A stretch of 64,000 nucleotides of DNA from Liolophura sinensis (Eukaryota > Mollusca > Polyplacophora > Chitonida > Chitonidae). The translations under genes were made by a program, and so were the position numbers. Each line of letters opens with the position of its first letter. Position 1 is the stretch's first letter. The stretch lies in NCBI RefSeq assembly GCF_032854445.1, contig NC_088298.1, forward strand, positions 17,999,976 through 18,063,975. Reading direction: 5' to 3'. The notes below the pieces were generated by a model. That model was not told where the DNA came from. It ran no database searches and worked only from the letters and a program-made list of their open reading frames with translations. Below, in pieces: positions 1 through 64,000 of this stretch.

Positions 1-1601
1 TACGTCTAACCGTGAATATGTAGTCTCCAACTGGTTGGCTAACTACTTCCCTGAGCTCACGGGTGTTAGTCAGACCTACTCCAACACCGTAGACAGAAAT
101 TCCTCTTTGACGAGCAGTTCTAGCGGCAGGGACAACCCACTCAGTATTCACACTGGATTCTCCGCCTGTCACCAATACAGCAACATCTGGCACATCTTTA
201 CGGTCTCCCGAGGATAACTTAAACATGTCTTTTCTGAAAGACCTGAGAGCTCCGGCCAGATTGGCTTTGCCCCCAGTGTACTTGACCTTGTTTATCGCAT
301 CCAAGACATCGGCTTTTGTCGAATATCGATTCATCTGGAAAGGAATGTCTGTTTTTCTGCCATACGTCAATAATCCCACGCGGAGAGAACCACCGTCAAT
401 GTCTGAGGATTCGACTATTCTTCTGGCAAACACTCTCATGTTTTCAAAGTCGTCTGGAGAAACGTTGTCGGATGAGTCAAGAATCAAAACCAAGTCTCTG
501 GGAACTTTGATGCCAGTCACCGCCACGGGAGCCGTCGTCTTCTCTTTCTTTTCAGCGGGTCGTCTTGTACGTACTGTAAACCTGTCAGTGGCATCTGGCG
601 CCTCTGTGCCAACTGTCTGGCCTGGTGTGCCCGTGAAAGGTTGCTGTGTTGCTTCAGGCTCTTCGAATATGTCTGTTGGTATTTCCGGTTGTCTGGGTGT
701 GGTCTTGTCTCTTGTTACAAACGCTGTTTCTGTTGGTTGTTTTCTTGGCGCTTTTGTTGTCCTGTCTTCATCCGGGGACATTGTGGTCTTGTCTGGATAC
801 CTGTCCCTGCTAACCTGTGGTTTACCTGTGGGCTCTGATGTTACTGGCCGTCTGGGCACGCTGGTTGTCTCCCTGAAATACTCGTCAGTCTCTTCTTCCT
901 CTTCCGTGGTGAAGGCTTCGGGCGCTGCTGTTTGTTCCGGTTTCCTTGGAGTTGCACGGGTCTTTTTGGTGGGCTCGGTCTCAACAACGTATTCATCGGT
1001 TACCCCAGGTTGTCCTGAGCCTGTAAATAAGAATCAAAACAGTTGCTTGAAAAGAAAAAGGAAATCGACACGATACAATGTTGCCATACACACAGCAAGC
1101 AACTTGTGCTCTTTTCTCCACCTTTTTTGAAAGAAATAATGCGCTGAGGCTATAGGCTTGAGTGACGTTTTGACGAGAGCATCAAGTAATTTAGCCTATT
1201 GCAGCTGCCATGGAGTGGAGATGGCACAACGGACACTATGGATATAGTCTTACCCTCAATATCATCTGTGACAGGTTGCTTTTCAGGTAATTTCGCTGGT
1301 GTGAAGGTCACTCCTGGCTCTGCTCGCGTCGTGCTTTCAGTTTTGAGGGCTAACTGAACAGTTGGTGTTGCTGCTGGCTGGGACGCCTCAGTCAGAGTTA
1401 CGATTGGTCTGGCTTTAGCTGTCGTTGTTTCTCTTGGTTCAAGGGATTCCTTCTCCTCGGGGAGCATCTTTGTTGGAAGAGTCTTCCCGGGCAGATCAGT
1501 GCTGATTTCTTCCGCAGGCTTCCTGCTTTCTGTCTGTCTGTCGAGTGATGTGACCGGTTGGACAGTTTGTGCTGCTGTTGTTAACAGTGATTCTCTTGCC
1601 A
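1..1601 (-). CDS. Array pair 19 (3'-most): exon B 1254-1601, exon A 1-1020 (cut by edge)
   Basis: Exon B is complete. Exon A is truncated by the window edge; by comparison with other copies 50 coding bases are missing. Copy-specific state in exon A (residues numbered from its first split codon): Gln4 instead of Glu4, so the Ser-Gly motif reads GSGQ; Lys27, Gln69, Phe148, Asn244; synonymous AGA marker in the RTRRP segment. Confidence 0.88.
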
Positions 1602-4600
1602 CTGTAAAACAAAATTGGAAGAAATTGCAGAGATCAAAGGGATGATGTGAGCCTGTCGAAAGATGATAATTTCAATTTGCACTGCTTCCCACAGCGATTT
1701 ACAAACGCTAACAAGGCTGGGAATTTACAGAAAGAAAACGCAGCATGTCTTACCTCCAAACACTGCTGAAATCAGTGGGCCCTGAACATCAGGCAAGGAC
1801 TGGCTACGTCTAACCGTGAATATGTAGTCTCCAACTGGTTGGCTAACTACTTCCCTGAGCTCACGGGTGTTAGTCAGACCTACTCCAACACCGTAGACAG
1901 AAATTCCTCTTTGACGAGCAGTTCTAGCGGCAGGGACAACCCACTCAGTATTCACACTGGATTCTCCGCCTGTCACCAATACAGCAACATCTGGCACATC
2001 TTTACGGTCTCCCGAGGATAACTTAAACATGTCTTTTCTGAAAGACCTGAGAGCTCCGGCCAGATTGGCTTTGCCCCCAGTGTACTTGACCTTGTTTATC
2101 GCATCCAAGACATCGGCTTTTGTCGAATATCGATTCATCTGGAAAGGAATGTCTGTTTTTCTGCCATACGTCAATAATCCCACGCGGAGAGAACCACCGT
2201 CAATGTCTGAGGATTCGACTATTCTTCTGGCAAACACTCTCATGTTTTCAAAGTCGTCTGGAGAAACGTTGTCGGATGAGTCAAGAATCAAAACCAAGTC
2301 TCTGGGAACTTTGATGCCAGTCACCGCCACGGGAGCCGTCGTCTTCTCTTTCTTTTCAGCGGGTCGCCTTGTACGTACTGTAACCCTGTCAGTGGCATCT
2401 GGCGCCTCTGTGCCAACTGTCTGGCCTGGTGTGCCCGTGAAAGGTTGCTGTGTTGCTTCAGGCTCTTCGAATATGTCTGTTGGTATTTCCGGTTGTCTGG
2501 GTGTGGTCTTGTCTCTTGTTACAAACGCTGTTTCTGTTGGTTGTTTTCTTGGCGCTTTTGTTGTCCTGTCTTCATCCGGGGACATTGTGGTCTTGTCTGG
2601 ATACCTGTCCCTGCTAACCTGTGGTTTACCTGTGGGCTCTGATGTTACTGGCCGTCTGGGCACGCTGGTTGTCTCCCTGAAATACTCGTCAGTCTCTTCT
2701 TCCTCTTCCGTGGTGAAGGCTTCGGGCGCTGCTGTTTGTTCCGGTTTCCTTGGAGTTGCACGGGTCTTTTTGGTGGGCTCGGTCTCAACAACGTATTCAT
2801 CGGTTACCCCAGGTTCTCCTGAGCCTGTAAATAAGAATCAAAACAGTTGCTTGAAAAGAAAAAGGAAATCGACACGATACAATGTTGCCATACACACAGC
2901 AAGCAACTTGTGCTCTTTTCTCCACCTTTTTTGAAAGAAATAATGCGCTGAGGCTATAGGCTTGAGTGACGTTTTGACGAGAGCATCAAGTAATTTAGCC
3001 TATTGCAGCTGCCATGGAGTGGAGATGGCACAACGGACACTATGGATATAGTCTTACCCTCAATATCATCTGTGACAGGTTGCTTTTCAGGTAATTTCGC
3101 TGGTGTGAAGGTCACTCCTGGCTCTGCTCGCGTCGTGCTTTCAGTTTTGAGGGCTAACTGAACAGTTGGTGTTGCTGCTGGCTGGGACGCCTCAGTCAGA
3201 GTTACGATTGGTCTGGCTTTAGCTGTCGTTGTTTCTCTTGGTTCAAGGGATTCCTTCTCCTCGGGGAGCATCTTTGTTGGAAGAGTCTTCCCGGGCAGAT
3301 CAGTGCTGATTTCTTCCGCAGGCTTCCTGCTTTCTGTCTGTCTGTCGAGTGATGTGACCGGTTGGACAGTTTGTGCTGCTGTTGTTAACAGTGATTCTCT
3401 TGCCACTATAAAACAAAATTGGAAGAAATTGCAGAGATAAAAGGGATGATGTGAGCCTGTCGAAAGATGATAATTTCAATTTGCACTGCTTCCCACAGCG
3501 ATTTACAAACGCTAACAAGGCTGGGAATTTACAGAAAGAAAACGCAGCATGTCTTACCTCCAAACACTGCTGAAATCAGTGGGCCCTGAACATCAGGCAA
3601 GGACTGGCTACGTCTAACCGTGAATATGTAGTCTCCAACTGGTTGGCTAACTACTTCCCTGAGCTCACGGGTGTTAGTCAGACCTACTCCAACACCGTAG
3701 ACAGAAATTCCTCTTTGACGAGCAGTTCTAGCGGCAGGGACAACCCACTCAGTATTCACACTGGATTCTCCGCCTGTCACCAATACAGCAACATCTGGCA
3801 CATCTTTACGGTCTCCCGAGGATAACTTAAACATGTCTTTTCTGAAAGACCTGAGAGCTCCGGCCAGATTGGCTTTGCCCCCAGTGTACTTGACCTTGTT
3901 TATCGCATCCAAGACATCGGCTTTTGTCGAATATCGATTCATCTGGAAAGGAATGTCTGTTTTTCTGCCATACGTCAATAATCCCACGCGGAGAGAACCA
4001 CCGTCAATGTCTGAGGATTCGACTATTCTTCTGGCAAACACTCTCATGTTTTCAAAGTCGTCTGGAGAAACGTTGTCGGATGAGTCAAGAATCAAAACCA
4101 AGTCTCTGGGAACTTTGATGCCAGTCACCGCCACGGGAGCCGTCGTCTTCTCTTTCTTTTCAGCGGGTCGCCTTGTACGTACTGTAAACCTGTCAGTGGC
4201 ATCTGGCGCCTCTGTGCCAACTGTCTGGCCTGGTGTGCCCGTGAAAGGTTGCTGTGTTGCTTCAGGCTCTTCGAATATGTCTGTTGGTATTTCCGGTTGT
4301 CTGGGTGTGGTCTTGTCTCTTGTTACAAACGCTGTTTCTGTTGGTTGTTTTCTTGGCGCTTTTGTTGTCCTGTCTTCATCCGGGGACATTGTGGTCTTGT
4401 CTGGATACCTGTCCCTGCTAACCTGTGGTTTACCTGTGGGCTCTGATGTTACTGGCCGTCTGGGCACGCTGGTTGTCTCCCTGAAATACTCGTCAGTCTC
4501 TTCTTCCTCTTCCGTGGTGAAGGCTTCGGGCGCTGCTGTTTGTTCCGGTTTCCTTGGAGTTGCACGGGTCTTTTTGGTGGGCTCGGTCTCAACAACGTAT

Positions 4601-7600
4601 TCATCGGTTACCCCAGGTTCTCCTGAGCCTGTAAATAAGAATCAAAACAGTTGCTTGAAAAGAAAAAGGAAATCGACACGATACAATGTTGCCATACACA
4701 CAGCAAGCAACTTGTGCTCTTTTCTCCACCTTTTTTGAAAGAAATAATGCGCTGAGGCTATAGGCTTGAGTGACGTTTTGACGAGAGCATCAAGTAATTT
4801 AGCCTATTGCAGCTGCCATGGAGTGGAGATGGCACAACGGACACTATGGATATAGTCTTACCCTCAATATCATCTGTGACAGGTTGCTTTTCAGGTAATT
4901 TCGCTGGTGTGAAGGTCACTCCTGGCTCTGCTCGCGTCGTGCTTTCAGTTTTGAGGGCTAACTGAACAGTTGGTGTTGCTGCTGGCTGGGACGCCTCAGT
5001 CAGAGTTACGATTGGTCTGGCTTTAGCTGTCGTTGTTTCTCTTGGTTCAAGGGATTCCTTCTCCTCGGGGAGCATCTTTGTTGGAAGAGTCTTCCCGGGC
5101 AGATCAGTGCTGATTTCTTCCGCAGGCTTCCTGCTTTCTGTCTGTCTGTCGAGTGATGTGACCGGTTGGACAGTTTGTGCTGCTGTTGTTAACAGTGATT
5201 CTCTTGCCACTGTAAAACAAAATTGGAAGAAATTGCAGAGATCAAAGGGATGATGTGAGCCTGTCGAAAGATGATAATTTCAATTTGCACTGCTTCCCAC
5301 AGCGATTTACAAACGCTAACAAGGCTGGGAATTTACAGAAAGAAAACGCAGCATGTCTTACCTCCAAACACTGCTGAAATCAGTGGGCCCTGAACATCAG
5401 GCAAGGACTGGCTACGTCTAACCGTGAATATGTAGTCTCCAACTGGTTGGCTAACTACTTCCCTGAGCTCACGGGTGTTAGTCAGACCTACTCCAACACC
5501 GTAGACAGAAATTCCTCTTTGACGAGCAGTTCTAGCGGCAGGGACAACCCACTCAGTATTCACACTGGATTCTCCGCCTGTCACCAATACAGCAACATCT
5601 GGCACATCTTTACGGTCTCCCGAGGATAACTTAAACATGTCTTTTCTGAAAGACCTGAGAGCTCCGGCCAGATTGGCTTTGCCCCCAGTGTACTTGACCT
5701 TGTCTATCGCATCCAAGACATCGGCTTTTGTCGAATATCGATTCATCTGGAAAGGAATGTCTGTTTTTCTGCCATACGTCAATAATCCCACGCGGAGAGA
5801 ACCACCGTCAATGTCTGAGGATTCGACTATTCTTCTGGCAAACACTCTCATGTTTTCAAAGTCGTCTGGAGAAACGTTGTCGGATGAGTCAAGAATCAAA
5901 ACCAAGTCTCTGGGAACTTTGATGCCAGTCACCGCCACGGGAGCCGTCGTCTTCTCTTTCTTTTCAGCGGGTCGTCTTGTACGTACTGTAAACCTGTCAG
6001 TGGCATCTGGCGCCTCTGTGCCAACTGTCTGGCCTGGTGTGCCCGTGAAAGGTTGCTGTGTTGCTTCAGGCTCTTCGAATATGTCTGTTGGTATTTCCGG
6101 TTGTCTGGGTGTGGTCTTGTCTCTTGTTACAAACGCTGTTTCTGTTGGTTGTTTTCTTGGCGCTTTTGTTGTCCTGTCTTCATCCGGGGACATTGTGGTC
6201 TTGTCTGGATACCTGTCCCTGCTAACCTGTGGTTTACCTGTGGGCTCTGATGTTACTGGCCGTCTGGGCACGCTGGTTGTCTCCCTGAAATACTCGTCAG
6301 TCTCTTCTTCCTCTTCCGTGGTGAAGGCTTCGGGCGCTGCTGTTTGTTCCGGTTGCCTTGGAGTTGCACGGGTCTTTTTGGTGGGCTCGGTCTCAACAAC
6401 GTATTCATCGGTTACCCAAGGTTCTCCTGAGCCTGTAAATAAGAATCAAATCAGTTGCTTGAAAAGAAAAAGGAAATCGACACGATACAATGTTGCCATA
6501 CACACAGCAAGCAACTTGTGCTCTTTTCTCCACCTTTTTTGAAAGAAATAATGCGCTGAGGCTATAGGCTTGAGTGACGTTTTGACGAGAGCATCAAGTA
6601 ATTTAGCCTATTGCAGCTGCCATGGAGTGGAGATGGCACAACGGACACTATGGATATAGTCTTACCCTCAATATCATCTGTGACAGGTTGCTTTTCAGGT
6701 AATTTCGCTGGTGTGAAGGTCACTCCTGGCTCTGCTCGCGTCGTGCTTTCAGTTTTGAGGGCTAACTGAACAGTTGGTGTTGCTGCTGGCTGGGACGCCT
6801 CAGTCAGAGTTACGATTGGTCTGGCTTTAGCTGTCGTTGTTTCTCTTGGTTCAAGGGATTCCTTCTCCTCGGGGAGCATCTTTGTTGGAAGAGTCTTCCC
6901 GGGCAGATCAGTGCTGATTTCTTCCGCAGGCTTCCTGCTTTCTGTCTGTCTGTCGAGTGATGTGACCGGTTGGACAGTTTGTGCTGCTGTTGTTAACAGT
7001 GATTCTCTTGCCACTGTAAAACAAAATTGGAAGAAATTGCAGAGATCAAAGGGATGATGTGAGCCTGTCGAAAGATGATAATTTCAATTTGCACTGCTTC
7101 CCACAGCGATTTACAAACGCTAACAAGGCTGGGAATTTACAGAAAGAAAACGCAGCATGTCTTACCTCCAAACACTGCTGAAATCAGTGGGCCCTGAACA
7201 TCAGGCAAGGACTGGCTACGTCTAACCGTGAATATGTAGTCTCCAACTGGTTGGCTAACTACTTCCCTGAGCTCACGGGTGTTAGTCAGACCTACTCCAA
7301 CACCGTAGACAGAAATTCCTCTTTGACGAGCAGTTCTAGCGGCAGGGACAACCCACTCAGTATTCACACTGGATTCTCCGCCTGTCACCAATACAGCAAC
7401 ATCTGGCACATCTTTACGGTCTCCCGAGGATAACTTAAACATGTCTTTTCTGAAAGACCTGAGAGCTCCGGCCAGATTGGCTTTGCCCCCAGTGTACTTG
7501 ACCTTGTTTATCGCATCCAAGACATCGGCTTTTGTCGAATATCGATTCATCTGGAAAGGAATGTCTGTTTTTCTGCCATACGTCAATAATCCCACGCGGA

Positions 7601-10600
7601 GAGAACCACCGTCAATGTCTGAGGATTCGACTATTCTTCTGGCAAACACTCTCATGTTTTCAAAGTCGTCTGGAGAAACGTTGTCGGATGAGTCAAGAAT
7701 CAAAACCAAGTCTCTGGGAACTTTGATGCCAGTCACCGCCACGGGAGCCGTCGTCTTCTCTTTCTTTTCAGCGGGTCGCCTTGTACGTACTGTAAACCTG
7801 TCAGTGGCATCTGGCGCCTCTGTGCCAACTGTCTGGCCTGGTGTGCCCGTGAAAGGTTGCTGTGTTGCTTCAGGCTCTTCGAATATGTCTGTTGGTATTT
7901 CCGGTTGTCTGGGTGTGGTCTTGTCTCTTGTTACAAGCGCTGTTTCTGTTGGTTGTTTTCTTGGCGCTTTTGTTGTCCTGTCTTCATCCGGGGACATTGT
8001 GGTCTTGTCTGGATACCTGTCCCTGCTAACCTGTGGTTTACCTGTGGGCTCTGATGTTACTGGCCGTCTGGGCACGCTGGTTGTCTCCCTGAAATACTCG
8101 TCAGTCTCTTCTTCCTCTTCCGTGGTGAAGGCTTCGGGCGCTGCTGTTTGTTCCGGTTGCCTTGGAGTTGCACGGGTCTTTTTGGTGGGCTCGGTCTCAA
8201 CAACGTATTCATCGGTTACCCCAGGTTCTCCTGAGCCTGTAAATAAGAATCAAAACAGTTGCTTGAAAAGAAAAAGGAAATCGACACGATACAATGTTGC
8301 CATACACACAGCAAGCAACTTGTGCTCTTTTCTCCACCTTTTTTGAAAGAAATAATGCGCTGAGGCTATAGGCTTGAGTGACGTTTTGACGAGAGCATCA
8401 AGTAATTTAGCCTATTGCAGCTGCCATGGAGTGTAGATGGCACAACGGACACTATGGATATAGTCTTACCCTCAATATCATCTGTGACAGGTTGCTTTTC
8501 AGGTAATTTCGCTGGTGTGAAGGTCACTCCTGGCTCTGCTCGCGTCGTGCTTTCAGTTTTGAGGGCTAAATGAACAGTTGGTGTTGCTGCTGGCTGGGAC
8601 GCCTCAGTCAGAGTTACGATTGGTCTGGCTTTAGCTGTCGTTGTTTCTCTTGGTTCAAGGGATTCCTTCTCCTCGGGGAGCATCTTTGTTGGAAGAGTCT
8701 TCCCGGGCAGATCAGTGCTGATTTCTTCCGCAGGCTTCCTGCTTTCTGTCTGTCTGTCGAGTGATGTGACCGGTTGGACAGTTTGTGCTGCTGTTGTTAA
8801 CAGTGATTCTCTTGCCACTGTAAAACAAAATTGGAAGAAATTGCAGAGATAAAAGGGATGATGTGAGCCTGTCGAAAGATGATAATTTCAATTTGCACTG
8901 CTTCCCACAGCGATTTACAAACGCTAACAAGGCTGGGAATTTACAGAAAGAAAACGCAGCATGTCTTACCTCCAAACACTGCTGAAATCAGTGGGCCCTG
9001 AACATCAGGCAAGGACTGGCTACGTCTAACCGTGAATATGTAGTCTCCAACTGGTTGGCTAACTACTTCCCTGAGCTCACGGGTGTTAGTCAGACCTACT
9101 CCAACACCGTAGACAGAAATTCCTCTTTGACGAGCAGTTCTAGCGGCAGGGACAACCCACTCAGTATTCACACTGGATTCTCCGCCTGTCACCAATACAG
9201 CAACATCTGGCACATCTTTACGGTCTCCCGAGGATAACTTAAACATGTCTTTTCTGAAAGACCTGAGAGCTCCGGCCAGATTGGCTTTGCCCCCAGTGTA
9301 CTTGACCTTGTTTATCGCATCCAAGACATCGGCTTTTGTCGAATATCGATTCATCTGGAAAGGAATGTCTGTTTTTCTGCCATACGTCAATAATCCCACG
9401 CGGAGAGAACCACCGTCAATGTCTGAGGATTCGACTATTCTTCTGGCAAACACTCTCATGTTTTCAAAGTCGTCTGGAGAAACGTTGTCGGATGAGTCAA
9501 GAATCAAAACCAAGTCTCTGGGAACTTTGATGCCAGTCACCGCCACGGGAGCCGTCGTCTTCTCTTTCTTTTCAGCGGGTCGCCTTGTACGTACTGTAAA
9601 CCTGTCAGTGGCATCTGGCGCCTCTGTGCCAACTGTCTGGCCTGGTGTGCCCGTGAAAGGTTGCTGTGTTGCTTCAGGCTCTTCGAATATGTCTGTTGGT
9701 ATTTCCGGTTGTCTGGGTGTGGTCTTGTCTCTTGTTACAAACGCTGTTTCTGTTGGTTGTTTTCTTGGCGCTTTTGTTGTCCTGTCTTCATCCGGGGACA
9801 TTGTGGTCTTGTCTGGATACCTGTCCCTGCTAACCTCTGGTTTACCTGTGGGCTCTGATGTTACTGGCCGTCTGGGCACGCTGGTTGTCTCCCTGAAATA
9901 CTCGTCAGTCTCTTCTTCCTCTTCCGTGGTGAAGGCTTCGGGCGCTGCTGTTTGTTCCGGTTGCCTTGGAGTTGCACGGGTCTTTTTGGTGGGCTCGGTC
10001 TCAACAACGTATTCATCGGTTACCCCAGGTTCTCCTGAGCCTGTAAATAAGAATCAAAACAGTTGCTTGAAAAGAAAAAGGAAATCGACACGATACAATG
10101 TTGCCATACACACAGCAAGCAACTTGTGCTCTTTTCTCCACCTTTTTTGAAAGAAATAATGCGCTGAGGCTATAGGCTTGAGTGACGTTTTGACGAGAGC
10201 ATCAAGTAATTTAGCCTATTGCAGCTGCCATGGAGTGGAGATGGCACAACGGACACTATGGATATAGTCTTACCCTCAATATCATCTGTGACAGGTTGCT
10301 TTTCAGGTAATTTCGCTGGTGTGAAGGTCACTCCTGGCTCTGCTCGCGTCGTGCTTTCAGTTTTGAGGGCTAACTGAACAGTTGGTGTTGCTGCTGGCTG
10401 GGACGCCTCAGTCAGAGTTACGATTGGTCTGGCTTTAGCTGTCGTTGTTTCTCTTGGTTCAAGGGATTCCTTCTCCTCGGGGAGCATCTTTGTTGGAAGA
10501 GTCTTCCCGGGCAGATCAGTGCTGATTTCTTCCGCAGGCTTCCTGCTTTCTGTCTGTCTGTCGAGTGATGTGACCGGTTGGACAGTTTGTGCTGCTGTTG

Positions 10601-13600
10601 TTAACAGTGATTCTCTTGCCACTGTAAAACAAAATTGGAAGAAATTGCAGAGATCAAAGGGATGATGTGAGCCTGTCGAAAGATGATAATTTCAATTTGC
10701 ACTGCTTCCCACAGCGATTTACAAACGCTAACAAGGCTGGGAATTTACAGAAAGAAAACGCAGCATGTCTTACCTCCAAACACTGCTGAAATCAGTGGGC
10801 CCTGAACATCAGGCAAGGACTGGCTACGTCTAACCGTGAATATGTAGTCTCCAACTGGTTGGCTAACTACTTCCCTGAGCTCACGGGTGTTAGTCAGACC
10901 TACTCCAACACCGTAGACAGAAATTCCTCTTTGACGAGCAGTTCTAGCGGCAGGGACAACCCACTCAGTATTCACACTGGATTCTCCGCCTGTCACCAAT
11001 ACAGCAACATCTGGCACATCTTTACGGTCTCCCGAGGATAACTTAAACATGTCTTTTCTGAAAGACCTGAGAGCTCCGGCCAGATTGGCTTTGCCCCCAG
11101 TGTACTTGACCTTGTTTATCGCATCCAAGACATCGGCTTTTGTCGAATATCGATTCATCTGGAAAGGAATGTCTGTTTTTCTGCCATACGTCAATAATCC
11201 CACGCGGAGAGAACCACCGTCAATGTCTGAGGATTCGACTATTCTTCTGGCAAACACTCTCATGTTTTCAAAGTCGTCTGGAGAAACGTTGTCGGATGAG
11301 TCAAGAATCAAAACCAAGTCTCTGAGAACTTTGATGCCAGTCACCGCCACGGGAGCCGTCGTCTTCTCTTTCTTTTCAGCGGGTCGTCTTGTACGTACTG
11401 TAAACCTGTCAGTGGCATCTGGCGCCTCTGTGCCAACTGTCTGGCCTGGTGTGCCCGTGAAAGGTTGCTGTGTTGCTTCAGGCTCTTCGAATATGTCTGT
11501 TGGTATTTCCGGTTGTCTGGGTGTGGTCTTGTCTCTTGTTACAAACGCTGTTTCTGTTGGTTGTTTTCTTGGCGCTTTTGTTGTCCTGTCTTCATCCGGG
11601 GACATTGTGGTCTTGTCTGGATACCTGTCCCTGCTAACCTGTGGTTTACCTGTGGGCTCTGATGTTACTGGCCGTCTGGGCACGCTGGTTGTCTCCCTGA
11701 AATACTCGTCAGTCTCTTCTTCCTCTTCCGTGGTGAAGGCTTCGGGCGCTGCTGTTTGTTCCGGTTTCCTTGGAGTTGCACGGGTCTTTTTGGTGGGCTC
11801 GGTCTCAACAACGTATTCATCGGTTACCCCAGGTTCTCCTGAGCCTGTAAATAAGAATCAAAACAGTTGCTTGAAAAGAAAAAGGAAATCGACACGATAC
11901 AATGTTGCCATACACACAGCAAGCAACTTGTGCTCTTTTCTCCACCTTTTTTGAAAGAAATAATGCGCTGAGGCTATAGGCTTGAGTGACGTTTTGACGA
12001 GAGCATCAAGTAATTTAGCCTATTGCAGCTGCCATGGAGTGGAGATGGCACAACGGACACTATGGATATAGTCTTACCCTCAATATCATCTGTGACAGGT
12101 TGCTTTTCAGGTAATTTCGCTGGTGTGAAGGTCACTCCTGGCTCTGCTCGCGTCGTGCTTTCAGTTTTGAGGGCTAACTGAACAGTTGGTGTTGCTGCTG
12201 GCTGGGACGCCTCAGTCAGAGTTACGATTGGTCTGGCTTTAGCTGTCGTTGTTTCTCTTGGTTCAAGGGATTCCTTCTCCTCGGGGAGCATCTTTGTTGG
12301 AAGAGTCTTCCCGGGCAGATCAGTGCTGATTTCTTCCGCAGGCTTCCTGCTTTCTGTCTGTCTGTCGAGTGATGTGACCGGTTGGACAGTTTGTGCTGCT
12401 GTTGTTAACAGTGATTCTCTTGCCACTGTAAAACAAAATTGGAAGAAATTGCAGAGATCAAAGGGATGATGTGAGCCTGTCGAAAGATGATAATTTCAAT
12501 TTGCACTGCTTCCCACAGCGATTTACAAACGCTAACAAGGCTGGGAATTTACAGAAAGAAAACGCAGCATGTCTTACCTCCAAACACTGCTGAAATCAGT
12601 GGGCCCTGAACATCAGGCAAGGACTGGCTACGTCTAACCGTGAATATGTAGTCTCCAACTGGTTGGCTAACTACTTCCCTGAGCTTACGGGTGTTAGTCA
12701 GACCTACTCCAACACCGTAGACAGAAATTCCTCTTTGACGAGCAGTTCTAGCGGCAGGGACAACCCACTCAGTATTCACACTGGATTCTCCGCCTGTCAC
12801 CAATACAGCAACATCTGGCACATCTTTACGGTCTCCCGAGGATAACTTAAACATGTCTTTTCTGAAAGACCTGAGAGCTCCGGCCAGATTGGCTTTGCCC
12901 CCAGTGTACTTGACCTTGTTTATCGCATCCAAGACATCGGCTTTTGTCGAATATCGATTCATCTGGAAAGGAATGTCTGTTTTTCTGCCATACGTCAATA
13001 ATCCCACGCGGAGAGAACCACCGTCAATGTCTGAGGATTCGACTATTCTTCTGGCAAACACTCTCATGTTTTCAAAGTCGTCTGGAGAAACGTTGTCGGA
13101 TGAGTCAAGAATCAAAACCAAGTCTCTGGGAACTTTGATGCCAGTCACCGCCACGGGAGCCGTCGTCTTCTCTTTCTTTTCAGCGGGTCGCCTTGTACGT
13201 ACTGTAACCCTGTCAGTGGCATCTGGCGCCTCTGTGCCAACTGTCTGGCCTGGTGTGCCCGTGAAAGGTTGCTGTGTTGCTTCAGGCTCTTCGAATATGT
13301 CTGTTGGTATTTCCGGTTGTCTGGGTGTGGTCTTGTCTCTTGTTACAAACGCTGTTTCTGTTGGTTGTTTTCTTGGCGCTTTTGTTGTCCTGTCTTCATC
13401 CGGGGACATTGTGGTCTTGTCTGGATACCTGTCCCTGCTAACCTGTGGTTTACCTGTGGGCTCTGATGTTACTGGCCGTCTGGGCACGCTGGTTGTCTCC
13501 CTGAAATACTCGTCAGTCTCTTCTTCCTCTTCCGTGGTGAAGGCTTCGGGCGCTGCTGTTTGTTCCGGTTGCCTTGGAGTTGCACGGGTCTTTTTGGTGG

Positions 13601-16600
13601 GCTCGGTCTCAACAACGTATTCATCGGTTACCCCAGGTTCTCCTGAGCCTGTAAATAAGAATCAAAACAGTTGCTTGAAAAGAAAAAGGAAATCGACACG
13701 ATACAATGTTGCCATACACACAGCAAGCAACTTGTGCTCTTTTCTCCACCTTTTTTGAAAGAAATAATGCGCTGAGGCTATAGGCTTGAGTGACGTTTTG
13801 ACGAGAGCATCAAGTAATTTAGCCTATTGCAGCTGCCATGGAGTGGAGATGGCACAACGGACACTATGGATATAGTCTTACCCTCAATATCATCTGTGAC
13901 AGGTTGCTTTTCAGGTAATTTCGCTGGTGTGAAGGTCACTCCTGGCTCTGCTCGCGTCGTGCTTTCAGTTTTGAGGGCTAACTGAACAGTTGGTGTTGCT
14001 GCTGGCTGGGACGCCTCAGTCAGAGTTACGATTGGTCTGGCTTTAGCTGTCGTTGTTTCTCTTGGTTCAAGGGATTCCTTCTCCTCGGGGAGCATCTTTG
14101 TTGGAAGAGTCTTCCCGGGCAGATCAGTGCTGATTTCTTCCGCAGGCTTCCTGCTTTCTGTCTGTCTGTCGAGTGATGTGACCGGTTGGACAGTTTGTGC
14201 TGCTGTTGTTAACAGTGATTCTCTTGCCACTGTAAAACAAAATTGGAAGAAATTGCAGAGATAAAAGGGATGATGTGAGCCTGTCGAAAGATGATAATTT
14301 CAATTTGCACTGCTTCCCACAGCGATTTACAAACGCTAACAAGGCTGGGAATTTACAGAAAGAAAACGCAGCATGTCTTACCTCCAAACACTGCTGAAAT
14401 CAGTGGGCCCTGAACATCAGGCAAGGACTGGCTACGTCTAACCGTGAATATGTAGTCTCCAACTGGTTGGCTAACTACTTCCCTGAGCTCACGGGTGTTA
14501 GTCAGACCTACTCCAACACCGTAGACAGAAATTCCTCTTTGACGAGCAGTTCTAGCGGCAGGGACAACCCACTCAGTATTCACACTGGATTCTCCGCCTG
14601 TCACCAATACAGCAACATCTGGCACATCTTTACGGTCTCCCGAGGATAACTTAAACATGTCTTTTCTGAAAGACCTGAGAGCTCCGGCCAGATTGGCTTT
14701 GCCCCCAGTGTACTTGACCTTGTTTATCGCATCCAAGACATCGGCTTTTGTCGAATATCGATTCATCTGGAAAGGAATGTCTGTTTTTCTGCCATACGTC
14801 AATAATCCCACGCGGAGAGAACCACCGTCAATGTCTGAGGATTCGACTATTCTTCTGGCAAACACTCTCATGTTTTCAAAGTCGTCTGGAGAAACGTTGT
14901 CGGATGAGTCAAGAATCAAAACCAAGTCTCTGGGAACTTTGATGCCAGTCACCGCCACGGGAGCCGTCGTCTTCTCTTTCTTTTCAGCGGGTCGCCTTGT
15001 ACGTACTGTAAACCTGTCAGTGGCATCTGGCGCCTCTGTGCCAACTGTCTGGCCTGGTGTGCCCGTGAAAGGTTGCTGTGTTGCTTCAGGCTCTTCGAAT
15101 ATGTCTGTTGGTATTTCCGGTTGTCTGGGTGTGGTCTTGTCTCTTGTTACAAACGCTGTTTCTGTTGGTTGTTTTCTTGGCGCTTTTGTTGTCCTGTCTT
15201 CATCCGGGGACATTGTGGTCTTGTCTGGATACCTGTCCCTGCTAACCTCTGGTTTACCTGTGGGCTCTGATGTTACTGGCCGTCTGGGCACGCTGGTTGT
15301 CTCCCTGAAATACTCGTCAGTCTCTTCTTCCTCTTCCGTGGTGAAGGCTTCGGGCGCTGCTGTTTGTTCCGGTTTCCTTGGAGTTGCACGGGTCTTTTTG
15401 GTGGGCTCGGTCTCAACAACGTATTCATCGGTTACCCCAGGTTCTCCTGAGCCTGTAAATAAGAATCAAAACAGTTGCTTGAAAAGAAAAAGGAAATCGA
15501 CACGATACAATGTTGCCATACACACAGCAAGCAACTTGTGCTCTTTTCTCCACCTTTTTTGAAAGAAATAATGCGCTGAGGCTATAGGCTTGAGTGACGT
15601 TTTGACGAGAGCATCAAGTAATTTAGCCTATTGCAGCTGCCATGGAGTGGAGATGGCACAACGGACACTATGGATATAGTCTTACCCTCAATATCATCTG
15701 TGACAGGTTGCTTTTCAGGTAATTTCGCTGGTGTGAAGGTCACTCCTGGCTCTGCTCGCGTCGTGCTTTCAGTTTTGAGGGCTAACTGAACAGTTGGTGT
15801 TGCTGCTGGCTGGGACGCCTCAGTCAGAGTTACGATTGGTCTGGCTTTAGCTGTCGTTGTTTCTCTTGGTTCAAGGGATTCCTTCTCCTCGGGGAGCATC
15901 TTTGTTGGAAGAGTCTTCCCGGGCAGATCAGTGCTGATTTCTTCCGCAGGCTTCCTGCTTTCTGTCTGTCTGTCGAGTGATGTGACCGGTTGGACAGTTT
16001 GTGCTGCTGTTGTTAACAGTGATTCTCTTGCCACTGTAAAACAAAATTGGAAGAAATTGCAGAGATCAAAGGGATGATGTGAGCCTGTCGAAAGATGATA
16101 ATTTCAATTTGCACTGCTTCCCACAGCGATTTACAAACGCTAACAAGGCTGGGAATTTACAGAAAGAAAACGCAGCATGTCTTACCTCCAAACACTGCTG
16201 AAATCAGTGGGCCCTGAACATCAGGCAAGGACTGGCTACGTCTAACCGTGAATATGTAGTCTCCAACTGGTTGGCTAACTACTTCCCTGAGCTCACGGGT
16301 GTTAGTCAGACCTACTCCAACACCGTAGACAGAAATTCCTCTTTGACGAGCAGTTCTAGCGGCAGGGACAACCCACTCAGTATTCACACTGGATTCTCCG
16401 CCTGTCACCAATACAGCAACATCTGGCACATCTTTACGGTCTCCCGAGGATAACTTAAACATGTCTTTTCTGAAAGACCTGAGAGCTCCGGCCAGATTGG
16501 CTTTGCCCCCAGTGTACTTGACCTTGTCTATCGCATCCAAGACATCGGCTTTTGTCGAATATCGATTCATCTGGAAAGGAATGTCTGTTTTTCTGCCATA

Positions 16601-19600
16601 CGTCAATAATCCCACGCGGAGAGAACCACCGTCAATGTCTGAGGATTCGACTATTCTTCTGGCAAACACTCTCATGTTTTCAAAGTCGTCTGGAGAAACG
16701 TTGTCGGATGAGTCAAGAATCAAAACCAAGTCTCTGGGAACTTTGATGCCAGTCACCGCCACGGGAGCCGTCGTCTTCTCTTTCTTTTCAGCGGGTCGTC
16801 TTGTACGTACTGTAAACCTGTCAGTGGCATCTGGCGCCTCTGTGCCAACTGTCTGGCCTGGTGTGCCCGTGAAAGGTTGCTGTGTTGCTTCAGGCTCTTC
16901 GAATATGTCTGTTGGTATTTCCGGTTGTCTGGGTGTGGTCTTGTCTCTTGTTACAAACGCTGTTTCTGTTGGTTGTTTTCTTGGCGCTTTTGTTGTCCTG
17001 TCTTCATCCGGGGACATTGTGGTCTTGTCTGGATACCTGTCCCTGCTAACCTGTGGTTTACCTGTGGGCTCTGATGTTACTGGCCGTCTGGGCACGCTGG
17101 TTGTCTCCCTGAAATACTCGTCAGTCTCTTCTTCCTCTTCCGTGGTGAAGGCTTCGGGCGCTGCTGTTTGTTCCGGTTTCCTTGGAGTTGCACGGGTCTT
17201 TTTGGTGGGCTCGGTCTCAACAACGTATTCATCGGTTACCCCAGGTTCTCCTGAGCCTGTAAATAAGAATCAAAACAGTTGCTTGAAAAGAAAAAGGAAA
17301 TCGACACGATACAATGTTGCCATACACACAGCAAGCAACTTGTGCTCTTTTCTCCACCTTTTTTGAAAGAAATAATGCGCTGAGGCTATAGGCTTGAGTG
17401 ACGTTTTGACGAGAGCATCAAGTAATTTAGCCTATTGCAGCTGCCATGGAGTGGAGATGGCACAACGGACACTATGGATATAGTCTTACCCTCAATATCA
17501 TCTGTGACAGGTTGCTTTTCAGGTAATTTCGCTGGTGTGAAGGTCACTCCTGGCTCTGCTCGCGTCGTGCTTTCAGTTTTGAGGGCTAACTGAACAGTTG
17601 GTGTTGCTGCTGGCTGGGACGCCTCAGTCAGAGTTACGATTGGTCTGGCTTTAGCTGTCGTTGTTTCTCTTGGTTCAAGGGATTCCTTCTCCTCGGGGAG
17701 CATCTTTGTTGGAAGAGTCTTCCCGGGCAGATCAGTGCTGATTTCTTCCGCAGGCTTCCTGCTTTCTGTCTGTCTGTCGAGTGATGTGACCGGTTGGACA
17801 GTTTGTGCTGCTGTTGTTAACAGTGATTCTCTTGCCACTGTAAAACAAAATTGGAAGAAATTGCAGAGATCAAAGGGATGATGTGAGCCTGTCGAAAGAT
17901 GATAATTTCAATTTGCACTGCTTCCCACAGCGATTTACAAACGCTAACAAGGCTGGGAATTTACAGAAAGAAAACGCAGCATGTCTTACCTCCAAACACT
18001 GCTGAAATCAGTGGGCCCTGAACATCAGGCAAGGACTGGCTACGTCTAACCGTGAATATGTAGTCTCCAACTGGTTGGCTAACTACTTCCCTGAGCTCAC
18101 GGGTGTTAGTCAGACCTACTCCAACACCGTAGACAGAAATTCCTCTTTGACGAGCAGTTCTAGCGGCAGGGACAACCCACTCAGTATTCACACTGGATTC
18201 TCCGCCTGTCACCAATACAGCAACATCTGGCACATCTTTACGGTCTCCCGAGGATAACTTAAACATGTCTTTTCTGAAAGACCTGAGAGCTCCGGCCAGA
18301 TTGGCTTTGCCCCCAGTGTACTTGACCTTGTTTATCGCATCCAAGACATCGGCTTTTGTCGAATATCGATTCATCTGGAAAGGAATGTCTGTTTTTCTGC
18401 CATACGTCAATAATCCCACGCGGAGAGAACCACCGTCAATGTCTGAGGATTCGACTATTCTTCTGGCAAACACTCTCATGTTTTCAAAGTCGTCTGGAGA
18501 AACGTTGTCGGATGAGTCAAGAATCAAAACCAAGTCTCTGGGAACTTTGATGCCAGTCACCGCCACGGGAGCCGTCGTCTTCTCTTTCTTTTCAGCGGGT
18601 CGCCTTGTACGTACTGTAAACCTGTCAGTGGCATCTGGCGCCTCTGTGCCAACTGTCTGGCCTGGTGTGCCCGTGAAAGGTTGCTGTGTTGCTTCAGGCT
18701 CTTCGAATATGTCTGTTGGTATTTCCGGTTGTCTGGGTGTGGTCTTGTCTCTTGTTACAAACGCTGTTTCTGTTGGTTGTTTTCTTGGCGCTTTTGTTGT
18801 CCTGTCTTCATCCGGGGACATTGTGGTCTTGTCTGGATACCTGTCCCTGCTAACCTCTGGTTTACCTGTGGGCTCTGATGTTACTGGCCGTCTGGGCACG
18901 CTGGTTGTCTCCCTGAAATACTCGTCAGTCTCTTCTTCCTCTTCCGTGGTGAAGGCTTCGGGCGCTGCTGTTTGTTCCGGTTTCCTTGGAGTTGCACGGG
19001 TCTTTTTGGTGGGCTCGGTCTCAACAACGTATTCATCGGTTACCCCAGGTTCTCCTGAGCCTGTAAATAAGAATCAAAACAGTTGCTTGAAAAGAAAAAG
19101 GAAATCGACACGATACAATGTTGCCATACACACAGCAAGCAACTTGTGCTCTTTTCTCCACCTTTTTTGAAAGAAATAATGCGCTGAGGCTATAGGCTTG
19201 AGTGACGTTTTGACGAGAGCATCAAGTAATTTAGCCTATTGCAGCTGCCATGGAGTGGAGATGGCACAACGGACACTATGGATATAGTCTTACCCTCAAT
19301 ATCATCTGTGACAGGTTGCTTTTCAGGTAATTTCGCTGGTGTGAAGGTCACTCCTGGCTCTGCTCGCGTCGTGCTTTCAGTTTTGAGGGCTAACTGAACA
19401 GTTGGTGTTGCTGCTGGCTGGGACGCCTCAGTCAGAGTTACGATTGGTCTGGCTTTAGCTGTCGTTGTTTCTCTTGGTTCAAGGGATTCCTTCTCCTCGG
19501 GGAGCATCTTTGTTGGAAGAGTCTTCCCGGGCAGATCAGTGCTGATTTCTTCCGCAGGCTTCCTGCTTTCTGTCTGTCTGTCGAGTGATGTGACCGGTTG

Positions 19601-22600
19601 GACAGTTTGTGCTGCTGTTGTTAACAGTGATTCTCTTGCCACTGTAAAACAAAATTGGAAGAAATTGCAGAGATAAAAGGGATGATGTGAGCCTGTCGAA
19701 AGATGATAATTTCAATTTGCACTGCTTCCCACAGCGATTTACAAACGCTAACAAGGCTGGGAATTTACAGAAAGAAAACGCAGCATGTCTTACCTCCAAA
19801 CACTGCTGAAATCAGTGGGCCCTGAACATCAGGCAAGGACTGGCTACGTCTAACCGTGAATATGTAGTCTCCAACTGGTTGGCTAACTACTTCCCTGAGC
19901 TCACGGGTGTTAGTCAGACCTACTCCAACACCGTAGACAGAAATTCCTCTTTGACGAGCAGTTCTAGCGGCAGGGACAACCCACTCAGTATTCACACTGG
20001 ATTCTCCGCCTGTCACCAATACAGCAACATCTGGCACATCTTTACGGTCTCCCGAGGATAACTTAAACATGTCTTTTCTGAAAGACCTGAGAGCTCCGGC
20101 CAGATTGGCTTTGCCCCCAGTGTACTTGACCTTGTCTATCGCATCCAAGACATCGGCTTTTGTCGAATATCGATTCATCTGGAAAGGAATGTCTGTTTTT
20201 CTGCCATACGTCAATAATCCCACTCGGAGAGAACCACCGTCAATGTCTGAGGATTCGACTATTCTTCTGGCAAACACTCTCATGTTTTCAAAGTCGTCTG
20301 GAGAAACGTTGTCGGATGAGTCAAGAATCAAAACCAAGTCTCTGGGAACTTTGATGCCAGTCACCGCCACGGGAGCCGTCGTCTTCTCTTTCTTTTCAGC
20401 GGGTCGTCTTGTACGTACTGTAAACCTGTCAGTGGCATCTGGCGCCTCTGTGCCAACTGTCTGGCCTGGTGTGCCCGTGAAAGGTTGCTGTGTTGCTCCA
20501 GGCTCTTCGAATATGTCTGTTGGTATTTCCGGTTGTCTGGGTGTGGTCTTGTCTCTTGTTACAAACGCTGTTTCTGTTGGTTGTTTTCTTGGCGCTTTTG
20601 TTGTCCTGTCTTCATCCGGGGACATTGTGGTCTTGTCTGGATACCTGTCCCTGCTAACCTCTGGTTTACCTGTGGGCTCTGATGTTACTGGCCGTCTGGG
20701 CACGCTGGTTGTCTCCCTGAAATACTCGTCAGTCTCTTCTTCCTCTTCCGTGGTGAAGGCTTCGGGCGCTGCTGTTTGTTCCGGTTTCCTTGGAGTTGCA
20801 CGGGTCTTTTTGGTGGGCTCGGTCTCAACAACGTATTCATCGGTTACCCCAGGTTCTCCTGAGCCTGTAAATAAGAATCAAAACAGTTGCTTGAAAAGAA
20901 AAAGGAAATCGACACGATACAATGTTGCCATACACACAGCAAGCAACTTGTGCTCTTTTCTCCACCTTTTTTGAAAGAAATAATGCGCTGAGGCTATAGG
21001 CTTGAGTGACGTTTTGACGAGAGCATCAAGTAATTTAGCCTATTGCAGCTGCCATGGAGTGGAGATGGCACAACGGACACTATGGATATAGTCTTACCCT
21101 CAATATCATCTGTGACAGGTTGCTTTTCAGGTAATTTCGCTGGTGTGAAGGTCACTCCTGGCTCTGCTCGCGTCGTGCTTTCAGTTTTGAGGGCTAACTG
21201 AACAGTTGGTGTTGCTGCTGGCTGGGACGCCTCAGTCAGAGTTACGATTGGTCTGGCTTTAGCTGTCGTTGTTTCTCTTGGTTCAAGGGATTCCTTCTCC
21301 TCGGGGAGCATCTTTGTTGGAAGAGTCTTCCCGGGCAGATCAGTGCTGATTTCTTCCGCAGGCTTCCTGCTTTCTGTCTGTCTGTCGAGTGATGTGACCG
21401 GTTGGACAGTTTGTGCTGCTGTTGTTAACAGTGATTCTCTTGCCACTGTAAAACAAAATTGGAAGAAATTGCAGAGATCAAAGGGATGATGTGAGCCTGT
21501 CGAAAGATGATAATTTCAATTTGCACTGCTTCCCACAGCGATTTACAAACGCTAACAAGGCTGGGAATTTACAGAAAGAAAACGCAGCATGTCTTACCTC
21601 CAAACACTGCTGAAATCAGTGGGCCCTGAACATCAGGCAAGGACTGGCTACGTCTAACCGTGAATATGTAGTCTCCAACTGGTTGGCTAACTACTTCCCT
21701 GAGCTCACGGGTGTTAGTCAGACCTACTCCAACACCGTAGACAGAAATTCCTCTTTGACGAGCAGTTCTAGCGGCAGGGACAACCCACTCAGTATTCACA
21801 CTGGATTCTCCGCCTGTCACCAATACAGCAACATCTGGCACATCTTTACGGTCTCCCGAGGATAACTTAAACATGTCTTTTCTGAAAGACCTGAGAGCTC
21901 CGGCCAGATTGGCTTTGCCCCCAGTGTACTTGACCTTGTTTATCGCATCCAAGACATCGGCTTTTGTCGAATATCGATTCATCTGGAAAGGAATGTCTGT
22001 TTTTCTGCCATACGTCAATAATCCCACGCGGAGAGAACCACCGTCAATGTCTGAGGATTCGACTATTCTTCTGGCAAACACTCTCATGTTTTCAAAGTCG
22101 TCTGGAGAAACGTTGTCGGATGAGTCAAGAATCAAAACCAAGTCTCTGGGAACTTTGATGCCAGTCACCGCCACGGGAGCCGTCGTCTTCTCTTTCTTTT
22201 CAGCGGGTCGCCTTGTACGTACTGTAACCCTGTCAGTGGCATCTGGCGCCTCTGTGCCAACTGTCTGGCCTGGTGTGCCCGTGAAAGGTTGCTGTGTTGC
22301 TTCAGGCTCTTCGAATATGTCTGTTGGTATTTCCGGTTGTCTGGGTGTGGTCTTGTCTCTTGTTACAAACGCTGTTTCTGTTGGTTGTTTTCTTGGCGCT
22401 TTTGTTGTCCTGTCTTCATCCGGGGACATTGTGGTCTTGTCTGGATACCTGTCCCTGCTAACCTCTGGTTTACCTGTGGGCTCTGATGTTACTGGCCGTC
22501 TGGGCACGCTGGTTGTCTCCCTGAAATACTCGTCAGTCTCTTCTTCCTCTTCCGTGGTGAAGGCTTCGGGCGCTGCTGTTTGTTCCGGTTGCCTTGGAGT

Positions 22601-25600
22601 TGCACGGGTCTTTTTGGTGGGCTCGGTCTCAACAACGTATTCATCGGTTACCCCAGGTTCTCCTGAGCCTGTAAATAAGAATCAAAACAGTTGCTTGAAA
22701 AGAAAAAGGAAATCGACACGATACAATGTTGCCATACACACAGCAAGCAACTTGTGCTCTTTTCTCCACCTTTTTTGAAAGAAATAATGCGCTGAGGCTA
22801 TAGGCTTGAGTGACGTTTTGACGAGAGCATCAAGTAATTTAGCCTATTGCAGCTGCCATGGAGTGGAGATGGCACAACGGACACTATGGATATAGTCTTA
22901 CCCTCAATATCATCTGTGACAGGTTGCTTTTCAGGTAATTTCGCTGGTGTGAAGGTCACTCCTGGCTCTGCTCGCGTCGTGCTTTCAGTTTTGAGGGCTA
23001 ACTGAACAGTTGGTGTTGCTGCTGGCTGGGACGCCTCAGTCAGAGTTACGATTGGTCTGGCTTTAGCTGTCGTTGTTTCTCTTGGTTCAAGGGATTCCTT
23101 CTCCTCGGGGAGCATCTTTGTTGGAAGAGTCTTCCCGGGCAGATCAGTGCTGATTTCTTCCGCAGGCTTCCTGCTTTCTGTCTGTCTGTCGAGTGATGTG
23201 ACCGGTTGGACAGTTTGTGCTGCTGTTGTTAACAGTGATTCTCTTGCCACTGTAAAACAAAATTGGAAGAAATTGCAGAGATAAAAGGGATGATGTGAGC
23301 CTGTCGAAAGATGATAATTTCAATTTGCACTGCTTCCCACAGCGATTTACAAACGCTAACAAGGCTGGGAATTTACAGAAAGAAAACGCAGCATGTCTTA
23401 CCTCCAAACACTGCTGAAATCAGTGGGCCCTGAACATCAGGCAAGGACTGGCTACGTCTAACCGTGAATATGTAGTCTCCAACTGGTTGGCTAACTACTT
23501 CCCTGAGCTCACGGGTGTTAGTCAGACCTACTCCAACACCGTAGACAGAAATTCCTCTTTGACGAGCAGTTCTAGCGGCAGGGACAACCCACTCAGTATT
23601 CACACTGGATTCTCCGCCTGTCACCAATACAGCAACATCTGGCACATCTTTACGGTCTCCCGAGGATAACTTAAACATGTCTTTTCTGAAAGACCTGAGA
23701 GCTCCGGCCAGATTGGCTTTGCCCCCAGTGTACTTGACCTTGTTTATCGCATCCAAGACATCGGCTTTTGTCGAATATCGATTCATCTGGAAAGGAATGT
23801 CTGTTTTTCTGCCATACGTCAATAATCCCACGCGGAGAGAACCACCGTCAATGTCTGAGGATTCGACTATTCTTCTGGCAAACACTCTCATGTTTTCAAA
23901 GTCGTCTGGAGAAACGTTGTCGGATGAGTCAAGAATCAAAACCAAGTCTCTGGGAACTTTGATGCCAGTCACCGCCACGGGAGCCGTCGTCTTCTCTTTC
24001 TTTTCAGCGGGTCGTCTTGTACGTACTGTAAACCTGTCAGTGGCATCTGGCGCCTCTGTGCCAACTGTCTGGCCTGGTGTGCCCGTGAAAGGTTGCTGTG
24101 TTGCTCCAGGCTCTTCGAATATATCTGTTGGTATTTCCGGTTGTCTGGGTGTGGTCTTGTCTCTTGTTACAAACGCTGTTTCTGTTGGTTGTTTTCTTGG
24201 CGCTTTTGTTGTCCTGTCTTCATCCGGGGACATTGTGGTCTTGTCTGGATACCTGTCCCTGCTAACCTCTGGTTTACCTGTGGGCTCTGATGTTACTGGC
24301 CGTCTGGGCACGCTGGTTGTCTCCCTGAAATACTCGTCAGTCTCTTCTTCCTCTTCCGTGGTGAAGGCTTCGGGCGCTGCTGTTTGTTCCGGTTGCCTTG
24401 GAGTTGCACGGGTCTTTTTGGTGGGCTCGGTCTCAACAACGTATTCATCGGTTACCCCAGGTTCTCCTGAGCCTGTAAATAAGAATCAAAACAGTTGCTT
24501 GAAAAGAAAAAGGAAATCGACACGATACAATGTTGCCATACACACAGCAAGCAACTTGTGCTCTTTTCTCCACCTTTTTTGAAAGAAATAATGCGCTGAG
24601 GCTATAGGCTTGAGTGACGTTTTGAGGAGAGCATCAAGTAATTTAGCCTATTGCAGCTGCCATGGAGTGGAGATGGCACAACGGACACTATGGATATAGT
24701 CTTACCCTCAATATCATCTGTGACAGGTTGCTTTTCAGGTAATTTCGCTGGTGTGAAGGTCACTCCTGGCTCTGCTCGCGTCGTGCTTTCAGTTTTGAGG
24801 GCTAACTGAACAGTTGGTGTTGCTGCTGGCTGGGACGCCTCAGTCAGAGTTACGATTGGTCTGGCTTTAGCTGTCGTTGTTTCTCTTGGTTCAAGGGATT
24901 CCTTCTCCTCGGGGAGCATCTTTGTTGGAAGAGTCTTCCCGGGCAGATCAGTGCTGATTTCTTCCGCAGGCTTCCTGCTTTCTGTCTGTCTGTCGAGTGA
25001 TGTGACCGGTTGGACAGTTTGTGCTGCTGTTGTTAACAGTGATTCTCTTGCCACTGTAAAACAAAATTGGAAGAAATTGCAGAGATAAAAGGGATGATGT
25101 GAGCCTGTCGAAAGATGATAATTTCAATTTGCACTGCTTCCCACAGCGATTTACAAACGCTAACAAGGCTGGGAATTTACAGAAAGAAAACGCAGCATGT
25201 CTTACCTCCAAACACTGCTGAAATCAGTGGGCCCTGAACATCAGGCAAGGACTGGCTACGTCTAACCGTGAATATGTAGTCTCCAACTGGTTGGCTAACT
25301 ACTTCCCTGAGCTCACGGGTGTTAGTCAGACCTACTCCAACACCGTAGACAGAAATTCCTCTTTGACGAGCAGTTCTAGCGGCAGGGACAACCCACTCAG
25401 TATTCACACTGGATTCTCCGCCTGTCACCAATACAGCAACATCTGGCACATCTTTACGGTCTCCCGAGGATAACTTAAACATGTCTTTTCTGAAAGACCT
25501 GAGAGCTCCGGCCAGATTGGCTTTGCCCCCAGTGTACTTGACCTTGTTTATCGCATCCAAGACATCGGCTTTTGTCGAATATCGATTCATCTGGAAAGGA

Positions 25601-28600
25601 ATGTCTGTTTTTCTGCCATACGTCAATAATCCCACGCGGAGAGAACCACCGTCAATGTCTGAGGATTCGACTATTCTTCTGGCAAACACTCTCATGTTTT
25701 CAAAGTCGTCTGGAGAAACGTTGTCGGATGAGTCAAGAATCAAAACCAAGTCTCTGGGAACTTTGATGCCAGTCACCGCCACGGGAGCCGTCGTCTTCTC
25801 TTTCTTTTCAGCGGGTCGCCTTGTACGTACTGTAAACCTGTCAGTGGCATCTGGCGCCTCTGTGCCAACTGTCTGGCCTGGTGTGCCCGTGAAAGGTTGC
25901 TGTGTTGCTTCAGGCTCTTCGAATATGTCTGTTGGTATTTCCGGTTGTCTGGGTGTGGTCTTGTCTCTTGTTACAAACGCTGTTTCTGTTGGTTGTTTTC
26001 TTGGCGCTTTTGTTGTCCTGTCTTCATCCGGGGACATTGTGGTCTTGTCTGGATACCTGTCCCTGCTAACCTGTGGTTTACCTGTGGGCTCTGATGTTAC
26101 TGGCCGTCTGGGCACGCTGGTTGTCTCCCTGAAATACTCGTCAGTCTCTTCTTCCTCTTCCGTGGTGAAGGCTTCGGGCGCTGCTGTTTGTTCCGGTTGC
26201 CTTGGAGTTGCACGGGTCTTTTTGGTGGGCTCGGTCTCAACAACGTATTCATCGGTTACCCCAGGTTCTCCTGAGCCTGTAAATAAGAATCAAAACAGTT
26301 GCTTGAAAAGAAAAAGGAAATCGACACGATACAGTGTTGCCATACACACAGCAAGCAACTTGTGCTCTTTTCTCCACCTTTTTTGAAAGAAATAATGCGC
26401 TGAGGCTATAGGCTTGAGTGACGTTTTGACGAGAGCATCAAGTAATTTAGCCTATTGCAGCTGCCATGGAGTGGAGATGGCACAACGGACACTATGGATA
26501 TAGTCTTACCCTCAATATCATCTGTGACAGGTTGCTTTTCAGGTAATTTCGCTGGTGTGAAGGTCACTCCTGGCTCTGCTCGCGTCGTGCTTTCAGTTTT
26601 GAGGGCTAACTGAACAGTTGGTGTTGCTGCTGGCTGGGACGCCTCAGTCAGAGTTACGATTGGTCTGGCTTTAGCTGTCGTTGTTTCTCTTGGTTCAAGG
26701 GATTCCTTCTCCTCGGGGAGCATCTTTGTTGGAAGAGTCTTCCCGGGCAGATCAGTGCTGATTTCTTCCGCAGGCTTCCTGCTTTCTGTCTGTCTGTCGA
26801 GTGATGTGACCGGTTGGACAGTTTGTGCTGCTGTTGTTAACAGTGATTCTCTTGCCACTGTAAAACAAAATTGGAAGAAATTGCAGAGATAAAAGGGATG
26901 ATGTGAGCCTGTCGAAAGATGATAATTTCAATTTGCACTGCTTCCCACAGCGATTTACAAACGCTAACAAGGCTGGGAATTTACAGAAAGAAAACGCAGC
27001 ATGTCTTACCTCCAAACACTGCTGAAATCAGTGGGCCCTGAACATCAGGCAAGGACTGGCTACGTCTAACCGTGAATATGTAGTCTCCAACTGGTTGGCT
27101 AACTACTTCCCTGAGCTCACGGGTGTTAGTCAGACCTACTCCAACACCGTAGACAGAAATTCCTCTTTGACGAGCAGTTCTAGCGGCAGGGACAACCCAC
27201 TCAGTATTCACACTGGATTCTCCGCCTGTCACCAATACAGCAACATCTGGCACATCTTTACGGTCTCCCGAGGATAACTTAAACATGTCTTTTCTGAAAG
27301 ACCTGAGAGCTCCGGCCAGATTGGCTTTGCCCCCAGTGTACTTGACCTTGTTTATCGCATCCAAGACATCGGCTTTTGTCGAATATCGATTCATCTGGAA
27401 AGGAATGTCTGTTTTTCTGCCATACGTCAATAATCCCACGCGGAGAGAACCACCGTCAATGTCTGAGGATTCGACTATTCTTCTGGCAAACACTCTCATG
27501 TTTTCAAAGTCGTCTGGAGAAACGTTGTCTGATGAGTCAAGAATCAAAACCAAGTCTCTGGGAACTTTGATGCCAGTCACCGCCACGGGAGCCGTCGTCT
27601 TCTCTTTCTTTTCAGCGGGTCGCCTTGTACGTACTGTAACCCTGTCAGTGGCATCTGGCGCCTCTGTGCCAACTGTCTGGCCTGGTGTGCCCGTGAAAGG
27701 TTGCTGTGTTGCTTCAGGCTCTTCGAATATGTCTGTTGGTATTTCCGGTTGTCTGGGTGTGGTCTTGTCTCTTGTTACAAACGCTGTTTCTGTTGGTTGT
27801 TTTCTTGGCGCTTTTGTTGTCCTGTCTTCATCCGGGGACATTGTGGTCTTGTCTGGATACCTGTCCCTGCTAACCTGTGGTTTACCTGTGGGCTCTGATG
27901 TTACTGGCCGTCTGGGCACGCTGGTTGTCTCCCTGAAATACTCGTCAGTCTCTTCTTCCTCTTCCGTGGTGAAGGCTTCGGGCGCTGCTGTTTGTTCCGG
28001 TTGCCTTGGAGTTGCACGGGTCTTTTTGGTGGGCTCGGTCTCAACAACGTATTCATCGGTTACCCCAGGTTCTCCTGAGCCTGTAAATAAGAATCAAAAC
28101 AGTTGCTTGAAAAGAAAAAGGAAATCGACACGATACAATGTTGCCATACACACAGCAAGCAACTTGTGCTCTTTTCTCCACCTTTTTTGAAAGAAATAAT
28201 GCGCTGAGGCTATAGGCTTGAGTGACGTTTTGACGAGAGCATCAAGTAATTTAGCCTATTGCAGCTGCCATGGAGTGGAGATGGCACAACGGACACTATG
28301 GATATAGTCTTACCCTCAATATCATCTGTGACAGGTTGCTTTTCAGGTAATTTCGCTGGTGTGAAGGTCACTCCTGGCTCTGCTCGCGTCGTGCTTTCAG
28401 TTTTGAGGGCTAACTGAACAGTTGGTGTTGCTGCTGGCTGGGACGCCTCAGTCAGAGTTACGATTGGTCTGGCTTTAGCTGTCGTTGTTTCTCTTGGTTC
28501 AAGGGATTCCTTCTCCTCGGGGAGCATCTTTGTTGGAAGAGTCTTCCCGGGCAGATCAGTGCTGATTTCTTCCGCAGGCTTCCTGCTTTCTGTCTGTCTG

Positions 28601-31600
28601 TCGAGTGATGTGACCGGTTGGACAGTTTGTGCTGCTGTTGTTAACAGTGATTCTCTTGCCACTGTAAAACAAAATTGGAAGAAATTGCAGAGATAAAAGG
28701 GATGATGTGAGCCTGTCGAAAGATGATAATTTCAATTTGCACTGCTTCCCACAGCGATTTACAAACGCTAACAAGGCTGGGAATTTACAGAAAGAAAACG
28801 CAGCATGTCTTACCTCCAAACACTGCTGAAATCAGTGGGCCCTGAACATCAGGCAAGGACTGGCTACGTCTAACCGTGAATATGTAGTCTCCAACTGGTT
28901 GGCTAACTACTTCCCTGAGCTCACGGGTGTTAGTCAGACCTACTCCAACACCGTAGATAGAAATTCCTCTTTGACGAGCAGTTCTAGCGGCAGGGACAAC
29001 CCACTCAGTATTCACACTGGATTCTCCGCCTGTCACCAATACAGCAACATCTGGCACATCTTTACGGTCTCCCGAGGATAACTTAAACATGTCTTTTCTG
29101 AAAGACCTGAGAGCTCCGGCCAGATTGGCTTTGCCCCCAGTGTACTTGACCTTGTTTATCGCATCCAAGACATCGGCTTTTGTCGAATATCGATTCATCT
29201 GGAAAGGAATGTCTGTTTTTCTGCCATACGTCAATAATCCCACGCGGAGAGAACCACCGTCAATGTCTGAGGATTCGACTATTCTTCTGGCAAACACTCT
29301 CATGTTTTCAAAGTCGTCTGGAGAAACGTTGTCGGATGAGTCAAGAATCAAAACCAAGTCTCTGGGAACTTTGATGCCAGTCACCGCCACGGGAGCCGTC
29401 GTCTTCTCTTTCTTTTCAGCGGGTCGCCTTGTACGTACTGTAAACCTGTCAGTGGCATCTGGCGCCTCTGTGCCAACTGTCTGGCCTGGTGTGCCCGTGA
29501 AAGGTTGCTGTGTTGCTTCAGGCTCTTCGAATATGTCTGTTGGTATTTCCGGTTGTCTGGGTGTGGTCTTGTCTCTTGTTACAAACGCTGTTTCTGTTGG
29601 TTGTTTTCTTGGCGCTTTTGTTGTCCTGTCTTCATCCGGGGACATTGTGGTCTTGTCTGGATACCTGTCCCTGCTAACCTGTGGTTTACCTGTGGGCTCT
29701 GATGTTACTGGCCGTCTGGGCACGCTGGTTGTCTCCCTGAAATACTCGTCAGTCTCTTCTTCCTCTTCCGTGGTGAAGGCTTCGGGCGCTGCTGTTTGTT
29801 CCGGTTGCCTTGGAGTTGCACGGGTCTTTTTGGTGGGCTCGGTCTCAACAACGTATTCATCGGTTACCCCAGGTTCTCCTGAGCCTGTAAATAAGAATCA
29901 AAACAGTTGCTTGAAAAGAAAAAGGAAATCGACACGATACAATGTTGCCATACACACAGCAAGCAACTTGTGCTCTTTTCTCCACCTTTTTTGAAAGAAA
30001 TAATGCGCTGAGGCTATAGGCTTGAGTGACGTTTTGACGAGAGCATCAAGTAATTTAGCCTATTGCAGCTGCCATGGAGTGGAGATGGCACAACGGACAC
30101 TATGGATATAGTCTTACCCTCAATATCATCTGTGACAGGTTGCTTTTCAGGTAATTTCGCTGGTGTGAAGGTCACTCCTGGCTCTGCTCGCGTCGTGCTT
30201 TCAGTTTTGAGGGCTAACTGAACAGTTGGTGTTGCTGCTGGCTGGGACGCCTCAGTCAGAGTTACGATTGGTCTGGCTTTAGCTGTCGTTGTTTCTCTTG
30301 GTTCAAGGGATTCCTTCTCCTCGGGGAGCATCTTTGTTGGAAGAGTCTTCCCGGGCAGATCAGTGCTGATTTCTTCCGCAGGCTTCCTGCTTTCTGTCTG
30401 TCTGTCGAGTGATGTGACCGGTTGGACAGTTTGTGCTGCTGTTGTTAACAGTGATTCTCTTGCCACTGTAAAACAAAATTGGAAGAAATTGCAGAGATAA
30501 AAGGGATGATGTGAGCCTGTCGAAAGATGATAATTTCAATTTGCACTGCTTCCCACAGCGATTTACAAACGCTAACAAGGCTGGGAATTTACAGAAAGAA
30601 AACGCAGCATGTCTTACCTCCAAACACTGCTGAAATCAGTGGGCCCTGAACATCAGGCAAGGACTGGCTACGTCTAACCGTGAATATGTAGTCTCCAACT
30701 GGTTGGCTAACTACTTCCCTGAGCTCACGGGTGTTAGTCAGACCTACTCCAACACCGTAGACAGAAATTCCTCTTTGACGAGCAGTTCTAGCGGCAGGGA
30801 CAACCCACTCAGTATTCACACTGGATTCTCCGCCTGTCACCAATACAGCAACATCTGGCACATCTTTACGGTCTCCCGAGGATAACTTAAACATGTCTTT
30901 TCTGAAAGACCTGAGAGCTCCGGCCAGATTGGCTTTGCCCCCAGTGTACTTGACCTTGTTTATCGCATCCAAGACATCGGCTTTTGTCGAATATCGATTC
31001 ATCTGGAAAGGAATGTCTGTTTTTCTGCCATACGTCAATAATCCCACGCGGAGAGAACCACCGTCAATGTCTGAGGATTCGACTATTCTTCTGGCAAACA
31101 CTCTCATGTTTTCAAAGTCGTCTGGAGAAACGTTGTCGGATGAGTCAAGAATCAAAACCAAGTCTCTGGGAACTTTGATGCCAGTCACCGCCACGGGAGC
31201 CGTCGTCTTCTCTTTCTTTTCAGCGGGTCGCCTTGTACGTACTGTAACCCTGTCAGTGGCATCTGGCGCCTCTGTGCCAACTGTCTGGCCTGGTGTGCCC
31301 GTGAAAGGTTGCTGTGTTGCTTCAGGCTCTTCGAATATGTCTGTTGGTATTTCCGGTTGTCTGGGTGTGGTCTTGTCTCTTGTTACAAACGCTGTTTCTG
31401 TTGGTTGTTTTCTTGGCGCTTTTGTTGTCCTGTCTTCATCCGGGGACATTGTGGTCTTGTCTGGATACCTGTCCCTGCTAACCTGTGGTTTACCTGTGGG
31501 CTCTGATGTTACTGGCCGTCTGGGCACGCTGGTTGTCTCCCTGAAATACTCGTCAGTCTCTTCTTCCTCTTCCGTGGTGAAGGCTTCGGGCGCTGCTGTT

Positions 31601-34600
31601 TGTTCCGGTTGCCTTGGAGTTGCACGGGTCTTTTTGGTGGGCTCGGTCTCAACAACGTATTCATCGGTTACCCCAGGTTCTCCTGAGCCTGTAAATAAGA
31701 ATCAAAACAGTTGCTTGAAAAGAAAAAGGAAATCGACACGATACAATGTTGCCATACACACAGCAAGCAACTTGTGCTCTTTTCTCCACCTTTTTTGAAA
31801 GAAATAATGCGCTGAGGCTATAGGCTTGAGTGACGTTTTGACGAGAGCATCAAGTAATTTAGCCTATTGCAGCTGCCATGGAGTGTAGATGGCACAACGG
31901 ACACTATGGATATAGTCTTACCCTCAATATCATCTGTGACAGGTTGCTTTTCAGGTAATTTCGCTGGTGTGAAGGTCACTCCTGGCTCTGCTCGCGTCGT
32001 GCTTTCAGTTTTGAGGGCTAACTGAACAGTTGGTGTTGCTGCTGGCTGGGACGCCTCAGTCAGAGTTACGATTGGTCTGGCTTTAGCTGTCGTTGTTTCT
32101 CTTGGTTCAAGGGATTCCTTCTCCTCGGGGAGCATCTTTGTTGGAAGAGTCTTCCCGGGCAGATCAGTGCTGATTTCTTCCGCAGGCTTCCTGCTTTCTG
32201 TCTGTCTGTCGAGTGATGTGACCGGTTGGACAGTTTGTGCTGCTGTTGTTAACAGTGATTCTCTTGCCACTGTAAAACAAAATTGGAAGAAATTGCAGAG
32301 ATAAAAGGGATGATGTGAGCCTGTCGAAAGATGATAATTTCAATTTGCACTGCTTCCCACAGCGATTTACAAACGCTAACAAGGCTGGGAATTTACAGAA
32401 AGAAAACGCAGCATGTCTTACCTCCAAACACTGCTGAAATCAGTGGGCCCTGAACATCAGGCAAGGACTGGCTACGTCTAACCGTGAATATGTAGTCTCC
32501 AACTGGTTGGCTAACTACTTCCCTGAGCTCACGGGTGTTAGTCAGACCTACTCCAACACCGTAGACAGAAATTCCTCTTTGACGAGCAGTTCTAGCGGCA
32601 GGGACAACCCACTCAGTATTCACACTGGATTCTCCGCCTGTCACCAATACAGCAACATCTGGCACATCTTTACGGTCTCCCGAGGATAACTTAAACATGT
32701 CTTTTCTGAAAGACCTGAGAGCTCCGGCCAGATTGGCTTTGCCCCCAGTGTACTTGACCTTGTTTATCGCATCCAAGACATCGGCTTTTGTCGAATATCG
32801 ATTCATCTGGAAAGGAATGTCTGTTTTTCTGCCATACGTCAATAATCCCACGCGGAGAGAACCACCGTCAATGTCTGAGGATTCGACTATTCTTCTGGCA
32901 AACACTCTCATGTTTTCAAAGTCGTCTGGAGAAACGTTGTCGGATGAGTCAAGAATCAAAACCAAGTCTCTGGGAACTTTGATGCCAGTCACCGCCACGG
33001 GAGCCGTCGTCTTCTCTTTCTTTTCAGCGGGTCGCCTTATACGTACTGTAAACCTGTCAGTGGCATCTGGCGCCTCTGTGCCAACTGTCTGGCCTGGTGT
33101 GCCCATGAAAGGTTGCTGTGTTGCTTCAGGCTCTTCGAATATGTCTGTTGGTATTTCCGGTTGTCTGGGTGTGGTCTTGTCTCTTGTTACAAACGCTGTT
33201 TCTGTTGGTTGTTTTCTTGGCGCTTTTGTTGTCCTGTCTTCATCCGGGGACATTGTGGTCTTGTCTGGATACCTGTCCCTGCTAACCTGTGGTTTACCTG
33301 TGGGCTCTGATGTTACTGGCCGTCTGGGCACGCTGGTTGTCTCCCTGAAATACTCGTCAGTCTCTTCTTCCTCTTCCGTGGTGAAGGCTTCGGGCGCTGC
33401 TGTTTGTTCCGGTTGCCTTGGCGTTGCACGGGTCTTTTTGGTGGGCTCGGTCTCAACAACGTATTCATCGGTTACCTCAGGTTCTCCTGAGCCTGTAAAT
33501 AAGAATCAAAACAGTTGCTTGAAAAGAAAAAGGAAATCGACACAATACAATGTTGCCATACACACAGCAAGCAACTTGTGCTCTTTTCTCCACCTTTTTT
33601 GAAAGAAATAATGCGCTGAGGCTATAGGCTTGAGTGACGTTTTGACGAGAGCATCAAGTAATTTAGCCTATTGCAGCTGCCATGGAGTGGAGATGGCACA
33701 ACGGACACTATGGATATAGTCTTACCCTCAATATCATCTGTGACAGGTTGCTTTTCAGGTAATTTCGCTGGTGTGAAGGTCACTCCTGGCTCTGCTCGCG
33801 TCGTGCTTTCAGTTTTGAGGGCTAACTGAACAGTTGGTGTTGCTGCTGGCTGGGACGCCTCAGTCAGAGTTACGATTGGTCTGGCTTTAGCTGTCGTTGT
33901 TTCTCTTGGTTCAAGGGATTCCTTCTCCTCGGGAAGCATCTTTGCTGGAAGAGTCTTCCCGGGCAGGTCAGTGCTGATTTCTTCAGCAATTTTTGTCGGC
34001 GTGATGTGTTTTTCTAGAAGTAAAGTAATAGAATTGTGACGGGATGACTGTGTCGGCAGGACAGGTTGTGAAAGTACTCGTATTCTGTGAATTTGTTTAA
34101 ATTGAGATATCCATGAAGATAATATAAAGTAGGAGGTAAGTCCAACACAAAGTTTACAACAGAAGAATAAACTGCAAAGAAACAAACAAAAGAAACAAAA
34201 TGGAAAGAATCGAATGAGGAGGTAAATAGAAATTGAATTTTGATGTGGAAAATGTTGACCACTCTCAGAGAAATGAATTTTTTTTCATGAGGAGTTGAAC
34301 TAAAGGCATTACAAAGCGGCTAAAATTCTAGAACAGAACAGCGTTTCTACGTTTAATCCAAGTTTTAATTTTTAACGTAGAAGCATTCTGAAAAAAATTT
34401 ATGAAAACTGTGAAGATTTGAGAAACTCCTAAACTCACATGGCATTTGTGGTTTGTCATAGCGAAGATATGTACGAAGTTTCAGCCCAAAGGATTGAAAC
34501 ATTTCGAAACAGCCCGGTAAAAAAGAATTAAAGTGAACAACAGTAAATGATCCCGAAATGTTGCTAAAATACACCACAGGGCCCGAAACTGGAACTTGTT

Positions 34601-37600
34601 TAATTGTCCGGGCAATATCATTTGCCAAGTTTAAATTACAATATGATCATCCTTTTTGAAAGTCCGCAAAACTGCTAAAGTGGACAAAAGTGGCAATATA
34701 TTTGATCAGGGAAGAGGGAACAAGGTGAGATTTGAACTAGATGTGTAACTGGTAATGGTGAAGCTGTGTACTGAGTCTTTAATAAATATTTTGGATTAAT
34801 GACTTATAAACTAACATACTGTAGGTGATGTGAAATATGGATACTTATCAGAGGCAGATAAAGCGATATGGTGAAGTACATTATAGATGAAAGACCATTA
34901 AACGCTCTCCAGAAAAATAGCCCCATGTATATTTTTTTAAAAATTTTTTTAATACAGTCAACTGCATTTGAACTTGTGGATTCTACTGTGGTCTTTTCTG
35001 ACCCAGTTGGGATAAATGACGTCATATGTGACTTTTGCCACTTAATACATACAGACTGCTACATTTTATCAATCTTCAGGCCACTTGTCTTCGCCAATGG
35101 GGAAGTTTCGAGTTCGAGCACTTTTGTCGTTAATATTAAAACAGATGTACTGTACGATGTGACTTGTAGAAAATGTTAGACACACTTTGATGATATTAAT
35201 TTACCGATCACTTTCCTCGCCGTGTTCCTCACACACAACTTACACCTCTTTCCTCCAAATAACTTTCTACAAATCTTTTTTCAGAAGCCCATGTTGTAGT
35301 CAACCCGATCAATAATAGTTGCCTGATACTTGGACAGGTCAAAGGATACAATCGGACTTTTTTTACCCTTAGCGATAAAAGAGTTTTAACTCAAAACTCC
35401 ACCTATTATTTTTTGGAAAGTATGATAATACACCTGTGGAACTGGGCAGTCTCCGGTCCTCTTTTAGAATTTTGTCCGTCACTGAAAAGACAGAAGAGGC
35501 AGTTACCTATTATATCTTTTTAGGATTGAATATAACACAATGTAACCTTATTTATTACACCAGTCATTTATTTATTCATTTATTTAGTTCACTGGTGTTA
35601 TATTTCACTTATACGACGGCGGCCAGCATTATGGTGGGAGGAAACCGGGCAGAGCCCGGCGAAAACCCACGACCATCCACAGGTTGCAGCAAGACCTTCC
35701 CACGTACGGCAGGAGAGGAAGCCAGCATGAGCTGGACTTGAATTAAGAGCGACCGCATTGGTGAGAGGCTCCGGTCTCATTGGTCTGCGCTAGCGCATTA
35801 ACCAACTGAGCCACGGAGACCCCCCCCCCGCCATTTCAGAACTACCAATATGTAACAATGGCACATAAAATAACAGCCATACTGTCATTAATATTTCTGG
35901 TAATTATAATAATGTGAATTGTCATGAACGATTTTTAATTTCTATTATTCCAAGTATTACTATTACTATTGTTACTATTGGGTATAACAATATAAATTAA
36001 CAACATTTTCATTTTTGGTTGTTTCCCATGTTGACAATGTTTATTTCCTTTCCTTTTACACTAAAAAAATGATTTGTTAAATAACAGAAAATCAGTTATC
36101 TGAGTGATGGTAGAATTTTTTGTTATTGCAGCAGATTATTGTTAAATATAACTTACGTGTTCTATTAATTCAATATTACCACTCTGTTAGACTAATAAGA
36201 TATTGTGTTGAAAATGACACAATATTGCGTTATTATAACAGAGTACACTCCAGCACCACTCAGACAATAAACATTCCGTTAAAATTATTTTTTCATTAAA
36301 CTTAATATTTTAAAAAGAGATGAAACTGAAAGTGGTATTTTGGGGGCTAAACAAATAAATATGCCTAATTCCTTACCAGAGCTTGGTAATGTCTTGATAT
36401 CAATAGATGCCTCGGTGGCGACTTCTAAAAATAGTAACCATATTTTTCGTTAAGCTGTGTTGGTCTTGAAATGGAGACATTTGTATTTTATCACAATTTT
36501 ACCACAGGGTGGAAGCGGGTTGGCTTCAGTTTAAATCAAGGGTTATAGATTGTGTGCACATTTTGGCACAGCTATAAAGATAAGTGTTTGTCGTATTTGC
36601 AGCTTATTCGAAGTAATTGGAACATAAGCGACGTGTTACATTTATATTTCTGCCTTTTAATAAATAAGGTTTTAAGGGAAAACTGGTGACGTATAACTCA
36701 TCTATTGCATTGAAAAAGAGGTGAATTAAGTTTGGGTCCGAGTCCAACGGAATGTGCTATGTTTTGCAGTTGGTAAGCATTGACTTTGATAGTCCGGTAT
36801 GTGTCACCCGTAAACTAGTAAGTACATATCAAAAAGAGTCCTTAAATTTAACTATAGATATCTGGAGTGATGAAGGATAAATTTCCAGTCAAAATTTATC
36901 CGCGGCCCTGACACTATCGGCGGATGTCGTTAATTTCAAATTGCACTTTTAGAACGGACCTTTGCACTCACGTTAAAGAAAGACGTACTTCGGTGAATTT
37001 TCTATTCCGGTGCTGATTTTCATAATTTTGGAAATTCAAAAAAAATTCAAAAATGTGTGTATAATATGTAATACATTTGTGCATATTGTAGGAAACATTG
37101 TAGGAACTAAGCGACGCATAACGCTCATATAAAGATGTTCTAAATGTGCACATTGTAGGAACTAAGCGACTCATAACAATAAAATTGTTCTAAATGTGCA
37201 TATTGTAGGAACTAAGCGACGCATAACGCTGATATAAAATTGTTCTAAATGTGCATATACTAAGCGACACATAACGTTCATATGAAATTGTTCTAAATAG
37301 GCATATTGTAGGAACTAAGCGACGCATAACGCTCATATAAAATTGTTCTAAATGTGCATATACTAAGCGACGCATAACGCTCATGTAAAATTGTTCTAAA
37401 TGTGCATATTGTAGGAACTAAGCAACACATAATGCTCATATAAAATTGTTCTAAATGTGCATATACTAAGCGACACATAACGCTCATTTAAAATTGTTCT
37501 AAATGTGCATATTGTAGGAACTAAGCGACGCATAACGCTCATATAAAATTGTTCTAAATGTGCATATTGTAGGAACATATGCAATTGTTCTAAATGTTCT

Positions 37601-38008
37601 AGACATTTTAGGACTTCAGCCACACACATGTTCATTCGTTAAAATGTATTTTGATGGCCCTCAGCTTTCTTTCGATATTATTTCCTTTCAACATGAATGA
37701 TTTCCTCCCACCATAGTACGAGGCTCCATCTTACGAATGAAATACATTGACCAAAGAGATTGAGTGTGAGTGTTCTTCTACTACTGACGTACTATTTTGT
37801 TCGATTTCTCCTCTTATCCACAAGCCTGACACCCGTTACTTGAGAAGATGACACATCTTTGATTTTTTGGATTTGATTGATGTTCTATGACGTTCTGAAA
37901 AATATTTCACTTACACGACGGCGGCCAGGATTATTGATGGGGGTCATAAAGCTGACCGCCTTGGTATAGGTGACATATTCTTGAGCACGGCGTAAAATGT
38001 CATTCAAG

Positions 38009-38040
<32 letters not shown>

Positions 38041-41000
38041 AGTGGGAGAAAACTGGACAGAGCACAGGGGAGACATATTTATGAGTATTGCGTCACAATC
38101 CGATTAAAGAAATAAATGAATATAATTTATCGATTATGTAGCCAGCCGCTCACACTTTTAATGTTTTACCTTAATCCAATATTATCAGTTTGTCATTGAT
38201 CTCAGCTGAGTGATCTTTTCTTTGAATAACTAGATAAATGCAATAAAGGTTGTGAACAGATCATTTGAAGCTGCAAAGGCAGTTTTTCCAAAACGATACC
38301 AGAATCAGACGAAGGAGCGTGAAAACTATGCAAATAGTTCTTCAGAGATGAAGGGGTAGATGTCAATATTTTTTGAATGGTGGGTATTTGGAATAACCTC
38401 GTGGTATATATCGTCTTTGAAAAATAATATTCTTCATAAAAATGTGACATGTGTAATAAATTTGTTTGAATGTAAATTTTTTGAAAATATTCAGACTCAT
38501 ACAATTAAGCGGAATTATGATAATGTTTATAAATATATTAAAATCTACAAACATGATCAAAATCCAGGTTAATTACATTTGTTAGCTGAAAGTAAAAGAA
38601 AGCTAAAATGTTAAGTAAGGCCCAACATACAGACAACTGAAAACTATGCGTCAAATATTTTCATATTTTTTTTAGATTTTTTGAGTGTGTTGAAAGGCAT
38701 TTAAATATTTGAATACTATGGTGGGCTCTATGGGCCATACTGATGGTATTGAGGAACTCTGACGTCACGTCACCTTTTTTCCTGATGTTCTCCCGAAGGA
38801 AGGAAATTTTCGGAACATTATTTAGGTAATCATTTATGCATAGGTAAAAAGAGTTACATCCTCATTTATAACATTATTGCGCACAATCAATATATACAAC
38901 GAGGTGGTCAAAAATATCCATAACAAGACCACATTTACAGATAACTTTTCGCACTCTGCCATCTGAACCTGACGTAAAGATTATGTTTTCTGTACCTTTA
39001 AGTTTCCAACTGCATCATCATGTCGGGTGTCTTCTGCATGGCGAGTCGCAGTGGCACCGTTGTTAATGTGGCGGTATTGAGAATGGCCTACTTCATAGAC
39101 AATCACTCAGCTAATGTATCTTTCACGTTTTAGGCTTAAGACCACAGTGGTGAAGTACAAATATAGCAAGCTGTATAGTTGGTCCGTATTTAGTCTGTTC
39201 ATCGAAACCACAGTCACAAACAGTAAAGCTACAAAAAAAAAATGACGTTTACCTGTCGGTTGCCAAGGTGACGGAGACTTTGCAACGGTTATTCTGTCAA
39301 CTGCATGAAACAAAATAAAGACATTTTAATGTTGCTCAATGCAAATAATGTAACAAAAGAAGGCCAAAGAAAATTTACATTCTGCGCAAAAAGGTATCAT
39401 AATTTTCAGATCTTCGAAGTCCCAAAGTGAAAGAAAGAGGAGCTCAAACAATGCATGAAAGCTTGGCTGTCGTAATATAAATGAATTATTCTTCAGTACG
39501 TCGTGAAGTGTCAATCCATTAAATAAATAAATAAATAAATAAATAAATCTATTATCCTAAAAGAACAGAATTTCCAATTCAGACAAATCACATAGTTCTT
39601 AAAGTTATTAACTCTGCTTTTTAGCACAGCATCTTTGTATTTCATCTGGATTGATGGCATTGCCCTTTAGTGGAATCCATTATATGTGTCGGTATCAGAA
39701 TTACAGGGCATCCTGCTCGATTTAGGCCGATTTAATTTTTCCCAAAATAAATGTGTTTGCTGATTTACTAATGGAACTGCTTTTTAACGCCAAACTTCAG
39801 GAAATTTATTTTTAATTCGATGGTGAGGAGTTTTATGGGTGGGGAGAACCGGATAAAACAACCAACCTTTGGTGAATTACTGACAAACTTTTCCAACGGT
39901 TTTACACAGGAAGAATGAATGAATGAATGTATAATTATGACTTAACGCCACATCGGCAAATAGTTTAACCATATAGGGCCGAGAACATGTTTAAAAGAAA
40001 AGGCAGTGAATGGTTTTCTCCACATGTGGAGCCACACGGAAAGCTGTACGTTAGTCGAGTTTTACAACAAACTTGTAGCGAGAAGTCGACTTACCCCCAA
40101 ACACGGCCCTCTCTAGATCGTCTCTAATGGACATGAGATCCCCTGACGTCAGCACGTCAAAACGGTACGTCAACAACGGTTGGCTGGACACTTTATCTAG
40201 TTCCGAGGTATCCTTCACTCCTATCCCTACAGCGTAGATTTCGATTCCTTGGCGTTTTGCTGCTCGTGAGGCAGATTCGATTCGTTTGGTGTTTAGGTCA
40301 GAAGGACCGCCGGAAAATATCACAGCAATATCCGGTATAGAAGGACGGTCCCCTTTAGTGGGTTTGAACATATCCCTCCTGATGGAACGTAATCCAGCGA
40401 ACAAGTTAGATCCTCCGGGATTGTACGGAATTTCCCGAATGGCGCCAATGACGTCCTGTTTTGTATCGTAGCTATTAAGGTTAAATCGAGGCTCCGCTTC
40501 GGTGCTGTACGTCAAGACGCCAATTCGAACTTTCCCGCCGTTGATATCAACGGATCGAATAAAATCCACAGCAAAAGTCTTCACATTGTCGAAGTCCGAA
40601 GCTGAAAGGCTGGTCGATGTGTCTAGCATGAGGACAACGTCCTTCCGAGCTGCCAGCAGAGGTTCTGGAAGGAAAACACGGACCCAGTAATGTATAGGAG
40701 ACGTACAAAAAACTACCAAGAAAAAGCGAGATGTGTTTGAGCCATTTAGCTGTATAACTTTATCACATGACAGGAAACACCCGATGAAAGGTGCCTGCGA
40801 AGTTTATAGGCATGAATTGGACAAAGAACTTTTGCATCTTTCTGCTTGTGCACAGAACAGTGCTTTCCATGCTATGTCCATTTTCTATAATGCATGAGCA
40901 GATGTTTAAAAAGTTGGACTCAAGCCAACCTAGAGATATACATCTAGTGATATGCGTGGAACGGTGTTTACCCAAAATACATAGTGTTCACACATAACGG

Positions 41001-44000
41001 TAAAAATTTCATTTGAAGGGGCTATGTCATCTGGGATCCCAAAGGAAGGAATGAATGATTCGAGCTTAACTGTATTGCAGCCGCATCGTGAAAAGAGTAC
41101 GTAAGAACATATTTAAACTCAGGTAAGTTGGCTAGTTCCTCCTACAGATTATACGAAGAAAAGGAATGGAATTTTAGATACAGTATTACTATTTTACCTG
41201 CACCCTTTATCTCATCGACTGGTATCTCTACAGGCGGCTGGATGATCTCCCTGTGTTCAGGGTCAATCTTGTGTGTTTGCAGTGTCGGGAGGTCAATGTC
41301 CGGCGTTTCAGTTGAAGTCATTGGCTTGGCAGATGTTACATCCTTGTGTGTGATGGATTCAGTCACGGCCGGGACTGTGTCTCTCTGTGTGATTTTGACC
41401 GAAGCCGTTGTTATTGTTTCCTTGTCGTATGACTCTGTGATTTTCTTGAATGTATCGGTGGTATCTGGTATCGGTAACAGTTCACCAGAGCCTCCTGTAA
41501 GTTAATTAACTCACATTAGCAGAGCATGCCGATACGTCTTAAATTAAACTCACATTAACAGCGTGGATATTACAATTAGACAGCTCAAATACTACCACGT
41601 GTTATCACACCTCGTGCATCACTTTTTTGTTGTATCTTTTCATAATTGTTATTAGAAAGGTAAACGTCTTAAACACATTAATTTATTACCTTCTAAAATG
41701 TCTTCTACATCACCCGTTGTTTCCGGAAGCAGTGTACCGCTTATCTCAGGCTTTACGTCTGTCATAAAAGTTGTCTTTATAGGGATCTGTCTGTCTGACT
41801 TAGTCACTCTGTCTCCAGTTTCTTCCTCTCCGTCTGGTGATATAAACATTCTATCTGGAGTCGACGGAGTCTCCGTCACTCTTTCGAATGTCACTATGTC
41901 TTCGTCGGGACGCACAGTTTTCGCAGTCGGCTGTTTCCCTGTCACTGTTTCTAATGTCACTATTTCTGCGTCGGGAGTCACTGTTGTCCTTCTAGGTATC
42001 ACTGTCCTGCTTACCGTTTCTGGAGTCAAAGTCTCTCGTTCTTCTGGTATTATGTCGCTGTCGTATGTCACACGTTCCCGTTCAGGTGCCAAAATGTCCG
42101 TCTCCTCCGAGGAAGCAGTCACAGTCTCCAAGTCTCCCACTTTTCCTGTCGTCGGCGGAATAAGTGTCTTGCCTACCTGAGGCTTAACGCCGGTTATATA
42201 CGTCACGTCTGCTGTTGTCCTCTCTGCTTCTTCTTCAGGCTGTATAGTTTCTTGTCGTTCAGGCATTATCTTTCTGTCCGGAATCACCGTCTTCTGGTCT
42301 GTTGTCGTCCTATCGATGTCGTCAATCGCAGGTGTCGTTCGATCCGGTTTTCCTGTAGTCACGCCCTCACCTCGCCTTGAACTCTCAACTACCATTGGTT
42401 TCTCAGTGAACCTTTGACCTGTCTTAATTGACGTCATTGCCTTGCTTTCATCTGTCACTGGTGAGAACCTCTCGGGCTCTGATGTCGTGATCTCATCTTT
42501 TTTCGTTGTCAGTTCCATCGTTCGTTTTGTCGTTCTAGTACGCGGTGAGTCGGTTTTCAGTCGTGTCTCGGGAATGGGAGTGAGTTTGTCTACAAGCGGA
42601 ACGGTGTCTGCATCCGGAACACCGGAAGTAACGGTAGTCTCAGCTTCTGAAAAAGACGTAACCAGTAGGTTATACTCTAGAAAAGCACATATACATTGCG
42701 CTTTAGTAATATTGGCCTTCGGCCTTTTCTCTTACTATGAGGCTCCACCTTATGAGGATGAGTCAAGGCATAACCCGCAATAATACTTTGGTCTGATGCG
42801 TCACCGCCTATCTGATTAACCAACACTTTAAGAGCATTGTACTTATCTGAACTGAGCCATAATGATACATTCTGAAAACAATGAATTCACTACATTATAA
42901 ATTTACATTGGGTTCCGAATATTACTCTGTTTCTGTTTTTCCTTATTTACATATTTTCTGTTTATTTATTTGATTGTCGTTTAACGCCGTCACTTACTTG
43001 ACAGCGGAAAAGTCTGCGGGTGGAAGAAACCGAAGAACCTGGCGTAAACCACCGACCTTCAGGTACCTGTTTTTTTGTAATGCACTGTTATCGACATATT
43101 ATATGTTTTTCTTCAATGCAGCATTATTGACATATTATATATAAATAACAAATACCTCCAAAAACAGTTTCCACCAATTCGTCACGAGTGTCATGAAGGG
43201 ACTCAAAGTCCTGGGTTGTTATTTTGTAGCCTTGCACTGGTTGACTCACGACCTTATCAAGTTCCGCCGTATTGGATAGGCCAACACCGACGCCATAGAT
43301 GGTAATCCCTGCTCGTCGGGCCGTCTGTGCCGCAGGAAAAACCCACTGGGTGCGGAGGTTGGACGGCCCACCGGAGATAAGTACAGCGGCGTTCTGGACA
43401 TCTGGTCTGTCTCCCTTGTTTGGCTTGAAAACATTGCGCCAGGCCGCCCTAATGCCGCTGCCAAGGTTGGACTTGCCAGGAGTATAAGGAATTTTGTCGA
43501 TTGCTTTCATGACGTCGGCCTTGTCACCGTAGTCGTTCAGACCAAAGTGCACCCGTGGTTGCGTCCCGTAGCTGACAACTCCCACTCGCACTTTGTCGTT
43601 GTCAATATCTGCCCGGTCTAACACATCCTGGACGTAGTTGAGCATCTTGCGATGTTCTGACGGCGAGAGGTGCTGCGAATTGTCTAAGAGGAAGACCAAA
43701 TCCCTCTTGGCTGGTAGAACAGGTGCTGGACACGGATAAAAACGTATATTAAGACTTATCTGAAGTGACACAATAAACATACATTCGTTTACAGAAAATT
43801 ACTTAAAGGCAAAATTTATTCGCCAAATAGCTTTAAAAATAACTACACTAAAAATAATAACTCTAATCGCACTAAAATACCTTTTTGTGACTGAAAACTA
43901 TTCACAGGATAGAGGTTTTTAGATGCGACAACCGGATGATGATAGATGATATCTTAGATGATATGCCTCCCCGTCATGCGGTTGGTCTGTAAAATTGCAG

Positions 44001-47000
44001 GCATGTCCGTATACATAACACGGGTCCAAAGTACTCTGTGTGGAATGTCCCGGCTATTGCAGATTTACATATAAAGTTTCCATAGGAAGGAAACGGACTT
44101 TTTCAGTTTTTCACGCCTGACATGTCCCTGCCGTTTATCGACATTTTGGCACATGAGCCCAGGTGTTAGTATCCACTACTCACCATTTTTTCAGCAAGGA
44201 GTTTGTTAGCCAGCGAGAGAAGTGCTTTCGTTTATGTACAGATTCATTCACTCATATACACGCTCACCGCAATGTCAATCATCTCAACAGCCACCAATCA
44301 ATAAGATGATACGTGTAACTGACGAGTGCATTCTGGTTGAAAGTTAAGTAAACGCCTAGTTTCTACTATTCTCCTGTGGATTTTCGTGAAAAGTGTAGGG
44401 ATATTGTTGGGACTCACAATCATGTGCATGATAAGCAAACAATTGGAAACATGTCAGAGCTGGTACATTGTCGGCAAGTGGCCGCTGATTGGCCGGAGCT
44501 TTCAGTAGCAGTATTAAATGTGTGAAAGCTACGTAATTAAAATACACAGGAAATGAAACTTACAACAACGTTCATATTCTACATAACTGAAACTTAGCGC
44601 GGTATGTTGACTTTTATGCAAGAGAAAAAAAAAACGATACAGAAAAGAACATTGACATTTAAAAATAGATTGTAGTTCTGAACACATGAAATCCACGTAA
44701 ATATTTCCACACACCTGGTCTGAATGTTTTTCGTGGCGTAGTCGTCTCGGCGCGGGCTGTTGTCGTTGTTGTTAATGGCTCAGTTGTGGTTACCTCCTCG
44801 GTAGTTGTTTCTGTGCTTGTTGTTGTGCTTGCAGTCGTTGTTGGCGTTGTTGTTGTTGTTGCTCGCGTCGAAGTTGTAACTGAGATAGATATATAGCTAA
44901 TGAGTTTTGCACAGTCTGGTTCAAGATGAAAGTTTTAAGCTAACATACATGTACAAGGAAATGAGAATTTTATTATAAATAAATAATTTTTTGTACAGTG
45001 AAATAATATAGTTTGGACAAATAACACAAGCCGATCTTACCCGGAGTTGTGGTTAGTGGTAGCGTTGTAGGTGGACTTTTTGTGACTGAAATGAAAGAAT
45101 TAAAGCGTATATACATTATTTATCACAGTTCTGACAATTTCTATCTGAGCTGTGCTAAAAATGCAAGACTAAGCTTTTTGAGATCGATAAGGTGTGTTTA
45201 CATGATAAACTTCACAGTGCAGAAACAGTATTTATTTCATTGAACAATTTTCACAAACATGTCCTACTTGTACGATAATCGCATATATAGGACACTGGTA
45301 CAGTAATAGTGACGTACAAAATACCTTAGCACAAATGTACAATAAAAAAAACCCTCTGGGCCCTGAAGAATATTTCTCTTATACGACGGCATCCAGCATC
45401 ATGCTGAGAGACAACCGTGCATAGTCTGGCGAAATCCGCGATCATCCGCAGGTTGCGCGGGAACACATGCAAATACATATTTAGTGTTTCAATGATGTAC
45501 TAAATACATCAGGCTTCATCCGGTTTTAGTATTTTTGGGGTGGGGGAGAGACGACGAAGATATTGAGTTTTAGGTCATAATCCAAATAGGAATACATTTA
45601 TATTTCATCAGGATGCCTTACTGGCCTGTGTTGCACATTTTCACATCTAAACCTAAAAGTCAGACAGTACACGGAACACCTTGTTGTATTCTTGAAGATC
45701 AATTGCCTTGATCTTAGCATCCTTTTTGTCACATGGTATTCTTGACGCAAACGTTATCTTAGATGTCCACGTTCGATATCTTAGAACATGATCAGTTGAT
45801 GGTGTGTACAGTAGCCAACTTCAGGAACTCTTACCCACATTACTTAATAAAGCTTCCCAATACAGAGTAAAGCCAGAGCTCAAGGTTAATGTGTCTAGCG
45901 ATCTTGGGTCAACCGATATAAATTCTAAAGGAGCACAAGCTACAATACCCTTGGCACTATGCCTCAACAGAACTGGCAAAAATAAATACACAAAGGTTAA
46001 TGTGTCAAGATGTCTTAGGTCAACCGACATAAAGAGGAACAAGTTACAACTCCCTTGGCAGAATAAACAGAACTGACGGAAACAAATACAGTTGTGTTGA
46101 AAGCAATTTATGTTGTGACTAGTCTAGAAACTATAATAATAGTGGTAAAACTTACCACAGTTAACCGACCAAAACAGTTGGTTCTTCACATCCGTCAGAT
46201 ACGGAAACCCATCCACTTTGTAGGAGTAGTACTCTAGAGGCGTGCTGGCAATGTCGTTAAGATCCTGGGATCCGGATTCTCCTATCCCCACCGTGTACAC
46301 AGTTATCCCTTGTTGCTTCACAAGATCCGCTTCAGGAACATTTCGCCAGGTATCCGCGACGGAGGCACCGGCTGTGATCAGAACAGCGATGTCAGGGACA
46401 TCCGGACGATCACCACTGTCCTCCACAAACATGGTGGTTCGCATCTTCCAGAGGGCGTTTGCTATGTTCAGGTCACCAGTGATGTACGGAATGGCCCGAA
46501 TGGCGCGGACCATCTGGCTGTATGTGCTGAACCTGAACAAGTGGAACTCCACTGCTGCGCTGGTGCTGAAGGACATGAGACCAACGCGTACCTTGCCGCT
46601 GTCGATGTCTTCCTCAGGTAGCAAATCGATGACGAATTGTAGCATTGAGCCGAACTGCGCCTCGTTCACATTGGCGGACGAGTCGACAAGGAAAACTAAG
46701 TCAAGTTCATCCGATCCCCCGCAATCTTAAAAGAATGGTGATTAACAAATTAAAAGTTGCTTAACACAGGAATCAAGTCCATATTTTAATTACTTGTCTG
46801 CAGATTAAATGTCTTTGACATACATTTTTAGGAACTTCTAGGTGTAACTAAACTAACTAGCCTTCAACCACTTGATAGATCTGAAACGCCCACAGTATTA
46901 TTCTTGTTTTTAATATCTACTTTCTAGATTTGTCACTTTTAGAATGTTTTAAACAAAATTCAGAGTATGTATGTGTTGAACTGTGAATTGCCGAAAAAAC

Positions 47001-50000
47001 AACGAAAAGATAATCATTATATGTCCGACTCAGGTAAAGCTGGTTATCAACACACGGTGTGTGTTACTCCGGTATCCTTACGTGGATCGTATCTCTCCAA
47101 AGGTGGACCCGTGGGACGATCAGTAAACTCTGTGGAACAGAAAAATATGAGAAAAGTGAGATAAAGCTATGTGTGAATTTTATGACGACAACACAATGAC
47201 GCCCCTTTATGACGTGACGTCGTCGCTGAACGACACGGTAATGTCAATCTGCAAATTTTAGCAGGTTTTAGTTGATGGAATATAGAAAACAGTAGGTTAT
47301 TGAAAAGGATTAGATTATCGCAACAATGATGACATTTCGCCAGTATTGGATTCAAACACGAATACTGAGATGTTAAGAGGTAGGGCACTATCTCTATATG
47401 GCCGTAAAGCGGGCAATTCCCTCTGTTATCGTAATGACGTCCTTAAAAACTGCGTATTATTAGGGCTCTTTAGATCGTACAAGATGTATCACTACGGGAC
47501 GTAGTACTGAGTAATATCCCTTACAGGTGTGTACTCCTCACTGGTTGATTGTCAGAACTAGAGTTAATCTAATCTAAGCTCAGATATACTTCAATTCTCC
47601 TAATTTTTAAACCAGATATTAGCAGCACCGGTAGAGAAAGCAAAAAATACCTTCCTGTCTCAATTTGTTTTGGGAAAGTACAGATATGTATATGATGTTC
47701 ATAAGATGGATTAACATCTGAGAAAAAGAGAAACTGTGTATTCCTGTTACCATAACATGTATACCGGCTTAAACAAACCAACAGAAATACAATAGTAGCA
47801 CTAAGTGCGTTTCATATGCGTAGCTATAAAACCACAATGCAATGACTGGGATTTAGTTGGTTGAGTGAAGAAATTAAAACTGTCTTACTTGACAACCTCT
47901 CTTCAATAGCAAAGTCTCCAGAATCTGAAAGCAAACAGAATAGTGAGTGAGTGTTTGGGGTTTAACGTCGTACTTAACAATTTTTCAGTCATACGAGGAC
48001 GAAGGAATCCTTAGGGTGTATGTGATGTGCCTCCTTGTTGCAGGGCAGATTCCCACCGCTTTTTTATCTAGGTATCTACTTCACTAAGGCGATTTACCAA
48101 AGGCAAGTAAGCCACCCTGCCCAAGGCATTATACTGATATAGGTCAACCAGTCGTGCAGGTCAACCGCTCTACCAACTGTGCTATCGGGACCGGATTATA
48201 ATGAGAGAGTTCTTTATTTATTGTTTGCTTAATATTCATTCCCTGCTTTGGATATGAAGGTTCTTTTACATCTGTCTTGTATAAAGCCTCAGATGTCGGG
48301 GGAAGCGGGGACTGGGGTTTCCAAATACCATCACTGTTATGATGAAATATGCCTGGTGGTGAAGGACAGACGAAAAACAAAAAGCACTTACCAATTTCTT
48401 CAGTGGGGAATGCAATATCGGAGAAATCTGAAAACAATATCACAAACATAATTGTCGAACAAGGTAAAAATTTTTATGACAAAAATTTTAACCGGCATAA
48501 TGACGCAATTCTTTAATTCTTTTAACATGTGTTCTGTAACACTACCTTGAATATACCGTATTCAGCCTTGGTTGCGTCTGCGCACGGAAGACAACCCACG
48601 TTACTTAAAAGAGTAGCTACTCCGCTGAATTCGTCCGGGTCTAACAATCTCTGTAAAAGCCCTTGCCATGTCCATTGTGTCATGCAGTATGCTGGAGCTA
48701 ACACAGTAAGGTATCTTACTTAATATACCTCACTGAAGGAATGCATTATATATTTCTATGTTTATGTCAGTGATTGGTGTCATGAATCAATAGACAGCTG
48801 AGGCCAGTTTGAATTAAATGCCCTAAATGTACGATAGTCGCACATGGAGAACAAATAATAGTGATGTACAAGATTTCGTATATTATACGAAAACGTACGA
48901 TAACGTACGATATTTAATTATTTATTTGATTGATGTTTTACGCCTTACTCAAGAATATTTCACTTAAACGATGGCGACCAACATTATGGTAGAAGGAAAC
49001 CGGGCAGAGCACGTGAAAAACCCACGACCATCCGCAGGTTGCTGCAGGACCTTCCCACGTACGGCCGCAGAGGATCCAGTATGAGCTGGACTTGAACTCA
49101 CAGCGACCGCATTGGTGAGAGGCTTCTGGATCATTACGGTACGCTAGCCGCCTAAACAAATGAGCCACGGAGGCCCCTCAAACATACGATTAAAAGAATG
49201 TCGTGCGCCCCTTTATGGAATTGGACGCATATTGACATGCCAGCATTCCGAAAAAAATAACCCCATTTGTTTTTCGTGTAAAACGGCTGACATCTTAGCT
49301 CATATCTTTGTGAAATTCGGGTCTTAGTAAATTACACTTCAACAAGGTCCCTGATGCATTGTTTTAGAAACTGTTAAAACGGATCAAACAAAGGTATGAT
49401 ACAGACTAGCATGTTGATAAAGCAAAACAGCTGATGTATATGACATTGTCATATATTATGCCATAGGAAGCACGTGTATTCAGCACTGTCCTTCAAGTAT
49501 TAGTGTTAAGGGAGACACAAGGTATGGACTAGGCATGGAAACTTTTGTGTGGGGACTTAGCCTGGTGACAGTGGGTTGTGTATGTTTCTGCAATTTCGTC
49601 CAATAACTAGACATGGATTTTGTTCGTGTATCACCGTGTTGCCATTCAACGTAAATGCAACACTGTAGTCATTGAGTGTAGTGATTTCAAAGGAAATTAA
49701 AAAAAAAAAACGGAAAATATGTTCATTTGTCATCATGTTGTCAATCGGCTTATCTCCAACGCTGTTATGATTTTATGTGCTGTGTTGTGAAAACCTCCTA
49801 TTCCTATACATTCACGAAATAAAAAAAACAAAAAAAAAAAAGAAATACCTTCAAACACCAATGTTTCCAGAATATCTCGTATGTCTTCCAGGTTGTCCAC
49901 ACTATCAACAGCTAGACGGTATTCACTTGGAGGTTGATTCACAATCAGATCCAGTTCCGATGTATCATCCATACCAATTGCCACACCAAATATGGCAATG

Positions 50001-53000
50001 CCTTCTTTTCGCGTTGTGATCGCCGATGGTACCACCCAACGTCGATGAATATTCGAATTACCCTTTGTCAACAGAATTGCCACATTTGGAACATCCGGAC
50101 GGTCCCCATTAGCTTCCAGGAAAAGCAATGTTCTGGCAACACGCAACGCCCCGGCAATGTGAGACTTTCCCGGCGTATAGGCAACACTGGAAATTGCATC
50201 TTTTATTTGCTCCTTGCTTCCGTAATGCGATAACCCGAAGTCAATGTTTGCTTTGGTACTGAAGCTCAACATTCCTATTCTAACTCGTCCTCCATCGATA
50301 TCTGCGGGGCGGATGAACTTCTGAATAAACTTCAAGATTTTTGTGAACTCCGGCTCGCTCACTCTGTCAGAAGAATCCACCAGAAAGACAATGTCTCTCT
50401 CCGTCGATCGTAGTTGCACTGATGGAATGAAAGAAATAGAATAAAGTTGTGTTTTTTTAATGTATGTTTCGTTTCATTGCTTACTGGCTCAGCTGAGCTT
50501 ACAGGCACACATGAGCTTACAGGCTCAGCTTACATGCACACTTGAGCTTACATACTCAGCTGATAATAAGATCTAAGTCAAGTTTACGGATGGGTCAAGC
50601 ACCACCTTTACCAGATACTTTGAACATCGTATTCCATTAAATCGCTCAAAAATGTATATTCTACGTGCAGTTTCCAGTTCTGTGCAAGTTTTTACAGACT
50701 ACTGGCCAATTTTCTGTAAATGGTAGACAACTCAAGACAAAATACCAGGTATATATGTATATGGATTCATTGAGACCATATTTGAAGGGTTACGTCCTAT
50801 AACGTCTGAAAATTTGATGTTTGCTTTTATAGATAACCATATTATAAAATCCTGCATTTATTTGACTGTATATTTCATTGGTTTTGACGTCGGGACTGGA
50901 TAGCATACCTTCTATACGAAAGTCTATTGGTCTGTTATGCATTCCTGGAAATGTTTTCTTTTGAATGTAGCTGGACATCCTAGTCAAGGATGTTTCAGTT
51001 ATACGATGGGTAACTGTATATACGAGAAAACCCGACTTCATGGAGTAGAACACCGACGTGTGGAAAGTTATACATGTACAGGTAAGCCTTTCCAAGTTTG
51101 ACATCCTTTATAAGGGGAGGATATCAGTTATCTAGACTTTACTGAAGGAGCACAAAAAAGACGATCTTCGGTAGTAACGACACGATGAACGGCTATACCT
51201 ACCAGGCTCCTCCGTTGTAGTTGGTGGTAAAGTCGTTGTTGTCGTCGTGGATTCCGTTGTTGTTGTAGTGGGGATAGTAGTCGTTGTCGTGGTGGTCGTA
51301 GTTGTGGTGGTGGGGGGCTCAGTCGTTGTTGTTGTTGTTGTCGGTGCCTCAGTTGTTGTTGTTGTAGGGGCTGCCGTGGTCGTGGGCTCCGGAGTTGTAG
51401 TTGTAGGCTGCGTTGTTGTTGTTGTCGTTGAAGGTTTGTCTATACCATAACACAAACCACGAAAGACTTTGAGAAATTTGGTGAGTGACATGTTTTAGTG
51501 AGTACATTATACATTATTTACAGTGGTAAATTATATATGCTGTTGAAACTATGTTATTTTGAAGAGTAAATTTTGTTTATTGGATTCAGTTACATATAAC
51601 ATACCATTGTAATCTTTCGGTAGAAATATGAGTTTATAAAGGATAATTTGTCCTTTATAGTAAAGAGTCTTTTTCAGTTTACTAAAGAAGCAAATGTGAA
51701 GAAAGGAACAGTGCAGAGAGTAACACAATAGAAAGTTATATGCAAGTGGTTACATATTTATATTACTTGTGCAAAAATCAGATAAACTGGTATCTCCAAA
51801 AACATGTAATGAAACTGAAAAGTGTAATTGAGGCTGAAACGTAATCCGCTGAACAAAAGCTGCAATAAAATTTGCGCAGTGAGTAAAAAAATAGCTTCTG
51901 ACAATTGCACGTAAATGTTAGACACATAATACATTTGCATTAAAACAAACATTTGCGGCATGCGCACTAGCCAGTTTTGAAAAAGAAAGCAAGCATACAC
52001 AAAACAAAAAACATAAAGTAACATTGTTGAATCTTGTGAAAAACAACCATTTTGAAAAGTTTTTAAATTTGACATTTCTAAACTGGCAAATACATGTCTG
52101 CCATAGTAATTCCGATCTATGATTCGTCAGGATACACATGTTGAGAACATCAGAGACAAAGAGGTTTTTTTTTACATACAGTTCTCACAATTCCATGTAT
52201 CCGTTATCTATATCAGAGTTATATTCAGCCGATTTGTCATCTTGCCCAGGAATGAAGAGTGCTACTGGCAAATAAAGAAATGTGTATACTGCGATAACTG
52301 AAGTCGGTTCTTCCGACCGACTCTGGACTGATTACGTTTATTATCATTCAGTCTCTAAAATTCCGTGTGCCTTTTAGGTGTTTCGGAGTTATTTAGAAAT
52401 CACAACCCAATTAAAAACATGACAGCCAAGCAAATTGAAGATTTGTAAAGAAATTTGAAAATATTACTGGCAAAGGAACAAAAACAAAATCAGTGGCTGA
52501 TCTCTTTGATACTTGAAAATAATTGCAAGGTACAAATTGAATGTCAACAAAAACAACATTAGGATCTTAAACTAAACGTAAAAAGGCTGTTGAAGCAGGT
52601 ATAAACATGTAATAGCAAAATTAAGATCATAGGGCATTCTGATCGGAGGGTAAACCAACCTGTAACTGTTTTAATTTCCGACACTTCAGGAAGAAATTCC
52701 GGAATCGTGACTGAATAGCAAGTAAAACACCTGCTTTATTTGTATGTATTTTGTATGTTTACAACAACAACCCGCAATGACGACGGAAGAGTAAGCAACA
52801 CGTCTGTTTTACGTGAATGCCTTGAGTATCTTTGCAATAATTACATTTTCGATGGAAAGTACTGTGAAAGCATTGTCTTCCCTAAGCGAAATAAAGACAT
52901 TAACATTGTCACATCATAACCCGTTAAAGTAGGAAAAGATGAACTGAGCATGCTTCATACATTGTGGAGGTTTCCACAGTTCAGTTGAAATATGTTTAAA

Positions 53001-56000
53001 AATATTTTAAGCAAACCTAATTCTATTCTTTTGGTCACTTGCAAAGGGGAAAAGAAGCTGTACGTTTTCAGGAACATTATTTCTAGAAAGCAGCGGAGCT
53101 TCATCCAGTATTGCCAGGAATTGACACGTGCATATATGTATGTATTATTGAATAAAAGGTGATATTTTAATTGGTGTCTGGAGAATTTTGCCTTTTATGG
53201 AAGCCGGGTAAGGCCATCATCGTACCATCGTACCATCGCAAATCGATGGCATGAAGCGATGGTACGATGACACGATGGCACGAAATGATGGTACGATGGC
53301 ACGAAAGGGATAATGCGATGCTAGCACCGTACCATCGATTCGTGCAATCGTGTCATTGCTTTGTGCCATCGTGCCATTGATTCATGCCATCGTGCCATCG
53401 CTTCGTGTCATCGTGCCATCGCTTTGCATCATCGTGCTATCGCTTAGCACTATCATGTCATCGCCTCGTGCCCCTGTCGGGCGATGGGACGATGGTACAA
53501 AGGTACGATCATGGTCTTATCCTGCTTCCATATTTTAAAAATGCATTTTCAGGTATTTAGGTATTTTTACTGTGATATTGAGTAGAATGCAGGCTGTGTA
53601 ATGTTTGTATTTTGTGATATTGCATTGACATCCTATCAAATTTCATGAATCATGTAAAACATTATGGCTCTGATATGATATATGGGTTGATATGAACCAT
53701 TTACTTAGATTTTGCATTACACAGCATTTCCAAATCTGATCAGCAGAGGTTTGTGCGTAACCTAAAGTTTGTAAAACCCTAAGATTCTCTAACAAGAGCT
53801 TTTGGGCAAAAGCGAGTGAAAATGGAGACCGAATGTAAATAAGCCACACCTGATGCAAGTGTCATGGTTTCCTCTGGAAGCGGTGGTAAAGTTTGCACAT
53901 CTAAAAGTAAAAAACAAAACACAAAGAGTGCAACAATATGCCTATTTGTGACTACAACAGCAGAACAGAGTGACACGTGTATGGAGCTGGCAAAAACGTG
54001 ATTTCTACGTAACTATATGCAAAAAACAATGATCTGTATATTACAATAATATGTATTTACAACACCGAGATGCATTTTAATTATATGCTTGACAATATGT
54101 AGAATTCAGCACATTTTACGGTCCAAACTGTGCAGTGTTATTTGGACATAAGACATCACCATGATAATATGGCATGAAACAGCAACTAAACAGGAAAGTG
54201 CAAACCAGACTAGTGTTATCTATCGGCGAGTCAGAAGTCCGTGTCTATAGTCTGTGAGTGACTTGTTTGTAGTGGATATATGAAAAACAATTAGTGTTAA
54301 ACCTGAAGAATTCTGCATTTCGCTGGTTACCTTGCACAGAACCCACAGTAGTAACTTTACACTCTATAGAAATGATACAAGAATGTTGGAAGCCTGTTGG
54401 CAGACAGTTGGTTAAAGCGGAAGTCTGAGGCCACTTTCGCAGAGCGGCTTATGACATTTTGTATCGTATATTAGTGGTAGGATATTTTGTACGCATTTTG
54501 TTAACGTACCATTAACCTATTTGCGATACCGAACGACATCTTTGTGAAAGTGGCCCCTGGACTGTCTGCTGGACTCTAGATAAGCCTAAACCAGACGTCT
54601 TTCCGCTTAGCTGGAGAACAGCAAACAGTCTTGTAACGGAAGAGATGCAACAACAACAACATACACATTACGTTCATGACCTTGTACTGCGTGTCCACCA
54701 CTTCACTTGCGCTGAAATTTTGTCTTGGAGAAAGTTAACATTATAGAAGAATACAGTTTTTTTCCGCAATCATACAGAGGAAATCCGGCTGGTGTCTACT
54801 GATGCCATGTGTGCGTCGTTGTTGTATTCGGAACTATTTAGCACCTCCGTTGGACTCCATGTCCGGTAACGCAAGTCACACGATACTATACGAGAATATA
54901 CGCGAAGTCATCTAACTCATAGCTGATAGCTACATAACACAATTAATGTTTCCGGATCGGAAAGGAATGTAATCCCCAGCTACTTTTAGATATATTTTCT
55001 TTTCCTGCCTTTTTTACATTTTTTTTTGGTTTTGCCTGATTAGTGGTATCAAATTACAGTAAAGGCTTCACAATTCTAGGTACAAAGTTGTGTATGTCTT
55101 TTTTTCTGGGAAAAATGGATGTGTATGAACACTAGGCAAAAGCAAGTTTTCACCTGCATTTGACTTAGTGGAATTGAACCCTATCAGCTGTTTGTAAAAA
55201 AAAATCATTGATCAACCCCTATCAGGAATTTGACTAGAAATGTTTCTGTGGACGAGGACTATTGGGACCGTAGTGTTCAGGGGTCACTTTCACAAAAGTT
55301 CCTAAATCATTTTACGGAACTTTTCTCGCAAATTACGTCGCCTTATGGAACTATAACTGTGAGGCCAAACGTTAACACGTCAGTAAATGGAAAGTTAATT
55401 GTGGACTGTGGAGTGTGACCTGCTGGCACGCCATAGACAGCACTAATCCTGGTTAGTGCCTTATACTACGAAGCACATATAATACAGCGTCAGTTTACCA
55501 CACCCAAGATACAATACCTGGAGGTTTAAAAACAGTGAATAACGTATTCAGTATGACAACTTTTCAGTTTACAAGCTCAAAATATATGGGGTTAATTAAT
55601 AACATTAACAATAAAATTTTTGAATGTTTCAGCATATTCATTGCTGAGATTCTGACGCGAGAGTAATATGTTTTCTCACCAAAGTCACGGGACCGATGCC
55701 ACATAGCTCTTTCTAGCTTAAGTCATATTTTAAAAACTCTGTATGATGCTGAATTTTTGGTACTGGAAGTTGAAATTTGGACACATTTGTCTTAAGATAA
55801 CATTGATGAGGCATCTAAAATCCCAAAACAAGTTCTGAGATCGTGTTTCATATTTTGACTTCAGTCACAAATGGCTTTGTGGAATCGCTCCCTGATCTGG
55901 GAGTAGCTCCCTGAACTGACTCGTCTGAGACTAATCTCAGCTAAATGAGGTCTGGATCCAATGGCGCCCTTGCTTGTGTATTTTGAGAGTTGAAGACGGC

Positions 56001-59000
56001 AGTTACGCTCATTTGTGCGATGAAACGGAGATTCTCAGTGCTAATAAGCATTTGCAACCCCTCCAGTCAAAAATAGGTCACATGGCGGGCTGTGAACAGG
56101 TGAAACTTCAGATCTAGATCTTCGTGTCGCGGTAAGCCAATATAAGGAGTAGCATCCAGATATGTCTTCAGTGATAATGGCGAATAAAACTCCAATTGAA
56201 GTAAATTGGCATGAGGCAGAATTTCACCGGTTGGTTGTGACCATTTGCCGAATATCACACTATTGTCGCTTTCTGGTTTCCATTCTAGGCTGCCATCTTT
56301 TATACTTTTATACTAAAGAGTTACCTTAAACACTGTAAAGATTACAAGGAGTGCACGACTGCACTTATAAGAGTTACACTGTTAAGAGAAAAGGGCCAAA
56401 ACTAGGGTCAGATGTGACCCTGATATTCAGGGTATAGACATGATCTACTCCAAATATTAGGGTCACTTATCAAACCCTATAATTTAGGATTGACCTACAC
56501 CATGAATAAGGGTGACATAATCTTAAAATCTACGGTTACTCGGCAGCATTAAATAGTGTGAGTGAGCGAGTGAGTGATTGGGGGTTAACGTCGTACTTAA
56601 CAATTTTTCAGTCATATGATGACGAAGGAGTCCTTAGAGTGCATGTAATGTGCCTCCTTGTTGCAGGCCCCGCCCGAGCCATTAGACTGAAGAGTCAACC
56701 AGTCGTTGCACTATCCCCTTTATGATGAACGCCAAGCGAGGATGTTACAACCCCCTCTGTTTAGGGTCTTAGGTGTGACTCAACACCAGTATTGATCCTG
56801 GATCTACCGCTCCTGAAGCGGACGCTCTACCAACTGTGCTATCGGGGTCTCTGATCCCTTGATGTGAATTTTAGAATCAAATGGAAAAAACTTGCCTGTG
56901 TTTGTAACTCATTAAAAATGAGGGTCCCACATATATAGGGTCAGTGTTTCAAACCTAAAAATCTGCCTTGTTTAGAACAATGTTGTTAGCATCAAACTAT
57001 TCGATTCTTATTTTGCGATCTTATATTTCAGGGTCAGTTTGCCTGCCACCCCCAAAATAGGGTCGAGCTGACCCTAAAATTGTGAAAAATGTAATTGACC
57101 AGTTTTTATTAAGTCTTAATGTTTCAACACCCTCAAAGTGTTCATATTCAACCACATTAAAAGTGTTAAAATTGTTTTAACTCTGTTTCCAAAATTGGTC
57201 TAAGATATGAATTAACCAACTTTTAATGTAAGTGGAATGTGAACGCTTTAGCGAATTTTAAAACATTACCTTTTTATAAAAGCGCAGTCAATCCTCTTTA
57301 CAGTGTAAAGTAACATTTTGCTTTTAACAGTGTATTGAGATATATCAGAGAGGATTCGGTATAATGAAAGGCGTCTGAACGTTGACTTTAATGAGACTGA
57401 TGGAACTACAGGTCCAGTGTGCTACAGCTCAGCACTACCTGAATGCGCTGTTACACCTGAATTGAATGATATGTTTTGTACTTTAAATCTAATTTCCTAC
57501 AAGTCAGTACAGGTAGCCCTTGTTAGATCTGACTACAATATAGTAAGACATCGAGACTAGTGTGATGTGCAGCTACAGTGTATACTACAAGTGAGATAAA
57601 AATTAGACAACAAAACTCGTAAGAAACGCATGCAAGCTTACCCGTTGTTGTTCGTAAGGTCCGAACTTCAGGCGTAGGCGGAAGCGTCCGGATTTCAGGT
57701 GTAGCTGTTTGGAGGATATTAAACAAATCCATATAATATTTATTTCAAATCATGTTTTTGTTAAACGAATTCATATATATTCGTCTGTCAGGTTTGTGAA
57801 TGGAGTAAACCGGAGTGCCTTCTGACAAACCTCTGGCAGCGAAAGCTGGATTCGATCTTTCTTCGACAGTAGCCAGGTGTGTATCAATTTCAGCTAACCA
57901 ACGTTGTAACCGTCAGTCCAATTCTTCATCCAGATAAGGCTATTGAGATGAATATACTCACATGGAGTCGTGGGTGGTTCGGTGGGTGGATCCGTGGGTG
58001 GCATGACTGTTAATAGAAAATGTGGAACAAGTCAGCATCCAACTTACTTAAATGATTTCACAAACAAAGACATAGACATTTTGAGTTTCCACGTTAAAAC
58101 GACGTGCAACGATACAGGCAACAGTTCATCTTTCTGTCAATATGTCATCTATAATAAGGCTAACTTTTACATGTATAGTTTTATCGCCTTCAGTCTCTAA
58201 TACTGGGCACAAATAAACCGGTATTATTATTAATATTTTTATTATAACTATTTGCTTACATGGTATGAGACTGGAGACTTCCTTCCCGTTGATAGAATTT
58301 AAAGTTTCAGTGCGCCAAACGTACAGTCAGTAATGAAGACAAATTTTTAAGAATAGGGGAGCCAAAAAAGTTACTCCCATCTTTAAAACCACATATCCAT
58401 ATTTTCATGATCTTGACAGACATTGCAACAGCTTCACAATGTATCGTTTTTGCACAGGAAAAACAAGATATACGCAAACATCTACTTGGCATCCAGAGTA
58501 TGAAAGAATCATCGTTTTGGTACAGTGATGATTGTTCCCCGCACAAAAGGAAACAGTTGTCGTTAAGCCATTGGCGAATTGTATTTCTTAAAGGAAAGAA
58601 TTTAAATTAGCCAGCTGAAGTCATCTAGCGTTGCGTCTAGACAAGTTTTCCCGGGTAACCAAACCTTACTCGAGTCAGTACTTAAGGGAGTCATGCCAGT
58701 GAGTCAGTACTTGTGGAAGCCATGTCAGTGAGCCAGTATTTATGGAAAGTCGTGTGAGTGAGTCAGTACTTATGGAAAGTCATGTGAGTGAGTCAGTATT
58801 TATGGAAGTCATGTCAGTGATTCTGTACTTATGGAAATCATGTCAGTGAGTTAGTACTTATTGAAGAAATATATCAGTGAGTCAGCAGTTATGAAAATTA
58901 TGTCAGTAGTTATACAAGTCATGTCAGTGAGTCAGTATTTATGGAAGCCATGCCAGTAAGTCAGTATAAATTAACAGAAGTCATGTGAGAAAGTAAGTTC

Positions 59001-62000
59001 TAATGGAAGACATGTCAGCAAGTTAGCACATGTGGAAGTCATGTCAGTAAGTCAGAACTTATTAAATCCATGTCAGTGGGTCAGTATTTATGGAAGTGAT
59101 GTCAGTGAGTCAGTACTTACGGAAGGCATGTCAGTGAGTCAGTATTTGTGATTGTTGTCATACGGATTACACACCTTCTCATTCGAATCGTTACAATCAT
59201 TCCTTACGGAAGCAATATCAGCGAGTGAGTATTTATGGAAGTCATGTGAGTGAGTCAGTACTTATGGAAGTCGTGTCAGTGAGTCAGTATTTGTGATTGT
59301 TGTCATACGGATTACACACCTTCTCATTCGAATCGTTGCAATCGTTCCTTACGGAAGCAATATCAGCGAGTCAGTACTTATGGAAAGTCATGTGAGTGAG
59401 TCAGTATTTATGGAAGTCATGTCAGTGATTCTGTACTTATGGAAATCATGTCAGTTAGTTAGTACTTATTGAAGAAATATATCAGTGAGTCAGCAGTTAT
59501 GAAAGTTATGTCAGTAGTTATACAAGTCATGTCAGTGAGTCAGTACTTATGGAAGCCATGCCAGTAAGTCAGTATAAATTAACAGAAGTCATGTGAGAAA
59601 GTCAGTACTAATGGAAGTCATGTCAGCGAGTTAGCACATGTGGAAGTCATGTCAGTAAGTCAGAACTTATTAAATCCATGTCAGTGGGTCAGTATTTATG
59701 GAAGTGATGTCAGTGAGTCAGTACTTACGGAAGGCATGTCAGTGAGTCAGTATTTGTGATTGTTGTCATACGGATTACACACCTTCTCATTCGAATCGTT
59801 ACAATCATTCCTTACGGAAGCAATATCAGCGAGTGAGTATTTATGGAAGTCATGTCAGTGAGTCAGTACTTATGGAAGTCGTGTCAGTGAGTCAGTATTT
59901 GTGATTGTTGTCATACGGATTACACACCTTCTCATTCGAATCGTTACAATCATTCCTTACGGAAGCAATATCAGCGAGTGAGTATTTATGGAAGTCATGT
60001 CAGTGAGTCAGTACTTATGGAAGTCGTGTCAGTGAGTCAGTATTTGTGATTGTTGTCATACGGATTACACACCTTCTCATTCGAATCGTTACAATCATTC
60101 CTTACGGAAGCAATATCAGTGAGTCAGTACTTATGGAAGTCATGTCAGTGAGTCAGTACTTATGGAAGTCGTGTCAGTGAGTCAGTATTTGTGATTATTG
60201 TCATACGGATTACACACCTTCTCATTCGAATCGTTGCAACATACCAACCCTATAACATGGACGAAAACATCACTTACCAGAGAACAAGCGGTAAAACAAC
60301 TCATTCCTGATGGAATCAAGGTTATCGACGGAATCCACGAAAAAGCTGTAAAGTTTGTCAGGGTTACTGCTAATACTCTCTATTTCATCCGTGTCCTCAA
60401 GTCCAATTCCAACAGTAAACACTCCGATATTCTTGCCTTGCGTCCGGAGAGCTTCTGGGATTATTCTGTCAGTGTACAGATTAGACTGACGGTCCGTGAC
60501 GTATACCGCCATATTGGTGACGTTAGCACGGTCGCCATGTTTCTTTGAGAACATGACAGAGCGCATGACTTTCAGGGCGTCCGCCGGATTGGAGCGGCCG
60601 TGGATATAGGTCACTCTTTCGATGGCTCGTTGAAGCTTGCTGAAACAATCACACATGTCCATGTAGACGTGAATGTGGGGCTTGGTACTGTAACTCATAA
60701 CACCAATGCGGACGGCGCCAGCGTCAATCCCGATACCAGCGTGTTCTAGTAGATCAGTAAAGAATGTCAAGATTTTGTCGAATCCTTCTCGTCTCAGAGT
60801 TGGGGAAGCATCAAGGAGAAAGACAATGTCACGGTCAGGAAATTCTGAAACAAAAGGAAAATTTCGAAATCCCTGAATAAGTGAACGCGAAACCAATTTC
60901 ATATTTCATTGCTTTATTATCTTAAACGTAGTTCTGATTTTGGGGTTTCCATTTACAAAATCCATTGACATATAATGGAAAGGAAGAGAAAATGTGATTG
61001 ATTAAGACATTTAGCCGGCAACATTCAGATATGGGTTCTACCAGTGGATTACCGAAAACAAAAGCTCTGAAGACATTTCTTTATGCTCTTTCAATGTTGT
61101 ATAGAGTATATTTATTCCTCGACTTGGCGTTTTACAAAACTCCATTCTCATTCTAATTGCGCCATGTTGTGAACAGTTGGCAAGTGAGGCCCCTAAAGAA
61201 TGGATTGAAATCAATTACTGTAACTCACCATGCACAAGTGGAGACGTAGGCACAGGTAACCAGATATCACCTAAAAGGGCAAACAGTAATCGGGTAACCA
61301 AGTAGTTAAACCGAGAGACAAACACTAATCTGCATATAGGAAACAGCAATAGTTCTCCAAATCCAATGTGCTATACCGTTCCGAGACAGCAGTATAAATT
61401 CCGTTTGAAGTGGTGCATGTATTTACATTTACATTATGTATTCATAAATATCTCCCTTTTGTAGGAAATGCTTGTTAGAGCTGACATTCAGAGGAAGCGT
61501 TGCTGACAAGGAATAAGCTGAGAATTACACAATATGTCGATATATTTAATGTTTTGGATTCTTATCCTGATGAATTTGAACTTTGAGTTTCTCTAACGGT
61601 AAAGCAAATTCCAAACAGATAAAGATCAAAGTTCAGTTGAATTTGAACTTTGAGTTTCTCTAACGGTAAAGCAATTTCCAAACAGATAAAGATCAAAGTT
61701 CAGTTGAATTTGAACTTTGACTTGCTCTAACGGTAAAGCAATTCCCAAACAGACAAAGGTGTTAAAGGGTTTGACTTAAATGTGGAGAGTACCAATAAAT
61801 TAAGTTGTAAACAATTCGTATAGAACGTTCTACACTTTATGTATGTGTGATTGGTTTGTGGATAAAACATTTGACTTACCGGAGGAGGTCTGCACTGTGG
61901 TTGGCTGGGGCGTCGTTGAAATGAACACCTTATCTGCAACAGTGATTAATATTTATTTGATTGATTTGATTGGTGTTTTACGCAGTATTCATGAATATTT

Positions 62001-64000
62001 CACTCATTGGACGGAGGCCAGTATTATGGTTGAAGGAAACCCGGCACAGCCTTGGGAAAACCCACGGCCATACGCAGGTTGTTGTAAGTCCTTCCCACTT
62101 ACGACCAGAGAGCATAGCCAGCATGAAGTGGACTCATAGCGACTGCATTGGTGAGAGGTTCCTGTGTCATTGCGCCGTGATGACACGCTAACCACCTCGG
62201 CAAAGGGGGCCCATCATATCATTAATAAACTACAGGTGTATCCAAAATGGTTCGAACTGATATCTTACTTCTAATTCAACCTCCATAAATAAGAACAAAG
62301 GCTTTAATACACGATTGGTTCATGTGCTTAATAATCTGAAAATTAAAAAAAAAGAATGTACGCGTGGTTGGTTTAATAGTTATTCAAACGACAAATACGT
62401 CAAGTGTATTTCACTTATGCGACAGCGAAGTTAATCCAACAAGAATCCATCGGAATCCGGAAGTTTTCGGGCAAAACTCCTGACGTAAAGCCGCAACCAA
62501 AATCCTTGGGAAATTGATTCTAACAGGCCACTTGAAATGATCGTCTACTAACATAGGCTGCTTTATAAGATAATACAAATTTTTTATCGGACACCGAGAT
62601 TAAGTTAGTTGTAAGAAAAATAAATTAGTTCAGAGGAGAAAACCTCTCAACTCGTGATCTACTAAAAGGACAAATGTAAAAACAAAAATCTCCAAAACTA
62701 CAAAAAAGATCCTAGATCATTGACCAGAAATACTTAATAAAAAGTTTCTAGGAAATAGGGAAACTTACCCAGATAAATAGAATCCACTAGAAGCTTAGTT
62801 AGAGAAAACAGGGATGTAAAATACTGGACGTTATATCTGTATCTTGACAAAGGTGTGCTGGCAATGGCGTCTATTTCCTCCGTCTTGTCCAAACCTACAC
62901 CAATGGAGTATATCGTGATACCATCGTTTTTGGCCAGTACGGCCTCTGGAATGGTTGTTTCTGAATTAATTGTGGACAGCCCGTCCGTAATAAACACCAC
63001 GACGTTGGGAACGTAAGAACGCTCGCCGTTGGCGATGGAAAACATAGATTTGCGGACGATCTCCAGCGCTCTGGCCACATTACGTCCACTCCCGACACGG
63101 TATGGAATGTTTGATATTGCCTCAATGACATCAGCCTTGGAAAAATGGCGGATCATGTGGAAATGTACGGATGAGCCAAAGCTGAAAGTGAGAAGACCGA
63201 TGCGCGCAGCACCGCCATCTATATCCGCGGGCTGAATTAGTTCTTGAACAAACGCCTTCATCATTTTGAAATTTGCCTCGGTGACAGATGAAGACGTGTC
63301 GAGTACAAAGACAAGGTCAACAGGAGTGGAGGGGAATGCGACTGCAAGAAACAGATGAATGCAAACTAAAGAATAAATCACAAAAAAGTATTAATTATGG
63401 ATCATCAGTTAGATTTTTGAACATCTTACTAGAGCATAATTGATTGCCATTACAATAAATAATATTAAGTTCAGTAGATTTTACCCAAAGACTAAGACTG
63501 ATGACATCTCGTTGACCTGTTTCGATATTAATACTCATTTGAAAATGAGAACTGTATACACTTACATTATGTGTTCATCAATATCTAAGTTAATACTCCT
63601 TTCGTAGGGAATGCTTGTTAGAGCTGATATTCAGAAGTGTTGATGATAAGGAATAAACTGAGAATTACACAATATATACAATGTAATTAATATTTGGATC
63701 CTTATCCTGATTCTCAGAAATTCACAAAAATTCACAAAACATTGTTAATTTTGAAAGATAATTTTTGGGTGTTTCTTTATCGTATCTTACCGTCTTCTTG
63801 GTAATCGTTCTCTGCAAAAAAAAGGGCCAAATTATGCTTTACTAACAACTCCATATCTCTGGCTTTCAAACAATGGGCACACTGTAATATTCATTGCTTA
63901 GGTGATTCGTGTTTAACACGTATTTGACGTCAGCTTAATTGATCGTAGAGAACAAAGTGTCCGGAGTAAACCAACGATCTGGCAAGTAGCTGGCGAACTT
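1..64000 (-). CDS. Giant multi-VWA-domain, Thr/Pro-rich protein gene (partial at both ends)
   Basis: One gene spans the whole window on the minus strand. I built it from open reading frames flanked by AG acceptors and GT donors; all linked exons are phase 1-1 and join without a frame break. It contains six single-copy VWA exons on the 5' side (right), about 20 linker exons, and a 19-copy array of linker exon plus VWA exon on the 3' side (left). VWA folds are recognised from the first strand (for example DLVLILDSS), the DIDGG-x-x-RIG strand, and the GI-x-x-YGVGVG strand. VWA domains bind ligands, often through a metal ion, and are common in extracellular matrix proteins such as matrilins, collagen VI and molluscan shell or byssus proteins. 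An extracellular role is inferred. No signal peptide, membrane segment, start or stop is present, so both termini lie outside. Whether it is one transcript or two adjacent genes of the same family needs RNA data. Confidence 0.8.
1754..3405 (-). CDS. Array pair 18: exon B 3058-3405, exon A 1754-2824 (reference unit)
   Basis: This is the reference unit for the array. Exon B starts after the acceptor at 3406-3410 (TATAG here; TACAG in the other copies) and ends before a GTAAGAC donor; it encodes 116 residues rich in Thr, Pro and Glu. Exon A starts after TTTACAG at 2825-2831 and ends before GTAAGACA at 1753. It encodes 357 residues: a charged Thr/Pro linker (about 1-174) and a VWA domain (about 175-357). 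MIDAS is degenerate: the first loop is DSSDN (182-186) instead of D-x-S-x-S, the usual Thr is replaced (KANLAGAL), and the usual TDG is TGG (Asp expected at 286). The VWA ends AVFG with a split Gly/Val codon joining the next exon B. No cysteine occurs in the unit. Copy state: Lys27, Gln69, Val148. Confidence 0.93.
3558..5209 (-). CDS. Array pair 17: exon B 4862-5209, exon A 3558-4628
   Basis: Intact pair. Copy state: Lys27, Gln69, Phe148, Asn244. The short intron 3' of exon A carries the ATAAAA variant on the plus strand near 3438, one of the three-unit periodic markers. Confidence 0.92.
5362..7013 (-). CDS. Array pair 16: exon B 6666-7013, exon A 5362-6432
   Basis: Intact pair. Copy state: Gln27, Trp6 in place of Gly6 right after the Ser-Gly motif, Asp244 instead of Asn, Phe148, AGA marker. 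A private intron change (AAATCAG) lies near 6,450. Confidence 0.92.
7166..8817 (-). CDS. Array pair 15: exon B 8470-8817, exon A 7166-8236
   Basis: Intact pair. Exon A has Leu101 for Phe and Gln27. Exon B has His83 for Gln83. The intron between them carries a T at 8434 that is otherwise seen only at 31886, thirteen units away. Confidence 0.92.
8970..10621 (-). CDS. Array pair 14: exon B 10274-10621, exon A 8970-10040
   Basis: Intact pair. Copy state: Gln27, Glu69, Phe148, Asn244; ATAAAA marker in the 3' short intron near 8850. Confidence 0.92.
10774..12425 (-). CDS. Array pair 13: exon B 12078-12425, exon A 10774-11844
   Basis: Intact pair. Exon A has Leu174 for Pro just before the first VWA strand, with Lys27, Gln69, Phe148 and the AGA marker. 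Confidence 0.92.
12578..14229 (-). CDS. Array pair 12: exon B 13882-14229, exon A 12578-13648
   Basis: Intact pair. Copy state: Val148, Gln27, Gln69, and a private Glu322 to Lys change in the VWA domain (NTRKLRE). Confidence 0.92.
14382..16033 (-). CDS. Array pair 11: exon B 15686-16033, exon A 14382-15452
   Basis: Intact pair. Copy state: Lys27, Glu69, Phe148; ATAAAA marker near 14262. Confidence 0.92.
16186..17837 (-). CDS. Array pair 10: exon B 17490-17837, exon A 16186-17256
   Basis: Intact pair. Copy state: Lys27, Gln69, Asp244 and AGA marker, the same combination of Asp244 and AGA as pair 16, six units to the left. Confidence 0.92.
17990..19641 (-). CDS. Array pair 9: exon B 19294-19641, exon A 17990-19060
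   Basis: Intact pair. Copy state: Lys27, Glu69, Phe148, Asn244. Confidence 0.92.
19794..21445 (-). CDS. Array pair 8: exon B 21098-21445, exon A 19794-20864
   Basis: Intact pair. Copy state: Lys27, Glu69, Gly123 for Glu, Asp244, AGA marker; a synonymous change at 20224 in the L-R-V-G strand of the VWA domain. ATAAAA marker near 19674. Confidence 0.92.
21598..23249 (-). CDS. Array pair 7: exon B 22902-23249, exon A 21598-22668
   Basis: Intact pair. Copy state: Gln27, Glu69, Val148, Asn244. Confidence 0.92.
23402..25053 (-). CDS. Array pair 6: exon B 24706-25053, exon A 23402-24472
   Basis: Intact pair. Copy state: Gln27, Glu69, Gly123, Phe148, AGA marker; shares Gly123 with pair 8 two units away. 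ATAAAA marker near 23282; a private intron change near 24625. Confidence 0.92.
25206..26857 (-). CDS. Array pair 5: exon B 26510-26857, exon A 25206-26276
   Basis: Intact pair. Copy state: Gln27, Gln69, Phe148; private intron substitution near 26334. ATAAAA marker present, as in all pairs from here to the right end of the array. Confidence 0.92.
27010..28661 (-). CDS. Array pair 4: exon B 28314-28661, exon A 27010-28080
   Basis: Intact pair. Copy state: Gln27, Gln69, Val148; one synonymous Ser codon change at about 27530. Confidence 0.92.
28814..30465 (-). CDS. Array pair 3: exon B 30118-30465, exon A 28814-29884
   Basis: Intact pair. Copy state: Gln27, Gln69, Phe148, and private Val310 to Ile in the GIS-x-YGVG strand. 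Confidence 0.92.
30618..32269 (-). CDS. Array pair 2: exon B 31922-32269, exon A 30618-31688
   Basis: Intact pair. Copy state: Gln27, Gln69, Val148. The intron T at 31886 matches the one at 8434. Confidence 0.92.
32422..34013 (-). CDS. Array pair 1 (5'-most): hybrid exon B 33726-34013, exon A 32422-33492
   Basis: Boundary copy of the array. Exon A is complete but carries more private changes than interior copies: Glu6, Met130, Ile152, a synonymous Thr24 codon. Exon B is 288 bp (96 codons) rather than 348. Its 3' part is array sequence, but upstream of about 33,985 the sequence is unrelated to other copies and encodes EKHITPTKIA in place of the usual N-terminal third. Its acceptor is TTACTTTACTTCTAG at 34014-34028, and its phase is 1-1 like the others. 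Several extra differences cluster between 33,930 and 33,985. This is the expected look of an array edge that escapes homogenisation, and it marks the ancestral insertion point of the repeat. Confidence 0.88.
34014..36376. other. Intron, AT-rich, with one SINE
   Basis: No further exon with paired phase-1 splice sites was found. Apart from the SINE at 35,593-35,829 the stretch is AT-rich single-copy-looking DNA. Short open frames here lack splice context and conservation signals. Confidence 0.6.
35593..35829 (-). mobile_element. tRNA-derived SINE (family A)
   Basis: Full-length-looking copy. On the minus strand it begins with a G-rich end and a tRNA-like head containing TGGCTCAGTTGGTTA (box A) and, further in, TTCAAGTCCAGC (box B), and runs to a tail near AT-rich DNA. 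Related to copies at 48,920-49,177 and 61,951-62,212. Confidence 0.85.
36377..36424 (-). CDS. Small linker exon, 16 codons
   Basis: A 48-bp phase 1-1 exon with acceptor CTATTTTTAG and donor GTAAGGAA. It encodes EVATEASIDIKTLPSS plus a split Gly. The composition (Thr, Ser, Pro, acidic) matches the other linkers, and it joins cleanly in frame between the exons at 39253-39300 and 33726-34013. It is short and unsupported by homology, so it needs RNA evidence. Confidence 0.55.
37080..37600. repeat. Minisatellite, 103-bp dimer of long and short monomers
   Basis: About ten monomers of the form AACTAAGCGACGCATAACGC followed by a CATATAAAATTGTTCTAAATG spacer. A long form (about 55 bp, with TTGTAGG) alternates with a short form (about 48 bp) to give a 103-bp higher-order period over part of the array. 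Confidence 0.85.
37900..38075. mobile_element. Family A SINE fragment with an inverted SINE inserted in it
   Basis: Outer sequence CACTTACACGACGGCGGCCAG is interrupted after the next few bases and resumes at about 38,040 with GTGGGAGAAAACTGGACAG, as in an intact family A copy. The interruption ends in ATTCTTGAGCACGGCGTAAAA and an (AAAT)n tail, which is the opposite-strand end of the same family. Confidence 0.7.
39253..39300 (-). CDS. Small linker exon, 16 codons
   Basis: A 48-bp phase 1-1 exon with acceptor TTTCATGCAG and donor GTAAACG. It encodes VDRITVAKSPSPWQPT plus a split Gly, a basic, Pro-rich spacer. It lies 0.8 kb downstream of the VWA exon at 40095-40664. Frame, phase and splice sites agree with the gene model; no homology is recognised. 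Confidence 0.5.
39301..40094. repeat. Intron with (AAAT)n microsatellite
   Basis: An (AAAT)n run lies at 39,520-39,548. About 39,810-39,905 resembles a dispersed repeat (GGGGAGAACCGGATAAAAC, then ACTGACAAACTTTTCC) also hinted at 57.8 kb and at the right edge. Nothing else recognised. Confidence 0.5.
40095..40664 (-). CDS. VWA domain exon 6 of the single-copy region
   Basis: A 570-bp exon (190 codons) after acceptor TTTTCCTTCCAG and before GTAAGTCG. The VWA fold is complete: DVVLMLDTSTS opens it, followed by DINGGKVRIGVLTYS and the YAVGIGV strand, ending AVFG like the array copies. The first MIDAS loop is canonical (D-T-S-T-S), but the second Thr position is Asn (GGSNLFAG) and the usual TDG is SGG, so metal binding is probably incomplete. 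It is the closest single-copy neighbour of the array and its VWA is the best candidate progenitor. The preceding linker exon 41198-41494 is separate here but fused to the VWA in the array. Confidence 0.93.
40665..41197. other. Intron, nothing recognised
   Basis: Between VWA exon 6 and its linker exon. No repeat or further exon seen. In the array the equivalent intron does not exist. Confidence 0.6.
41198..41494 (-). CDS. Thr/Glu-rich linker exon, 99 codons
   Basis: A 297-bp phase 1-1 exon, acceptor TTAACTTACAG, donor GTAAAATAG. Its N-terminus reads GSGELLPIPDTTD, opening with the same Gly-Ser-Gly-Glu as array exon A. A later segment, IDPEHREIIQP, resembles the PEE-x-E-x-L-x-P motif of exon B and of the 319-codon linker. 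It is rich in Thr, Pro, Glu and Lys with no cysteine, consistent with an extended, possibly O-glycosylated spacer before the VWA at 40095-40664. Confidence 0.85.
41690..42646 (-). CDS. Large Thr/Pro/Glu-rich linker exon, 319 codons
   Basis: A 957-bp phase 1-1 exon between acceptor GTCTTTTTCAG and donor GTAATAAA. The whole exon is low-complexity and charged, with degenerate internal repeats such as TPDAEIVTLETVT, RPDEDIVTFERVT and SPDGEEETGDRVT. The motif IIPEERETLTPE matches MLPEEKESLEPRE of array exon B. It ends DVEDILEG, parallel to DDIEG at the end of exon B. No cysteine is seen in the stretch. I read it as a mucin-like or proteoglycan-like spacer and as a relative of the array linker. Confidence 0.88.
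42647..43155. mobile_element. Intron with degraded SINE-like fragment (about 42,962-43,075)
   Basis: TTTATTTGATTGTCGTTTAACGCC and GAAACCGAAGAACCTGGCG resemble the tail half of dispersed elements here, but the tRNA-like head is absent. The remainder is unassigned. Confidence 0.45.
43156..43725 (-). CDS. VWA domain exon 5 of the single-copy region
   Basis: A 570-bp exon (190 codons), acceptor TTTATCCGTGTCCAG, donor GTATTTG. It starts APVLPAKRDLVFLLDNS, has DIDNDKVRVGVVSYG and YGVGVGL, and ends TVFG. MIDAS loop one is DNSQH (last Ser replaced by His), the Thr position is Asn (KSNLGSG) and TDG is SGG, so the site is degenerate. Its strand sequence (WVFPAAQTARRAGITIYGVGVGLSNT) is quite close to the array VWA, so it shares recent ancestry with it. 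Confidence 0.93.
43726..44714. other. Intron, nothing recognised
   Basis: About 1 kb between VWA exon 5 and the poly-Thr exon. A short GTGACTGAAA-containing stretch near 43,883 matches the acceptor region of the exon at 45041-45085, but gives no in-frame exon. Confidence 0.5.
44715..44879 (-). CDS. Poly-Thr linker exon, 55 codons
   Basis: A 165-bp phase 1-1 exon with acceptor ATATCTATCTCAG and donor GTGTGTGG. It is mostly Thr runs built on ACA/ACG/ACT codons, with Glu and a basic tail (TPRKTFRP). This is a mucin-like O-glycosylation-prone spacer between VWA exons 4 and 5. The donor GTGTGT is weaker than its neighbours, which lowers certainty of the 3' boundary. Confidence 0.75.
45041..45085 (-). 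CDS. Small Thr/Pro linker exon, 15 codons
   Basis: A 45-bp phase 1-1 exon, acceptor CATTTCAG, donor GTAAGATC. It encodes TKSPPTTLPLTTTP, flanked by split codons. Composition and frame match the adjacent poly-Thr exon 44715-44879. Confidence 0.65.
45086..46155. repeat. Intron with partial SINE and a 104-bp tandem duplication
   Basis: 45,367-45,462 is a diverged family A SINE fragment (TATACGACGGCATCCAGC). From about 45,888 to 46,085 two imperfect copies, 104 bp apart, begin AAGGTTAATGTGTC and share a GGTCAACCGA block. No exon with matching phase is convincing. Confidence 0.6.
46156..46725 (-). CDS. VWA domain exon 4, framed by two cysteines
   Basis: A 570-bp exon (190 codons), acceptor TTCTTTTAAG, donor GTAAGTTT. 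It begins with Cys-Gly-Gly, opens the VWA with DLVFLVDSSAN, and ends SVNCG. A cysteine at each end is the classical arrangement that closes a VWA domain with a disulfide, as in vWF A1 and A3; no other VWA exon here has it. MIDAS is partial: D-S-S-A-N, Thr position Asn (DLNIANAL) and TAG in place of TDG. Confidence 0.92.
46726..47888. other. Two introns around the exon 47082-47129, nothing recognised
   Basis: Apart from the small exon no repeat or coding signal stands out in this 1.1-kb stretch. Confidence 0.5.
47082..47129 (-). CDS. Small linker exon, 16 codons
   Basis: A 48-bp phase 1-1 exon, acceptor TTTTTCTGTTCCACAG, donor GTAAGGATAC. It encodes FTDRPTGPPLERYDP between split codons; the last base C joins AT of the next exon as His, just before the Cys of VWA exon 4. 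Confidence 0.6.
47889..47924 (-). CDS. Microexon, 12 codons, Ser-Gly acidic
   Basis: A 36-bp phase 1-1 exon, acceptor TTTGCTTTCAG, donor GTAAGAC. It encodes SGDFAIEERLS after a split Asp codon, giving an acidic D-S-G-D context. It has the same length and phase as the microexon at 48392-48427, and both carry a D-F/D-I-A core. A SINE starts about 17 bp upstream of its acceptor. Confidence 0.6.
47942..48193 (-). mobile_element. tRNA-derived SINE (family B)
   Basis: Starts GTGAGTGAGTG on the plus strand, carries TTTAACGTCGTACTTAAC, and ends with the complement of a tRNA-like head (GATAGCACAGTTGGTAGAGCG on the minus strand, box A). Related to 56,557-56,850. Confidence 0.8.
48392..48427 (-). CDS. 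Microexon, 12 codons, acidic
   Basis: A 36-bp phase 1-1 exon, acceptor ATTGTTTTCAG, donor GTAAGTGC (strong). It encodes FSDIAFPTEEI between split codons. Likely a sister of the 47889-47924 microexon. Confidence 0.6.
48428..49848. other. Intron with a full SINE
   Basis: Apart from the SINE at 48,920-49,177 and an A-rich tract next to the VWA exon 3 donor, nothing is recognised. Confidence 0.55.
48920..49177 (-). mobile_element. tRNA-derived SINE (family A), full length
   Basis: Tail TTTATTTGATTGATGTTTTACG through TTCACTTAAACGATGGCG to the tRNA-like head, whose box A lies in GGCCTCCGTGGCTCATTTG on the minus strand and box B in GAGTTCAAGTCCAGC. Best-preserved copy in the window. Confidence 0.88.
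49849..50418 (-). CDS. VWA domain exon 3 of the single-copy region
   Basis: A 570-bp exon (190 codons), acceptor TTCATTCCATCAG, donor GTATTTC. It reads RDIVFLVDSSDR, then DIDGGRVRIGMLSFS and FGVAIGM, ending LVFEG. MIDAS is degenerate: D-S-S-D-R, Thr position His (KSHIAGAL), TKG for TDG. An A-rich tract (plus strand 49,821-49,840) lies directly 3' of the donor in the intron. Confidence 0.93.
50465..50565. repeat. Short tandem repeat of GAGCTTACA blocks
   Basis: Repeated GAGCTTACAGGCTCAG and GAGCTTACATACTCAG-type blocks alternate with CACACATGAGC. Partly self-complementary (CTCAGCTGAG). In the intron downstream of the candidate microexon 50909-50944. Confidence 0.6.
50909..50944 (-). CDS. Candidate microexon, 12 codons
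   Basis: A 36-bp phase 1-1 candidate, acceptor AACATTTCCAG, donor GTATGC. It encodes MHNRPIDFRIE between split Gly codons. Length and phase equal those of the two 12-codon microexons near 48 kb. An internal TAG could act as an alternative acceptor 21 bases later. Confidence 0.45.
51203..51439 (-). CDS. Poly-Thr/Pro mucin-like linker exon, 79 codons
   Basis: A 237-bp phase 1-1 exon, acceptor TTTGTGTTATGGTATAG, donor GTAGGTATAG. It is almost wholly Thr with Pro, Glu and Ala (TTTTPEPTTTAAP-type repeats) and is read from (GTT)n-like DNA on the plus strand. Such segments are typical O-glycosylated spacers. The repeat nature makes it prone to length polymorphism. Confidence 0.85.
51440..52659. other. 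Intron, nothing recognised
   Basis: AT-rich, no repeat family recognised. A 9-nt in-phase candidate near 51,610 was rejected as too short. Confidence 0.5.
52660..52710 (-). CDS. Small linker exon, 17 codons
   Basis: A 51-bp phase 1-1 exon, acceptor CTTGCTATTCAG, donor GTTGGTTT (weak). It encodes TIPEFLPEVSEIKTVT between split codons. Composition and phase fit; the poor donor lowers confidence. Confidence 0.5.
53195..53540. mobile_element. Foldback-type element built of CGATGG(T/C)ACGATG subrepeats
   Basis: Outer arms are inverted: left TATGGAAGCCGGGTAAGGCC matches, in reverse complement, the right end CTTATCCTGCTTCCATA with few changes. Inside, the left half is rich in CGATGGCACGA and the right half in TCGTGCCATCG, so most of the 345 bp can fold into a long hairpin. 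This fits a MITE or foldback element. It lies in an intron. Confidence 0.7.
53850..53900 (-). CDS. Small linker exon, 17 codons
   Basis: A 51-bp phase 1-1 exon, acceptor TTTTTTACTTTTAG, donor GTGTGGC. It encodes VQTLPPLPEETMTLAS between split codons. It resembles the TLPPTPE segment of the exon at 57642-57704. Confidence 0.55.
54331..54363 (-). CDS. Candidate microexon, 11 codons
   Basis: A 33-bp phase 1-1 candidate, acceptor TATCATTTCTATAG, donor GTAACC. It encodes CKVTTVGSVQ between split codons and would join in frame to both neighbours. It contains a cysteine, unlike most linkers. Weak evidence only. Confidence 0.3.
56325..57312. mobile_element. TIR-bearing non-autonomous element, split by a SINE
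   Basis: Ends are inverted: left ACACTGTAAAGATTACAAGG and right (reverse complement) ACACTGTAAAGAGGATTGAC, each followed by a GACTGC-CTTATAA-like stretch. The body carries many AGGGTC/GACCCT motifs. A family B SINE sits in the middle. No transposase is present. Confidence 0.6.
56557..56850 (-). mobile_element. tRNA-derived SINE (family B), inside the TIR element
   Basis: On the minus strand it begins GACCCCGATAGCACAGTTGG (box A) and continues through a GAGCGGTAGATCC, GGATCAATAC box B region; the other end is GTGTGAGTGAGCGAGTGAG. Longer than the 47,942 copy, which has an internal loss. Confidence 0.82.
57642..57704 (-). CDS. Thr/Pro linker exon, 21 codons
   Basis: A 63-bp phase 1-1 exon, acceptor ATCCTCCAAACAG, donor GTAAGCTTG (strong). 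It encodes an internally duplicated segment: TPEIRTLPP then TPEVRTLRT. Confidence 0.65.
57962..58006 (-). CDS. Pro/Thr linker exon, 15 codons
   Basis: A 45-bp phase 1-1 exon, acceptor TTTTCTATTAACAG, donor GTGAGTAT. It encodes MPPTDPPTEPPTTP, a three-fold PPT-(D/E) repeat, between split codons. Confidence 0.65.
58676..60235. repeat. Satellite-like block, 29-bp monomer with 144-bp and ~610-bp higher-order periods
   Basis: Monomer close to GTCAGTACTTATGGAAGTC ATGTCAGTGA. A longer unit containing TTGTGATTGTTGTCATACGG recurs about every 144 bp near 59,147, 59,291, 59,752, 59,896, 60,040 and 60,187. A larger segment starting near 58,763 is duplicated about 608 bp later. It fills most of the intron between VWA exon 2 and the exon at 57962-58006. 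Confidence 0.88.
60278..60844 (-). CDS. VWA domain exon 2 of the single-copy region
   Basis: A 567-bp exon (189 codons), acceptor CCTTTTGTTTCAG, donor GTAAGTG. It opens DRDIVFLLDASPT and has GAVRIGVMSYS and FTVGIGL. MIDAS loop one is D-A-S-P-T, close to canonical; the Thr position is Asn (RSNPADAL); the Asp of TDx is kept (VTDRQ). An internal pair of cysteines (MCDCF) is unusual. The satellite block begins about 40 bp beyond its donor in the intron. Confidence 0.92.
60845..61879. repeat. Introns with paralogous block and 67-bp tandem repeat
   Basis: 61,420-61,575 matches 63,556-63,720 (see findings). 61,571-61,760 is about 2.7 copies of a 67-bp unit, each framed by TTTGAACTTTGA and TCAAAGTTCA, which are inverted to each other. 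Confidence 0.75.
61229..61270 (-). CDS. Small linker exon, 14 codons
   Basis: A 42-bp phase 1-1 exon, acceptor TTTGCCCTTTTAG, donor GTGAGTTAC. It encodes DIWLPVPTSPLVH between split Gly codons. Confidence 0.5.
61880..61933 (-). CDS. Small Thr-rich linker exon, 18 codons
   Basis: A 54-bp phase 1-1 exon, acceptor CACTGTTGCAG, donor GTAAGTC. It encodes KVFISTTPQPTTVQTSS between split codons. A full SINE ends about 17 bp upstream of the acceptor, so its tail supplies the region where the branch point and pyrimidine tract should be. Confidence 0.65.
61951..62212 (-). mobile_element. tRNA-derived SINE (family A), near full length
   Basis: Runs from ATTTATTTGATTGATTTGATTG to the head end GGGGGCCC on the plus strand. 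The head is more diverged (box A altered) than in the 48.9-kb copy. It abuts the acceptor of the exon 61880-61933. Confidence 0.8.
62213..62768. other. Intron, AT-rich, possible degraded repeat
   Basis: 62,398-62,500 starts GTGTATTTCACTTATGCGACAG like a family A SINE but then diverges. No other signal. Confidence 0.4.
62769..63341 (-). CDS. VWA domain exon 1 (5'-most in window), most canonical MIDAS
   Basis: A 573-bp exon (191 codons), acceptor CTGTTTCTTGCAG, donor GTAAGTTT. It reads PVDLVFVLDTSSS, DIDGGAARIGLLTFS, FITDG and YSIGVGL. MIDAS loop one (D-T-S-S-S) and the TDG loop are both canonical; only the middle Thr is replaced (GRNVARAL). This is the VWA domain here most likely to retain metal coordination. 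Confidence 0.93.
63342..64000. other. Introns at the 5' end with paralogous block
   Basis: 63,556-63,720 is the partner of the 61.4-kb block. From about 63,895 to the edge a dispersed repeat is suggested (GGAGTAAACCAACGATCTGG, AAGTAGCTGGCGAAC). Confidence 0.5.
63791..63811 (-). CDS. Candidate microexon, 7 codons
   Basis: A 21-bp phase 1-1 exon, acceptor CCTTTTTTTTGCAG (strong tract), donor GTAAGATA. It encodes NDYQED between split codons, acidic like other microexons. Very short; only splice signals and phase support it. The gene continues past the right edge. Confidence 0.45.

Follow-up and report, generated by a model that had tools for sequence, protein, structure and literature searches.

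A 70-kb array of near-identical VWA exon pairs in the chiton Liolophura japonica, a likely part of one much longer gene for a secreted protein

The window analysed here is a 64,000-nucleotide stretch of scaffold C4 of the chiton Liolophura japonica (the name used in the assembly paper), and its positions equal C4 positions minus 17,999,975. It carries, on the minus strand, a tandem array of 1,804-bp coding units together with further VWA exons. Units are numbered from u01, which is counted from position 33495, each next unit lying 1,804 lower.

1..33495, minus strand: the part of the array within the window, 18 complete units and part of u19 (blastn of the unit)
32422..33492, minus strand: exon A of u01, 1,071 bp, phase 1-1, linker and VWA; recurs in each unit
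32453..32968, minus strand: VWA domain of u01, MIDAS residues lost
31922..32269, minus strand: exon B of u01, 348 bp, phase 1-1, linker only; recurs in each unit
33724..34047, minus strand: exon B in a diverged copy bordering the array on its 5' side, protein 84% identical
40095..40664, minus strand: VWA exon outside the array (profile hit, splice sites, exon chain)
41690..42646, minus strand: predicted linker exon, 957 bp, an open frame without a Pfam match (exon chain)
43156..43725, minus strand: VWA exon, the nearest non-array VWA to the array VWA, 47% identical
46156..46725, minus strand: VWA exon, bounds set by splice-site inspection, absent from the exon-chain model
49849..50418, minus strand: VWA exon (profile hit, splice sites, exon chain)
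60278..60844, minus strand: VWA exon (profile hit, splice sites, exon chain)
62769..63341, minus strand: VWA exon (profile hit, splice sites, exon chain)

Searching with the unit by blastn placed the array at C4:17963752-18033963 on the minus strand, a span of 70.2 kb that holds 38 complete units flanked on either side by a partial one (1,164 and 493 bp). The window contains u01 to u18 in full and part of u19, about half of the whole, and the array extends 36 kb beyond the left edge of the window. The array described in the sequence-only reading is thus real, but its estimate of 34 kb and about 19 units was too low; the coding unit it proposed, 1,804 bp contributing 473 residues each time, was confirmed in the window as 18 complete copies and a partial nineteenth. 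Each unit runs in the order exon A (1,071 bp), intron (152 bp), exon B (348 bp) and intron (233 bp), with every joint in phase 1, and the 38 complete units encode about 18,000 residues. Exon A specifies about 175 linker residues followed by a VWA domain. As far as about position 32,100 of the window, adjacent units are 99.3-100% identical per kb; unit homology stops at 33,988, and that of the diverged exon B reaches about 34,047. With all 44 candidates scored, exon B gave 40 matches genome-wide, each of them inside the array or at its border, and this confinement excludes a chance origin. A transposon or satellite was ruled out, since exon B is found only here and exon A codes for a good VWA fold.

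Within the window, exon A is open in all 18 complete units, as is exon B (17 by script, and u17 by alignment, where a SNP three bases ahead of the exon defeated the script's search string), and together with the diverged upstream exon B these agree with the 37 open exons previously counted. Across all 38 complete units, 37 have an intact exon A, 37 an intact exon B and 36 both, and the splice-site dinucleotides are retained. The proposal that copies show no net indel holds inside the window but fails across the array: u21 has 11 gap columns between unit positions 1297 and 1745, nine of them within exon B, which is broken, the VWA exon of u30 has one extra A, and an intron of u38 has one extra T. 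The frame-breaking indels of two of these units, both outside the window, look like sequencing errors in a 14x assembly. Elsewhere in the run of VWA exons to which the array belongs, damaged VWA exons were found at C4:17919 kb (one extra G), 17957 kb (at least three frame changes) and 17893 kb (one), and with u21 and u30 these make up the five cases of a VWA exon that is damaged or lies within a damaged unit.

The array VWA matches PF00092 with an E-value of 3.1e-36 and its predicted structure is the Rossmann-like VWA fold, so that profile and fold agree on family membership. Predicted confidence is high over the VWA domain (pLDDT 92-98) and low over the exon A linker (42-62 by blocks), which is predicted to be disordered, and the nearest folds returned by Foldseek are integrin I, collagen VI alpha3 N2 and mussel PTMP1. 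The linkers contain 18% Thr, 12% Pro and 12% Glu, with Ser, Thr and Pro together at 35%, and are free of cysteine. The MIDAS, taken as the five residues of DxSxS with a Thr and an Asp, is intact in none of the 38 array domains scored and, elsewhere in the run, in 2 of the 30 domains scored, both close to its 3' end; these counts omit split or partial domains, which make up 1 of 39 in the array and 6 of 36 in the rest of the run. Most VWA domains of collagen VI are described as lacking a conserved MIDAS in a chain likened to beads on a string (PMC3919171), and together with the loss of the MIDAS this precedent leads us to read the array VWA domains as spacers.

The array forms part of a much larger set of VWA exons. 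A profile built from the region's own VWA domains gave 82 hits in 264 kb, every one on the minus strand, and merging by eye reduced these to about 75 domains over 213 kb, 39 in the array (from 40 hits) and 36 outside it (from 42). Inspected by eye, the VWA exons mostly show good splice sites, acceptor and donor, in phase 1, and the introns between them reach about 10 kb. Two further VWA exons lie past the window end at C4:18068.7 and 18070.5 kb, and the 3' module of the run has the order VWA-EGF-VWA-VWA-EGF-VWA-EGF-VWA, for which a pattern search gave three EGF motifs on its coding strand and zero on the opposite strand. A second array in the run, at C4:17914-17933 kb, comprises six VWA exons that are 99.0-99.8% identical across the VWA domain and 300 bp beyond; its linkers are rich in TPRQPEDRV repeats, and one of the six exons is broken by its extra G. 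A 200-N scaffold gap lies within the run, and the 1,804-bp array itself has no N gap. The exon-chain model links 122 exons (115 in phase 1-1) into 29,420 residues of about 3.2 MDa, though this is a crude model that was trained partly on the same exons, includes some doubtful short exons, skips some VWA exons and models neither gene end. Scans of the 33 kb upstream for a signal-peptide-bearing first exon gave no candidate above the thresholds set; the N-termini of the related proteins described below resemble signal peptides by eye. The linker and VWA exons, earlier assigned to one gene, are indeed phase-compatible and sit inside a longer same-strand VWA run that resembles one.

A second VWA cluster lies on the same scaffold at C4:23.53-23.65 Mb and has its own arrays of near-identical VWA exons, as read from 30 kb and two 3.5-kb loci. 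The genome-wide VWA profile search scored 150 of 320 candidates, and genome-wide VWA counts are lower bounds. At 23.62 Mb, five VWA copies with identical protein stand in alternating A/B units; they differ in the domain by two synonymous changes, and more in the introns. The array at 23.56 Mb has six VWA copies in units that are 83-99% identical. The MIDAS, judged by eye, is intact in the 23.62-Mb copies and not in those at 23.56 Mb, and its loss is thus not unique to the window gene. The second cluster resembles the window array in its tandem VWA exons and in the EGF motifs, two in number, near its 3' end; it differs in that its arrays, with five and six complete VWA copies read, are shorter.

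Protein searches extend the comparison to other molluscs. With the 474-residue unit as query, only three vitrins were returned, the candidates being limited by length; a search with a long reference recovered predicted proteins of the snail Babylonia areolata (LOC143292771) and the scallop Mizuhopecten yessoensis (LOC110464458), and a nematode protein at 4.6e-23. The Babylonia protein has 5,709 residues and 27 VWA hits, 15 of them in tandem and 90-100% identical to their neighbours; the scallop protein has 6,558 residues and 28 VWA hits. Both are like the window gene in carrying a C-terminal VWA/EGF module in nearly the same order, colinear by tblastn, though the window gene lacks one Babylonia EGF between the second and third VWA of the 3' module (pattern search). 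They differ in being much shorter than the predicted product of the window gene and in an often intact MIDAS (in 19 of 26 domains of Babylonia and 12 of 23 of the scallop, omitting split or partial domains, 1 of 27 and 5 of 28, respectively). When the fetched loci were compared, all 15 repeated Babylonia VWA domains matched the second chiton cluster best, at 61-65% identity, versus 38% for the window array and 53% for the best other VWA of the window gene, and some 3'-module VWA domains of Babylonia and the scallop fitted the window gene best. Simple orthology with the Babylonia protein was dropped because the repeated domains fit the second chiton cluster better. We read the window gene as a putative paralog, one member of a molluscan kind with recurrent near-identical VWA arrays. 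The impression that the array has no counterpart did not survive, as the second cluster and LOC143292771 also carry near-identical VWA arrays, which makes the window array an extreme variant of this kind. Our literature search turned up no paper describing the window gene, VWA-exon arrays of this sort or any VWA protein of chitons, and the words VWA and von Willebrand are absent from the main text of PMC7850002, PMC11545220 and PMC12005716.

Comparison of the units with one another points to recent and continuing turnover. Complete units, compared in 703 pairs, differ on average by 6.1 bases (0.34%), with the copies 99.7% alike and one pair identical. Heterozygosity of the genome (assembly GCA_032854445.1) is given as 1.24% (PMC11068029), and the smaller difference among units indicates that they were homogenised more recently than typical alleles diverged. 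None of 5,000 shuffles made neighbouring units as similar as they are, and all four combinations occur at 49 of 190 informative site pairs, as unequal exchange or conversion would give. Variable sites number 8 of 385 in introns and 41 of 1419 in exons, so introns are no more variable. The array variants comprise 26 nonsynonymous and 15 synonymous changes, versus an expected ratio of 2.6-2.9:1 (significance not computed), and no stop variants versus about 1.5 expected; we do not claim purifying selection inside the array. No offset from 1 to 29 units gave two near-identical unit pairs in succession, which implies that no block was pasted twice, and the pasting of haplotype blocks as sole cause was rejected on this basis.

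We consider it somewhat more probable than not, from the sequence, that a single 213-kb gene holds the 38 units as its middle part and encodes a secreted structural protein of titin-like size, built as beads on a string. The most serious challenge to this reading is that the array is real in kind and wrong in length, having been stretched or collapsed in a low-coverage assembly of two haplotypes. This is possible, though we think it unlikely: the assembly was built from 14x HiFi data with a mean read of 8,347 bp (PMC11068029) in a genome as heterozygous as this one, and the clustered gap columns of u21, 11 in 450 bp, resemble an unpolished read, whereas the longest exact repeat in the array, at 2,495 bp, is well below the mean read, no block is duplicated at the offsets compared, and the sole N gap falls outside the array. 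A division of the run into two or more adjacent VWA genes, one of which would hold the array and encode a protein that is large without being titin-sized, appears improbable. The ends of the gene were not found, and the long introns and the scaffold gap leave room for such a division; against it stand the shared strand of all VWA hits, the phase-1 exons throughout, and the single EGF-bearing module, located at the 3' end.

We give still less weight to a decaying or untranslated array in which recombination alone spread the copies and the gene is partly pseudogenised. The even variation of introns and exons, the want of significant selection and the damaged VWA exons at C4:17957, 17893 and 17919 kb are what such decay might leave behind, but 36 of the 38 complete units are intact in both exons with their splice-site dinucleotides, and the second cluster has kept its five copies identical in protein while its introns changed more. 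Tandem exon duplication is also a known route to mutually exclusive exons (PMC9013439), and one or a few units might accordingly be chosen per transcript. That the unit is a pair of exons and that the copies are near-identical makes this option scarcely credible, as the choice among units so alike would yield little diversity.

If the run is instead the single secreted-protein gene that we favor, a fuller account can be offered more tentatively. The exons of the unit begin and end in phase 1, and unequal exchange would add or remove whole units while keeping the frame, which would produce alleles that vary in length and copies that stay uniform. The array VWA domains, lacking a MIDAS, would act as compact spacers and not as metal-dependent binding sites, and the Thr/Pro-rich linkers between them may be O-glycosylated and extended. 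In matrix or mucus the product could form a very long strand, elastic or gel-forming, and we would guess at foot mucus, or at girdle and mantle secretion, as its place. Taken together, the locus may encode an extracellular VWA-mucin hybrid of about 29,000 residues and about 3 MDa, its 70-kb frame-safe, variable-number array homogenised faster than alleles coalesce, with a unit count that varies between individuals and sets the length of the secretion, and with VWA domains serving as spacers devoid of metal-dependent binding; as a whole this is a proposal that we hold to be plausible and somewhat short of probable.

If transcribed as a single message, the gene would specify one of the largest predicted animal proteins, and an extracellular one. 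The array clearly exemplifies concerted evolution of coding tandem exons, in which phase-1 pairs can expand safely for the frame, a pattern that recurs in the second chiton cluster and in the snail protein. It makes unit number testable as a determinant of the length of a structural secretion, and it cautions that genes of this sort may be missed or broken in low-coverage assemblies and annotations of molluscs.

Among known systems, collagen VI alpha3 shares the VWA fold, gives the best PDB sequence match and is likewise a chain of VWA beads on a string, though the window gene differs in its long linkers between VWA domains. Identity as a collagen was rejected, given that no Gly-X-Y run of six or more triplets occurs on either strand of the 264-kb region, in which the 5' end of the gene was not located. 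Titin, the largest muscle protein at about 34,000 residues, serves as an analogy and not as a claimed homolog: its length is of the same order as that of the predicted protein and in both, folded domains alternate with disordered charged stretches, but titin is intracellular and made of Ig and FN3 domains. Mussel byssus PTMP1, which has two VWA domains, is a molluscan extracellular VWA protein that matches the array in sequence and fold. It differs in being small and, by the title of structure 4cn9, in having a metal-occupied MIDAS. Pif/BMSP and other shell-matrix VWA proteins are, like the predicted product, secreted VWA proteins of molluscs, but they carry a chitin-binding domain beside the VWA and differ in size and in arrays; a regular expression for a CBM14-like, chitin-binding-like cysteine pattern had no match on the coding strand. 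In the pearl oyster, VWA-rich families are described as expanded (PMC5597905).

The run of VWA domains on scaffold C4 of the Liolophura assembly (G000) holds a second array in addition to the main one, and the same scaffold carries a further cluster, as listed here with the other features (L-numbers, assembly sub-stretches).

C4:17893246-17893493, VWA exon divided among several reading frames
C4:17903900-17934900 (L015-L018), additional VWA-exon array, same run as the main array
C4:17947398-17947597, scaffold gap of 200 N inside the run, ~16 kb from the main array
C4:17957302-17957815, VWA exon divided among several reading frames
Window 37097-37576, intronic minisatellite between VWA exons, 55/103-bp units
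Window 58672-60239, intronic minisatellite between VWA exons, 29/145-bp units
C4:18065216-18066394 (L025:1241-2419), plus strand, two adjacent transposase-like open frames just past the window end
C4:23532001-23646000 (L033, L034, L035, L003, L008), further VWA cluster

In the additional array, six VWA exons are 99% alike, an adjoining group is more diverged, and the linkers are very long and built of TPRQPEDRV-type repeats. The two split exons reflect either decay or assembly error. The transposase-like frames, which match parts of a Tc1/mariner-type transposase (HTH_Tnp_Tc3_2, DDE_3), apparently sit in an intron of the run.

The further cluster contains EGF motifs and tandem VWA-exon arrays of six copies (23.56 Mb) and of five copies with identical protein, in alternating A/B units (23.62 Mb). 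Among the loci compared, it is the one closest to the Babylonia areolata array (LOC143292771, 15 near-identical VWA domains).

Elsewhere, the assembly retains the mitochondrial genome as a concatemer, with seven COX1 copies at ~15.5-kb spacing on contig C99 and one further copy on C632 (both covered by L029-L032).
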